Shown here: positions 1 through 64,000 of the stretch, piece by piece
Layout: each line of letters begins with the position of its first letter
Numbering within the stretch: the first letter of the stretch is position 1
Assembly (NCBI GenBank): GCA_030762935.1
Contig: CM060897.1
Location: 114,592,676-114,656,675, forward strand
DNA from: Hymenopus coronatus
Taxonomy: Eukaryota > Arthropoda > Insecta > Mantodea > Hymenopodidae
DNA length: 64,000 nucleotides
Direction of reading: 5' to 3'
Translations under genes and position numbers: made by a program
The notes under the pieces: generated by a model
Told to the model about the DNA's origin: nothing
What the model saw: the letters and a program-made list of their open reading frames with translations, nothing else
The model's database searches: none

Positions 1-242
1 GAAGGCCATAGAGTCACATGGAAGTCCCTAACAGTTTGGCTGACAGTGAACCTCGGCGCCAAGAGCACCACGCAGCCGCAAGCTCCATGAGTTCCGGGTG
101 TCGGCTAAGCAACCGTCCTCGCTCCCGTGGGAAAACGACCACAACGCCGTCCAAATTTCGAGAAGGGAATTCACAGTCACGCGTGCATCCGCGCACCACC
201 TGCCAACACTGCCCACACCTGAATGATTATAAGAAAATAAAA
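1..242. other. GC-rich unassigned segment
   Basis: This segment is visibly richer in C and G than the flanking DNA and ends in an A-rich stretch with AATAAA near 237-242. Several short frames are open on both strands, but none has a motif I recognise. It could be the 3' end of a retroelement or an exon cut by the window edge; the sequence does not decide. Confidence 0.3.
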
Positions 243-379
243 TGAAAGGAAAAAAGTGGAGTATGTATCCCAGCATTCACCTAAGTGACAAGGGGGAATC
301 CGAATGCAAGACACACACTTTACCGCGGTGTCAGCTATCTCGTTATGGTCTTATAAGTAGTCAAAAGGTACATCCTCTC

Positions 380-660
380 ATAGGTTTCTCTAACTGTTCA
401 AAATACAAATTTTTCTTACAAAATATAATTCTTTTATCTCCATCATGCTAAAGGAGATAATCATTAGCAGAATTGGTTCTATTGCTTGCTTCTTTGTAAG
501 TTGAAGAGAAATAAAGGAGTTCCATAAGCTAAAGGAATAGTCAAATATTTTAAAAGCTGATCATTATGTGAAGCAATTGAGATTCGCTTCGCCTTGCATT
601 GTCCCGCTTCAGAAAAGCTTAAAATTGAAACGAATAACAACAAATAGCTCAAAAACGGTG

Positions 661-711
<51 letters not shown>

Positions 712-1018
712 CTGATGTGACATAAATTATGTGTTTTAGCGAGATCTCCATTTTTTGTGTAGTAAGGTTTTGTCTGTTTCTGACTGTTTTGCTGTTATGC
801 AAAATTCTGTAAGACTCAATTAAAATAAAGAGCTCTTCTATGGCTATGTTCTCCAAAGACACATAACACGCGAAACTTTTCTCTAAAAATGCTTCTTCCG
901 TTTCAGGGGACCTCAAAACATAGATTTCCAATTTGATCTCGGTATCGAATTTTTTGGGTGGAATAAAATACCTTCTCTATCCACTATGTACTTTTTAGAT
1001 ATGGGCTAGAGGAAGTAA
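380..1018 (-). repeat. PH-family copy, E end decayed, internal deletion
   Basis: Minus-orientation copy. The recognisable part runs from the TTGCTTGCTTC/TTGTAAG block through the conserved TTTAACGAGATCT-like block to the P end near 1018. The P end carries GATATGGGCTAGAG instead of the ACTATGTAC palindrome, so it belongs to the variant P-end subfamily. The middle, including the CA tract, is deleted. A (TA)n tract at 664-707 sits inside it. Confidence 0.7.
664..707. repeat. (AT)n microsatellite
   Basis: An uninterrupted alternating AT tract of about 44 bp lies inside a PH-family copy. It alone accounts for the YIYI-repeat in the open frame across this region. Confidence 0.95.
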
Positions 1019-1020
1019 AA

Positions 1021-1848
1021 CATATGATGTGTTCCATTCACAGGAATTTCTCTATGCCTCTACAACAAATTATTATTAAGAAGCTTATTATTCAATTCAA
1101 TTCATGCTAATTGAGAAAAAATTATCAGAAATGGTTTTAGTACTTGCTTCCTAGTAAGTAGAAGGGAAATAAGGGAATTCACTAGGTTAAATTGATAGTA
1201 AAATATTTTAAAAGCTGGTTGCTATGTGATTGAAGTTCCTTTGTTTGTATAGTCAGGAATTGTCAAATTCCCGTATGAGAAAAGTATAAGTATTTTAAAA
1301 CTAAATCCTGTAGCAAGGAATATCTCAAAAACGGTCAGTTCCACGAAAAACATTTAAATTGTGTGGTTTAACGAGCTCTAAATTTCCTTAAAGTAAGTTT
1401 TCTTCTATCTCTTACCGTTTACCAGTTATGCAGAATGCATCCAAATTAAGAGGTCTTCAGACTCTATTGACAGAAAATTCAAGATATACATTTTATTTTT
1501 CATTTATATATCTTTAATGTACGATAGCTAAACCAAAATCGTTACAGCCATCATTTTTGAGAAAATAAAAAATTACAACACGAAAAATCTTTGTGTCGCA
1601 TTCTTGAAAGATACTGCTTTTAAATACCAACTTTAGTATTTATCAGACTTTTCGTTTTTGAACTATGCTGCCCCGCCCCCCTCCACACACATACAAATAC
1701 ACAAACGGAAAACTGTTTTTGATTTTGTTTGTAGTCAAAAAAATATACATTTCCAATAAATCTGGACATTAAATTGTGGGTTGGAATACAATTGCTTCTC
1801 TTGCTTCTATGTACATTGTTATGTATTTACGTGCTAAACGTAAAGACG
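1021..1848 (-). repeat. PH-family copy
   Basis: Minus-orientation copy following the previous one directly. It begins with the E-end signature GATGTGTTCCATTCACA and ends with a degenerate P end near 1848. The middle contains the CA-rich block at 1683-1705 (CCACACACATAC) and the region complementary to the GATACCGAGATTTC block is strongly mutated. Confidence 0.7.
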
Positions 1849-4800
1849 TGATACAGGAAAGGCAAAAACGCACTCCTTTGCGGAGTGACCTAGTAAACAG
1901 GTGCACTAGACACCATAAGGGCTTCACTTTTATCAAAATCAGGTACAGCAAGTGCTCCGTTAGTGTGTTGTTTAACAGGCATGTCCAGGACAATAGCCTT
2001 TGTCAGAAAGTCTAGAACACGCTCCCGTTCTACGCTCCTGACTGTGTTAAGAACTACTATACAGATTACGCTAGCATAATAAGATCCATACTAGTCAATA
2101 TCTTGAAAGAAAAGTGGTATAAGTGATAATTAAGAGAAGTCATTAATCGCAAAATCAGAGCACAGCTTTAAACCTTCCTGTTACCATAGAGACATTGCAG
2201 ATCCAGCACTCAGATTCGCGTATCATGGAAATCTTATTATAGAGGAGACAAAGAGAACAAGCACATTCATAAGAAAAGAGTGCAAAGCTTCAAATGTAAT
2301 GATCATAAATTCATCACATATTGTTTCATAGCTCTTGGTTTACTCCTGGCCATGGAGGAGAACCGAAAAGTTCTGGTTGTTGCTTTAGCCTAGTGTATTT
2401 ATTCTCTTATTTCCGTTCTTCGAGGGACATCCAGAAAATAACAAACAGTTTGGAATAAATAAATGATAAGGAAATATATAAAAAAAAAAATGTCATTTAC
2501 AAGGTTACAGTACCTTACTTTATCGCTCAATATCATCTCCATTTTGTCAACAAATTTATTGTCACGTGGTACTAGTTTTTAAATGCCGATGTTATACTTT
2601 TCGACTGCCAAAATACTTATTCGTGTTTTAATGCACATGTTTGGCCAATTGAATTTTATAGGTTTGGTGATAATGCAATGAACAGTCTTCTGAGAAGAAA
2701 TGGCGCATAATTTACGAGTAATCAAGGAAGATCCAGTGTGCATGACAAATACCAAGGTGGAAGTTAATCATTCGTTATGGAAGGGGTGAGAGTAAATGTT
2801 GATAAAAGAATTGAGAAAATCGGTGCTACACTTTGGACATCGTACACGGGCTATTTGGGAGGAAATGATTTCCTATCTGAAGAAGACGTAAAGTGGCAGT
2901 GACATCTTGGCTCAGATTGCTTTGAAAAACCGGTACCAAGTGACAATGAAAACTTTAATAGCAATAGTGATTAAGTTAAGAACTAGAGTAACGTACTGTA
3001 ACGCTGCAAACAAAGTTTTGTGTTGATGATATCTTGCGTTATTATTTAGTTATTCCAAATCGTTCGTTACTTTCTTGATGGCCCTCTTATTTATAGGCAA
3101 CGATGTAATAAGACAATTTCTGCTAATGTTTATGTTCATTAATACTCGTATTATAGAAAACAATAATATTTTGTAATAATAATTTGTTTTCAGAACAGTT
3201 AGGGAAAGTGACGTGAGTGGAACATATCAGGTTTTTCATGCTATAGCCCTTATTATTTATAATGGTTCTGTATAGTATTGCTTCAGTGTATTATTTCCCT
3301 TGTTGTTCATCTTCTGAGTATCTTTTTCTCTGTCAACCTATAATTAACAACATTTATCTGTTATTGTAAGATGTCTGAGTATGAATATTTCATTTTGGGT
3401 TTCCTTTAACTCTATCATTTACGATAATTGTACACAGTAACAGGGCTGTCTTCTTTAAAACTTTTAAGGATGCAATTTTTATTAAATATTTAATATTTGT
3501 GAATTTATTTTAAATTAATATTCTGTGTTTATCTATCTACTTAAAGACATTTAAACTATTTTAACTCAGATAGAGGAAATATATTGTTATATTAAATCGG
3601 TCATGAGTGAATAAGAAACAGTTTTTTATTTCAGGATAGTAATAAGTTTTCGGGAATATCGTTGATATTACTTTTATCCTAGGCGAACTTAAAACCAAAT
3701 GAAAACAAAATTTATTTTTAAAATTAATAAATTCAAAGGGGCTGGTAATCATGCTGAAAAGGAATTTGGGCACTTTTTCTTACTTTATACAGAATGTTGC
3801 TATATGATTTAATTACTTTAGAGTTGCGTTCTTGGAGGTAATGAGTGTTCATACAAGTATTTATTAAGGATTCTTTAATTACAATATTTAAGCAAAACGA
3901 AAAATGTTACGTTATAGATTCACGTGATATTGTCTACACATTATTCAATAAATTATCCTTATAAAAGTTTATTGTTCTATTTATTTCATATTATTTAAAT
4001 AATACATGTTATAAATGATATTTATTTAAATAATACATGTTTTATTGGGCATATATTTTGCGTAAATGCAATAATAATACAGAAGTAATAAGGACAGTTA
4101 ACTGTTAAGAACCGGTCGCTTAGTGATTTAAAGTTTCATTAGTTTCGCATGACCAGCTGGAAAAAATGACAACCTGATACTGAGAAAAGTACTGTGACAG
4201 TAAATGTGATTAACTATAATTTTTATTGAAATCAGATTAGCATGAGAAACAAGAAGTTGGATTTCTGGACGGCAGCCGTGATTGGTGTTTTCACTACCAG
4301 CTTCGCAAATATTTAATTTTCTGTGATTTAACTGTTCCCGCAGTGAAACTTGATCTCTTCTGTTTAGCTTGGCATTTGGAGAATAATGCTAATGTAATTC
4401 TGAGGCCAGTTTAGCACATCACATAGAAACCTCAGATTTTTTAACTCCGATGTGTTTTGGCCAACACTGCTACCAGAATCCGCAACACTCAGACCTCCTT
4501 GGGGAACTTGATTTATTTTCATTGAGGTGGACTTATATCCTTCCACGATGCCTGGAAAGCAATGTCACATTCCGCGGGTCAGAATATATGTTGACTACAT
4601 ATAAGCCCGAGAAGATTTTGAATTTACATATAAATTGTTTAACATTGAAGATGAGAGGTTTGTGCGCGACACGAAATACACGTTGACTCAACATCAGTAT
4701 AGGTGGGCAGACAGATAAACAACTAAGGACAATGCACCAAAAAGAAATACAATTGGGAACACACACGTTCTTTGACACGACATGTATTAGAGCAATTACT

Positions 4801-4897
4801 TATTCAGTCTGAAGTTGGTGCTCGCCAAAACAAAACACAGGCTACTAGTACACGGTTGTTATGTAACCTTCCGGCATTCGCGCCAGAAATGCAGTCA
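1849..4897. other. Unassigned AT-rich region
   Basis: I see no gene, transposon domain or PH copy here. A short direct repeat of TTTAAATAATACATGTT occurs twice (about 3994-4010 and 4024-4040). The open frames (74-81 codons) have no recognisable motif and no AG/GT exon structure I would trust. Confidence 0.4.
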
Positions 4898-6101
4898 TAT
4901 GAGGGGCGTTCAATAAGTTCTTAGAAAAAGAAATTATTTTTGGTAATTGTTTTTATTTTTCAACATAATTTCCTTTTAGCTCTCTACACTTTTCCCAGCG
5001 TTTCTTCAACTGTTTTAAGCCTTCCAAAAAGTAGAATTTCAGGAGGTACTCAAAATAGGCAATTCTTTGGAAGATGACCTCTTCGTTAGTCGTGAATTGT
5101 TTTGCCCGAACCATTTTCTCAAGATGGGAAATTAAAAAAAAGATCACTGAGGGCCAAATCTGGTGAATACGATGGATGTTGTAATTTGAACCTTAATTCT
5201 TAAGTTTTCTCTATCGAAACTACGCAGGTGTGCACCCTTGCATTGTCTTAGTGGAAGATAATTATTTTCTTTGCCAGATGAGGGCTTTTTTTTCTTGATT
5301 TCTCCGTTCAGCGGGTGCAATAACGATGCATAATAGTCTCCATTATTTGTATCTATTTCTGCAGGTAATCAATGTACATTATTTCGCGAGCATTACAAAA
5401 AACCGAGACCATCCCCTTCTTTGCAGATTTCACCACATTTGCAGTCTTTGGAGCTTATGCGCCTTTAAAAACCCACTTTTTCGGCTGTACTTTTATCTGT
5501 GGAGTGTATCCACCTTTCATCCATAGTTATGTATCGACGCAGAAACTCAGGATTGCGATGTAAAAGTGCCAAACCAGCTTCCGGATCGACCACACAATTG
5601 CGTTTATTCTCCATTGAGAAACATTGAGAATACTGCGTTTTATGATATGGCCTCTCCTATTTTTCAAACTTTGATTCGTGGATCACTCAAAACCATTACT
5701 GAATTGTATCAGTCATTTCGGAGAAAGTCACTTCTACTGGACGTCCGGAGCGATGTTCATCATCTATGGATGTACGACCACGTTTAAGTTCATTTACTCA
5801 ATTATAGATTATTGCAAACACAGGAGCAGATGTGCTATGAACTTCGTGCAAATACGTTTTTTTTTTCTCTTTCGGTGTTAAGCCTTTTAAATAGAAGTAT
5901 CAATTCACCGCACGAAACTCGTTTATTCTTCATGTTTCTAAAGAAGCACAAGATTGTTGGTTGAATTGCCTATGGCAACTAAACCACGTGCTGGAACTTT
6001 AACTCTCATTTAGTAAGCGACGATAGTTACTAAATACAAGCTTTTTTCGACGCTACGAGTGCAATTTTTGGATTTTCTAAGGGCTTATTGGACGTCCCAA
6101 G
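4898..6101 (-). mobile_element. mariner-type element, decayed
   Basis: A Tc1/mariner element about 1.2 kb long. The left end reads GAGGGGCGTTCAATAAGTTC. The right end, on the other strand, reads GGGACGTCCAATAAGCCC and is followed by the matching CTTAGAAAA, so degenerate terminal inverted repeats bound the unit. The transposase lies on the minus strand. The left end abuts TA-containing sequence, as expected for TA target preference, but decay prevents proving the duplication. Confidence 0.8.
4953..5600 (-). pseudogene. mariner transposase, catalytic half, frameshifted
   Basis: Minus-strand remnant of a DDE/D transposase of the mariner family. Reading across frames gives, in order: FLRRYITMDERWI with the first catalytic Asp (codon 5521-5519); a PHLAKK segment; DNARVHTC with the second Asp (5247-5245); YSPDLALSD with the third Asp (5145-5143); and the C-terminal block FYFLEGLKQLKKRWEKC ending near 4953. 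The second and third Asp are separated by 33 codons, one of them a stop, where mariner has 34. The N-terminal helix-turn-helix half (5600-6000) is not recognisable. Several frameshifts and stops make it inactive. Confidence 0.85.
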
Positions 6102-6344
6102 AACTTTCATGACCACGTGGCGCGTACACGCGGTATATTGTAATGCATAACAACAGAACTTGCAATCCCACAACTCAAACGGTGACCAAAATATTCTTTC
6201 AGGTATAATGGGGATAACATTGATATTCCTAACAAAATAAATGAATTTACAAGTATTTAATTAACTCTAAAAAACACGAGCGAAAACAAAATAACAAGTA
6301 TGCGATAACTTGCATTTTTTTGCTCTCTGAAAGCGACTCTATTT

Positions 6345-6755
6345 CCTCCATCAGAAATGTCATCTGTGCTGATGTATTTTATTCCAAAGGAAGATAATAA
6401 GGCTATCAACAATGGTGTCACTTAAACTATCCATTTTCCAATACAACGCTTCTTCTTTTGCTATATATAGCACTTTATCAACTGCTGGCGGATCATTTCT
6501 CAAAAAGAAATCGTGCACCAGTACGCGAATTGCATTCTTCACAAAATTTTACATTCTTGCATCGCTTATTTCTCACTTTTTTTTGTCCCCATATGTGACC
6601 ACTTTTCCCGTTTCGGTTTTTTCTTTGCGAACACTGTTTATACTTGTACCCGAAACATCGGTGATCTCATTGGTTAATTTCACCACTTCTTTTACGGGAA
6701 CTGTTGGATATTTCTCACAAAGCTTGTAATAAAAATTTAACACTTTTTTTACCAC
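6345..6755 (-). pseudogene. Possible IS630/Tc1-like transposase N-terminal fragment
   Basis: Read in one minus frame interrupted by two stops, this gives an N-terminal MVKKVLNFYYKLCEKYP, a GTSINSVRKEK segment, then NAIRVLVHDFFLRNDPP and DKVLYIAKEEALYW. The layout (predicted HTH, Lys-rich linker, then a block shaped like VxxFFxRNxxPxxDKxL) resembles the N-terminal DNA-binding part of arthropod IS630-like transposase genes as I remember them. No DDE catalytic domain follows on the left. Family assignment is by memory of motif shape only. Confidence 0.45.
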
Positions 6756-6779
6756 TAGTCAACATTTACTAGTTTGATG

Positions 6780-7629
6780 AACTCAACGAAAATGCAAGAT
6801 AAAATTCACGGCGACTATCCTCCGTCATTTTAATCAGCAACAACCAACAACCGTTACTGTTGTAAACAATTTTCCGAAAATAGGTGACTCATACAAACAG
6901 CATGCTGAGACTTGTAGCTCTGTTTAATCATTCAAATCGGCTTCTTGGATATTTGTATAGAATATTATACCCTTTAATAGTGTATTATTCTGTAATTTAG
7001 ATTGGTAGCATGGGTTTATGTTGGTGTACGTAGTGCTACTAAGTTGTACCGCGGTGGGCTAGCCACATGATCCGCTGTGGCGCAGATCAACATAAGAGTA
7101 AACATGTAATAGTTCGCAATTTTTTCGTTTACAGACTGTACGCTTCGTGTGGCTTGTTTACGTCGCAAGTGCACACAGACACCGGGCAGACAGCTGTAAA
7201 CGTCAGGTATACGCAACCTGAGGACAAACCACTCAAACTTTTCATCTTTATTTATCACCACCCACACGTAAAAAGTGTATATTTAAGATAAACATTTTCC
7301 AAGAATGAGACAAGAATGTTTTCAAGAAAATATGCCCGTCATAAACCATTCTTTACATTGAACAAGTCTCGAGAACTTTGATTTTTTTCAAAAATAGCTC
7401 TATGTTAATTGCAATATCGTCTATTAAAGTACGTATATCGCAGAGGATTTTTAATAAATGTAAACCGAAAGGAATACGCAATTTTTTTTGTGGTTGATTT
7501 AGTATCCCAATCTTCAGGACTGTTCTCCTAGGACTTACTAGCCTAGAGGTCAGAAGCCTGTTTTGGAGCCAACGGCACGAAATCACATGGAGAACGAGTG
7601 GTCGGCCAGTAGCCAGGCGTGAACGTAAT
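6780..7629. other. Unassigned region
   Basis: No domain or repeat recognised. Open frames of 70-83 codons overlap each other on both strands and look random. A SINE-L fragment begins at about 7630. Confidence 0.4.
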
Positions 7630-7780
7630 GAAATGATGATATGAAATGCAAGCGAAATGGATGATAGGAAAGATGATGATGGAGCAATTGGTGGAAAGAG
7701 TGCGGGGGAATACAGAATACCTGGAGAAACTAACCCAGGCGCCGCTTCGTCCACCACAAATCCCACTTCAATCACATAGT
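7630..7780 (-). mobile_element. SINE-L fragment (body only)
   Basis: Minus-strand body of the tRNA-Leu-headed SINE. It contains counterparts of the GGGGGAA-ACCGGAG block, CCAGGCGCCGCTTCGTCC and ACCACAAATCCCACTT, which match the complete copy at 18447-18697. The tRNA head and the 3' tail are missing or unrecognisable. Confidence 0.7.
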
Positions 7781-8207
7781 AACCAATTTTTAAAATATAT
7801 TACTATAACTTTACCTAGTGTATTTCCTTATTGTCCTTCCAGATATAGTAAAGTAATAAAGCCAGTGTTATAACGCTAATATTGATTAAGTAAATAGAAC
7901 AATTTTTAAGAACATTTGGTACAGATGGGCATAAAAAGTCATGTTTATGGACACATAAGATTTTCTTAAACCTATGATATTTAATCAAAAAATTTGGAGC
8001 CATTTTGCATGAAAGTGTACTAGTGCAAATTTTCTTGAAAATCTTAGCATTCCATCCTATATGATGGAGAACCGAAATACGAAATTTGATATTTAACCGA
8101 AATTTCATATTTACCATTATATACATAGGCAGAGAAGGTAAAACAAAAATCTATACCAAAATTGCACTGAAATATACTTTTTAATGTCCTCTGAATTCAA
8201 ATAAAAG

Positions 8208-8582
8208 TATTTTTGGAAAAAAGGACAGTACGCATTTTGCAGACTCGTGTTTCCATCTTTGAAATGTTTCACCCATCTTCTAACACTGCTGGCACCCATG
8301 CGGACACCTCCATACGCACGTTGAAGTCTGAGGTGAATTTCAGGAGCAGATTTCCTTCTTTCACAAGGAATTCAATGACAGCACGCTGTCGAAACGAAAC
8401 ATCAATGTCAGCCATTTTTCAAACACCGTCTGTGGTCACGTGATAGAAGCTAATGACTTCACAATATGACAACATGTGGCTTAAATTCTGTAGATTACGA
8501 TCCTGCAATTCGTTTCGTTACATTGTGGAAATTTACATTTTTACAATGGGTTGCTCGTGACTTTCAGTATGCCCCTCGTATT
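8208..8582 (-). pseudogene. mariner-type transposase N-terminus with terminal repeat
   Basis: The right side carries a mariner-like terminal sequence (minus strand: CGAGGGGCATACTGAAAGTC). Inside it, on the minus strand, a frame starts near 8416 and reads MADIDVSFRQRAVIEFLVKE. After a frameshift it gives EIHLRLQRAYG and GASSVRRWVKHFKDGNTSL. These are the helix-turn-helix blocks of HTH_48-type mariner transposases. Everything beyond about 8208, including the catalytic triad, is deleted. Confidence 0.8.
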
Positions 8583-8589
8583 TCAGTCT

Positions 8590-8767
8590 GTGAAGATAAT
8601 TAACTCAAAAACAAAAGTCAAGAAAATCCCTGATTTTCCGTTTATTTAGAAAAAGTTTCGAAAATTTTGATTTTGTCTAAAAATGGTGTAGATATATTGT
8701 AAATATTTACAAGATGAATATTGTTTTTACTTTGAATTTTGTGGGAATAGCCTCTAAAGCCCTCTTT
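8590..8767 (+). repeat. PH-family fragment (centre)
   Basis: A short plus-orientation piece from the middle of the unit: AACTCAAAAACAAAAGTC, then the TTTCGAAAATTTTGATTTT block and the GGGAATAGCCTCTAAAG block. It is cut off where the next copy starts. Confidence 0.75.
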
Positions 8768-9640
8768 TTACTTTCTCTACACGTACCATGTACATAGTGT
8801 GTAGAAAAGTTATTGCACTCACCCAAAAATTTGATACCGAGATTTCACCGGAAATATATGTTTTAGGATCCCCTGTATCCGAAAAAAAGTATTTTCAGAA
8901 AAAGGTCCGTGTGTGTCCGTGTGTCAGTGTGTCTGTGAACACGATAACTCAAAAACGAAAAGTCGGTAAAATACCAAACTAGGTATTTCAGTTTAGTATC
9001 TTCCAGGGATGCGACACGAAGATTTTCAGAAAAAAAAAACCATCCCAAAGTACCCTTTACATGGGACTTTTTTCGAACATTTTGATTTTCTAAAAAATGG
9101 CTCTAACGATTTTTATTAAAATATCGTATATTAAAGATATTTAGCTGACAAACATAATGTATATTTTGAATTTTCTGGGAATAGCTTCTGAAGATTACTT
9201 TATTCTGAGAGTATATTACGGAATTTTGCATAACTGTTAAACCGTAAGATATGGACAAAAACTTACCCCACAAAAAATGTAGAGCACATTAAAACACACT
9301 ATTTATGTTGTATTCATTTTTTTCGTGGAGTTGCTCTTTTTGAGATATTCCTTGTTTTTGTTTTCAGGTTCGAAAAACTTAACTTTTCTCATACAGGAAT
9401 TTGTCAACTGCTGTCCTTACAAAGGAACTTCAGTCACAAAGCAAATAGTTTTTTAATAGCTTTAACCTATACTACTTCCTTATTTCCCTTCTACTTACAA
9501 ACAAGCAAGTAATAAGACTATTTCTGCTAATTTTTTGTCGATTATCATGAAGTAAATAGAAGCATGAGCTTTTTAAAACTAATTTGCCCCAGAGATGTAG
9601 AGAAAATCATGTGAATGGAACACATCAGTTTTTTTCTGAA
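8768..9640 (+). repeat. PH-family copy, near complete
   Basis: A good reference copy. It has the P end ACTTTCTCTACACGTACC with a partial palindrome, GATACCGAGATTTCACCGG, a GT-rich tract (8908-8935), AACTCAAAAACGAAAAGTC, the hairpin block AAATACCAAACTAGGTATTT, GGATGCGACACGAAGATTTT, GTATATTAAAGATATTTA, GGGAATAGCTTCTGAAG, ACCGTAAGATATGGACAAAA and the E end GATGTAGAGAAAATCATGTG with CACATCAG and a T run. Length is about 0.87 kb. No reading frame spans it. Confidence 0.9.
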
Positions 9641-10115
9641 TGGCTTTTGCATAACTGTAAACCCCAAGAGATAGACCTTTAACTAAAACAAAATCCTTAG
9701 CACAGCTAACTAACAGGTTTGGCCAAACGCTCGACCGCTGCGTCCACAACCTCGGTCCATTACAGACGTCATGGATGGGGTGCAATATTGGGGGGTGAGA
9801 CGTGGTCAGCGCTAATATGTTGGTACCTTTCTCAAAAGATATTGTCCCCTGTTTTTCTTTTGTTTACATGTTGTTATGTTAAGAGAACCGAATTTTAATG
9901 GCAATTAGTGACATTTTTTAAACGATTTGACCATCGCTTTAGTCTAGTGCAGTTCCTTAATTCTCTTCTACTTACATGACACTAAATAATAAGATCATTT
10001 TTGTTAATATTCATCTTGATTGGCATGAAGTAAATGGAAAAATAATCTTTTGTAGGAATAGTTTGTTTTCTGAACAAGTAGAGAAAGTAATGTGAATGGA
10101 GCACATCAACTTTTT
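9641..10115 (+). repeat. PH-family copy, P half missing, with insertion
   Basis: Starts with TTTTGCATAACTGTAAAC and AGAGATAGAC. It is interrupted by about 170 bp of unrelated sequence (9690-9840), resumes at GTTTTTCTTTTGTTTAC and ends at AGTAGAGAAAGTAATGTG/GGAGCACATCA. The 3' part uses the AATCTTTTGTA variant instead of AAGCTTTTTAACAATAA, so it belongs to the second subfamily. Confidence 0.7.
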
Positions 10116-11843
10116 ATGTTATGCAGATGTATTCAATCACAAAATACGGGTTTTTTCTAATGCTTTTTGACTTCACTGGGCGTCAAAAATATGTTTAGTT
10201 AAATCTTGATATGGGCTTTTATGGTGAAACACAATAATTCCGCTACTGAATATACTTAGTAGATAAAGCAAAGACATGTACAGTTATTTAAAGGATGTAA
10301 AGAAGCAATTATGTTTTTTTAACACAAATTAGGATTCCCGCTAATCATTTTCCATTAGAGAAAATTACTACAGGAAGCACATATGAGAAAATGTCCGTAA
10401 TACAAATTCAAGGAAGGGAATAGTGAACGAATCAGCGTTGCCAATCATATTTCATTCAATTTCTTTGAAAAATAAAACTTTTAATATTCCGCAAATTACT
10501 TTGACAGTGACAACCATAACTATAGATAACTTTGTTTCATAGAACTATATTTTTTAAGCCTTACCTTAATATATATTTGTCCCAGCAATTGCTCAGCAAT
10601 TCTGCATCGTCTGGTGACCCCATTATCGGAAACTTCTGCAGCAAGTTGTAAATTAAAGTCTCCAGCTTTATGCACACTATATTACATGTCACTTGAATGG
10701 TTATTAGAATTGTATTAAATGACATTTCCTACCACAACTCGTTGGAATACATTATTATTATTATTATTATTATTGTTGTTATTATTATTATTGTTATTAT
10801 TATTATTAGCATTTCTACAATTTTACATTTCTTTAAGTTCCTCAGTTCTTTATACTTTGTCATTGTTGGAATCGTTTCTCTTCCTCTTAAAACCGTACAT
10901 GGGCGGATTCATTTTCGAGATGTGACCTAGAGTGACAGACATGTTGTAGCAAGATGTGCCCATTACAGCTGTTTTCGAATGAAGTAAACTAGCTATTAAT
11001 TTGTCTATAATTTATTTATGTGTTTCGTTTTCATCAGATTTATGGACGAAATTTTTTTTCGAATGATTCACTTGCGTGTGGGGAACGCAATAATGACCTC
11101 ACAAAACGAGATATTAACGGGTAAAGTGAGTGCCTCTTCCATTTTTTCTAAGAGGACAATTATAGTTTTGTATACCGAGTGAGAACACAATTTCTGAGCA
11201 CAGGAAATATATCTACGACTTATTTACATATTTATTTGATTCTTTAACTTGTCAGATCTACAGCAGATGGCTCCGCTATTTTCTCTATGTGGGTTGTAAA
11301 ATACCACATCCTGATTATTATATCAATTTTTTACATCTAAAAATCCACCTTCGTAGTGATCGTAGCTTCTCTGCCTCCAGTTCGTGAGGTTCAGAGTTGG
11401 AATCTCGCTTAAGGTATTATCTGGAAGGGCCCTTTTTTTTCCGAAGTTTTCTCTTATCGTAAGAGTGCAAATATCGGGTAAATTTAGACCCTATCGATTC
11501 CGAGATCTTTTGATCATAATTCACTCAGCCGTCGTAAGATGTGACCTACCAAGCTAAATGACTTTGCTTTTTTGAATGGACTTTTCGACAAGCCTTATAC
11601 TTGAAAGATGTTTTAAAATATTACTAAGAACTGTGCAACAATGGTATAAAGAGTAATTTAAAATATCATATTAGAACTCTGTCTTTCACACCGTTTCTCT
11701 CTAAGTATTTCAACAGTACCCACAACTGTTTTCAATTTTACTGAAATTCAACTTCTGTCTTTTTTGGCATTCAACATTTTAATGTTAATGTGGGATAGTT
11801 CTGCTTGTCTATTCACATTCAATAGTTTGATAGTTCAATGTTT
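10116..11843. other. Unassigned AT-rich region
   Basis: No gene or recognised repeat except the TTA microsatellite at 10751-10808. No domain signature is seen in the short frames. Confidence 0.4.
10751..10808. repeat. (TTA)n microsatellite
   Basis: About 58 bp of ATT/TTA trinucleotide repeats with a few G interruptions. It produces poly-Ile or poly-Leu frames that are not genes. Confidence 0.95.
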
Positions 11844-11844
11844 T

Positions 11845-12682
11845 ACTTTCTCTAGCCCATATGTACAATGTATATCTATAGTGAATAGAGAAGGTATTGT
11901 ATTGCACCCAAAATCAAATATCGATATATCACCGGAAATACATGTTTTGAGAGCCCTCAATAAAAAGTATTTTTATAAACGTGTGTGTGTGCAGCATAGC
12001 TCAGAAACGAAAAGTCGGTTAACCGCCAAATTTGGTATTTAAGTTCAGTATCCTTCAAGGATGTGACATGAAGATTTCTAAGAAAGTCACCCCACTTTCA
12101 ACTACCCTTTATATGGATTTTTCTTTTTGATTTACTGGAAAATGGCTCAAACGATTTTGATTCAAATGATATATGTTTAAGATATTTCCATGAGATATGA
12201 TATCTTGAATTTTCTGGGAATGCATCTGAAGACCTCTTCATTCTGGATGACTTTTATATAACTGGCAAACCGTAAGAGATATATAAAAACTTACTATGCC
12301 AAAAATATGTATCTCATTAAAACACACATTTTTGGTAAAGTTAATTGTTTTCGAGATATTGAGAAATAATAGTTTAAATTTTATCCACTTAAACTTTTCT
12401 CAATCGGGAAGACGTCTTTCTTTCGTTCCTCGTTTGTTTACACCTGGCAATACAAGAGATAGGAATTGTGTCATATAGCGACCGACTTTCAAAGGAAAAG
12501 ACTAACGTTTTAATCTGTGCATTTTCTTATTCCTCTTCTACTTACAAGGAAGTTAGTAATAAGACTAATTCTGCTTAAGTTTATGTTTATTAGCAGATTT
12601 AGATAACTGATTAATCTTTCGAATAAAATGTTTGTTTACCGAATACTAAAGAACATGACATGAGTGGAACACATTACATTTG
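11845..12682 (+). repeat. PH-family copy, second subfamily
   Basis: The P end reads ACTTTCTCTAGCCCATATG instead of the ACTATGTACATAGT palindrome. The block CACCGGAAATACATGTTTTG, the GTGTGTGTGTG tract, AGTATCCTTCAAGGATGTG and the E end with CATGACATGAGTGG/AACACATT are all present. It also carries a TTTGTTTAC/CACCTGGCAATAC segment that differs from the main subfamily. Confidence 0.85.
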
Positions 12683-12689
12683 TGCCCCT

Positions 12690-12839
12690 GTACTACTTAC
12701 AAGGAAACAAGTAATAAAGGCAATTTCTACTAATGTTTTCTCGATTTTTCATGAAATAGATAGAAGAATAAGCTGTTTAACAATAATTTGATACAGAGAC
12801 ATAGAGAAAGTCATGTGAATGGAACACATCAGATTTTTA
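12690..12839 (+). repeat. PH-family E-end fragment
   Basis: Only the last 150 bp of the unit: TACTTACAAGGAAACAAGTA, the TTTAACAATAATTTG block, GACATAGAGAAAGTCATGTG and GGAACACATCAG. It lies directly downstream of the previous copy. Confidence 0.85.
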
Positions 12840-13309
12840 TTAATATAACATGACCATTATAATTAGGTTACACTTAGAATTATTTAAAAACCATGTTCTG
12901 TTAAACTAAACTGCTTAACCTAATGCACATAGGTTTGAGTACCGCTTAGGCACTACACCCTGTCTGTCCATTTGGTTTGTGATTATTCCATTTTCTGTGT
13001 TTTCTCTCTTGTTCTCTATGTCATTATTTTTCCATAGTCACTTTTCTTTTACCTTTCCCAAATATTTCTCTATTTATTTGATTTTTCTCTTTCACTTGAC
13101 GTTCAATCTTTTTAATGCTACCATCTCTCCTGGCATACTGTTTCATTTATCTTCCCAAAATTTGTTTTTGCAGTTTCTTACCTCTTTCCATTCAGTTAAA
13201 CTGTAAAGAATGGTCAAGAGAGCGATATGCATATGTATGTAATAAACAAGAGAGGGAAGCATTAGCGTATGAAAGGATAAGAGGCAATGAACTAGAACGA
13301 TGTATTTTA
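12840..13309. other. Unassigned region
   Basis: Pyrimidine-rich on the plus strand (12975-13200). Nothing recognised. Confidence 0.35.
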
Positions 13310-14024
13310 TGCGGGGAGAAACGAAAAATCGGTTAAATACCTAACTTGATTTTTACGTTTAATATCTTCAAGGAATGCGAACATTTTGAGTAAAATCTCT
13401 CAACCGTAAACTACGGAAGAAGAAAAAGACGTCGACAATTTTGATTTTCTATTAAATAGATTTAAAGATTTTGATTAAAATACCGTATATTAAAGATATT
13501 TACACGATAAATAAAACGTATATCTTGAATTTTTTGCGAATAGCCTCCGAATACCTCTTTATTCTGGATTTTTGATTTTTGATTTTCTATTAAATAACTA
13601 AAGATTTTGATTAAAATACCGTATATTAAAGATATTTACATGACAAATAAAACGTATAACTTGAATTTTCTGCGAATAGCCTCCGAATGCCTCTTTATTC
13701 TGGATTTTTGTTTTCTAAACTTTGCATAGCTAGTCAACAGTAAGAGATGGACACAAGTTTACTATGAAGCAAATGTAGATCTCATTAGAACACACACTTT
13801 ATGTCATATACATTTTTGTGAAGTTCACTATTTTAAATATATTCCTTATTATTGGTTTCAGTTTTAAAATACCAATTTTCTCGTAGGGAATATGTAAACT
13901 CCAGGCAATGCATAGAAATCGATTTCAATCATATGGCAACCAGCTTTAAAAATATTTGACTAACGCTTTAGCCCAGTTTTCTCCCTTATTTCCTTTTCTA
14001 TTTACAGGAAAGCAAGTAATAACA

Positions 14025-14041
14025 ACAATTTCTGTTAATGG
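14025..14041. repeat. Target-site duplication, left
   Basis: ACAATTTCTGTTAATGG is repeated exactly at 14399-14415. Together they bracket the SINE-T insertion. The sequence belongs to the host PH repeat. Confidence 0.95.
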
Positions 14042-14069
14042 ATAGTTAGAGCCAGACCGAAAAATTCAA

Positions 14070-14142
14070 TGGCATAGCCGTGATTTGAACCACGGATCTC
14101 CCGGTCTCTAGCCGGTTACTCTACCACTGAGCTATCATGGCA
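14070..14142 (-). other. tRNA-like domain of SINE-T
   Basis: 73 nt on the minus strand. It has acceptor-like ends TGCCAT/ATGGCA, an A-box-like AGCTCAGTGGTAGAG and a B box GGTTCAAATC. The anticodon-loop position would read CTAGAGA between short complementary arms. It lacks the long variable arm of a true Ser tRNA and has a mate in inverted orientation, so I treat it as a retroposon part and not a tRNA gene. Confidence 0.75.
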
Positions 14143-14269
14143 ACATACCACTCAACTGACTCGCGTGTTTCCCGGTGATCTCAAATTATTTTGAGATGAC
14201 AACCCCAATGGCAACTTACAACGTTGTAAGTACTTCATAGAATAACCAACTATTATGGACAATGCATGT

Positions 14270-14342
14270 TGCCATGGCAGCTCAGTGGTAGAGTAACCGG
14301 CTAGAGACCGGGAAATCCGTGGTTCAAATCCTGGCTATGGCA
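14270..14342 (+). other. tRNA-like domain of SINE-T
   Basis: The same 73-nt tRNA-like domain on the plus strand, with AGCTCAGTGGTAGAG and GGTTCAAATCC. It is followed by the usual SINE-T 3' flank (CTACCTATCAAC, then TTTCTGTGAGAAAAA). Confidence 0.75.
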
Positions 14343-14398
14343 TTGCCTCTACCTATCAACTTATGTTCTGCACACGCTTTCTGTGAGAAAAAACTATC

Positions 14399-14415
14399 AC
14401 AATTTCTGTTAATGG
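14399..14415. repeat. Target-site duplication, right
   Basis: Exact second copy of the 17-bp sequence at 14025-14041. The PH-family sequence resumes immediately after it. Confidence 0.95.
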
Positions 14416-14516
14416 TTATCTTGACTAGCATGAAGTAGATAGAAAAGTATGCTTTTTAACAATACTTTGTTACTGAGATGTAGAGGAATTCATATGTATG
14501 AAATATATCAGATTTT

Positions 14517-15313
14517 TTCCTAGTTCACCAAATGTCCTGTTGAATTATGTGTATTGTGCTATTTCTCACTGACTTCCAGAATGTCTTTTCATTTTCTTGC
14601 CCCTTCCTCCATATGTCTGCATTTATCAACTCCTCTCGTTATTTACTAATAACCTGCTTTGAGAAGAACGAGTACAAGTAACGAGAGAGGGAAGTAATGT
14701 ACATCAGTTTGTATTTTTAAATGAAAAAGACAAAAGAGAACTGCAGCACTGTTAATTTTTATTATAACTGACTTTGACTTAAACAAACACAGTAACCACA
14801 CTTAATTAATTCCTTATTTACTTGTAGTTCTCAGAAAATACAAATGTGCATAGACTTTTACCAGATGCAGTTCCCAGTTTAGTTTCCCGTAAAGCTTCAC
14901 TACTTGTATGTATCACATTTCTTAACAATATTTATTTTGGCAACAAGAGAGTTTTTGTATTGACCGCCCACTATTTGTTGTGCTGGTTGCTTTTCTAATT
15001 AACGAGTATCGTTTGTTGCGTCTCTCAGCTCCCTTTGAGTGGCTTTTCCTGAGTAATTGCAATGTTCTTCATAAGATCTAAAGCAAAGGGAAACTAACAG
15101 AGGCTGTCAAACAGAATTCACAGAACTGTATCAGGCAGTCTAAACTGATATGTTATTAAGCTTCATGACACAAATAATTACCTTTGCACATTATACTAAA
15201 GTAAAGGGGTATGTGAATCTAGAAAAACACGTATACTCAATTGCAGAAATCATTAAGTCTAAAAATTAATATTTGATTTTCGAAGGCTTACTGATTGTTT
15301 CTCTTTATTTAGT
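14517..15313. other. Unassigned region
   Basis: No repeat or domain recognised. Pre-insertion host of the LINE at 15327. Confidence 0.35.
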
Positions 15314-15326
15314 AACCTTATAAATT
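15314..15326. repeat. LINE target-site duplication, left
   Basis: AACCTTATAAATT, repeated exactly at 16145-16157. Confidence 0.9.
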
Positions 15327-16144
15327 GACGGAATATTTGGAGAAACATTAAAACAGACAGCAAATAATTGCGCAATGTATGGAGAAGGTTTCATTGGAAG
15401 TACAGTCTGGGCTAAAATCGGAGTAGGGTCTGGAGCAATACACCAAAACAAGTGCCAAACTCATTAGAGAGGGGCTCGCGTGGATTAGACTATGAGTATG
15501 GTGGATGATAAAAATTACTGACTAGAATGGTTTGGGGATCTGCCCCGTTTGCGAGGTTGAAGAGTCGTGGACTCATATCTTGGTAAGATATATTGTACGG
15601 AGGAATGGAGGGAAAAGTATTTATCGCGATCCTTTACCACCGCGGATGTAGAGTTAGGAGCGTGTTGGACGCTACTGGCAGGCACGGAAGACGCGGACGG
15701 GCAAGGTAAATTGCTATTTAAGGCAAAACAACAGAGATCTGAGAAGACTGATAACACAGAAGAGGGATGGAGGGGGTAAGAAGAGTTAAACAAAAGTAAT
15801 AATAATGTGTTACATACATATATTTTAAGTCTTACTTTTCGGTCATTGTTTTGTCAAGGTGTTAGCATTGTGTGTATATATTTCTCTTAAGTGTTTTGTC
15901 TACTATATAGGGTATATTAAGGCATCTGAATATGGCTTATTGAGCGTTGAAAATTTAAGTTGCTGTAGTAGAATATCTTTGTGTTTTTATTTTCGTGTTT
16001 ACTCTTTTAATTTCTTTTGCTCTTTATAATATTGCTTACTATTTTGTGTATTGCAAACTCACGTACGGTCTGTGGACTCAAGCGCTTTATGAAGATCAAT
16101 ATATGCGTTCTATTATTTCAATAAATACACTTATTCATTCATTC
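15327..16144 (+). mobile_element. LINE 3' end, 5'-truncated insertion (copy 1)
   Basis: An 818-bp plus-strand insertion ending in ATTCATTCATTC and bracketed by an exact 13-bp duplication. The 5' 450 bp is degenerate coding sequence related to the copy at 22008. A GGGCTCGCGTGGATTAGACT block is followed by a zinc-knuckle region (ICPVCEVEESWTHI). The non-coding 3' part includes CACGTACGGTCTGTGGAC, a potential hairpin, and AATAAA about 20 bp from the end. Stops and frameshifts show it is dead. Confidence 0.85.
15427..15778 (+). pseudogene. LINE C-terminal coding relic
   Basis: Translated in pieces, this matches the frame at 22014-22530: EGLAWIRL; CPVCEVEESWTHI; then WREKYLSRSFTTADVELGA and CWTLLAGTEDADGQGKL. 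Its CxxC part is intact but the later His/Cys positions and the frame are disturbed. The upstream reverse-transcriptase domain is absent because the insertion is 5'-truncated. Confidence 0.75.
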
Positions 16145-16157
16145 AACCTTATAAATT
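16145..16157. repeat. LINE target-site duplication, right
   Basis: Exact second copy of AACCTTATAAATT, directly after the ATTC repeats. Confidence 0.9.
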
Positions 16158-16767
16158 ACTTAATGAATTATAAAATCTCATAACATGAAACTTTCACTAT
16201 TAAAGTACAATACACGGTGGTTCACAGTCCCTTATTCTCTGGTTTTATGCAACCCGCAGATTACAATCTAACCTGAAAACATCGTTCCCGAAACTCATCT
16301 TCTGCGTAACATCATTACAGACCATGGCGTTGCAAGTTATAGCACAACAGTAGAGTATTTGCTTAACCCACGCTGTTAGTTTGAGTTACAAGATGCTCGA
16401 TTCAAGTTCGAATTTTACCAAAAGATTGACAATTTTTTTCCCGCTTTCTTACTTCCTGATTTAGCACAAAGCTAGATGGAATACATTTGTTAACTTGCTT
16501 ATTTGTTTCTTTTATTGTTGTTCTCTTTATCTATGTTTATTCTAACTTTATCAATCTAGTATCATTTAAAGTTATAGTGGAGTTTCTTTTTCAAAACAAT
16601 TAGAATTAAAATTAAGGATCGAAAACTGAGGAACGCATAAAACGACCTATCGTTTGTTCTTAATTCGTTTACCTTTTAGTTTACACCTAAAATTATTAGT
16701 AAGACAAACACTGAACTAACTTTGCACCTTGATGGATATTACGTAAAAAAGAAAAGAGTACACGCAG

Positions 16768-16850
16768 ACTGTGGGGCTCGAACCTCTGGCACGTTGGAGA
16801 TAACGAGGGAACATGAAGTTAACCAGTTGAGCTACAAACATTGCGCCCGC
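16768..16850 (-). pseudogene. tRNA-like remnant
   Basis: The minus strand carries an A-box-like TAGCTCAACTGGTTAAC and a B-box-like GAGGTTCGAGCCCC about 40 nt apart. I could not fold a convincing acceptor stem, so this is a tRNA-derived head or pseudogene and not a functional tRNA. Confidence 0.45.
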
Positions 16851-17605
16851 TTGCTGCGTTAAAACTTGTAGGTATAGTGTCCCACATGTCTCCCTCTCCG
16901 CTCTTTATCTGTTTATAACTGTTGTGTGACTCCTTTTCATAGCTGAAGCCGTTCGTTTAACCATCATTCATTATAATTTACGTCGTAGAACATTTAATAG
17001 TGATCCTGTTGATATAATATGTACTGTAACAATAGTTATTAAACACATGCTTTTGGAATGGACGTAACTATTGCTGCTAAGGTCTATTTTCCTATGAAAA
17101 CAGGCTAGATTTTCGTGGTTACCAAAGGTCCACAAGCACGGTAATTTAGAATTTATTGCTTTCAGAGTATGAAGTGTTGCCTATCTCCAAAAATAATAAG
17201 GGACAGGTAATCACCTGGTATATATATATATAGGCTGTTAATGAACTACACCGAATTTGCGAGATTGTGCACGTGACTGATGTAAGTAATTTGAGATTGA
17301 TGATCCATGGTCACCGGATAAACATAACGCAGCTACATAAGGTTAAACGTGTGAGTATCAGGTGCTGATAAGTCTCGGTGTTAAAGCAAATCAGGTTAAA
17401 AAAGTGGCTTAGAATATCCTTAAAACTGCTGCCCGAGTATAGAAATATAGATTTTTAGCAGTTCGTTTCTAGCGTTCTCAAGATTTAATGTTGCAAACAT
17501 CTGTAAAATCTCGAACTAATCACTTGACAGTGCAACACTGACCATTCATTAACTACATTCTTGAGTTATGTACCCAACTCTGGAGGCGCTTTTTCGGTTG
17601 CTCTG

Positions 17606-17676
17606 TTGGCTTATTGCGTAATGCTAGAAGCTACTATCCCAAAGGTCGTGAGTTCGACTCCTGTCATAGAGTAAAT
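17606..17676 (+). pseudogene. tRNA-like remnant
   Basis: About 71 nt with partly complementary ends (CTCTGTT and CATAGAG, one wobble, one mismatch), and GTGAGTTCGACTCC at the T-arm position. The D and T stems are weak. It could be a decayed tRNA or a SINE head. Confidence 0.35.
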
Positions 17677-18284
17677 GATTATTATTATTTTTTCCATTCC
17701 AGACGAAGTACCGCGATACGTGGCGTACTGGCACTTCAGAAACTTATACCCGTTACTTCGAAATTTCAATAAATAGACCATAAGTCTCCTATCTCAAATT
17801 ACTTATTTAAGTAATCTACATATTCTGTGAAAATATTTCGATATAATTCATTAACACCATGTATATATTGTCCTAGATTTCAACCACAAGTTTGTAGAGG
17901 GGTCCTAGATAACCAGTTTGAGATAGGGAACTTATTGCCCCTTTTGCCAAATGTCAAAGTTTTGACATGTTTTCTAGATGACAATTCAAATGAAGCAAAT
18001 TAAAAGAATGAGGACGTATGTGGCCTATTTTCATTCAGAATGTCTTATTTGTATGCCAGTAGTGGAAAGAATGCAGAGTTGGTGCACAATGAATACGGTA
18101 CAAAACGTGCTGGTTCTATGAGGGCCACTGTTAACAGTCTGCAGATTTCAAATCATATGTACTTAACTAGAGTGTTCGTTTTAACATGCTGGTGGGCGAG
18201 TCGGTAGAGCGTTGGTCAAAGATTCCATAATACAACGATTGCGCCGCTTTCTGAAGTTTACGTTATTTACTCTTTTAATTTTCT

Positions 18285-19262
18285 TATTTTTACTTTCATT
18301 ACATGTTCTATGCAGATAGCGTATATCAAAGATATTGCATTCCATCCAAAAATGCAATACCAAGAGTTCACCAGAAATAGACGTTTTAAGGTCTTCTGTA
18401 TCTAAAAAGGTACATATGGAAAAAAGTCCACGTGTGTGTGTGTGTGGTTTTTTTTTTTTTTGGTAGTGTTTAACGCCCACTTTAACTATTTATGGCACCG
18501 CAGGAGATGACACTGACGATACATGAATGATGATTGAGCCCCGATGGAATGCGATGGCGGGGGAAACCGGAGTACCCGGAGAAAACCCACCCAGCGCCGC
18601 TTTGTCCACCACAAATCTCACATGCGGTTGCTTGGGATCGAACCCCGGCCGTCTAGGTGAGAGGCAAGTGGTCTAACCTCTCGGCCACGGCGCGGCCCTG
18701 TGTGTGTGTGACTGTGAACAGGATAACTCAAAAACAAAAACTCGGTAAAATACCATATTTCGTATTTAAGTATACTATTTTCCGGGGATACGACACGAAG
18801 ATTTTGAGAAAAATCCGCCCACCCCAAACTACCCTTCACATGGACAAATTACGAAAATATTGATTTTCTCAAAATTGGCTGTAATGATTTTGATTAAAAC
18901 ACCATACATTAAAGATATTTATATTGCAAATAAAATGCATATGTTGAATTTTTTGGGAATAGCCTCTAAAAACCTCTTTATTCTGAATGAATTTTGCTGA
19001 ATTTTGCGTAACTGGTTAACCGTAAGAGATAGAAGAAAATCTTAGTACACAAAAATGTAGATCTCGTTAAAACACAGAATTTAAGTCCTATACATTTGTT
19101 TGTGCAGCTGAGCGTTTCTGAGATATTCCTTGTTATTTGTTTCAGATTTAAAATACTTATGTTTATCTCGATCATCGTAAAGTAGATAGTAGGCTAAGCT
19201 TTTTAACAGTAATTTGTTACAGCGATGTCGAGGAAGTCATGTGAATTGGAAAATCACATTTT
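18285..19262 (+). repeat. PH-family copy split by a SINE-L
   Basis: Starts with a poor P end (CATTACATGTTCTATGC). The GT tract is interrupted at 18447-18697 by a full SINE-L. It continues with GGATAACTCAAAAAC, GATACGACACGAAGATTTTG, ACCGTAAGAGATAGA and an E end reading GATGTCGAGGAAGTCATGTG. An internal deletion removes the CAACTCC-to-TACTTACAAGG part of the 3' region. Confidence 0.85.
18447..18697 (-). mobile_element. SINE-L, complete copy
   Basis: On the minus strand the head GGCCGCGCCGTGGCCGAGAG plus GGTTAG and a GGGGTTCGATCCC B box resemble a tRNA-Leu. The body contains TTTGTGGTGGACAAAGCGGC, TTTTCTCCGGGTACTCCGG, CATCGCATTCCATCGG and GGGCGTTAAACACTACC, ending in about 14 A residues. The element is about 251 bp. 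It sits inside a GT run, so TGTGTGTGTG flanks both sides and the exact target duplication cannot be separated from the microsatellite. Confidence 0.9.
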
Positions 19263-20593
19263 GTTCTCAAAGAGATTCACAATCAGAGCAGCACCAATAT
19301 GCTTAGTTTACATTTCTGAAGCCAAAACGATAAAGCCTTCAGATTACTTTCAAAAGACTGTGAACGGTGTTTATGTAGCGCTCATATTAAACATAGTAAT
19401 TGTCAAGGAACCTGCGTAGACTAATGCAACAGATCAATTAGATATGTTGAAAACATTTATGTAATATGTGCTGTGAAACGTAGCAACTATGATTTTAGCG
19501 GTGGAATAAAAAACCTGGGCTATTGCTGGTATCAGAGGTATTTAGATTTTATCTGTAATTAGCAGGAAGAGGCATTTCCTGAGCTGCTTCTTCAACTTTA
19601 GTGCACACGGACTGTTTTTTTTTTTTTTTTTTTTTTTTTTTTTGGATTGTGTTAACGCCCGCTTTTACTGCTCTGGTACCGCAGGCGAGCGCGGACTGCG
19701 GCTCACGACACGACGAGAATGACGTAGTCATGTATAAGTATATGTTAAACTGCTGATGAGCATCTAATTAAACATTATAGTAAAGATGCAGTGCAGACAT
19801 TAAATTGTACATTGAAGTACGGAAACGGGAAAATAAAATAAAAATTTAACAATATGTGACACATTGAATTTTTTATGCTATTTATAAAATTCCATACAGA
19901 AACAATATTTCTTTATCCATTGCAAAGTGTGACCATGTTCATTTTTAATTTTTTAAAACAAAAAATTTTCGGTTAGGGGTGAAACACGATTTACACTCCG
20001 AAAATGTTCTCTCCACGTCACAAGATGCAGTGGGATCTGTTCTTTACATTTTGTAGGTTACATTTGCTTTGCTGATATCACACAATGTTGAATATTCTGG
20101 GTTTTTCTCAAGCACATTATCTCACTGAAACAGCTACTCTATTGGTAACTTGAGAAATATTCGTCGCAAATTCCTGTATATGATGAATGGCGTCCGGCAG
20201 TTCTAGTTTCCTAGATTCCAAAGTAGTAATTGAGGTAAGCATTTGTAATTATTCTGAACAGTTGTTAAGTCTTGGAACTTCGAGTCGAATTTTGTGCTTC
20301 GTTCATGAAAATCCATAATTTATTATCTGCTACGGTTTCTCGTACATAAACTAACACGTCCTCATAGTACGTAGATAGGTATATAAGGCGTGTACTTTTG
20401 GAAGGTAGTTTACGGCCTACATATTTCTCAATAAATGCAACGAATGTGTGATTTTTGTAGCTTATGTAAAGGACGCCATCACTTTACACAATTCTTTACA
20501 AAATGTCTTTTGTCTGCCTAGTAGTGTGTTTGAACTGGATGGCAGATCAGCTTTCGCTTTAGTTTCCATTAATTATATATTTTATTTATGTTT
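19263..20593. other. Unassigned region with one SINE-L 3' end
   Basis: Apart from the poly-T-headed SINE fragment at 19614-19700 I see nothing recognisable. Confidence 0.4.
19614..19700 (-). mobile_element. SINE-L 3' fragment with poly-A tail
   Basis: A T run of about 29 (19615-19643) on the plus strand is followed by GTGTTAACGCCCGCTTTTAC and TACCGCAGGCG, the complement of the SINE-L 3' end. It breaks off before the conserved CCGGTTTCCCC block, so this is a strongly 5'-truncated insertion with an unusually long tail. Confidence 0.8.
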
Positions 20594-21484
20594 TTCACTT
20601 TCTCTACACGTACTATGTACATAGTGTATAGAGAATGTATTGCATTCCACCTCAAAATTCGATACCGAGATTTCACCGGAAATAGATGTTTTGGGTCCCC
20701 CTGAATCCAAAAAGAGCATTTTTACAAAAAGGTCCATGTGTGCGTGTGAGTGTATGTGTGTGTGTCTGTGTGTATGTCTGTGTGTGTCTGTGTTTCTGTG
20801 TACAGTATAGCTCCAAAACTAAAAGACCGTTTGTATTTAAGTCTGGTATCCTCCAAGGATGTCAGATGTGCAAGAAATTCCTCCATCCCGACTACTATTT
20901 ATATGGAAAACATTTCGAAAAAAGTTGTTTTTCTTAAAAATGGCTCTAACGATTTTGATTAAAATACCACATTATAAAGCCGTTTCCATCATAAATGAAA
21001 TTTATATCTTGAATTTTCTGGGAATAGCTTCTGAAGACTACTTTATTCTGGATGAATTTTTCGGAATTTTGTGTAACTGGCAAACCGTACGAGACAGCCA
21101 AAAATGACTTGACAGAAAATGTAGAACTTGTTAAAACAGATACTTTATGTTGTATACATTTTTTTCGTGGAGTTGATCGCTTTTGAGATATTCCTTGTCT
21201 TTAGTTTCAGCTTTAAAAAACATGCTTTTCTCGTTCGGAAATGTGTCAACTCCTGTCCATTGAAACAAATGAACTTCAGTCATATATCAACCAGCTTTTG
21301 ACTATCACTTTAGCCTATGGTACTCCCTTATTTCTCTTCTATTTACAAGGAAGCAAGTAATAAGATTATTTCTGCTTATTTTTTTCTCGATTACATGAAG
21401 TAAATAGAAGTACAAGATTTTTAACAATACTTTGTTGCAGAGATGTAGAGAAATTAATGTGAATGGAACAAATCAGATTTTTAT
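20594..21484 (+). repeat. PH-family copy, complete
   Basis: One of the best copies. The P end has the perfect 14-bp palindrome ACTATGTACATAGT at 20612-20625, flanked by TCTCTACACGT and GTATAGAGA. Then come GATACCGAGATTTCACCGG, a long GT tract (20738-20800), GGATGTCAGATG, GGGAATAGCTTCTGAAG, ACCGTACGAGA and the E end GATGTAGAGAAATTAATGTG with GGAACAAATCAG and a T run. Length is about 0.89 kb. Confidence 0.92.
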
Positions 21485-21992
<508 letters not shown>

Positions 21993-22007
21993 ATAAAGGG
22001 GTTAGCT
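21993..22007. repeat. LINE target-site duplication, left
   Basis: ATAAAGGGGTTAGCT, repeated exactly at 22985-22999. Confidence 0.95.
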
Positions 22008-22984
22008 AAAGGGTTGGAAACCATTGGGATGGGAGACATTTGGATGGTGGGGCAGGAAAACAGGCGAAGTATTTGGAGAAAAATTAAGAACCGCCTCTGT
22101 GATATTGACAGACAGCAAATAATAGCGCAATGCACAGAGAAGGTGTCATTAGAAGTACAGTCTGTGCTGAAATCGGAGTGGAGTATGGAGCAATGCATCA
22201 AAACAGGTACCAAACTCATTAGAGAGGGGCTCGCGTGGATTAGACTAGGAGCATGGAGGAGCACGAACATTTCTGACGAGAATGGTACGAGAATCTGTCC
22301 CATTTGCGAGGAGGAAGAGTCGCGGACTTACATCTACGCAAGATGTAGGGGTACGGAGGAATGGCGAGAAAAATATTTGCCGCGATTTTTTACCACTGCG
22401 AATGTAGGGCTAGAAGCATGTTGGACGCTACTGGCAGGCACGGAAAACATGGACGGGCTAGGTAAATTTATACTTAAGGCAAGACAGCTGAGATCTGAGG
22501 AGGCTGCCAATATAGAAGGGGGGAGGGGAGGAATAAGATCAACTAAACAAAAGTCTACATTGTTCTTCATACATATATATATGTATTATGTCATACTTAG
22601 GTCACTGTTGTTTTATGGTTTTATATATTATGTATATATATATATATATATATATATCTCTTTTAAGTGTAATTTTCTATTATAAGAGGGTGCATTTATG
22701 ATGGTGTACTCTGTGCTGTAAATTTAAATTGCTATATTTGAATATCTTTGTATTTTATTTTCGGGTTCACTCTTAATTCTTTATTGTTGTTTAATATTTC
22801 TTTGGACTGTGTATTTCCTTTGTCTTTTTATTTTCGTGTTTACTCCTTTAATTCTTTGTTGTTGTTGTTTTAATATTGCTTGTAATGTGTATTACAAAAG
22901 CACGTACGGTCTGTGGACCCGTGCGATTGTTGAAATTCTATGTATGATATTGCTATGCCAATAAATGCACTTATTCATTCATTC
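22008..22984 (+). mobile_element. LINE 3' end, 5'-truncated insertion (copy 2)
   Basis: A 977-bp insertion bracketed by an exact 15-bp duplication. It has an open frame at its 5' end, then a 3' UTR with an internal (AT)n at 22632-22658. Near the end is a possible hairpin (CACG, 3-nt bulge, GGTC-TGTG-GACC, CGTG), then AATAAA and a terminal ATTCATTCATTC. A 3' hairpin with short terminal repeats is typical of L2/CR1-like LINEs, whose reverse transcriptase recognises the 3' end. The exact target duplication suggests a fairly recent insertion. Confidence 0.9.
22014..22530 (+). pseudogene. LINE ORF2 C-terminal fragment with CCHC motif
   Basis: The longest plausible coding segment in the window. 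It is the C-terminal tail of a LINE polyprotein, cut off upstream of the reverse transcriptase by 5' truncation. Seen in it: SIWRKIKNRLCDIDRQQI, EGLAWIRLGAW, the zinc-knuckle CPICEEEESRTYIYARC (where a copy-1 comparison suggests the Y after T was H), and CWTLLAGTENMDGLGKF. The frame stays open to the AT-rich UTR because the insertion has few mutations, not because it is a functional gene. The first Met is internal to the original protein. Confidence 0.8.
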
Positions 22985-22999
22985 ATAAAGGGGTTAGCT
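22985..22999. repeat. LINE target-site duplication, right
   Basis: Exact second copy of ATAAAGGGGTTAGCT following the ATTC repeats. Confidence 0.95.
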
Positions 23000-23081
23000 G
23001 CGCTGTGAATGAAGCTCATATTGCTAACGCACTAAATAACCTTTCTGTAATAGCCTGGCTTGGTGATTCACTATCATTTCA

Positions 23082-23245
23082 GTCCGCGCCCAGGGAGCCC
23101 GGGTTCAGTCCCAAGTGACCGCATATGGGGTTGTGGTAAACAGAGCGAGCAGGGGCCTGGTTTTCTCCGGGTTCTGTGTATCATTAGTGTCATCACCTGC
23201 GGTTCCAGGGAAGTAAAAACCGGCGTTAAACACAAACAAAATACC
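23082..23245 (+). mobile_element. SINE-L, internally deleted copy
   Basis: A 164-bp element flanked by CTATCATTTCA on both sides (23071-23081 and 23246-23256), an exact 11-bp target duplication. It starts inside the tRNA head (GCCCGGGTTCAGTCCC), keeps GGTTTTCTCCGGGTTCT and the 3' GGCGTTAAACACAAACAAAA, but lacks the CATTCCACCGG segment. Confidence 0.88.
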
Positions 23246-23375
23246 CTATCATTTCATTTACCTACTCCGGCGACCAAAATCTAGCAGAAGCAAATAAAAA
23301 TTAAGACGTAACAAAATACAAGCGCATATTTATAGTGTTGACTAACAATAGGCGATATAGAAGAAATGCAGTCGT

Positions 23376-23525
23376 CCTCCGTGGCGTAATGGTTGCCACG
23401 CTGGCCTCGTATACCCAAGATCACTGGTTCAAACCAGGTTGTGGGCGATGTATTTTTTCCGCATAAAGGTCCTTAGCATGGCTTCTTTCGGAGGGAAAGT
23501 AAAGCAGATTTAAGGCATGTAAAGC
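23376..23525 (+). mobile_element. SINE-E copy, 3'-truncated
   Basis: tRNA-like head GTCCTCCGTGGCGTAATGG with a B box TGGTTCAAACCAGG. The body has CGATGTATTTTTTCCGC, AAGGTCCTTAGCATGGCTTC and GGAGGGAAAGTAAAG, matching the copy at 62471. The distal body after GATTTAAGG is missing. No clear target duplication. Confidence 0.75.
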
Positions 23526-23747
23526 AATAGACTCATAAATCCATGTTAGCTTGCAACACTTCCTCATTTATCTGTGAATAATGCAACAGAAGCTTCTGGA
23601 AGCTAGTGTAGGTTCTGGCTAGTGCCAGTTGAATCCAAAGCTACGGACACGTCGCTTTCTTTGTTTACCGCCTTCCAAGGTCTCCAGGCAGCCAACTCAC
23701 ATACCAAGGGGAACGTGATAACTGCCGCACACGGCACTGTCATGTCA

Positions 23748-23945
23748 TAATACCAAGCTTAAAAAACTTTTGCTGTTCAAACATACAAACACACCAATAC
23801 ACATACACACACTCCTTTCTAAAAAACCTTTTTGAATCGGGGGTCTTAAGACTTTTCCGGTGAACCCTCTGTTTCAAATTTTGGATAGAATACAATACTT
23901 TCTCTAAATATTGTGAACATTGTACGTACATGGTAGACAGAGTGA
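23748..23945 (-). repeat. PH-family P-half fragment
   Basis: Minus-orientation piece with the CA tract, TTTTTGAATCGGGGGTC and a P end that is degenerate (ATTGTGAACATTGTACGTAC). It lies P-to-P against the next, plus-oriented copy. Confidence 0.75.
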
Positions 23946-23960
23946 AATATATACATAATT

Positions 23961-24841
23961 GCTTTCTCTACACGCACTATGTACATAATGTACAGAGAAA
24001 ATATTGTATTGCACCCAAAAATTCTATATCGATATTTCATCGCAAATACAACTTTTGAGAACACCCAGAATTCACTTTAAGCGTTTTTATAAAAATTGAC
24101 GCGTGTGTGTCTGTCCGTCTGTCTGTCCATCAGTGTGTGTATGTGTGTGTGTGGGCGAGGTTCGAAAACGAAAAAAACTGTTAAATACCAAAGTGGGTAT
24201 TTAAGTTTATTACCTTCCAATGATTATACACAAAGATTTTGAGGAAATACTCCCCTCCTCAAACTACCCTTTACATGGAAAAATTTTCGAAAATGTTGAT
24301 TTTCTTATAAAAGGCTCTAACGATTTTGATTAAAATGCCGTATATTAAAGATATTTATATAAAAATAAAATGTATATCTTGAATTTTCTGGGAATAGTGT
24401 CTGAATTCAGGATGAATTTTTCTGAATTTTGTATAATTAGTAAACCGTAAGAGTTAGACAAAAAATTACTGCACATAAAATGTAGACCTCGGTAAAACAC
24501 ATAGTTTATGTCCTATACATAGTTTCGTGCAGTTGTCCTTTTTGGGATAACCCTTGTTATTGATTTAGGTTTTAAACTTCTTAAAACTTTTCACATAAGG
24601 GGATATGTCAACTCCTGGTAATGACAAGAAACTGATTTCATCCATATGGAAACTAGCTTTTAGAATATTTGACTATCGTTTTATCCTAGTGCATTCCCTT
24701 ATTTTCCTTATACTTAAAATAAATCATTTCTACTAATGCTTATCTTGATTAGCATGAAGTAGATAGAAGACTGAGCTTTTTAACAATAATTTGTTACAGA
24801 GATGTACAGAAAGTCATGTGAATGGGACACATAAGATATTT
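23961..24841 (+). repeat. PH-family copy, near complete
   Basis: P end CTTTCTCTACACGCACTATG; then ATTTCATCGCAAATACAAC, a GT tract with CTGTCCGTCTGTCTGTCC, ATGCCGTATATTAAAGAT, ACCGTAAGAGTTAGAC and the E end GATGTACAGAAAGTCATGTG with GGGACACATAAGAT. Length is about 0.88 kb. Confidence 0.9.
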
Positions 24842-25520
24842 TAATTATGCGGATCGCTGTTCAAAAACACACTCAGGTTCGTCTCAAATTTTGGGAACCC
24901 TAGCAATTTTAAGACTATGGAATTTGAATACCATGAGCGGCCCTGGTTTGATCTCAAGCTACTGCATGTAGGATTTGTGGTGGACAAAGCGGCGCATGAG
25001 TGAATTTTCTTCGTGTTCTCCGATTTCCCCCGGTATCTCATTCCACCAGTGATACATCTTAGTTCCTTGTATCATCAGTGCCATAGTATTAAAAGTGGGC
25101 GTAAATACTATCAAACATTCCATGATCAACATAATTTTTTAGACACCACACATACCAAATTTTGAGCCCCTTTTACATCGAGTAATAATGTATTATATTC
25201 CATACTGGACGTACAATAAAATAAAAAGTGCATTTTGGGAATTATACTTTTAGTTATTACCGTACCCGATCAGAAATATAATGAATTATTACTCTAATAC
25301 CGTGAGAGGATCCAAATTTGGGGAAATATGTATTTTTAAAATTATGGTGTTGATTAAAAAATAACAGATTTCTCTAAATATTGAGCTCCTCTATATAATA
25401 TGAAACCAATCAATCCAAACTCCAATTAATACCTCTAATGTACAAATAAATATAAAGTATTAACTTAATATCAAAAACAAATTTTATCAACAATAATTTC
25501 CAAAATAATCACTTGCACTT
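24842..25520. other. AT-rich region with one SINE-L
   Basis: Apart from the SINE-L at 24930-25110 this is unassigned AT-rich sequence. Confidence 0.4.
24930..25110 (+). mobile_element. SINE-L copy, head decayed
   Basis: Retains GATTTGTGGTGGACAAAGCG, TTCGTGTTCTCCGATTTCCC, CTCATTCCACC, TATCATCAGTG and AGTGGGCGTAAATACTATC. The tRNA head is reduced to GCGGCCCTGGTTTGATCTC. Confidence 0.8.
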
Positions 25521-25523
25521 TTT

Positions 25524-26278
25524 ACTTTCTCTATACGCACTATGTACATAATGTATAGAGAAGGTATTGCACTCCTCCTAAAGGTTCGATACCGAAATTT
25601 CACCGGAAATATATCCAAAAATAGTATTTTCAGAAAAAGGTCCATGTGTGTGTGTACGTGTGTGTCCGTTGTGTCCGTGTGTACGTGTGTCAGTGTGACT
25701 GTGAACACAACTCAAAAACGAAAAGTCGGTAAAATACCAAACTCGGTATTTAAGTTTAGTATCTTCCAGGGATGTGACACGAAGATTTTGGGGGAAAAAA
25801 ACCACCCCAAACTATTCTTTACATGGAACTTTTTTCGAAAATTTTGATTTTCTAAAAAATGGCTCTAACGATTTTGATTAAAGTATTGTATATTAAAGAT
25901 ATTTACCTGACAAATAAAATGTATATTCAGTTATTTGTCAGTAAGTATCCTTAATATACGACATTTTAGTTAAATTGTTAGAGCCATTTTTGAAAATATC
26001 ATAATTTTATAAGGGTAGTTTGGAGTGGTTGGACTTTTAGCAAAATCTTCGTGTCAAATCTTGGAATCTTAACAAGCTTGGTATTTTACCGAATCTTTGT
26101 TTTTGAGTTGTCGTGCTCACAGACACCCGCACAATATGACATTTTTCTAAAAATGTTTTTGTTGGATTTGGGGGACCTTAAAACGTGTATTTACGGTTAA
26201 ATGTCCTGATAGAATTTTAGGTGGAATACAATACCTTCTCTGTACACTATGTACATAGTAAGTATGTGTAGAGAAAGT
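25524..26278. repeat. PH-family foldback: two P halves in inverted orientation
   Basis: A plus-oriented P half (25524-25917) faces a minus-oriented P half (25931-26278). Both outer ends are P ends with ACTTTCTCTA. At the apex TGACAAATAA and TTATTTGTCA pair perfectly around a 13-nt loop. The whole could fold into one hairpin about 755 nt long, with arms diverged by scattered changes. The halves stop at the same internal position of the unit. The left arm has the GT tract and the right arm has lost most of its CA tract. Confidence 0.88.
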
Positions 26279-26284
26279 AAATGT

Positions 26285-26908
26285 TTCATTATTATCTGCT
26301 CCATGAGACTATTTGCTTGTAAAGTGCTTCTCCTCTATTGTTTCTTCAGATCTCATTTCCTTTAGACCACACTTCTGTTCTCCCACTAACCATGTAAGCT
26401 CCCCACTATCGTGTTTATAACGGTTCGAGTTTGGTCGTACATCACAAGTCATTTCAATTGACACACTCGATATCGGGTTACAATCGGAAAGGGGGAAACT
26501 CTCTCCCTTTCATTCCCGTATCTAACCATAAAATTGATGGTGGATATTTGCTTCAACTAGAAATTTCGGAATAGTCGGAGCTGATGGAAGGTTTGTCCTC
26601 ATTTCGTTTTATTTTATTTTTCCCACGTCAAAGAGAACAGATGTCTTTCCAATGGAAGATTTTTTTGCAGCACTTATCCATGGATTACCCCGACCAATCT
26701 TGCTCTTCTACTCATTTTTAAGGCACACCCAAATTTATGGACTCATATTCGCAAATCAATATATTAAAATGGAGTTAAAGTATTAATTCATATGACAACA
26801 CTTTATTAGAAACAATATATTCTTAAGAATAAATATAGTTGACATTTCAAATTACGAACATATTTTCTTAAAATGTATAAAAGAAGCAATACATAATTGA
26901 TTAACATC

Positions 26909-26954
<46 letters not shown>

Positions 26955-26984
26955 GTAGATTTTGGGTGCAATATATTTGGTCTT
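26285..26984. other. Unassigned region ending in (AT)n
   Basis: No domain recognised. An (AT)n tract occupies 26911-26950. Confidence 0.4.
26911..26950. repeat. (AT)n microsatellite
   Basis: About 40 bp of alternating AT just upstream of a PH-family P end. Confidence 0.95.
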
Positions 26985-28196
26985 TTTTACTTTCTCTAGC
27001 AGGTATGTACAAATTATATAATACATAGAGGCGGTATTGCTTCCACTTAAAAATTCGATACCGACATGTCATGTAAATACTTTTTGGTGGATGCTGTAAC
27101 AAAAGTAGCATTTTCAGAAAAAAAAAAAAAAAAAAGTACGCGCGCGTACGCACGCTCGTGTCTGTGCGTGTGTGAGTGTGTGTGAGCGACATAACTTGAA
27201 AACGAAATATCGGTTAAATATCAAACTTGATGATCAAGTTCTCTATCTTCCAACTTATATCACTATTTTCAACTAAATCCTCTACTCAAAACTACCTTTT
27301 ATTCGGATCTTCTTAAAATTGGCTAAAATATCGTCAATTAAACATATTTACACGTCAAGTGAAATCTATATCTTGAAATTTCTGGTGATAGACTCTGGAA
27401 ACCTCTACATTCTTATGTATTTTGCATATCTGTAAGAGATAGACAAAAGCCTGCCACACCAAAAATTATATCTCATTAAAGCGACCAACCTGTGCATATT
27501 GACCAAAATTCTTGAAAATGTTGACTTTTGATTTCAGCGCATTAATATACGATTATAATTTGATCACTTTTAAAGTGATATTTCCGGAAGTCAAATATGA
27601 ACTTATATTAGAAAATTTTGAAGAATGAAGAGCAAGGCGCTTTTTTGGAGGAGTAAATAAAAACATATTTTTTATCTAAAAACTACTTGATGCATTTGTC
27701 TAAAATTTTCAGAATAACTTACACATACCAATACAGGTATGTAGTACAAATAGACGTAATTCCTTAAGAAACATTGAATTTTGAATATTCGTAGGTTGGT
27801 CCCCTTAAAATACATATATACATAATTTATGCCACACCCACACACATATATATAATGAAGGATATGAAGGATGTATGTTCGTATTGATTTAAATTTTAAA
27901 ATATTAAATTTTCACAAGCGGAAAGTATACATTCGTTTCATACACCTTTTTCTTTATTCTTTGCCATACAAAGAGAAGTAAATAGCAATTTTATCATATA
28001 GCGACAACTTTTTTTAAAATTTTGAATATTGCTTTAGCCAAGGGTATTCCCTTATTTCCCTTCTAATTACAAAAGGGCAACAATAAGACAATCTTTGCTA
28101 ATGTTTATCTCGATTGACATGATGTAATCTTTTGTACAAATATGTTGTTTGCAGAACAGATAGAAAAAGTAATGGGAATGGAACATATCAGGGATC
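26985..28196 (+). repeat. PH-family copy, second subfamily, split by a TTAA MITE
   Basis: P end ACTTTCTCTAGCAGGTATG, GATACCGACATGTCATG, an A run then CGCGCGTACGCACGC and a GTGTGAGTGTGTG tract. The unit is interrupted at 27480-27804 by a MITE and continues at CTTAAAATAC. It ends with GAACAGATAGAAAAAGTAAT and GGAACATATCAG. The 3' AATCTTTTGTACAAATATG marks the second subfamily. Confidence 0.82.
27480..27804. mobile_element. TTAA-flanked MITE
   Basis: A 325-bp insertion with TTAA on both sides (27476-27479 and 27805-27808). The left end reads AGCGACCAACCTGTGCATAT and the right end in complement reads GGGGACCAACCTACGAATAT, a terminal inverted repeat of about 12-19 bp with few mismatches. No coding capacity. 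A TTAA duplication is the hallmark of piggyBac-type transposition, so this is best seen as a non-autonomous piggyBac-like element. Confidence 0.8.
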
Positions 28197-28880
28197 TCTT
28201 TCTCAAAACTTATGTATGGATCTATCATAACAGGTCTTGCTTAGTATTTCTATTCATTCCTTGAGCCAATTTATGAGATCGCAAATGAAAATAATGACAT
28301 CATAAAGGAGTAGAATTATTGATTAAAAATGCTTTATCAGAAATATATTTCTTAAGAGCAAGCATAATTAATACTTCAAAATTCTGCATTAATGAACATA
28401 CTTTCTTCAAATTTATGTATGAGGTAACAAATTATATCATAGCATGAATAGAAGTATAGTTTAAAATAGCTATTGAAGTGTTAAAGCTAATAATTATTTA
28501 ATTCATTAGTTTTTGGAAAACAAAATATTGCAATATAATGTAAACAACGACATTTTACTAATAAATTGTCCAATTTGGCTCTAATGAATCTTTAAGAAAA
28601 TATTCTGGTACGTAATTGTTTATTAATAGTTCAGTGTTTGATAAAAATGGAATAAAGTTAAAGAATACACAACATTCTCCGCTGTTATTTTGGATTAATC
28701 ACATATTTTAATTGATACACCCAGTCGCCCTCCATGGTGTAATGGTTTCAAGCTAACTCAAGATTGTGGATTCAAACCAGGGAGTTTGATTGATATACGT
28801 GCTGGAGAAAACAATCTGATGTGTATCACATACACAACTTTTTCTAACTGTTACATAAACAACTTTCCTTACAAAAGATT
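28197..28880. other. Unassigned region with SINE-E head
   Basis: AT-rich unique sequence apart from the SINE-E head at 28722-28800. Confidence 0.4.
28722..28800 (+). mobile_element. SINE-E head fragment
   Basis: GTCGCCCTCCATGGTGTAAT and TGTGGATTCAAACCAGGG match the tRNA-like head of SINE-E. The body with the CCTTCGGAAGG hairpin is absent. Confidence 0.65.
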
Positions 28881-29645
28881 ACTCTTTTATGTAATGTGAT
28901 CGAATATCTACGTCATTAAGCATCGTCTTATTACTAGCTTCCTTGTAAGTTGAAGTCAAATAAGTAGTATACAATACCAAAGCGAAATTCAAGTTTTTTA
29001 AAAGCGATCTATATGAAAAACGATTAAAATTCGGTTCCTTTGCACTGCCGGGAGTAAAATAAGGGAGACAAAACGAAAGTTGACTTCCCGTTTAAACAAG
29101 TATTAGTTTAAAATTGAAACCAAAAAAAAAAAAAAAGCATTTCTCGAACAATGTAAATTCTACATAAAATGTGTATTTAACATAAATTGTATGTTTTAAT
29201 GAGATCTACATTTATGTTTACCAAGCTTTTGTCTATTTTTTACGATTTACAATTTATAGAGATCATTTATAACGAATAATTCTTCAGGGGTTATTCCCAG
29301 AAAATTCAATAAATAAATTTCTATTGTGGTAAACATTTTTGAGATAACACATTTTGAAAAATTTTCCTTGTAAAAGTTATTTGGGAGTAGGAGGAGTTTA
29401 TTAAAATATCATTAATTTCATTGAAGTATAAATTTAAATAATAAATTTCGTATTTAATCGACTTTTACTTTTTGAACTGTGCTGCCCCCCTCCGACACAC
29501 ATACACGGAAATTCTTCTAAACATTATATTTTTTCTTCTTTTTCTTTGATTCAGCAGGTCTCAAAGATGTATTTCCGATGAAATATCAGTATCGAAATTT
29601 TGGTTGGAATACCATCTTCTCAATATACTATTCACAATGAACATA
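28880..29645 (-). repeat. PH-family copy, E end eroded
   Basis: Minus orientation from the CTAGCTTCCTTGTAAG block through TTTAATGAGATCTACATTT, GGGGTTATTCCCAGAAAATT and GACACACATACACGG to a decayed P end (CTTCTCAATATACTATTCAC). The AATCTTTTG-type 3' end is lost. Confidence 0.75.
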
Positions 29646-29659
29646 AGTGCTAGGTGTTT

Positions 29660-30540
29660 TTATCTTCTCTGGTACGTTTATATATACTAAATAGAGGAGG
29701 TATTACATTCCACACAAAAATTTGATATCGAGATTTCACTAGAAATACATGTTTGAGATCCCCTGCTTCCAAAAAAAAGGTATTAAACAAAACTATATGT
29801 GTGCGTCTCTGTGGGCAGCATAGCTCATCAACGAAAACACCGTTAAGTAGCAAACTTGATATTTAAATTGAGTGGCTTCCAAGGATGCAATACAAAGAGT
29901 TACAAGAAAACTCTCCAGCCCAACAACCCTTTGCATGGAACATTTTTCAAAAATGTTGATTTTCTGAAAAATACTCTTAACCATTTTGATTAAAATGCTA
30001 TATGTTTAAGATATTATCATAACTAACGAAATATATATTTGGAATTTTCTGGGTATAAGCTCTGAATTCCTCTTCATTCTGGATGATATTTTTGTAACTT
30101 GTATGTCGTAAGAGACAAATAGAACCTTACCGTAGAAAAATATAGATCTTTTTAAAACGCATAATTTATCATATATAAATTTTTTGTAGAGTTAACCATT
30201 TACAACTTATTCCTCTTTATTGATTTCAGTTTCAAGCTATTTAAGTTTTTCGCAAACGGGAAGATATCTTGTGATTCATGCCAATTTCGTCTAACTCCTA
30301 GACAGAGCCAAATTTCAGTTGTTTCGCATAGGGACAGTTTTAAAAGATTTATCTACCGCTTTAGTCTAGTATATTCCCGTATTTCTATTCTACTCATAAG
30401 GAATCAAGTAGTAGGGCAATTTCTGTTAATGTTTATCTCAATTAACATTATGTAGACAAAAGAATAATCTTTTGTATAAATAAACTGTTTCTGAGCAGGT
30501 AGAGGAAGTATCATGTGAATGTAACACATCAGGTTTTTTA
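29660..30540 (+). repeat. PH-family copy, second subfamily
   Basis: P end with TTCTCTGGTACGTTTATATA in place of the palindrome. It has GATATCGAGATTTCACTAG, an almost absent GT tract, GGCTTCCAAGGATGC, the 3' AATCTTTTGTATAAATAAAC variant and the E end GGTAGAGGAAGTATCATGTG with TAACACATCAGG. It forms a P-to-P pair with the copy on its left. Confidence 0.85.
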
Positions 30541-31282
30541 TCTTCTGAAAAGTAGCTGAAACAGTTTGGCTAAAATACCCTCTGTTCAAGACATGCATGA
30601 AAAATAAATTAGGATAAAGATATTACTATACAAGTAACGTGGATAGATCGATAGTTTTCTCCAGGTTCTCTGGTTTCCCCCGCCGGTGCTCCATCTTCAC
30701 TTCATGTATCATCAGTGTTGATGCCTGCGGTGCAATTTGTAGTAAAAACTGGCGTTTAACCATAAAAACAAAAACAATGTGGATTTTGTTATAACACAAA
30801 GTAGTAAAATACTAAATAATAGCTCAAGTTTAACTATTAAAACCAGAATGGATGCGACATCCGATGGACGACTAGATTCGGATGGTCCGCAAGCATAGAA
30901 ACGTTCCCTAACAATTCCAGGAACATCCGACGCCACACGAGCCACCCTCGACCCCATAATACCCGGCCTTCGCTTGAGATGTGGACTCAGTCTGACGGTG
31001 TCCTTACTGAGCAGTTCAGACCGACTCCAGCGAACAAACTGTACAAAGCACACAAACTGGCCTGAACTCTAAACAGATTATAAAGAGAAGATGGGTTCAG
31101 AATTGAATGTGAGAAAATCGGGTTAGAAGCCTAACGAGCACAGGAAACCCGAAAACCCATGTATCAAAGTGAACGATCGCTTTGAATCAAAGGCGACACC
31201 TCGCGAATACCGGATAAATGATGTCAACATTATTACTTTAAGATTCTTTAATTTTTATCCAAAATAATAATTCTGCCCTACA
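30541..31282. other. Unassigned region, GC-richer core
   Basis: Contains a SINE-L 3' half (30657-30770) and then about 300 bp of moderately GC-rich sequence (30840-31180) with a 113-codon minus frame that has no recognisable motif. Confidence 0.4.
30657..30770 (+). mobile_element. SINE-L, 5'-truncated
   Basis: Starts at TTTTCTCCAGGTTCTCTGG and runs through GTTTCCCCCGCC, CATGTATCATCAGTG, GCCTGCGGTGCAATTTG and GGCGTTTAACCATAAAAAC. The head and the ATTTGTGGTGGACAAAG part are missing. Confidence 0.8.
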
Positions 31283-31720
31283 AAAGTTGTTTCTACTTTT
31301 TCTACCATGTACATAATAGGTAGAGAAGTTGCCTATTGAATTGCACTAAAAATTCGATATTGAGATTTCAAAGAAAATAAAACACTTTTTGAAAAACGCC
31401 ATGTGTATGTGTGTGTGTGTGTGTGTACAGCATATAACTCAGTTTAGTATCTTCCAAGGATTTGACACAAAGATATTCAAGAATATCCCCCACTTTGAGC
31501 TATCCTTTACATGGAAAAGTTTCTGAATTATCTTTTCAAAAATGGCGCTAATGATTTTGTTAACATGATATATTTTGAACACATTTACAAAATAAATAAA
31601 ATATATCCTGAATTTTTCTGGGAATAGCTCTAAAGACTGACTTTTGCAAGTCATCAAGAATAACTTTCGCAAATGTCGTAAACTGAAGAGATAGTAAAAA
31701 ACGTACAACACAAAAAATAT
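31283..31720 (+). repeat. PH-family P half
   Basis: P end with TCTACCATGTACATAATAGG, GATATTGAGATTTCA, a GT tract at 31407-31426, TATCTTCCAAGGATTTGACA and GGGAATAGCTCTAAAG. It is truncated where a minus copy begins. Confidence 0.75.
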
Positions 31721-31725
31721 TATTT

Positions 31726-32318
31726 GTTCCATTCACAAGACTTTCTCCACATCGCTGTAACAAATTATTGTTAAACCGCTTATTTTTCTATCTACTTTAT
31801 GATAATTAACATAAATATTTGCAGAAATTGTCCTAATCACTTGCTTCCTTGTAAGTAGAAGGTAAATAAGGGAATGCACTAGGCTAAAGTGATAATCAAA
31901 ACTCTTAAAAGCTGGTTGCCATGTGGTTGAAATCCCTTTCTAACCATGTCCAGCAGTTTACACTTTGAATCTGAAACAAGTAATAAGTTATGTCTTACAA
32001 ATGGTGAACTCCATGAAATAAACGTATATGACATAAATTGTGGATTTTAACAAGATCTACTTTCATGTAGTAAGGTTTGCATCTCTTACTGTTTACCAGT
32101 TATGTAAAATTCAGCAAAACTCATCCAGATTAAAGAATTATTTAGAAGCTATTCCAAGAAAATTCAAGATATACATTTTATTTCTCACGTAAATATCTTT
32201 AATATACGGTATTTTAATCAAAATCATTGCAGACATTTTTCAGAAAATCTAAATTTTAGAACTTTGGGGTGGGGAGATTTTTTTTCAAAATCATAGTACG
32301 TGTAGAGAAACTAAAAAT
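31726..32318 (-). repeat. PH-family copy, internal deletion
   Basis: E end TTCCATTCACAAGACTTTC through to GGGGTGGGGAGATTTTTTTT, then a jump directly to the last few bases of the P end (AGTACGTGTAGAGAAACT). The whole CA tract and P block between are lost. Confidence 0.75.
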
Positions 32319-32552
32319 GTAGATCTCGTTAAAACACACTATTTATGTAATATACATATTCATATTTCTTGTTATTGGTTACAACAATAAACTATTTCAA
32401 ACTTTTCTCAAACGCGAAGTCATCCCTCATTTGTTTTACTTCTGCGTATGCAAAGAGAACAAATTAGAATTTTTCACATAGAGACCAGCTTTTAAAGGAT
32501 TTGAAAATCTTTTGTAACAATAGTTTCTAGAGAAGGCCATCAGATCTTTAAA
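32318..32552 (+). repeat. PH-family E-half fragment
   Basis: TAGATCTCGTTAAAACACAC through AACTTTTCTCAAACGCGAAG to AATCTTTTGTAACAATAG. It belongs to the second subfamily and its E end is eroded. Confidence 0.65.
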
Positions 32553-32850
32553 CATAGTGATATTTTTTAACAATATAATGTGAATATTTTCAGCAAAAAT
32601 ACAAAAGTAATGACATTCATAGCAAAAAATACAAAAAATAAATAATAGAAATAATGAATAAAAATATAAAATAAAAATACAAAATAAAAATAAATAGAAT
32701 CTGCATATTATCTGATTGCTTACACGGGAGCAGACCTTATTTTATTTATTAACAATATTTTTTTAAATTTTGCAAAATAAAATAAAAAGAAAAGAAAAGA
32801 AATATACAATTAGAACAAATATAATTATTAATATTAGGAATTCGATAGGT
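32553..32850. repeat. A-rich low-complexity tract
   Basis: Contains irregular repeats of AATAAAAATACAAAATA at about 32620-32700 and an A-rich stretch to 32810. No gene seen. Confidence 0.7.
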
Positions 32851-32854
32851 ATTG

Positions 32855-33110
32855 AACTGACTTTCATTTACGGATGCGCTTTAACAGCTGCGGTCCTTAG
32901 CGTCTCATTCTATATTATTCTGTAATTTTGCTCATAGGCATCTTTACTAGACTTGAGGTTCTTTTACGTGTCGTAATATGATACCTGACCAACGGTTTTA
33001 CTTCCTTCCGAAGGAAGCGGTGATATGGACTTCTACGTCCGAAAATATCCATCCATCTCCGCCGAGTTTGAACGCGCAGCCTTGGGAGCAAACCCGATGA
33101 CGAATTGCCT
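32855..33110 (-). mobile_element. SINE-E copy
   Basis: On the minus strand: GGATATTTTCGGACGTAGAA, CGCTTCCTTCGGAAGGAAGT with its palindrome, ACCGTTGGTCAGG, GACACGTAAAAGAACCTCAA and CGCATCCGTAAATGAAAG, matching the copy at 62471. The head is weakly recognisable (CGGGTTTGCTCCC). Confidence 0.8.
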
Positions 33111-33449
33111 AGGATGTGGTATTGGCTATGATGGAGAACATGGAAAATGACAATAACATATGTAAATTTAAGAAATAAGTGTAACAGTTAATTGAATATT
33201 CCGAAACAAATTACGTAAACAGGCAAAACTAAAATATGTAATGTCTGTACCCTCTTTAACATACAGTAGTAAAATTTGTTCAATAACGAAAGAGAGAATA
33301 TCAATATACAAGCCTCAGAAATGAAAATTTTAATGAATGTAAAAGGATGAACAAAAGAGGATTATATTATAAATAAAAGTATAAAAGAAGAACTAAGAAT
33401 ATTTAACAAGAGTGAAACGTTACAGGATATAAAAAAAAAAAAACCTTAT
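33111..33449. other. Unassigned AT-rich stretch
   Basis: Nothing recognised. Confidence 0.35.
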
Positions 33450-34306
33450 GTATTCAATTCACATAACTTTCTCTTTCTCTACATCGCTGTAACAAATTAT
33501 AATAAAAAGTATAATCTTATACCTACTTTATTATAAAAGAGATAAACTAATAGACATTATTTTAATTACTTCCTTCCTTGTAAGTAGAAAGGAAATAAGA
33601 AAATACAGTAGGCTTTAGCAATAATCAAATATTTTATAAGCTGGCAGCCATGTGATTGAAATCCGTTTCTGTATACGGGCAGAGGTTAACAACTTTTCAT
33701 GTGAGATAAGTCTAAATATTTTTAAATCTGAAACAAATAACATAAATATCTCATAAATGGTCAATTCCACGAAAAAAATACGTATGACATAAAGTGTGTG
33801 TTTTAACGTGATCTAGAATTTTTGTGCAGTAAGATTTATTGTATCTCTTACCGTTTACCAGTTACGTAAAATTCAGCAAAATTCATTCAGAATAAATAGG
33901 TCTTTAGAGGCTATTCCCAGAAAATTCAAGATATACATTTTATTAGCAACATAAATATCTTTAATAAATAGTATTTTAATTAAAAATGTTATAGTCATTT
34001 TTGAGAAAATAAACATTTCCGAAATGTTTTCCATTTAAAGGATAGTTTGGGGTGGGGGGATCTTTCTGAAAACCTTCGTGTCGCATCTATGGAAGTTTGG
34101 TATTTTACCGAGTTTTCGTTTTTGAGTTATCGTGTTCACAGACACATTGGCACACGCACACACAACGGACCTTTAAATGTTTTGTTTTTGATGCAGAAGA
34201 CCCTAAAACGTGCATTTCCGGTGAAATCTCGGTATCGAATTTTTGGGTGGAGTGTAATAACTTCTCTATACACTATGTACATATTACGTGAACAGAAAGT
34301 AAAAAT
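33450..34306 (-). repeat. PH-family copy, near complete
   Basis: Starts with TTCAATTCACATAACTTTC and carries TTTAACGTGATCTAG, GGAAGTTTGGTATTTTACCG, GACACATTGGCACACGCACA, TTTCCGGTGAAATCTCGG and a P end with CACTATGTACATATTACGTG. Length is about 0.86 kb. A 131-codon frame here is an accident of the repeat. Confidence 0.88.
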
Positions 34307-34309
34307 CGG

Positions 34310-35070
34310 ACGTGATTCATTCACAGGACTTTTTCTACAAACTGCTGTTACAAAAATATTATTATTTTATACATATCATGATAATCGAGATGCACATGAG
34401 CAGAAATCGTCGTTTTACTTGCTCTCTTATAAGCAGAAGTAAAACTAGGGAATACACTAGGCCAAAGCGATAGACTATTTTAAAAGCTCATGAAAGCGTG
34501 TGAAATAACTGAAATTCATTCCCTTTGCATGGCTAAAAGTAAAAGAAATTCAATATGAAACGAAATATGGCTTCCCGTTTCAAAAGAGTTTAAGTGATCC
34601 CAATAATATGGAATATATTGAAAACGGCTAACTCCACAAAAAGGGTATATGACGTAAGTTGTATGTTTTAACGAGATCTATATTTTTATTTACAAATCTT
34701 TTGTCTGTATTTTACCGTTTACAAGTTATACAAAAGTCATCCAAAATGAAAAGGTATTCGAAGCTATTCTTAGAAAATGTAGGCTATACATTCTATTTGT
34801 CATTAAAATATCTTAAATAATGTTTTAATAAAAATTGTTACAACGATTACTTTTGGGAAAACCAAAATTTTAAAAAAAAAGTTCAGTTTAAAGGATAGTT
34901 TGCACAGCAAGTTTCTTAAAAGTCTTTATGTCACATCCTTGAAAGATTTTGAATTTAAATATCATGTTTGGTATTTAACAGGTTTTTCGTTTTTCAGTTA
35001 TCGTGTTCACACATACATGCATAATTTCATGACCTCTTTTTGGGTAAAGGGGACCCTAGAGATAGAAAGA
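34310..35070 (-). repeat. PH-family copy, P end lost
   Basis: Begins GTGATTCATTCACAGGACTT directly after the P end of the previous copy (head-to-tail). It ends around the CA tract (TGTTCACACATACATGC) and GGGGACCCTAGAG; the final P palindrome is missing. Confidence 0.78.
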
Positions 35071-35156
35071 AACAAAAGAAAAGAACTAAAGAGAGAAAAT
35101 CAAAGGAAATAATACATAGAAATAAATTGACTCAAGCTTACTAAACAAATTTGACC

Positions 35157-35545
35157 GGAAGATCAGAGGTTCAAATTCCGGCTATGGCATAGAATTTTTC
35201 AATCTGGCTCTCCCTATCCAACTCCTCTCCTACACACGGTTTCTGTGAGAAAACAAATAAATTTATCACAATTGTCCATAGTAGTAAGCAATACTATGAA
35301 TCCTGGGACTTTAAGTACTTACAACAATGTAAGTCGCTATTGGGGTTGTCATCTCAAAATAATTTGAGATCATCTTGTATGGTTTTACCGGGAAACATGC
35401 GAATAAGTTGAGAAGTTCAATACTATGCTGGCATGTTGTCATGGTAGCTCAGTGGTAGAGCAACCAGCCTGAGACCAGGAGATCCGTAATTCCAATCGCG
35501 GCTATGGCATTGAAATTTTCAGTCTGACTTTACCTATCCAAATTT
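35157..35545 (+). mobile_element. SINE-T, tandem form
   Basis: A partial tRNA-like 3' end (GGTTCAAATTCCGGCTATGG) is followed by the body, which contains CTACACACGGTTTCTGTGAG, CCTGGGACTTTAAGTACTTA and the hairpin TCTCAAAATAATTTGAGA. A second, complete tRNA-like domain (about 35437-35510; AGCTCAGTGGTAGAGC) and its 3' flank come next. Here the two tRNA-like units are in direct, not inverted, orientation. CAAATTTG on both sides might be a short duplication but is palindromic and weak. Confidence 0.8.
35437..35510 (+). other. tRNA-like domain of SINE-T
   Basis: Acceptor-like TGTCATGG/CTATGGCA, A box GCTCAGTGGTAGAGC, then CCTGAGACCAGG with a short stem. The B box is mutated (AATTCCAATCG), which argues against activity. 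Confidence 0.7.
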
Positions 35546-35802
35546 GTTCTAACTTTGCGCTCTTTGTCCAGGAAATTGTCCTTGCTTTATCAATTCCTCT
35601 GATCACCCAGAAGGTCCCAACATAGCTTCCTTCTTGATGGGACTTAAATTACAATGGAAGGAACATATAGAGAATACGTGACTCTAGATTTACAAAATAA
35701 ATTATGGAATAAATCCTAAAGGAAATAGAGTTTTTGGGCAAAGTTAGGACTGCTGTCTAAATGTCCATAGAATGAGGCGGAGAAGTAGAATAGAGTCAAA
35801 AA
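35546..35802. other. Unassigned
   Basis: Nothing recognised. Confidence 0.35.
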
Positions 35803-36241
35803 TCGTATTTTTTCCATTCACATGACTTTTTTCTAACCTCTGCAACAAATTATTGTTAAAAAGCTTCTTCCTCCATTTCTTTCATGCAAATCGAGAAAAA
35901 ATTTGCAGAAATTGCATTGCTTCCTTGTAAGTAGAAGGGAAATAACAGAGTACCATAGACTAAATCGATAGTCAAATCTTTTAAAAGCTGGTTGCTATGT
36001 GATTGAACTTCCTTTTCTTGTATGGACAGGAGTTGATAGATTCACGTATGAAAAAAGTATAATTATTTTAAAATTGAAAACAATAACAAAGAGTATCTCG
36101 AAAACGGTGAGCTGCATGAAAACAATGTACATAACATAAATTTCTGTTTTAACGAACTCAACATGTTTTGTGTAGTAAGTAATTGAGTATCTCTTACGGT
36201 TTAATTTTTATGCAAAATACCGCAATATTCATTCAGAATAA

Positions 36242-36285
<44 letters not shown>

Positions 36286-36674
36286 CATATAAACTTCTTT
36301 AATATACGACATTTTAATCAAAATAGTTAGAGTAATTTTATAAAAAATCAACATTTTCGAAAATGTTTGCATGTAAAGGGTAATTGGAGGGGGAATTTTC
36401 AAGAAAATTTTCGTGTGGTATTTTTGGAACACACTGAACTTAATACCAATTTTGGTACTTAATAGACTTTTCGTTTTTGAGCTGTATTGCCCACAGACAC
36501 ACACTCATACACTCAGACACTTCGACACAAACACACGGACATTTTTCTAAAAATGTTTCTTTTTTGGATTCAGGGTGTCTCAAAACACGTTTTCCGGTGA
36601 AATCACGATGTCGAGTTTTTTGGTGTAATACAATACCTTCTCTATATACTATGTACATCTAGAGAAGGTAAAAA
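35803..36674 (-). repeat. PH-family copy with AT microsatellite
   Basis: E end TTCCATTCACATGACTTTTT, TTGAGTATCTCTTACGG, then (AT)n at 36245-36281 in place of part of the AGAAAATTCAAGATATAC block. ACACACGGACA tract, TTTTCCGGTGAAATCACG and the P end CTATATACTATGTACATCTAG complete it. Length is about 0.87 kb. Confidence 0.88.
36245..36281. repeat. (AT)n microsatellite
   Basis: About 37 bp. It arose from the ATATA-rich AAGATATACATTT part of the PH unit; the same position carries (AT)n in the copy at 57319. Confidence 0.9.
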
Positions 36675-37515
36675 TTGGTTACATGAAGCTGAAATCTTAT
36701 GGAAAGGAAATCTCTATCGTGGAAGAAGCCATGTTTTAAGCTCGTCAGTCTACACCTTGATTTCTCTAACCGCTGCCGTTAAAACCCTCAGACCAAATTT
36801 TATGTGCTCTCTGCTGGCTCTAATGTCGCTTTTGTCTTTCAATGTTCCCTTTTATTTCCTTGCTACGCGCTTGGTGCTGTCCATGTCGTTCCTTTTCCTC
36901 CTTGATGGGCACTCTGAAGAGCTAACTCTCATGATTGGCTGCGCGTTCTACTTTGTAACATCTGGTGTCAGATGTGCAAGAGATTCTCTATATAGACGCC
37001 GGACCAGGGAGTCTGTCAAGAGAAAACAGACTTTGAACTTTGTTGTATAAAGGAGAACTCTGTGGAGTACATACTCTTCCATGAGCTGGGTACAAACCAG
37101 AAATCATGCAAAAAGTTTCAGTTTGCATTATTTCCTACGGTAGAGGCAAAATTAACACGCATGCGCGACATTGAACCAACACATTGGGGCCCTCATACAA
37201 GGAATCACTGACAATGCATGTCGCAAATTCAACTGAAATTTGTATAGGTAAAATATATTTAACACAAAAATATTCGTGTCTTTGCTTTCTTTCACATGGG
37301 GTTCCTATTTGTCCCAAAAATAACTTTTGAGTTTTAACAGCTATCTTTAAAAATATATTTTGCTCAACGATTAGCTGCCTTTTCTATGACATTGCTGATA
37401 ATGAACTTTGCCCGCATCTAGGCTACAAATATCTTGCGCAGGACTGCACTAAAATAATTTATAACCATTAATAGTAGACAGATAATTTAGTAAATAGAAT
37501 ATAAACCGAAGATAT
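36675..37515. other. Unassigned, moderately GC-rich, promoter-like motif
   Basis: Contains a 97-codon plus frame (36757-37050) with a hydrophobic run LLALMSLLSFNVPFYFLATR and a basic C-terminus. Within it, ATTGG (36934) and CTATATAG (36988-36995) have promoter-like spacing. This may be chance or a solo LTR; no paired repeat is visible. Confidence 0.3.
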
Positions 37516-38371
37516 TATTACTTTCTCTATATGTATTATGTACATAGTGTATAAAGAAGGTATTGCACTCCACCAAAGAATTCGATATCGAGATCTCGCC
37601 GGAAATATATGCTTTAGGGTCCCCTGTATCCAAAAAATGTATTTTCAGAAAAAGGTCCGTGTGTGAGCGAGTCCGTGTGTCCGAGTGTCAGTGTGTCCTT
37701 GTGTCTGTGAACACGATAACTCAAAAACTAAAAGTCGGTAAAATACCAAACTAGGTATTTAAGTTTAGTATCTTCTAGGGATGCGATACGAAGAATTTGA
37801 GAAAATTCCCTCCAACCCCAACTGCCCTTTACATTGAACCTTTTTCGAAAATTTTGATTTTTTAAAAAATGGCTCTATCGATTTTGATTAGAATATCATA
37901 TATTTAAGATAAAATATATATTTTGAATTTTCTGCGAATTCTCTGAAGACTACTTTATTCTGGGTCAATTTTACGCTGTTCAGCACGACTGCTAAACCGT
38001 AAGAGACGCACAAAAACTTACCACACAACAAATGTAGAGCACTTTAAAACACACAATTTATGTTATATACATTTTTTTTCCTGGAGATGATTGTTAAGAG
38101 ATATTCCTTGTTTTTGGTTTCAGCTATGAAAAACTTATAGGTACTTTTCTCATACAGGATTTTGTGAACTCGTGTCCATACAAACAAAAGAACTTTAGTC
38201 ACATAGCAACCAGCTTTTGACTATCCCTTTAACCTATGGTACCCCCTTTTTTCGCTTCTACTAACAAGGAAGCAAATCTGCTAATTTTTTCTCGATTAGA
38301 TGAAGAAAATAGAATAATTTGTTGCAGAGATGTAGAGAAAGCCATGTGAATGGAACACATCAGATTTTTTT
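37516..38371 (+). repeat. PH-family copy, near complete
   Basis: P end ACTTTCTCTATATGTATTAT then GTACATAGTGTATAAAGAAG, GATATCGAGATCTCGCCGG, GT tract with GAGTCCGTGTGTCC, AAATACCAAACTAGGTATTT hairpin block, GATGCGATACGAAGAATTTG and the E end GATGTAGAGAAAGCCATGTG with CACATCAG and T7. An internal deletion removes CATGACAAAT near 37905. Confidence 0.9.
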
Positions 38372-38454
38372 GCATTCTTTCTCCAGTGATAGATGTTTCC
38401 AAGGTGAAAAATTCGAATGTGCTCATCTCATATGGCCTTTTATACCCGATTTTC

Positions 38455-38805
38455 AAACACACTTTTGTTAAAAAAGGTTATTCTTTTATTTATATCGTGC
38501 TAATAGAAATAAAGGGTATCAGAAATTGCCCATTACTTGCTTCCTTGTAAGCAGTAGGGGAATAAGGAGTACATTTAGCTAAAGTCAGATCTTTTAAAAC
38601 CCTGGTCGCTATGTGAAGCAATAGAAATTTGGATCGCTTAGTACGTCAAGTAGTAAATAAAAGAGAGATAAAACGAAAATGATCTCCCATTTCAAAAAAA
38701 AAAACATTTAAGTAACTTAAAATTGAAAATGTAATAAGAAGTATATTAGCTAACTCCATACCTTTATGTTTTTAAGGAGATGTACATCTTTGTGTAATAA
38801 GAGAC
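38455..38805 (-). repeat. PH-family E-half fragment
   Basis: Minus-orientation remnant with ACTTGCTTCCTTGTAAGCAG, GGAATAAGGAGTACATTTAG and TTTTTAAGGAGATGTACATC. It stops near GTGTAATAAGAG and lies E-to-E with the previous copy. Confidence 0.7.
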
Positions 38806-39509
38806 GCTTGTGGAATATGGTAAATCATGACGAGGTTCCAATGTTAAACAGTTTCTTTGCACACGTGTATTTGAAATAGCCCTAGAGATTGGGCAGAACG
38901 CAGAAGCTCTAATTAGTATAAATCAAAGTTGATACCTACTTACATAGATTCAAATACAAAATTTTTTTAAAAAATACCGAAATCGAACACATCATAACGT
39001 TAATGTTGCAGTTATTGACCATTAATAAAGTTTATGTTTAGCAAAATGCGGCTCTGATTTAGTTATTTTTCGATACACCACAGTGAGATATTTTATAATT
39101 CACATTTGAATTTTTTTTATCTTTGATCGTCAGAACCAAATTTTAAGCGTAGCCTCTTACGCAGGTTTTATCAGATCTCGTGAATCGATGAGATAGCTTG
39201 AAAGATGATAACTACATCCCTCGTTTTTGGCAGTAGCACATAATAAACCATAGGCGAACCGGATTTCAAGCATAAACTAGAACAAAACACTACCCTTACC
39301 GCATACCAAAACAAAACCCATGGCTTAGGTCCTTCTCTGTTGCCAGGCTGTGCACATAATATTTTCAATCATGTTTAACTATCTCCGTTACCTTTCAAGA
39401 TAGATGAAGCTGTTATTGGACTTCATTATTCGTATTTGGATCTACCAGCACGCTAAATCTGAATAATTAAACACCTAAGGGCCTGTATATCAGTATAAAT
39501 ATTTGCACA
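38806..39509. other. Unassigned region
   Basis: Nothing recognised. Confidence 0.35.
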
Positions 39510-39985
39510 CTATACTTTTATTGCACACTTCTTTGTAAATGCGCAGGAGTAAGGTGATACGCTAGGTTAAAGCGATAGTCAAATATTTCAAGAGCTGGTA
39601 GCCGAGCCATATGATGCATTTCATTCTCTTTGTTTGAGCAAGAGATAAAAAAATTAACAATTTTTCATTTGAGGTAGGTATAAGGGTTTTAAAATTTAAA
39701 CCAATATTTAGGAATATTTCGGTAAAGGTTAAATTCAAGAAAAGATGTATTTGTATGTTTTAACGAGTCTATATTTGTTTGTGGACTAAAAAGTTTTTCT
39801 ATATCTTATGATTTACCAGTTATGCAAAAGTGTTCCAGATTGAATAAGACTCCTCAAAATTCAAGATATATATTTCATTTAGCATAAAAATGTGAATGTC
39901 TTAAACATATGCTATTTTAATCAAAACTTAAAGATCCATTTTTGAAAAATGGATCTTTTTTTTTTAATTTCTCTAGCCCTTATGT
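39510..39985 (-). repeat. PH-family copy, deleted at both ends
   Basis: Contains CTTCTTTGTAAATGCGCAGG, GCGATAGTCAAATATTTC, TTTACCAGTTATGCAAAAGT and CAAGATATATATTTCATTT. It ends in a perfect inverted repeat (39930-39958) and a second-subfamily P end (CTCTAGCCCTTATGTAC). Confidence 0.7.
39930..39958. repeat. Perfect 14-bp inverted repeat
   Basis: AAAGATCCATTTTT (39930-39943) and AAAAATGGATCTTT (39945-39958) are exact complements around one G and are followed by a T run. It sits at the deletion joint of a PH copy, so a fold-back repair or template-switch origin is likely. Confidence 0.9.
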
Positions 39986-40426
39986 ACACCCGTCACCAGA
40001 AAAAAATGAATCTTGTCTGAAACGCCAAATTTATTAAAGTCCCTCACAGCACAGCGCCTTGTGTACACCATCCGCATTACAGTTGTGTAGCGGCAGCAAC
40101 AAATATAAGTAATATGTCAATATTACTTCAAAATATTAACGAACATGATATACTTGGATACTTGGATTGTAAAACCTGCCACTTTCTATGTTCATTGAAG
40201 CGCCGAGACAAAACGTAGGTTACTCCTCTGGTGAGGGTTACAGGTTCACTTGTCGCATGTAGCTAACATTTTTTCCCCTTTTCTTAATGATATACAATCA
40301 ACACATAGAGGCTATTTATTTAACGTACTTATTTCATACCCGACATTTGGTACAGTTATTAATTAGTTATGATGATGTTTTTTAAGGATTTATTCTACCG
40401 AACAGCAATATGCGCCATACAAAGCA
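39986..40426. other. Unassigned
   Basis: Nothing recognised. Confidence 0.35.
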
Positions 40427-40807
40427 AGATCTGAGGAGGCTGCCAATAGAGAAGGGGGTGGGTGGGAGGAATAAGCTCAACTAAACAAAAGTGACTACAA
40501 TGTTTTACATACATAATATATGCATTTATGAAGATGTACTCTGTGCTGTAAATTTAAATTGCTGTATTTGAATATATTTTTATTTTTATTTTCGGGTTCA
40601 TTTATTGTTGTTTTAATATTGCTCCTGACTGTGTATTACCTTTGTCTTCTTATTTTCGTGTTTACTCTTTTAATGCTTTGTTGTTGTTGTTTGTAATATT
40701 GTTTGTAATGTGTATTACAAAAGAGCGTACGGTCAGTGGACCGTGTGATTGTTTAAATTCTATATATGATATTGCTATGACAATAAATACACTTATTCAT
40801 TAATTCA
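40427..40807 (+). mobile_element. LINE 3' end, strongly 5'-truncated (copy 3)
   Basis: Begins inside the end of the coding region (AGCAAGATCTGAGGAGGCTG). It carries the same 3' UTR as copies 1 and 2 with the GTACGGTCAGTGGACC hairpin and AATAAA, and ends CTTATTCATTAATTC. Only about 380 bp long. No clear target duplication. Confidence 0.85.
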
Positions 40808-41424
40808 AGAAAACCAATGTTTTAAAACACTTTTAAGCTACATTTTTTTTTTACTTAACACACCCTTCACAAAGCGATCAAACACACCCTTTATAAACCG
40901 ATTCGTTGTGATATTCTCATACGAAGTGGCATTTTCTTCCACTCGTAAGGGAAAGGCCATTGTCTGTCGTCAGAAGAGGACCCCATACGAATGCAAAATA
41001 TTTGTCTTCACAATTCCATCATGGTCGCGTATCTGTATCATTTTGGAATTGGGTATCAAGGGAAGGTCTGGGTGTGCCGTGCCAGCTTGACTATCCAACG
41101 GTGTGCAATACATAGTAATATTCGATAATATTTTGACTCACTCTGTGAGAATATATTCTCTATTTAGAATGTGTGGGATGACGTGAAAATGGAGCTGCGC
41201 TCTAAATACCTGCAAATGGGCGAAGAACAAAAGATGGCTTCCGGGCATAAGTTCAAGAAGCCAATGCTCTTGTAGCTTCTGGTCCACATTATTGTAGGCA
41301 TTTACTCTGTCTATGCTCCGAAGATTGAGGGCAATTATACTGGCTGAGAGCTCATACACACGATATTATGTTTATCTTTTGTGCTTTAGTTTTAGAATAT
41401 AGCTGTTTATTTACACATATTTTC
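40808..41424. other. Unassigned
   Basis: Two opposing frames of 60 and 73 codons (40908-41090 plus; 41138-41359 minus) show no recognisable domain. Confidence 0.35.
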
Positions 41425-41543
41425 ACTTTCTCTACATGTATTATGCACGAGTTGCATTGTACTGCATTCCACCCAAAAAGTTTATACTGAGATTTCAGCA
41501 GAAATACTCGTTTTAGGGATCCCTAAATCCAAAAAGAGCATTT
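41425..41543 (+). repeat. PH-family P-end fragment
   Basis: P end CTTTCTCTACATGTATTATG, then TGAGATTTCAGCAGAAATAC and CCTAAATCCAAAAAGAGCAT. It is cut off exactly where a second P end begins (TTTTTACTTTCTCTAAACG). This is the first unit of a plus-strand array. Confidence 0.85.
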
Positions 41544-42382
41544 TTACTTTCTCTAAACGTACTATATGCATAGTATATTGAGCAGGTATTGCATTCCACC
41601 CTAAAATTCGACCGAGATTTCACCAGAAATAGACGTTTTAGGGTCTCCTGCATCCCCCCCCCAAAAAAAAATTAGAAAAAGGTGCCTGTGTGTGTGCGTG
41701 TCTGTGAACACGATAACTCAAAAACGAAAAGTCGGTAAAGTGCAATCATGGTATTTAAATTTGCCATCTTCCAAGGATGCGATACGAAGAGTTGGAAGAA
41801 AAGCTTCCCCCAATCTACCCTTTACATGGAACAATTTTCGAAAATGTTGAGTCTCTCAAAAATGGCTCTAATGATTTTGAATAAAACACTGCATATTAGA
41901 GATATTTACACGGTAAATTAAACGTATATCTTGAATTTTCTGAGATTAGCCTTTGAAGACATCTTTATTATGGATGAATTTTGCACAACTAGTGAACCGT
42001 AAGAGCTAGACAAACCTTACTACACAAAATATGCATATCTCGATAAAACACACAATTTATGTCATATACAGTTTTTTCGTTGAGTTCATCATTTTTTTAT
42101 GTATCCGTTGCTAGCAGTTTCGGTTTTAAAGTACTTAACACTTTTCACACATAGGAATTTATCAACTCCTGGCTGTACACAGAAACGGATTTCATCTATA
42201 TGGTACCAGGTTTTAAAAGATTTGACTATCGTTTAAGTGTATTCCCTTATTTTCTTTCTGCTTACAAAAAATCATTTCTGCTAATGATTATGTCGATTAC
42301 AATGAAGGAGAGAGAAGCATAAACTTTTTAACAATAACATACATGTAGAGAAAGTCACGTGAATGGAACACATAAGATGTTT
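41544..42382 (+). repeat. PH-family copy (array unit)
   Basis: P end ACTTTCTCTAAACGTACTAT, CCGAGATTTCACCAG, a C-run/A-run in place of TCCAAAAA, a short GT tract, GATGCGATACGAAGAGTTGG, ACCGTAAGAGCTAGAC and the E end ATGTAGAGAAAGTCACGTG with GGAACACATAAGA. The next unit starts immediately. Confidence 0.88.
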
Positions 42383-43116
42383 AGAAAAAGGTCCGGGTGT
42401 ATCTGAGAGCACGATAACTTAAAATAAAAAGTCAGTAAAATACCAAACTTGATAATAAGTTACATTCTTTCAAGAATACGACACGAAGATTCTGAGAAAA
42501 TCTCCGCCCCCCCCAAAACTATCCTTATACATGCAAAAAAAACAAAAAAAACAGCTCGAATATTTTCACCTTCTCAAAAGTGGCCCTAATGATTTTGATT
42601 AAAATACCGTATATTAAAGATATTTAGATGACAATTAAAATGAAAGCATTGAATTTTCTAGGAATAGCCTCTAAAGACCTCTTTATTTTGAATGAATTTT
42701 GCTGAATTTGGCATAACTGGGAAATCGTAAGAGATACACAAATAGTTAATGCATAAAATGTTGATTTCGTTAAAGCACACAAGTTATGTCATATATGTTT
42801 TTTCGTGCAACTGATCATTTCTGAGATATTTTAAGTTATTTGTTTCATATTTAAAGTACTTAAGCTTTTCTCATACGGAAAATTGTAAACTCCGCGCCAT
42901 GCTTAGAAACGGATTTCACCACATGGCATCCAGCTTTTAAAAGGTTTGACTACCACTTTAACTTAGTGCATTCCCTTATTTTCTTTCTACTTACAAGGAA
43001 TCAAGTAATTAAGACAATTTCCACTAATGTTTATCTGGAGTATCATATAGTAGATATGCTTTTTAACAATAATGTGCTACAGCAATGTAGAGAAAGTCAT
43101 GCGAATGGAACACATG
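42383..43116 (+). repeat. PH-family copy (array unit), P-truncated
   Basis: Joined to the previous E end at the TTTAGAAAAAGGTCCG position, so about 120 bp of the P side is missing. It continues through GATACCAAAC-like block, ATACGACACGAAGATTCTG, TAAAATACCGTATATTAAAG and an E end with ATGTAGAGAAAGTCATGCG/GGAACACATGA. Confidence 0.88.
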
Positions 43117-43770
43117 AACACGATAACTCAAAACGAAATGTCGGTAAAATACCAAACTTGGTATTTAAGTTAACTATGTTCTATGGATACGACAAGAAGA
43201 TTTTGAGGAAAACTCCCGCACCCTAAATCACCCTTTACATGAAAAATATTTCGAACATTTTGATTTTCTCAAAAATGGGTCTAAGGGGTTTGATTAAAAT
43301 ACTCTATATTAAAGCTTTTTACATGTTAAATAAAATGTATGTCTTCAATTTTCTAGGAATAGTCTCCGAAGATATCTTTATTCTGGATGAACTTTGCTGG
43401 ATTTTGAACTGTAAACCGGAAGGCACAGACAATAACGTTTTAATAAAAGATGTAGAGTTCGTTAAAACACACAATTTATGTTATGTAATTTTTTCTCTTA
43501 GTGTTGAACTTATTTTAAATATTCCTCGTTATTGGTTTCAACTTTAAAATACTTATACTTTTCTCATACTAGGTATTTGTCAACTCCAATCTTCAACTTT
43601 TGACTATCACTATCACTATGGTGCTCTCTTATTTCTCTTCTACTTACAAGGAAGCAAGTAATAAGACTATTTTTGCTAATGTTTTGTCGATTAACATCAA
43701 GTAAATAGAAGAATAAGCTTTTTAACAATAATTTGTTGCAGAGAGACAGAGAATTTACTAAACGTAAATG
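43117..43770 (+). repeat. PH-family copy (array unit), P-truncated further
   Basis: Joined to the previous E end at AACACGATAACTCAAAACG, so the P block and the GT tract are missing. It carries the exact consensus hairpin AAATACCAAACTTGGTATTT (about 43148-43167), GATACGACAAGAAGATTTTG and an E end that decays after CAGAGAGACAGAG. Confidence 0.88.
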
Positions 43771-43799
43771 GAAAGTGTGATATTTTAAGAAGTTTTGTT

Positions 43800-43985
43800 G
43801 TTTTTAGTCATCGTGTTCGCAGCCACTCGGAAACACACACACTGATCTTTTTTTAAAATACTCATTTTTTGTCTGCAGGAGATTGTAAAACATTTATTTG
43901 CGGTGAAATCTCGGTATCAAATTTTTAAGTGGAGTGCAATATCTTCTTTACCTAAGTAGTATAAAATATGTAGAGAAAGTAAAAA
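43800..43985 (-). repeat. PH-family P-half fragment, inverted
   Basis: Minus-orientation piece with ATCGTGTTCGCAGCC, ACACACACAC, TTTGCGGTGAAATCTCGG and a P end decayed to TAGTATAAAATATGTAGAG. It closes the array in inverted orientation. Confidence 0.8.
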
Positions 43986-44859
43986 AGAAACAAAAACGAC
44001 AGGACGATAACAGCTGAAGGGAAGTGTGTACTTTGAACAATTACCTCCGCATTATCAAACATGGACCGCCGTTTACTCACTCCAGTCGAGTTCTTCCTCC
44101 CTTCCATCAGCCACTTAAAGCCGTTCTCACAGGAAAATGCTCATTTTTACTTTTTATGGCTCATTTTCTTTATCTTTGATATCAACAAAGTTGATGTGAT
44201 GGAGCATAGACATGCAACCTAAATATCATAAAAGAGCCGCAGCAATATTAGATATTCACGTGCTCAGTATGCATAAAGTCCTACGTCCGCCGGCAACATC
44301 AGGTAAATAATGATTTAGAGGCAACTAAGAAACAAAAACACGTTATAGAAAAACTTCCTCTGGGAGCAAAGTGGGTCCCATAAATCACTTGTTGATACTT
44401 GCTTGATCTGTCATACTGAAGAAAGCCAGTTGAAATAAAGGAGCTGTGTTATATTCACATAGTTTCTCTACTCCTTATCTTTATTAAAAGCATTAAAAAC
44501 TATTCTCACGAAACTTTACTTCTCTGTTTAATTAAGGATGCCGGGAAATAAATGAACCTCTGCCATATCCAAGTAATCTGACCACTTTATTTTCATTTTG
44601 TCACAAACATTTGTTCGATTAAAACTAAATTTGAAGGTTTTAGGTACCAAGAGATTCTGCGTTTAATACATATTTACGGTAAGTTCAAAAGAGTTTTATG
44701 CAAAAGGCATTAGCGGAATGTTGGCTAATAAAAATTAGTAATTCAAACTTCTGCTGCATTTTTCTCCCAAAGTTTTGAGGGTAGGGTCACCATTTTTCAG
44801 TCGTACTTAACAAATAAATTGAGGTTTTGAGCACGATTAAGATTTGGATCGGTAGAGTC
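43986..44859. other. Unassigned
   Basis: Nothing recognised. Confidence 0.35.
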
Positions 44860-45068
44860 AAACTGAAAAACTCAATGCCAGAGCTGTGATTTGAACCATG
44901 GATCTCCCAGTCTCTAGCTAGTTGTCCTACCAGTAAGCTATCATAGCAACATGCCGGCACAACATTAAATTCCTCAACTGACACGCATGTTTCCTGGTAA
45001 ACCACAAGGGAATATCAGATTCTTTTAGATAACAAACCTCAATGGAGACTTCCAATGTCTTAAGTACT
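44860..45068 (-). mobile_element. SINE-T, left part, split by a TTAA MITE
   Basis: Minus-strand tRNA-like domain at about 44875-44950 (GATTTGAACCATGGATCTCC, then the ACCAGTAAGCTATCATAGC complement of the A box) and body to CTTAAGTACTTTAA. The sequence continues at 45763 after the MITE. Confidence 0.8.
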
Positions 45069-45072
45069 TTAA

Positions 45073-45758
45073 GGGGAGTCGAAATGGGATTTTAATTTTT
45101 TTTTTTTCCACTTTCATGTTTCAACTGCATGTAAATATTTAGAATCTCCCGGTCATTTTTATATGGCTTTTATAGAGGTCCGCTAATTGTAAACAGTTTA
45201 AAAATATTGTTGAAAATAATCTGCGTAGAAGCTTTTTAGAACATCTAAATACATTCACTTGTTAAAACTTCAATAACTTTGTAAATATTAATGTTGGAAA
45301 GTTTTGCTTTAACTATTCACACTATTGGTATCTTCCTCATATTTCCTTCATGTGAGAGTTTTGAAGTACTGAGAAGTTGTATTTGTAACGATATGTTACA
45401 TTGTTTTTAAAACTTTTAATATTCTATACAAATGCCCCATTAATTCAAAAACCAATTGACACTGAGAGCTGAAATTTTTACCACACCTTTGCACTTAAAT
45501 AGGGTTTATTTTAGAGAATGTTTTATGTATATGGATTAGCTATTTTTCCAAAATTCAAAAGCCATTTTCAATAACCTTTTAAGAACTTTAGTTTTAAAAA
45601 ATCATACCCTTCCTTCTAATGAACAGAAGTATTTTTTTATCAATCAACAGTAAAGTTATTGCTGGACATACCTTGAAACATTTAGCTTATTATGTTCATA
45701 GTTGCTGAGATAATGGGTCAAACTTTAACATTTGAAGATAGGGAATTTCGACTTCCTT
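45073..45758. mobile_element. TTAA-flanked MITE nested in SINE-T
   Basis: A 686-bp AT-rich insertion with TTAA on both sides (45069-45072 and 45759-45762). The left end is GGGGAGTCGAAATGGGA and the right end in complement is AAGGAAGTCGAAATTCCC, a terminal inverted repeat with AGTCGAAAT identical. The intact target, CCTGGGACTTTAAGTACTTA, is visible in the SINE-T copy at 35157, so this is an empty-site comparison inside the same window. No open frame of significance. Confidence 0.85.
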
Positions 45759-45762
45759 TTAA

Positions 45763-46222
45763 GTCCCAGGATTCATAGTATAGCCAGGTATTTTAATTGT
45801 TTTTTCACACAGGTCATGTGATGTACAGGAGTTGGATAGACTGAAGGATTCACCTGAACCACAGATCTTCATTCTCTAGCAGGTTGCTCCAACCACTGAC
45901 CTACCTTGGCAACATGCTGTCTCTCCTAGCCTACTTGTCCTATACGGCTTGTGTGAAAAAAGAAAATAACATAATTGACCTAATAGTTGGCTTAACTATG
46001 AAACCCGGGATTTAAAATACTCACAACATTGTAAGTCTTCATTGCAGTAATCTCATTTCAAAATAATTTGAGATCATCTTGTGGTTTACCAGGAAACATG
46101 CGAGTCAGTTGAGGAATTTAATGTCGTGCCGGAATGTTGCCATGGTAGTTCAGCAACCTGGAGTTTTGTGGTTAAAGTCTTGGCCAAGGCATTGCATTTT
46201 TCACTGATTTTACCTTTCCAAC
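45763..46222. mobile_element. SINE-T, right part, complex
   Basis: Resumes with AGTCCCAGGATTCATAGTAT, then TTTTTTCACACAGGTCATGTG. A minus tRNA-like segment (45845-45915; ACCACTGACCTACCTTGGC) follows, then a plus body with the hairpin TTTCAAAATAATTTGAGA and a decayed plus tRNA-like domain near 46135-46195 (GCCATGGTAGTTCAGC). At least two units are therefore joined here. Confidence 0.7.
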
Positions 46223-46596
46223 AATTAAAATGTGTTATAAAATATTAATAGAGCAAAGAAATAATTTGTATTTGATTACAATCATGCATACAAGGTTAAT
46301 TTTTGTCATTAAATGTGCAATTTTTCTTTTTCATGTCTTTGGTTATAAACTAATAACTTTTAATTGTATTTTTAACTAATTTTTTTTTAATTTATTATAG
46401 TCGCTTCAACAATGACGTCATATCGCGATTGAACACTGAGTTGTACAATGAAGTAGAATTACGAAATGTTACATTAAATTTTACGGTGGTTAATTAACAA
46501 TAACAAACTTGGCAACAATTTAAAATCATTAATAATTTTGCACATTTTCTGAAGTTGATGACTTTCCTGCGGCAATATTGGACACCCAAGACCAGC
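46223..46596. other. Unassigned AT-rich stretch
   Basis: Nothing recognised. Confidence 0.35.
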
Positions 46597-47255
46597 TTAT
46601 AGGTTTCCAGGAACTCCGCAGTTAAGTCGCTCAGCAGTATATCTCGGGCAAGCTGTGATCAGATGATAAACGGTGAGAGTAGAGTTACATAGAGCACATG
46701 TAGGAGCAGGTTCATTGGACAGGAGGTAGGAATGGGTTAGCGCAATGTGACCAATGCATAGTCGAGTTACTAGTATCTGGTCTCGCCGAGTAAGAGTCGT
46801 AATAGACGTAGCCATATTAGGTACTGGGCAGCATCATGTAGTTTACTGGTGGATGTTGTAGTCCAGCCTGTCTTCCACTGCTGTAAGATACTGCGTATTG
46901 GATGTGCTAGGTAGTCTTCAAGAGGAAGCTTGAGATCTGGTAAAGCACATGGATGCTTTGTAGCTTCCTTAGCGGCAGTGTCAGCTAGATCGTTACCTGG
47001 TATATTATGGTATCCATGCAAAGATAAGTTGTTTGCCAGATGATATTAAGTCATTGTATAATAGGTGAATCTCGTTTACCAAAGTATGGCGAGGAGATCG
47101 CTGTTGTAGGGCCGTTAGGGCACTTAGGGAATTAGTGAAAATAATTTAGGAGTTCAAGTCTTTGTTCTTTGATATGTAGTCTAGGGCAAAGCGGATGGCA
47201 AAAAGTTCGCAAGAGAAAATGGTGAGAGCTTGTGGCAGACTATAGAGCATAGATA
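46597..47255 (-). pseudogene. LINE RNase H and C-terminal zinc-knuckle relic
   Basis: Minus-strand remnant of the RNase H end of a non-LTR polyprotein of the I/Jockey-like group. In order it shows: CELFAIRFALDYI with the conserved Glu (codon at 47208-47206); FTNSLSALTALQQ, where the expected catalytic Asp of FTDS is Asn (47133-47131); SGKQLIFAWIP; a frameshift; HNIPGNDLADTAAKEA with its Asp; then RLCIGHIALTHSYLLSNEP and CALCNSTLTVYHLITAC followed by PRYTAERL. A stop lies just before FTNS, and the first Asp (TDGS) and all of the reverse transcriptase are missing. Inactive. Confidence 0.88.
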
Positions 47256-47861
47256 ACTCAAATTATCTGTTGAGTACCACAGAAAAATACCGAATCTACA
47301 TCAAAACTTTGCGAGAAAAGAGCACCAGAATTCTGACATACCAACTTTTTGTTAGGAAGCATTGTATGTCATATGCCACTTTTCCATAGAAAATCATGAA
47401 TGTACCCTTAATATTATAAACGTTTACCTGCGAAAACATATGGCCTCAAAATTAATTTTAATAAAATAAATTTTGGTTACCAAATTTGAAAATGAAGTTT
47501 TCACTTTACTTGGATATGACATAGATATACGTGTAAATCCACCTCCTTGTGTCCTTACAAGGTCAAATGGTTGTCAATATCGTTTATTGCTTTTTACTAA
47601 AATCAGTTCTATTAATCTCCTTTTACGATTTACGGCTCTACGACGTTTATAACTTAATATAATGTATACTTTTTAAAAGCTTTTACCCTTTAAATATTCT
47701 CCACATGTAAACTTTAAATGTAATTTTCTCCGATTTCACTTGTTTGATATTTTGTTAGGTTCACATCAACATTTCTCTTCTTACAATCATTATGCTTATT
47801 CTTTATCCACTTCATGAAAAACACTTGCCGAAGCGGTTTCTTAAATTAAAAGGTAAATCTA
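47256..47861. other. Unassigned
   Basis: Nothing recognised. Confidence 0.35.
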
Positions 47862-48632
47862 ATGTGTTCCATTCACATGACTTTCTCTACATCTTTGCAA
47901 CAAATTATTGTTAAAAAGCTATTTAAGTCTTGCTAATCAAGAAAAAACTAGCAGAAATGACTTGCTTCCTTGTAAGTAGTAGGAAAATAAGGCAGTACCA
48001 TAGGTTAAACTGATAGTCAAAAGCTGGTTGTTATATGACTGAAATTCCTTTGTTTGTATGGGCAGGAATTGACAAATGCCTGAATGAGAAACCAAAAACA
48101 AGTAATATCTAAAAAAAAAAAAAAGATCAACTCCACGAAAAAAATTATGCAAAACTCTGTAAAATTGATCCAGAATAAAGCAGTCTTCAGAGGTTATTCC
48201 CAGAAAATTCAAGATATGTATTTCATTTGTCAGGTAAATATCTTTAATATACGACAGTTTAATCAAGCTCTTTAGAGCCATTTTTAAGAAAATCAAAATT
48301 TTCGAAAAACGTTCCATGTAAAGGGTAGTTTAGGATGGGAGGATTTTCTTGAAAATCTTCGTGTCGCATCCTTGGAGGATACCAAACTTAAATACCAAGT
48401 TTTGGTATTCAACGGTGTTTTCGTTTTCTAGTTATGCTGTCCACAGACACACAGACACACACATACATAGAGACATGCACACATACATAGAGACCTTTCT
48501 CCAAAAATGCTTTTTTTGGATTCAGGAGGACCCAAAACATATATTTCCGGTGAAATCTTGTTATCGAATTTTTGGGTACAATGCAATACCTTCTCTATAC
48601 ACGATATACATAGTACGTGTAGAGAAAGTAAA
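47862..48632 (-). repeat. PH-family copy (array unit 1)
   Basis: First unit of a minus-orientation head-to-tail array. It has the E end ATGTGTTCCATTCACATGAC, a deletion of the TTTAACGAGATCT region after TCCACGAAAAAAATTATGC, and GGATTTTCTTGAAAATCTTC. The long CA tract GACACACAGACACACACATA and the P end CACGATATACATAGTACGTG complete it. Confidence 0.88.
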
Positions 48633-48639
48633 AATGTTT

Positions 48640-48765
48640 TCTTCGGACTCATATTTCCATGAAATTTCCATATATGTGGTGAAATCTCAACATCGAATTT
48701 TTGGGTGCATTAGAATTCCTTCCCTATCCCTAAGTATATTATACATATGGAACTAGAGAAAGAAA
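48640..48765 (-). repeat. PH-family P-end fragment (array unit 2)
   Basis: Only GGTGAAATCTCAACATCG and a second-subfamily-like P end (TACATATGGAACTAGAGAAA). Confidence 0.8.
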
Positions 48766-49645
48766 ACGTTTTAGGAACCTTCAAACTGAAAATAATAAGG
48801 AGTATATCGAAAACGGTGAAATCCAGGAACAAAAATGTGCATCATATAAAATATGTGTTTTAAGGGATTCTACAAGTTCTACCTATACAAAATTCAGAAA
48901 GAAAAAAAATAAATGATCTAGAATAAAGAGGTCCTCAGAGACTATTCCCTGAAAATTCAAGTTATACATTTTATTGGCCATATCAATATGTTACATTTAA
49001 GACATTTTAATCAAAATTGTTACAGTCATTTTAGAGAATTTCAATATTTTCGAAATGTTTTCCATGTAAAGGGCAGTTCGGGTGGGGAGATTTTCTTGAA
49101 AATCTTCGTGTCGCATCCTTGGAAGATACTGAACCTAAATATCTCGTTTGGTATTTAACGGACTTCTCATTTTTCAGCTATGCTACCTTTAGACACCACA
49201 CACACGCGGATATTTTTCTAAAAATGCTTACTTTGAATTCACGAGGTCCTAAAATATGTATTTCCAGTGAAATCTCGGTATCGACATTTTGGTGCATTAC
49301 AATATCTTCCCCATACACTGTACATAGTATATGCAGAAAAAGTAAAAATCAAATGTTTTCCATTCACATGACTTCCACTACATCCTGTAACAAATTATTG
49401 TGAAAAAGCTTATTCTTTATGCAAATCGAGATAAAATTAGCAAAGATAGTTTTATTACTTGCTTTCTTGTAAGTAGAATGGAAATAAGGGAGTACCACAG
49501 GCTACAGCGATAGTCAAATCTTTTAAAACCTGGTTGCTATGTGATTGAATTCCCTTTTAGGAATGGTCAGGAGTTGGCCATTCCCGTATGTATATTTTAA
49601 ACCTCAATCAAATAACCAGGAATATCTCAGAAACGGTTAGTTCTA
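48766..49645 (-). repeat. Circularly permuted PH unit (array units 3+4)
   Basis: 48766-49347 runs from the middle of the unit (AATAAGGAGTATATCGAAAA) to a P end (CACTGTACATAGTATATGC). 49350-49645 then runs from an E end (TTCCATTCACATGACTTCC) back to the same middle position (CAGGAATATCTCAGAAACGG). Together they total about 880 bp, the length of one complete unit, but opened in the middle and closed at the P/E junction. The joint reads AGAAAAAGTAAAAATCAAAT. Confidence 0.85.
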
Positions 49646-49647
49646 AA

Positions 49648-50525
49648 AGAACAAATCTGACGTGTTCCATTCGCATGATTTCCTCTACATCTCTGCAACA
49701 AATTATTGTTAAAAAGCTTATGCTTCTATTTACTTCATGCTAATCGAGAAAAAAATAGCAGACATAGTCTTACTGGTATCCTTATACGTAGAAGATAAAT
49801 AAGGGAGTCCATAGGTTAAAGTGATAGCTAAAAGCTGGTTGCTATGTGACTGAAGTTCCTTTGTTTATATGAACAGGAGTAGATAAATTCCTGTATGAGC
49901 AAAATATGTCTTTCCAGGCTGAAACCAAAAACAAGGAATGTCTAAAACACGATCAACTCCACGAAAAACTGTACAAGTGTAACATAAATTGTGTGTTTTA
50001 ACGTACTCTACATTTTTGGTGTTCTAAGTTTTTGTCTATCTCTTACGGTTTAGCAGTTATGCAAAATTCCGTAAAATTCATTCAGAATAAAGTGGTCTTC
50101 AGAGGCTATTGCCAGAAAATTCAAGATATACAACTTATTTGGCATGTAAATGTGTTAAATAAAAGAGATTTTAATCAAAATCGTTATAGCTGTTTTTGAG
50201 AAATTCAAAATTTTCGGCAAAAGTTAAATGTAATGGGTAGTTCGGAGTGGGGGTATTTTCTTGAAAATGTTCGTGTGGCATCCTTGGAAGATACCACAAT
50301 TAAATACCAAAGTTGGGTATTTTACTTTTCGTTATTGAGCTATGCTGTCCACAGACAGACAGACAAACACACACGCACACACATACCTTTTTCCAAAAAT
50401 GCTTTTTTTGGATTCAGGGGACCCAAAACATGAATTTCTGGTGAAATCTGGGTATCAAATTTTGGGTGGAATACAATGTCTTCTTTATACACTGTGTACA
50501 TAGTATGTGTAGAGAAAATAGAAAA
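49648..50525 (-). repeat. PH-family copy (array unit 5), complete
   Basis: E end GACGTGTTCCATTCGCATG, GTACTCTACATTTTTGG, TTCGTGTGGCATCCTTGG, CAGACAGACAGACAAACACA tract, TTTCTGGTGAAATCTGGG and P end CACTGTGTACATAGTATGTG. The next unit's E end begins two bases later. Confidence 0.9.
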
Positions 50526-50526
50526 T

Positions 50527-51341
50527 GTGATGTGCTCCAGTCACATGACTTTCTCTAAATGGCTGTAACAATTATTGATAAAAGCACTTTGTTCTCTCGT
50601 ACTTTATGACAATCGAGATAAACATTAGCAGAAATTGTCTTACTTACTTGCTTCCTTATAAGTACTTGGAAAATAAGCGAATACACTTGGCTAAAAAGTC
50701 AAATCTTAAAAGCCAGTTGCTAGGTGGTTGAAATCCATTTCTATGCAGGACCATTAGTTTACAACTATCCGTGTGAGGAAAGTTAAGTATTTTACATCCG
50801 AAACAGACAACAAGGAATATCTCAGAAATGGTGAATTCAACAAAAACATATATGACATAAATTGCGTGTTTTAACGTGATCTACGTTTTTTGTGAAGAAG
50901 GTTTTTGTCTATCTCTTAAGGTTTACTCGTTACGCCAAATTCAGCAAAATTCATTCAGCATTAAGGGGTTTTTATAGACTATTCCCAGTAAATTCAATAT
51001 GTACATTTTATTTGCCATATAAGCATATTTAATATACAGCATTTTAAATAAAATTGTTACAGCCATTTTTAGAAAATAAAAACTTTGAATTTTTTTCCAT
51101 GTAAATGGTACTTGTCGCATCCCTGGAAAATATTAAACTTACATACCAAGTTTGGTATTTTACCTTGTTTCTTATTCTGAGTTATGGCCTACACAGTCAC
51201 ACGGACACACATGGACCTTTTTCTGAATACAGGAGATCCTAAAATTTGTTTTTCCTTTGAAATCTCGGTATATAATTTTTGGGTGGAATGCTATACCTTC
51301 TCTATACACCTTGTACATAGTACGTGTAGGAAAAGTAAAAA
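50527..51341 (-). repeat. PH-family copy (array unit 6)
   Basis: E end ATGTGCTCCAGTCACATGAC, TTTAACGTGATCTACG, ATACCAAGTTTGGTATTTTA hairpin, short CA tract, CTTTGAAATCTCGGTATA and P end CACCTTGTACATAGTACGTG. Last unit of the array. Confidence 0.88.
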
Positions 51342-53095
51342 AAGAAACGTGTTTTCTGTATTTTCTAATGTTAAGGGTGAATTTTACATTTTGTACTGAA
51401 TAACAACTTTCCTACCTGTTTTTTTTTTTTTTTTATTTTTGTATTTATTTTTTTTTTTTTTTTTGCGTTTTATTTATTATAATTTTCATGGAGTTAGTCG
51501 TTATATTTGAACAGTGAAAAAAGACAGCTTTTTTTCTCTATCACTATGTGTGAAACGTATGTCACAATTTTCCAATTATACAGCAGACGAGTACAGCTTC
51601 GCGGAGCATACATTGTCGTTTATTTATGTTGCCAGTGACGGATGGATACATGGTGGAATTATAAAAGGTGAGGGACAAGGCAGCTTGTTTTCGTTCTGTT
51701 TGCGCAGTGATGTCATGTTGCTTGATACTTACGAGAACAAGGCTAGGGGATTGCTGACGATAGCGAGCACAATAATAACACAGTTGTAAAGCGAAGTCTG
51801 AATACTTTTTTCTACAAAATAACTATTATTACAGACATTAGGAAGCACAAACAATAATGTTTACCCTAAGCAAAGAGATCACTAACTTTGCACTGTAAAC
51901 AGATCTAGACGCAATCTAAGATACTTTTCCTTTGAAGTAATACAACAATTTATTCATACAAAACATTACAGACAGCAGCAAAATTATAACAACAGGAATA
52001 TTTATGAAGTAGAATAACACTACAAACAATCTGAATACAGTACATTTTTAATACACATGACACCGCAGGCAATGACACTGATGATACATGGAATAAAGAG
52101 AGAGCACCGGTGGAATGTGATGGCGGGGGAGCTCGATAGCCCGGAGAAAACACATCCTGCGCCACTTTGTCCACCATAAATCCCTTATGCGGTCACCTGA
52201 GATCGAACCCGGGGCACCTTGGTCTAACCACTCGGCCACAACGCGGCCTTACATTAAAAATAATATAGTTTCCTGCAAAATAAATGATAACGTTGTATTT
52301 GAATTGCCACGTTTTTCACGTGCTTCTAAATTTCAATAAGGCCAAAAATGCTAAACATAGTAGTGCTATTATTTATTAAATACCTGCATAACTTTTATTT
52401 CAGTTCTCTGCTGTTAGCTATGTGATCGCTTAAACGCGGGAAATGTCGATTTAATGCCTATGAACCTAAATTCCTTTAAAAGTATGATTAAAATGCGAAA
52501 ATATGCGTGCATTAATGTGAACAAACAATCAAGAGAGACAGAAAGCGGAATGGTGGCACATTCATTCAGCGTTTTTAAGAACTTAAAAGTTAGAAAACAA
52601 GGTTAGTTTAACGTCGTAATTTCTTCTTTTTATTTTTCCTCCGAGTGTCGGAACTTTCTTTTATACAAATTGTTCCACGCAATGCAGTTATCTATACATG
52701 TGATTTTTTATCTGTGTTATTAAACTAGCAATATTACACAAAATCAGATCATGCTTTGTTAATAAGCTTAGCTGTGAATAAACTATATAATAATATGAAT
52801 GCAGTGTTAATATTTAAGCTGAAAATTGAAAAATGTATTAAGCAATTTATCCCCAACTATTTAGTGGGCTAATTAAACATTGAACTATTTAGTTTGACCA
52901 TATACTATTCAAGAGTAAAATTATAACATATTAATGTTTTAAAAATATAATTGAATGTATGAGGCACTTTTAAAACAGTAAAAGATATTAAAAAATGAAG
53001 TATCCTGGGAAGCAATTTGAACAGATGTTTGCTATTTGATATGCATTAAACCCCTAAATGCTTTATTAAGAGAATCATCAATCCGAAATAAAAAA
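51342..53095. other. Unassigned with one SINE-L
   Basis: T-rich low-complexity at 51419-51464. A 91-codon plus frame at 51514-51789 has no motif I know. Otherwise only the SINE-L at 52060-52252. Confidence 0.4.
52060..52252 (-). mobile_element. SINE-L copy, 3' end missing
   Basis: Minus strand: GGCCGCGTTGTGGCCGAGTG head with GGTTAGACC, CCCGGGTTCGATCTC B box, ATTTATGGTGGACAAAGTGG and TGTTTTCTCCGGGCTATCG. The end breaks off at GCCTGCGGTGTCATGTG, before the poly-A. TACATT occurs at both borders but is too short and A/T-rich to call a duplication. Confidence 0.85.
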
Positions 53096-53918
53096 AAAAT
53101 CTGATGTGTTCCATTCACATGACTTTCTCTACATCTCTGTAAAATATTACTTTTAATAAGCTTATTCTTCCATCCACTTCATGCTAATCGAGATAAACAT
53201 TAGCAGCAACGGTATTATTACTTAGCTCCTTATAAGTAGAAGAGAAATAAGGGAATATACTAGGCTAAGCCGGCAGTCACATGTTTTTAAATGTGGTACC
53301 TATGGGATTGAAATCCGTTTCTGAAACCAGTAACAAGGAATATCTCGAAAGAGGAAAAGACTACTCTGGGGGGAAAAGAATGTATATGACATAAATTATA
53401 CATTTTAAGGAGCTTTACATTTTTTGTGTAGTAAGTTTGTGTTTGCCTCTTAAGGTTACTAAGGATGCAAAATTCAGAAAAAAAAATATCTGGAATAAAG
53501 AGGTCTCTAGAGGCAACTCCTAGAAAACTCAAGATATACATTTTATTTGCCCTATAAATATCTTAAACATAAGAGATTTTAATCAAAATATTAGAGCCGG
53601 TTTTGAAAAAATCAAAATGTTCGAATTTTTTTTTTCCATGTAAAGGCCAGTTGGGATGGGGGGGGGATTTTCTTGAAAACCGTCTTATTGCAACTTTGGG
53701 AGGTACTGAAATATCAAGTTTAGTATTAAAGGGACTTTTCGTTTTTGAGCTATGCTACCCACAGACACAGACATACACACAGACCTTTTTCTAAAAATGC
53801 TTTTTCTGGATTCAGTGGGTCCTAAAACATGTATTTCCGATGAAATCTCGGTATCGAATTTTTTGGTGCAATACAATACCTTCTATGTGCACAGTACGTG
53901 TAGAGACAGTAAAAATAC
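53096..53918 (-). repeat. PH-family copy, near complete
   Basis: Excellent E end (CTGATGTGTTCCATTCACAT, GACTTTCTCTACATCTCTG), TTTAAGGAGCTTTACATTTT, GGCAACTCCTAGAAAAC, a (G)8 run at 53660-53667, the GACACAGACATACACAC tract and TTTCCGATGAAATCTCGG. The P end is reduced to GTGCACAGTACGTG. Confidence 0.88.
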
Positions 53919-53997
53919 AATTTTATTTTCATTTATTTGCATTTTACAAAAATGTGGATACTCGGGTGTTTGTTTCATTGAAATATCACTACATCTT

Positions 53998-54085
53998 CAC
54001 ACGTAAAATGTACATAGTCTATAGAGAAGGTTTTGGATTGCACCAAAAATGTTACACCGGAAATACATGTTTTGAGACCCTGAAT
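53998..54085 (+). repeat. PH-family P-end fragment
   Basis: GTACATAGTCTATAGAGAAG followed by ACACCGGAAATACATGTTTT. It stops at the E end of the next, minus copy. Confidence 0.8.
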
Positions 54086-54086
54086 A

Positions 54087-54755
54087 AAAAATCTGATGTG
54101 GTTCAGTCACAAGACTTTCTCTACATCTCTGCAACAGCTTATTGTTAAAAAGCTAATGTTTCCATTTACTTAATGCTAATCGAGAAACAATTAGCAGAAA
54201 AAATCTTATTACTTGCTTTCTTGTAAGTACATAGATGCGAAATAAGCGAGTACCATAGGTTAAAGTGATAGTCAAAAGCTGGTTGCAATGTGAATGAAGT
54301 TCCTTTATTTGTATGGACAGGAGTTGACAAATTCCTGTATGAGAAAATTATAAGTATTTCAAAGTTGAAACCAAAAATGAATAATTCGACGAAAAAAGTT
54401 ATATATCATAAAGTGAGTGCTTTAATCAAAATTGTTAGAGCTATTTTTGAGAAAATAAAATGTTGCGAAATAATTCCATGTAAACGGTAGTTGGGTTTGG
54501 GAGAATTTTTTTGAAAATGCTTACAAGATACCAAACTCAAATACCAAGTTTGGTATTTAACGGTGTTTTCGTTTTTGATCTATGCTTTCCACAGACACAC
54601 ACGCGCACACCATTCCGACCTTTTTTCAGAAAAGCTTTTTTTAGATTCAGGGGGACCCAAAACATCTATTTCCGGTGAAATCTCGCTACCGAATTTTTCG
54701 GTGCATTATAATACCTTTCTATACACTACGTTCATAGTACATGTAAAAAAGTGTA
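54087..54755 (-). repeat. PH-family copy, internal deletion
   Basis: E end CTGATGTGGTTCAGTCACAA. A deletion joins AGTGCTTTAATC to AAAATTGTTAGAGC. ATACCAAGTTTGGTATTTAA hairpin, CACACACGCGCACACC tract and P end CTACGTTCATAGTACATG. Confidence 0.85.
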
Positions 54756-55105
54756 TATTAAATAAAGTATGTGTTTTAATGAGTCATATATTTTTGTGTA
54801 GTGAATGGTTTATCAGTTATGCAAACTTCAGTAAAAATTAATCCAGAATCAAAAGGTCTTTACAGACTATTCCCATTAAATCCAATATATACATTTTTTA
54901 TTGTTCTATCATTTTTATTTGTCATGTGAATATATTTAATATACGATATTAAAATCATTGATCTATTTTGAGAATATTAAAACTTTAGAAAAATTCTTCC
55001 TTTGAATACGGTAGTTGGTGGTTGGAGGATTTTTTATGAAAATCTTCTTTCACATCCTTGGAAGATACTGATCTTGAATGACAAGTTTAGTGCTTAGAAA
55101 AATCT
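54756..55105 (-). repeat. PH-family centre fragment
   Basis: TATGTGTTTTAATGAGTCA through TTTATCAGTTATGCAAACTT, GACTATTCCCATTAAATCC and TTGGAAGATACTGATC. Both ends are missing. Confidence 0.75.
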
Positions 55106-55734
55106 AGGCCTGCTTGATATTTTATTTTTAATCTAGACTAAATAATAATCTTAATGAAGTGTAAAAGAAACTTTTTACACTTTTACACTTAAATGTTTTG
55201 TTTTCTTTTTAGTTGTGCAGTTATGTACATTGGCACAGGTATTGATATACAAAAGGTAAGCCAGAATGTATATCAATATTAGAGTAAGTGCACGGGCTTA
55301 AATTAAAAGTGACTTAGAATGGCCCAGGGTGAAGGTTCATTAATTAATCTTAAAGCTCTACTCAGAAATATAAAAATCCGTAATGCTGAAGTGTGGTTAT
55401 CTCAAAGCAAAACCTCTCACCTAGATAGCCCAGGTTTGACCCCAAGCGACCGCATGTGAGATTTGTGGTGGACAAAGTGGCGCAGGGGCGGGTTTGCTTC
55501 CGGTTCTCCGGCTTCCCCCTCCATTACATTCCACCGGTGCTCTATCTTCATTCCTGTACCATAAATATTAAAGCCTGCGGTGCCGTTGTAGTAAAAACGG
55601 GCGTTAAACACAATATAAAAACAAAGTAAAAGTCCAACGGCTATTAATAATTAGGCTTCAATTAAATATTCTATAGTAATGTTGTTTTTAAGTATTCGTG
55701 ATTTAAATAAACTCTTACTTGGATAAGTAGATTC
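55106..55734. other. Unassigned with one SINE-L
   Basis: Only the SINE-L at 55425-55620 is recognised. CTTTTTACACTTTTACACTT at 55170 is a small tandem repeat. Confidence 0.4.
55425..55620 (+). mobile_element. SINE-L copy, head partly lost
   Basis: CCCAGGTTTGACCCCAAGCG (B box region), GATTTGTGGTGGACAAAGTG, GGTTCTCCGGCTTCCCCC, CATTCCACCGGTGCTC, GCCTGCGGTGCCGTTGTAG and the 3' GGGCGTTAAACACAATATAA. The first 30 nt of the tRNA head are missing. Confidence 0.88.
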
Positions 55735-56160
55735 AGCCTGAAATATTCAATGTCATAGCCGGGATTTGAATCACGGATTTCCCAGTCTCTACCACTGAGC
55801 TAACATAGCAGCAACATGTCGGCACAGCATCATACTCTTCAAGTGACTTGCATGTTTCGCGGTAAACCACAAGGTGATCTAAAATTATTTTAAGATGACT
55901 TACCCAATGGCGACTTAAAAGTCATAGTACTTCAGGTCCATAAACTATTATGTTAAAATGTTTTTTTAATTGTTGTTTCACACAAGCAGTGTGTATAACA
56001 GGAGTTGGATTCGTAGAGTCATATTGCCATGGTACCTCAGTGGTAGAGCAATCGGCTACAGAAGTGGTAATCTGTTGTTCAAATCCCGGAAATGGCACTG
56101 AAGTATTCAGTCTGGCTCTACTTAGCTGTCCTACACACGCGTGTGTGAAAAAAATATTAA
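55735..56160. mobile_element. SINE-T, inverted form
   Basis: A minus tRNA-like domain (about 55755-55822; GGGATTTGAATCACGGATTT, ACCACTGAGCTAACATAGC) with a deletion in the anticodon region is followed by the body hairpin CTAAAATTATTTTAAG. A segment TTTCACACAAGCAGTGTG and a plus tRNA-like domain (about 56026-56097; GCCATGGTACCTCAGTGGTA, GTTCAAATCCCGG) come next. It ends in ACACGCGTGTGTGAAAAAAA. Same inverted architecture as 14042-14398 but longer and more decayed. Confidence 0.8.
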
Positions 56161-56163
56161 ATA

Positions 56164-57023
56164 AAAATCTAATGTGTTCCATTCTCTACATCTCTGCAAC
56201 AAATTATTATTAAAAAGCTTATGCTTCTATTCACTTCATGCTAATCAAAGAAAAAAAATAGCAGAAATAGCCTTATTACTTGATTCCATGTAAGTAGAAA
56301 CGAAATAAGAGAGTATCATAGGTTAAAGTGATAGTCAAAAGCTGGTTGCTATGTGACTGAAGTTCCTTTGCATGGACAGGAGTGGACAAATTTCTATATG
56401 AGAAAAGTATGTTTTTCAAAGCTGAAACCAAAAAACAAAGAATAATACAAAAACGATCAATTCCACGAAAAAAATGCATATAACATAAATTGTGTGTTTT
56501 AATGTGCTCTATATATGTTGTATAGTATATTTTTTCCACCTCAGTTTAGTAATTATGCAAAATTCTGTAAAATACATTTAGATTAAAGTAATCTTCAGAG
56601 CATATTCCCAGAAAATTCAAGATATACGTTTTATATGTCAGGTAAATATCTTTAATAATTGACATTTTAATCAAAATCGTTAGAGCCATTTTTAAGAAAA
56701 TCAAAGTTTTCGAAAAATGTTCCGTCAAAGGGGAGTTGGGTGCGGGGGGATTTTCTTGAAAATCTTCGTGTCGCATCCTTGGAAGATATCAAACTTAAAT
56801 ACCAAGTTGCCAAGTTGCCCACAGACACACGGACACTCACACAAACACACACACATATACACATACGGCCCTTTTTATAAAATTGTTTTTTTTTTTTTTT
56901 TTTTTTTGGATTCAGGGGGATCCAAAACATGTATTTCCGGGAAATGTCGGTATCGAATTTTTGGTGCATTACAATACCTTCTCTATACACTATGTACATA
57001 GTACGTATAGAGAAAGTAAAAAT
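56164..57023 (-). repeat. PH-family copy, complete
   Basis: E end ATGTGTTCCATTCTCTACAT (deletion of the CACATGAC part), TTTAATGTGCTCTATAT, GGGGATTTTCTTGAAAATC, a CA tract with CACACACACATATACACATA, a T22 run, TTTCCGGGAAATGTCGG and the full P palindrome ACTATGTACATAGT at 56990-57003. It abuts SINE-T on the left. Confidence 0.9.
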
Positions 57024-57318
57024 TTACTGTTAGACACTAAAGAACGCGTATTTCCGGTAAATGGGGCGGTAAATGATGCCTGAATATGAAACATTTGAGA
57101 ATATCCACTGTGTTGCTTTTCTATCCTCTGGTCGGCGTAGTTGAAAAGTTGCGAGGCAGTTCGCTTCGACATTTCCTGCATATGAAAAATCCAATATAAA
57201 AGTTGAGAAATACTACATCCGAAATTTATTGCGACGAAAGTAAAGGATTTTAAAGGGATTCGCTCATTTGAAAGCCAATAATTCATATGTTTATCCCTAT
57301 GTTTTAACGCATTAAATT
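57024..57318. other. Unassigned
   Basis: Nothing recognised. Confidence 0.3.
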
Positions 57319-57618
57319 TTACTTTAACTGCACGTACTTTTTACATAGTGTATAGAAAAGGTATTGCACTGTATCTAAAAATTCAATATCGAAGTTTCAG
57401 CAGAAATATATGTTTTAGGGTCCCTTGTATCTAAAAAAATTGTATTTTTAGAAAAAGGTCCTTGCGAGGGATGCGACACGAAGATTTTGAGAAAAGTCCC
57501 CCCCCCCCAAACTACCGTTTACATGGAAAACGTTTCGAAAATTCTGATGTTCTGAAAAATGGCTCTAACAATTTTGATTAAAATACCGTATATTAAAGAT
57601 ATTTTTATGACAAATAAA

Positions 57619-57657
<39 letters not shown>

Positions 57658-58068
57658 CCTGGGAATAGCCTCTAAAGACCCCTTTATTCAGAAATAATTT
57701 TGCTGAATTTTGCGTAACTGGTAAATTGCAAAATATAGACACGATTTTTTCGTGGAATGGGCCATTTCTGAGACATTCCTTGTAATTTGTTTAAGGTTTA
57801 AAATACTTAAACTTTTCTTACACGGAAAGTTGTAACCTCCCGCATATAAACGGATTTCAACCACATGGCAACCAGCGTTCAAGAGATTTGTCATTCATTT
57901 TAGCATAGTGTATTCCCTTATTGTCCTACTTACAAAGAAGCAAGGAATTAAAACAATTTCTGCTAACGTTTATCTCAATTATCATAAATTAGAAGAGCAT
58001 GAATTTTAACAATACTTTGTTACAGCGATGTAGAGAAAGTCATGTGAATGGAACATATCAGATTTTTA
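57319..58068 (+). repeat. PH-family copy, GT tract deleted
   Basis: P end with TACTTTTTACATAGTGTATA. A deletion joins AGAAAAAGGTCC directly to GAGGGATGCGACACG, removing the GT tract and the hairpin. (AT)n at 57622-57653, ACTGGTAAATTGC and the E end GATGTAGAGAAAGTCATGTG with GGAACATATCAG complete it. Confidence 0.88.
57622..57653. repeat. (AT)n microsatellite
   Basis: About 32 bp at the AATGTATATCTTG position of the PH unit, equivalent to the tract at 36245-36281. Confidence 0.9.
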
Positions 58069-58836
58069 CATTCTCCAGTGCATACCAGCTCGCTTAAAAG
58101 CACCATATTTCACGTTTGTAGATAAACTTTCGAGCAGAAGTTGCAGAACTCCACGGGCTAATTCCAATCATACGCCTGTCAGTGCGGTTGTAAGAGAGAG
58201 AGGGCTACCTTCCTTCATTTCTTGCATATTAACGTAAACTGTGAAGGAATCGGACGACATCACTACATGCTGACGTGGAGCATTGCATAGCGTCTTTTAG
58301 TATTACATTACTATAGTCTTATAATAAAAGTTCTCTTCTCTCAATTACAGCAATTACTAAAACTTCTGCAAATAAGCAATGTACGGGATTAACGGCTTTG
58401 CTTCCCTTCCGAAGGAAACCATGCTACAGATTTTTACTTATTTTTACTGGCTCTCCACTTTACAGCAATTTGCCCTTAATTCTTACTTTCAAGACATTCT
58501 TCTCATCCACTTATCCATCTTTCATACCGTTCGTCCTCATGGCCCCATGCTTCTCTCATACCATGTTCTTTTGGTTCTTCCCCGCTTTGTGCTGGCACCA
58601 TTCAATTTAACCCTTAAATGCATGAATTATTTTGCTATATGTGCCGTTCTTCCTCTAATTCGCGAACCGGCAGTTATATCCCTTTCACCGGCACCACAAC
58701 TGAAGAGACTTTAATAGCCGTGATCGTTAGTGCGACACCAAGAGTTCTGTTCATCCATTCAAAGCCAAACGTCGCTTGGAAGTTAACGGGGTTACATTTT
58801 ACTGCAGTTACATGGAGTTTGCTTTTTAAAATATTT
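58069..58836. other. Unassigned
   Basis: A 111-codon plus frame (58379-58714) is pyrimidine-rich and has no recognised domain. TTTACTGGCTCTCCACTTTA (58445) is echoed at about 59897 (TTTACAGGCTCTCCACTTAA) in an otherwise different context. Confidence 0.35.
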
Positions 58837-59673
58837 GATATGTTCCATTCACATAACTTTCTCTAAATCTCTGCAATGAATTATTCTTAAAAAAAATTAT
58901 TCTACTATTTACTTAATGCTAATCGAGAAAAAAATAAGCAGAAAGGGCCATGTTACTTGCTTTCTAATAAGTAGACTGGAAAAGGGAGTGATATAGGCTA
59001 AAGCGATAGGCAAATCTTTAAAATATGGTTGCTATGTGATTGAAGATTCTTTGTTTCTATGGACAGGCGTTCATAGATTCCCGTATGTGAAAAGTTTTAA
59101 GTATTCTAAAGCTGAAACCAATAACAAAGAATATCTAAAAATTGTCAATTCCACGAAAAAATGTATATGACAAATTGTGTGTTTCAACAAAATCTACATA
59201 TTATATGTAATGCGTTTTTGTCTATCTCTTATGATTTACTAAATATGCATACTTCAACAAAATTCATCCAGAATAAAGAGGTCTTCAGAGGATATTCTTA
59301 GAAAATTCAAGATGTACATTTTATTTACGTGTAAGTATCCTTAATATAGGGCATATTTATCGAAATAGAGCCATTTTGAGATTATAAAAATTTTCGAAAA
59401 TATTTCCATGTAAAGGGTAGTTGGGGTGGGAGGATTCGTATCGCATCCTTGGAAGATACTATATTTAAATACCAAGTTTGGTATTTAACGGACTTTTTGT
59501 TTTTGAGCTACGCCGCCCACACACACGCACACACACATTTTCTAAAAATGCTTTTTTGGATAAAGATGGTCATAAAGCACTATTTCCAGTGAAATATCGG
59601 TATCGAATTTTTGGGTGCATTACAATACCTTCTCTATATACCTTGCACATATAACGAGTAGAAAAAATAGAAA
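58837..59673 (-). repeat. PH-family copy, near complete
   Basis: E end ATGTTCCATTCACATAACTT, CAACAAAATCTACAT, AAATACCAAGTTTGGTATTT hairpin (20 nt, perfect 9-bp arms) at about 59468-59487, the ACACACACGCACACACAC tract, TTTCCAGTGAAATATCGG and P end TATACCTTGCACATATAAC. Confidence 0.9.
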
Positions 59674-60055
59674 AAGACTACAAATCTTTATACCTTTACA
59701 ACATAAAGCAGCTATAATTAGCATCATTTTATTGTTGAAAGTTAGTGTAATAAGTAATTAGAAAAAAAAAGTGCATTGGAAATTCTAAACACTTTGATTA
59801 ATCATGTTTGCTCAGATATGCAACACTATGCAATTAAGGGTTTAGACTGTTGAGCCATCGCTCCTCTGACATCTGTTGTATAAGCCCATACTACTTTTAC
59901 TTTTACAGGCTCTCCACTTAACAGCAATATTCCCTTGATCCTGCCTTCCAGAGACTCCTATCAAGTTTGTTGCATATATGCAACACCAAGCAATTAAGGT
60001 TAAGATTCTTTTCGACCACCACTCCTCCGAAATCCGTTGTACATGCCCATACTAC
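59674..60055. repeat. Degenerate direct repeat
   Basis: The segment from ATATGCAACACTATGCAATT to CCCATACTACTTTT (about 59815-59901) recurs, diverged, at about 59974-60060 (ATATGCAACACCAAGCAATT ... CCCATACTACTTTT), spaced about 159 bp. Its nature is unknown; it adjoins the LINE relic. Confidence 0.65.
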
Positions 60056-60640
60056 TTTTTGATATCCCAACCATTTATTGACTAAGTGTATCCAACATGC
60101 AGCAATCTGGATATTCTTATATCTACTTTTATGAGTCCATCCATTTCTATCACCAAAACTATTTTTGGAATTCTATGGTTTATTGTCCAGCTTTTGGACC
60201 CATTAGAAGTATATCTTATGTTATAGTTTGCAAACTTTTCGCTTTGTGCTTCTGATCAAATTCTTATTTCACAGAATACTGTTCAGGGATCTAATCACCT
60301 TACTACCTTGCACAATTCCCTCGATTGATAACATGTTTTTCACAGGTACCAGATTTATCAATTAAGAACCAAGATCGTTAAATACCTCAACAGATTTAAA
60401 CACCACATCATTTTTAGTATATTTTTTGAACTTCCTGCAATTACTATATACTCTGTTTAAATAACATTTATTTTTAATCCACATACTTCAAGTACAACTA
60501 CTTATTTCTGATCATCTATTTTGTAACGTCTTCATCCTGTCCTATTATGACCTGATAATCAGCAAATAACAAAGTGTGCAATTAACGACCATTGATATTG
60601 AGTCCCTACCCCTGTCTGCCTTATTTCACTTTGTCAATAC
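60056..60640 (-). pseudogene. LINE reverse transcriptase relic (motif C to C-terminus)
   Basis: Minus-strand translation, with several stops, gives LFADYQVIIGQDED, where the FADD active-site box of a LINE reverse transcriptase has mutated to FADY (60555-60566). It is followed by LEVCGLKIN and, downstream, EVFNDLGS and IVQGSKVIRSLNSIL with NKNLIRSTKRKVCK. These blocks correspond to the region after the catalytic Asp pair up to the tail seen in animal LINEs (pattern shape: KYLG ... GR/SKxIxxLNSIL ... KxxIYK). Clade cannot be fixed by eye. It is a different element from the 22008 family. Confidence 0.78.
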
Positions 60641-60649
60641 ATCTTAAAA

Positions 60650-61485
60650 ATCTCATTGTTCCATTCACATAACTTTCTTTATATCTCTGCATTAAACTAT
60701 TGTTAAAAAGATTATGCTTCTCTTTGCTTCATGCTAATCTTTTCTCGATTAGCAGCTTAGTCTCATTACTTGCTTCCTTGTAAGCAGAAGCAAAATAAGG
60801 GAGTACCATAGGTTAAAGTGATAGTCAAAAGGTGGTTGCTATGTGACTGAAGTTCCTTTGTTTCTATGGACAGGAGTTGACAAATTTCCGTATGAGAAAA
60901 GTAGATATTTTTTAAAGCTGAAACTAAAAACAAGAAATGTCTCAAAAAAGAAAAAAAGGTACACAATATAATGTGTGTGTGTTCTAATGAGCTCTATATT
61001 TTCTGTCAAGTAAATTTTTATCTGTCTCATACGGTTTGCCAGTTATACAAAATTCCGTAAAATTCATCCAGAATAAAGTAGTCTTCAGAAGCTATTCCCA
61101 GAAAATTCAAGATATACATTTTATTTGTGATGCTTTAATAAGTGGTATTTTAATCAATATCGTTAGAGCCATTTTTAAGAAAAAACAAACCAATTTTTCG
61201 ACAATTTTTCCATGTAAAGTATAGTTAGGGGTGGAGGGATTTAATTGAAAATCTTCGTGTCGCATCCTTGAAAGATATTTGGTATTTAGCCGGCTTTTCG
61301 TTTTTGAGCTATCTTGTCCACAGATATACATACACGCGCAGACAGACACACATACGGACCTTTTTCTAAAAATGCTTCTTGCCGGACTCAGGATGCATAA
61401 AATATTTCGGGTGAAATCTCGGTATCGGTATTTTGAGTATACATTTACTAAATTTGTTGTACATGCGGGCTAGAGAAAGTAAAAA
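60650..61485 (-). repeat. PH-family copy, near complete
   Basis: E end ATTGTTCCATTCACATAACT, CTAATGAGCTCTATATTTT, TTCGTGTCGCATCCTTG, ACACGCGCAGACAGACACAC tract and GGTGAAATCTCGGTATCGG. It has a second-subfamily P end (GTACATGCGGGCTAGAGAAA). It also has an inverted repeat near its E end: AGCATGAAG...-side TGCTAATC next to CTCGATTAGCA. Confidence 0.85.
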
Positions 61486-61720
61486 TATCTTGAGCAGTGT
61501 TTGTAACATCCCACATCTTTGTCTTAGTATTTTGTTGTGGGAAATTCTGATAGTACCTTGTTTTCAATCTTGCCTTATATTCATACATTCTTTTTATGAA
61601 ATGGATTTTAGGGAATTAAGGGTTCCGGAAAAATTATCACACTGCGCCTAGTTGGAACCCGCAATATTATATATTAGAGGTTAACATCGAAATCACTACA
61701 CAACGAAGAGGGAGTTATTG
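61486..61720. other. Unassigned
   Basis: Nothing recognised. Confidence 0.3.
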
Positions 61721-62260
61721 TTTTTAATTGAGCCAGCTGACTCAGACGTTTCGCCCGCAACTGGTAATCGGAAGGTCGTGGGATGGTTCCCTGCGACCAA
61801 CTTCTCTGACTCGTGGGTTTTTTTCGGTGTCACTAGGCGAATACTGGAGAGGATTCTTCATTCCACCGTATTTCCTGTTCCTCCATTTCATCTCCATTTC
61901 TTTCTTTCAAGGTTGCTAATGTCGGCGAGGACTGCAGCGGTGGCGCCCTCTGGTGGAGAAGATTGTTCTGTGAAAACTCACTCTCGGTGGCAGGATGTGA
62001 TTGTGGGTTGTCGGTATACTCAGGGGCGTTTATACAGCCTAAGGCGCGAGCCCTTAGCTCTCACCGCGTCGAGATGGACAGCTTGGGAACTCTCAGGAGC
62101 TCTTCTTGATGGCTCCCTGCCGCAGTTTGGTTCCGACTGCACACTGAAATTGCTCTTATCTCATCCTCTCCTCCCGAGGTCTGATGTTCAAAAGGTCTAT
62201 CACTGGTTGAGGCGTGGAATCCCATTAACTATACTATTGTCTTTTTGTATGTGAGGATAG
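61721..62260 (+). other. GC-rich segment, possible SINE or unknown frame
   Basis: The first 110 bp look like a tRNA-derived head (TGACTCAGACGTTTCGCCC, then AAGGTCGTGGGATGGTTCCC at the B-box position and TCGTGGGTTTTTTTCGG). The remainder is GC-rich, includes GTGGCGCCCTCTGGTGGAG, and holds a 178-codon frame (61718-62254). That frame overlaps the head, so it is unlikely to be a real gene. I do not recognise its product. A composite retroposon is the simplest reading. Confidence 0.4.
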
Positions 62261-62470
62261 CCTTGCGACACGAAATATAAATGCGCCACCAGTCGATTTC
62301 TTCACCATATACAAATAAAGTGCAATTTGATCACATGTTACTTCGAAAACTGATAGCAGATATTACGGCTGTAAGGTATATGGTCTTTGAAAACTCACTT
62401 AAGAGTTTAAACTTTAACCCTTTATTTAAAGTGACCCCATAACCAAACGTCGATCGGATTGGGATTTGGA

Positions 62471-62750
62471 GTCGTCCTCAGTGGTGTAATGGTTACTATT
62501 ACGCGGGTTCAAACCCGGCGCAAGACGATGGATTTTTTCGGACGTAAAAGTCCTTAGTAAGGCTTCCTTCGGAAAGGAAGTAAAGCCGTTGGCCCGTGTC
62601 CTAGATTTAGGACACGTGAAAAAACCTCAAGCCTGATAGATAGACCTCTGAACAATATTAATCGGTCCTTGAAGCCCAATATAGAAAAGGTCGCTAAGAA
62701 CCTTGGTAGTCAAAGAGCGTCCATAAATATATATGTATTTCATTTCATTT
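62471..62750 (+). mobile_element. SINE-E, most complete copy
   Basis: tRNA-like head GTCGTCCTCAGTGGTGTAAT with a B box GGGTTCAAACCCGG, then GATGGATTTTTTCGGACGTA, AAAAGTCC, GGCTTCCTTCGGAAAGGAAG, AAGCCGTTGGCCCGTGTCC, GACACGTGAAAAAACCTCAA and GTCGCTAAGAACCTTGG. The A/T-rich tail is ATAAATATATATGTATTTC followed by ATTTCATTT. About 14 nt between the A and B boxes appear deleted, so this head could not fold as a normal tRNA. Confidence 0.82.
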
Positions 62751-63300
62751 GAGATCTGAAGATCGCGGCGGTCACATTACGTGCACCTTTTTTTAAATTG
62801 TAAAGAATTTAAATGTTCTCAGACCTTGATAAAGGCTTTTCTTGCTTTCATAATTACATTGAATTAGTTGTATTCTATCATTTAGTGATTTAGTGAGTTG
62901 TAGCTTATAAGCTTCTATAGCAGTGAGAATAAAATCGCTAATGTTCTATTCGACCATGGTGACGGTGAACTACAGAAAAGGATAGAAAAAAAAAAGAAAA
63001 AGAAAACCAAACTCCACTACTTGTGCAGTATAGGATTTCTTTTGTTTTTACCCTTCTCAAATATTATAATATTTAAAGCAGTTTAAAGCTTGAAGTGACT
63101 ATATTTTTCTATAATAGATGGTGAACTACGAATGTGTCAACACCAGAGGAATTCATTTCTGTGCCACGATTTTGGTTCAATGTTAACTGGAACTGGAATC
63201 TACATTGCGTCATAATTGCTTTTGTTTAACAGTAGAACTCTGTATTTGATAGAAATGTAATTTCTTTTTCACTCTATTTGGTATATCATATTTGTTTCTT
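62751..63300. other. Unassigned
   Basis: Nothing recognised. Confidence 0.35.
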
Positions 63301-63303
63301 CAT

Positions 63304-63860
63304 TTTTACTTTCTCTACCATGTAAGTATAGTGTGCATAAACAGAGAATTATTGTATTCTTCCCAAAAATGTTATACCACAAATATGTTTTGAAAACTCT
63401 TCAATCCAAAAAGTAGAAAATGTTTGTGTGTATCTATCTGCGAGCAGCATAGCTTAAAATAAAAAAAGTTCGTTAAATCCCAACTTCACAATTACGTTTT
63501 TAATTTCTATTTCCACTTAAATTTGACCGTGGTTTCCCAATATTTATACTTTTCTCAGCTCTGAAGTCGCCATTCGGTTTAATTTTTTGCTTTTTCTCCC
63601 GACCATGAAAAGAACAGCTAACTTCTATATGTTCACATGCTGACCATCTTTAAAGGATTTGACTATCACTTTAGCTTAATGTATTTCTATAATACCCTTT
63701 TATCTACAAGCAAATATGTAATAAAAGCGTTTCTGCTAATGCTTATCTCGATTTGCACGAGATAGATGGAAGTTTATACTTCTATCAGGGAATAGCTTTA
63801 TTTGCAAAATAGGTATAGACAACCACGTGAGTTAGGCCTATAAAAATTTTAATGAGAAAC
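63304..63860 (+). repeat. PH-family copy, shortened
   Basis: P end ACTTTCTCTACCATGTAAGT, TTATACCACAAATATGTTTTG, a very short GT block, AATTACGTTTTTAATTTC, a large central deletion, then AGGATTTGACTATCACTTTA and a decayed E end (AGACAACCACGTGAGTTAGG). Confidence 0.7.
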
Positions 63861-64000
63861 CTTTCCTCGAGACTGCTTCTGAGATCAAATTGTCAGCGTT
63901 CAGGACCCAGAGGTTCGAGGTTTGATTCGCTTTCCCCCACAGAGTCCTAACGTATTTATGTGAAATGCATATATGTGTCTGTGTGTGTGTGTGTGTAAAT
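63861..64000. other. tRNA-like box and GT tract at window end
   Basis: GTTCAGGACCCAGAGGTTCG followed by AGGTTTGATTC resembles the anticodon-to-B-box part of a tRNA-derived head. A (GT)n tract at 63978-63995 follows. Too short to name a family. Confidence 0.35.

Follow-up and report, generated by a model that had tools for sequence, protein, structure and literature searches.

HINEs of Metaseiulus occidentalis, as described in the sections of Thomas et al. 2014 (PMC4067079) used here, combine a 5′ palindromic terminal repeat, a 3′ subterminal repeat and a 3′ palindrome with insertion into a T-rich target that is left unchanged, and they share their ends with a Rep/helicase/endonuclease partner. 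Drosophila DINE-1/INE-1 has 13-bp subterminal repeats, of which the 5′ copy is accompanied by a partial inverted repeat, a GTCY tract, a TT target, no ORF and very high copy number (excerpts of Yang & Barbash 2008, PMC2374699). Pacific oyster Cg_HINE likewise pairs a 5′ repeat, inverted repeat and GTCY-type tract with a 3′ repeat and palindrome, and occupies TT sites without duplication (parts of PMC7492417). The mantis Hymenopus coronatus carries a repeat family that shares these features. Based on its structure, its lack of coding constraint, its insertion into T-runs without duplication and the presence of Helentrons with shared ends in the same genome, we conclude that this family is almost certainly a non-autonomous Helentron, a DINE-1-type HINE family. 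This agrees with the Helentron/DINE-1-like layout suggested in the initial annotation of the locus.

The window, the whole 64,000-bp stretch analysed here, was searched with a profile built from 20 genome copies. The ∼875-bp non-coding repeat gave 62 matches covering 28,175 bp (44.0%), in keeping with the initial estimate of over 40%; several matches may be pieces of one interrupted copy. A blastn search with the consensus covered 38.7% of the window in 69 pieces, and the same profile found no match in the reversed (not complemented) window. The family extends from 378 to 63843, beyond the span of 8768–61485 first proposed. It lies on both strands, as claimed, and the 62 matches exceed the first count of about 40 copies or fragments. 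Fifteen near full-length matches start at model position ≤20 and finish at ≥885 (counted from the profile match list); 29 matches extend to the 5′ end (≤20) and 32 to the 3′ end (≥890).

All coordinates below are profile matches unless noted. Near full-length copies on the plus strand lie at 8763–9638 (model 16–897, E 4.7e-281), 11838–12686 (E 3e-118), 20590–21489 (E 5.2e-217), 23953–24849 (E 3.8e-165), 29651–30540 (E 2.9e-112), 37509–38379 (E 3e-246) and 41539–42382. Those on the minus strand lie at 33432–34308, 35791–36679 (E 1.2e-168), 49647–50524, 50520–51346 (E 3.5e-155), 53087–53920 (E 1.2e-155), 56159–57027 (E 1.2e-212), 58827–59675 (E 2.5e-170) and 60641–61491 (E 2.1e-189). Four of these correspond to the reference copies chosen originally (8768–9640, 20594–21484, 49648–50525 and 56164–57023), which do belong to one family. 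A plus-strand match at 56975–57018 (E 8.9e-4) is the opposite-strand reading of the 5′ palindrome of 56159–57027, not a separate copy. Longer minus-strand matches are found at 1011–1819 (model 38–900), 28802–29643 (model 35–901, E 5.7e-64) and 34302–35059 (model 117–892, E 1e-89). Halves or parts from the 5′ side occur on the plus strand at 25513–25928 (E 5.2e-115), 26980–27488 (E 4.3e-57) and 31285–31718 (E 7e-43; these three halves) and at 41414–41544 (part), and on the minus strand at 25916–26282 (E 3.3e-65) and 48144–48640 (E 1e-130; both halves) and at 48760–49351 and 54421–54748 (E 1.3e-66; both parts). Smaller 5′ pieces are at 18284–18445 (E 9.9e-29) and 57312–57466 (E 7.4e-33) on the plus strand and at 857–1020 (model 19–178, E 9.8e-25), 23774–23947 (E 1.5e-17), 43752–43991 (E 7.6e-38) and 48669–48767 (E 6.3e-10) on the minus strand. 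The 3′ parts are at 57744–58075 (plus, E 1.1e-52) and, on the minus strand, 31707–32295 (E 4.3e-108), 49344–49651 and 54078–54425 (E 2e-80). The 3′ pieces are at 3075–3243 (E 5e-15), 9926–10120 (E 1.1e-26), 12689–12841 (E 2.8e-32), 14279–14523 (E 5.5e-21), 19162–19268 (E 1.9e-15) and 27921–28199 (E 1.2e-24) on the plus strand, and at 38400–38616 (E 1.4e-20) and 47852–48145 (E 3e-71) on the minus strand. The match at 14279–14523 is probably over-extended, because its low end overlaps one of the two tRNA matches (14070–14141 and 14271–14342), the only Rfam matches noted in the window. Other pieces are at 7275–7429 (E 8.8e-17), 7765–7968 (E 4e-14), 8117–8254 (E 2.2e-8), 8633–8766 (E 1.3e-10), 13319–13567 (E 3.9e-47), 13575–14041 (E 9.4e-78), 18696–19159 (E 9.1e-113), 32309–32494 (E 2e-10), 43115–43786 (E 2.9e-140), 57465–57742 (E 4.2e-62), 63300–63490 (E 5e-9) and 63596–63843 (E 2.6e-14) on the plus strand, and at 378–847 (model 433–871, E 2.3e-49), 39499–39603 (E 4.9e-7), 39512–39949 (E 7.1e-30) and 54745–55092 (E 2e-40) on the minus strand.

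The 5′ terminus reads ACTTTCTCTA(C/T)A, a 12-nt repeat inside a longer palindrome, and the first 60 nt fold at −20.4 kcal/mol. On the plus strand of the copy at 8763–9638, the palindrome spans 8770–8810 and its first 12 nt (8770–8781) are the terminal repeat. The 3′ subterminal repeat, TGTAGAGAAAGT, is followed by 27 nt to the end that hold the ATGTG-AATGGAA-CACAT hairpin noted originally (9594–9628 on the same strand, hairpin at 9609–9625). An inverted 12-mer had been described, terminal at one end and subterminal at the other. That placement stands. The 20-copy consensus has T where C was first read, so 11 of 12 positions pair; with C at this position, as in several copies, all 12 do. A literature search with this 12-mer found nothing relevant. 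A GT/GTCC/GTCT microsatellite tract is present in the consensus and at 8905–8937 (plus strand), and the order of 5′ end, GT/GTCY tract, conserved core and 3′ end is fixed, as claimed. The core is ∼450 bp, unique and conserved, and lacks a central array, unlike the species-specific central tandem repeats of DINE-1 and the satellite-like central arrays of oyster HINEs in the parts of those accounts cited above. The whole element is bounded by TTTTACTTT...CAGATTTTT and sits in T-runs.

The repeat is without coding constraint, as the initial annotation had it. In the two longest consensus frames, in-frame stops interrupt 22 and 23 of 39 genome copies, 25 of the 39 carry a deletion whose length is not divisible by three, and first, second and third codon positions have similar numbers of substitutions (233/210/217 and 226/224/238). 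Of the HINE hallmarks given in portions of Thomas et al. 2014 and of Yang & Barbash 2008, the 20-copy consensus shows inverted repeats within the 11–15 bp range, at the 5′ terminus and subterminal at the 3′ end, a palindrome at the 5′ repeat, a short stem-loop near the 3′ end and a GTCY-containing microsatellite. The remaining hallmarks, lack of coding capacity, insertion between Ts without target duplication and ends shared with a Helentron, are seen in the genome copies and loci described here.

One insertion can be compared directly with its empty site, a comparison that the initial annotation had proposed. A HINE copy lies inside Helentron HA, and the uninterrupted Helentrons HB and HC provide two empty counterparts. 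The filled site reads GATTTTTT|ACTTTCTC...CAGATTTTTT|GAAAATTC and the empty sites GATTTTTTTGAGAATTC (HB) and GATTTTTTTGAAAATTC (HC); the element thus entered inside a T-run without target duplication, although the Ts cannot be apportioned exactly to one or the other. Among the 35 of 39 copies with both ends, flanking duplications of at least 3 nt, with Ts trimmed, number 0 against 0.44 expected, and exactly five Ts precede ACTTT in 24 of the 35. The duplication typical of a LINE or cut-and-paste element is therefore seen neither at the filled site nor across these copies. This weighs against a MITE that depends on the DDE transposase of a cut-and-paste DNA transposon such as Tc1/mariner or hAT, as do the asymmetric ends (terminal at 5′, subterminal at 3′) and the sharing of those ends with Helentrons; neither the terminal inverted repeats at both ends nor the target duplication of such MITEs is present. 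Short inverted repeats, many copies and absence of coding would suit a MITE, DINE-1 was itself formerly called a MITE family (in the part of PMC2374699 used here), and Tc1 is the largest TE component in the published H. coronatus annotation (PMC12908712). Because of that ranking, a Tc1-type label may have been given to the HINE family. We consider a MITE identity highly improbable. A SINE or other retroposed element could account for the T-rich target, and the T-run at copy ends could be read as its tail. Nonetheless, both ends of the copies are equally defined, the 35 copies lack duplications, the ends are common to a Rep-helicase element, and no tRNA-like or other Rfam match lies inside the family, the tRNA at 14271–14342 touching only the low end of one weak match. 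Retroposition is thus extremely improbable.

The unseen partner postulated originally has counterparts in the same genome, where the 5′ and 3′ ends of the repeat recur on Helentron copies. A Helentron-type Rep motif (YYQRVEFQMRGSPHEHMFFW and variants) occurs in nine of 20 fetched weak Helitron_like_N matches, mostly as RGSPHEH; an S separates G from P, and Y/F-x-R precedes VE. It occurs in none of the 30 best Helitron_like_N (PF14214) loci, all of which are canonical Helitrons. Locus L099 encodes DUF6570 upstream of Rep, a PIF1 helicase (PF05970, 2.9e-26) and, downstream of the helicase, an Exo_endo_phos_2 endonuclease (PF14529, 1.7e-8), the latter two in separate open pieces with broken frames. 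No RPA domain was found among ten open pieces scanned. The closest protein relatives are helicases, several with the PF14529 endonuclease, and the named ones are mostly arthropod. The reading frames of the four long Helentron stretches are all interrupted, and no intact autonomous copy was seen.

Canonical Helitrons, of which Helraiser is the experimental model (PMC4778049), have the rolling-circle logic in common with the mantis elements but differ in their TC/CTAG ends, A-T target and lack of an endonuclease domain. Such elements occur in this genome, and the repeat might be one of their families. Its ends are TTTTACTTT...CAGATTTTT, it targets T-T, and a Helentron Rep motif and an endonuclease are found in the elements that share those ends, making this assignment very unlikely; a TC 5′ end, a CTRR 3′ end and an A-T target are all absent from the HINE.

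The last 39 nt of the HINE are shared with HA (37/39) and HB (33/39); similarity is much lower over the ∼100 nt that precede them. Its 5′ end also occurs at HB, HD, L111 and L112, so that HB alone has both ends, HA has the 3′ end, and HD, L111 and L112 have the 5′ end. HC is missing its 3′ end, and the leaders of L107 and L110 show no clear element boundary. Sampled leaders match the HINE consensus at 73–87% identity. Over the final 60 nt, HA agrees at 42/60 positions and HB at 39/60, which indicates the same kind of element and a subfamily different from both. These last-60-nt values fall below the 80% threshold for one subfamily (Thomas et al. 2014, PMC4067079, in part), and the immediate driver of young HINE copies was therefore not found. 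In the same sections of that work, M. occidentalis HINEs are simple deletion derivatives, 84–99.9% identical to their partner, whereas in several mantis partners a whole HINE-like module forms the leader. This complete module includes a decayed internal 3′ end, its hairpin partly kept and its terminal CAGATTTTT lost. Downstream of the module come a linker common to these loci, the coding body and another, apparently working 3′ end.

HINE copies also insert into one another. In the window, a plus-strand copy begun at 41414–41544 is interrupted at a T-run by the copy at 41539–42382 and continues at 42378–43116; locus L022 shows similar nesting. Head-to-tail junctions join the 3′ end of 1011–1819 to the 5′ end at 1020, the 5′ end of 33432–34308 to the 3′ end of 34302–35059, 48760–49351 to 49344–49651, and the 5′ end of 49647–50524 to 50520–51346. 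Among 39 genome copies, 12 abut another in this way. Rolling-circle elements are known to give tandem products (PMC7492417, in part), and the pairs could have arisen in one step of replication; in five of the 12, partners are more alike than independence predicts, by 0.027–0.071. In the other seven, identity is within 0.011 of that predicted from independent divergence from the consensus, and partners differ in age in all 12, the fetched copy tending to be the younger because best-scoring copies were fetched. A one-step tandem origin is accordingly unlikely, and most of the pairs seem to reflect serial insertion into the T-rich ends of the elements themselves.

By analogy with Helraiser and other rolling-circle elements, a Helentron Rep would nick at the HINE 5′ end, a helicase would peel off one strand, the 3′ hairpin would act as a stop signal, and the single strand would be linked into a T-run, between two of its Ts. 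Bypass of the hairpin terminator is experimental in Helraiser (PMC4778049), as is its function, and both are assumed for the mantis HINE. Copies may have built up in several waves, with each other's T-rich ends among the targets, bringing the family to its share of very roughly a quarter to two fifths of the genome. We tentatively conjecture that Helentrons and HINEs interconvert via the terminator, read-through gaining a coding body and a stop at the first end giving a HINE; together with T-rich self-targeting, this could possibly have allowed one family to expand to about a million copies, or close to a third of the 3.1-Gb genome.

A figure of 28% is available for the house-fly genome (PMC6327564). 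The published H. coronatus annotation ranks Tc1 largest and refers to Helitrons just in general terms (PMC12908712); part of the HINE family may thus be mislabelled or left unclassified in that annotation. Two HINE probes occur 379,082 and 302,611 times in the 3.1-Gb genome, from which we estimate very roughly 24–39% of the genome (single calibrations, 14–39%) and, very roughly, about a million copies. If this estimate holds, one non-coding rolling-circle family gives about 0.75–1.2 Gb of the genome. The amount of DNA exceeds 28% of the house-fly genome several-fold. The family is ordinary in kind and unusual in extent. With nested and abutting copies and decayed Helentron partners in one chromosome-scale assembly, Helentron targeting, termination and non-autonomous origin become directly testable.

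A single repeat family accounts for 44.0% of the window (28,175 bp in 62 profile matches on both strands), close to the share of more than 40% estimated in the initial annotation; a reversed-window control of the same profile gave no matches. The four copies singled out in that annotation proved good references for the family. Twenty genome copies gave a consensus of 875 bp that starts with TTTACTTTCTCTATACGTACTATGTACATAGTGTATAGAGAAGG and ends with GATGTAGAGAAAGTCATGTGAATGGAACACATCAGATTTTT. Folding indicates that the 5′ 60 nt form a long hairpin, which is followed by a GT/GTCY tract and a core of ∼450 bp of unique sequence. An inverted copy of the 5′ 12-mer lies near the 3′ end, followed by a hairpin with a 5-bp stem and a 7-nt loop. 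The repeat had been described as having no conserved coding frame, and we likewise find no coding under selection. By structure, target and partner, the family is a Helentron-associated interspersed element (HINE), a non-autonomous element of the DINE-1 kind.

No Pfam family scored above the cut-off in the 10 window frames scanned. One of the open frames (21978–22685, plus strand, 235 aa) has neither a Pfam family nor a homologue at E ≤ 0.001; its cysteine/histidine tail gives a retrotransposon-like impression. A tRNA-Ser match (anticodon aga; 14270–14343, plus strand) lies 130 bp from a weaker tRNA match (14070–14141, minus strand), and the two may be genes or tRNA-derived repeats.

HINE copies insert into T-runs. 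Among 39 best-scoring genome copies, 35 have both ends. Exactly five Ts precede ACTTT in 24 of these 35, and flanking duplications of the 35 are at chance level for every length tested. The filled and empty sites that the initial annotation proposed to compare are provided by Helentrons, rolling-circle transposons of the same genome, four of which (HA, HB, HC and HD) were recovered in long stretches. The coding body of HA is interrupted by an opposite-strand HINE copy. Read along the HINE strand, the filled site consists of GATTTTTT, the element itself from ACTTTCTC to CAGATTTTTT, and then GAAAATTC. The matching empty sites in two uninterrupted Helentrons are GATTTTTTTGAGAATTC and GATTTTTTTGAAAATTC, indicating that the HINE entered a T-run without duplication. 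Nestings within the family, at window 41539–42382 and at genome locus L022, agree with this mode of entry.

Twelve of the 39 genome copies abut a second copy head-to-tail, and four head-to-tail joints lie within the window; tip-to-tip head-to-head contact was seen in none of the 39. Abutting copies could have arisen in tandem by rolling-circle replication, an origin that the pair identities mostly do not support. In seven of the 12 pairs the difference between partners is that predicted for independent copies (within 0.011); in the other five, mostly with short overlaps, the partners are 0.027–0.071 more alike than independence predicts. Because partner differences mostly fit independent copies, we read the abutting pairs as probable serial insertions into the T-rich ends of older HINE copies. 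The same debate has surrounded adjacent Helitrons in maize and bat (PMC2267711). The window has 61 family ends against 618 runs of at least five T or A (10%). With ∼11% of T-runs as family ends, the value used here, own ends are over-represented as targets (12 of 39, P = 0.0007); P rises to 0.07 if 20% of T-runs are family ends, so that a preference for own ends is only suggestive.

The initial annotation expected an unseen autonomous partner with the same ends, and Helentron copies with a Rep motif, helicase and endonuclease are indeed present in the genome (3,126,739,099 bp in 384 contigs searched). The 64-kb window itself is not their home, as it holds no Helentron body. Pfam Helitron_like_N has 112 genome matches at E ≤ 0.001, many of them on C21 (545,668,161 bp), the largest contig seen and probably the X chromosome. 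The 30 best loci (L048–L077) were rejected as a source of the partner: the canonical Helitron motif is present in at least 19, and the Helentron motif is absent from all 30. Helentrons are instead found among the weaker matches, nine of the 20 fetched having a Helentron-type motif, in most cases VEFQMRGSPHEHMFFW, the diagnostic Helentron form according to Thomas et al. 2014 (PMC4067079).

The four Helentrons in longer stretches share 74–91% identity over several kb, and frames are interrupted in all four. Their open pieces encode DUF6570, a PIF1 helicase (2.9e-26), UvrD_C_2 and, downstream, Exo_endo_phos_2 (1.7e-8). A 618-aa helicase piece has 377 protein matches, the best of which are 43–60% identical; the named ones among them belong mostly to arthropods (ants, a wasp and a spider), and several of the best include an endonuclease domain. 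A genome search with one 600-bp stretch gave 446 first-look candidate Helentron copies. Helentrons sometimes carry a cysteine protease. A leader-side frame (L098:554–1135) has a weak match, below the cut-off, to a herpesvirus tegument protease family (E 0.0044), and its product is perhaps a cysteine protease of the Helentron kind. At another locus (L101, C21:299414500–299424499), retroelement pol-like frames of 733 and 284 aa adjoin the Helentron.

HINE and Helentrons share their ends. Homology between HA and HB stops at ...TAGAGAAAGTTATGTGAATGGAACACATCAGATTTTT in HA and at its counterpart in HB, the only locus with both ends seen (end-to-end span ∼8.87 kb). Of the last 39 nt, 37 in HA and 33 in HB equal the HINE consensus; over the last 60 nt the figures are 42/60 and 39/60, by which the sampled partner Helentrons are of another subfamily than HINE. 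The family 5′ end begins the leader at HB (1366), HD (1989) and two further loci, L111 and L112.

In HB, L111, L112 and partly L109, the leader is a whole HINE-like module rather than a short 5′ end. The HB leader matches HINE consensus 1–868 at 81.3%, and those of L111 and L112 match profile positions 14–886 and 13–888, respectively; in L109 (C13:136961700–136962900), a (CA)n run of ∼550 bp takes the place of most of the leader. In the module, the internal 3′ end no longer has CAGATTTTT, and a linker common to the loci comes after it (AAGACGATGAAAAG in three of the four, AAGACAACAAAAAA in HB). HINE positions 720–830 are closer to this internal module (72–73% over ∼150 nt in HB and L111, 66% in L112 and L109) than to the true Helentron 3′ region (56–59%), so HINE is not a simple fusion of the first and last pieces of a Helentron; the very last HINE nucleotides nonetheless equal the true Helentron end. 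A second Helentron group (HC, L107 and L110) has leaders that match approximately positions 1–620 and look partly doubled. The HINE-like leader may be a HINE swallowed by a Helentron, or HINE may have been cut from the leader. For Helraiser, experiments have shown that a 3′ hairpin terminator can be bypassed (PMC4778049). In a tree of 67 copies and modules, with an arbitrary root and a support of 0.28 for the placement of one Helentron module group, the modules form two groups that lie close to old branches of HINE and not within the young group.

The family is also abundant genome-wide. The HINE core 24-mer (≤2 mismatches) occurs 379,082 times and the 3′ 28-mer 302,611 times, with no occurrences of either control. 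We calibrated the core and 3′-end probes on the window (11 and 7 occurrences) and on the DNA flanking the 39 copies (46.8 kb; 6 and 10 occurrences), which is 29.7% HINE and a non-random sample adjoining family copies. The four single calibrations disagree, giving genome shares of 31% (window) and 28% (flanks) with the core probe and 39% and 13.5% with the 3′-end probe; the pooled shares are 30% and 24%. The probes detect 11 of 35 (core) and 7 of 32 (3′ end) window copies; scaled by these shares, ∼1.2–1.4 million genome copies hold the probed parts. Both the genome shares and the copy number are rough, coming from small-sample calibrations. A large rolling-circle share has a precedent in the house fly, at 28% for all Helitrons (PMC6327564). 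The H. coronatus assembly is reported as 3,127,590,514 bp (20+X chromosomes, the X being the largest; scaffold N50 159,059,693), and Tc1-IS630-Pogo is the largest TE component named in its annotation (PMC12908712). A single HINE family at about a quarter or more of the genome does not agree well with this label, and mislabelling is possible. We found no description of the family in the open-access PMC literature, repeat libraries being outside that scope. Two things make the family remarkable: its extent, and the HINE-like leader of the partner Helentrons.
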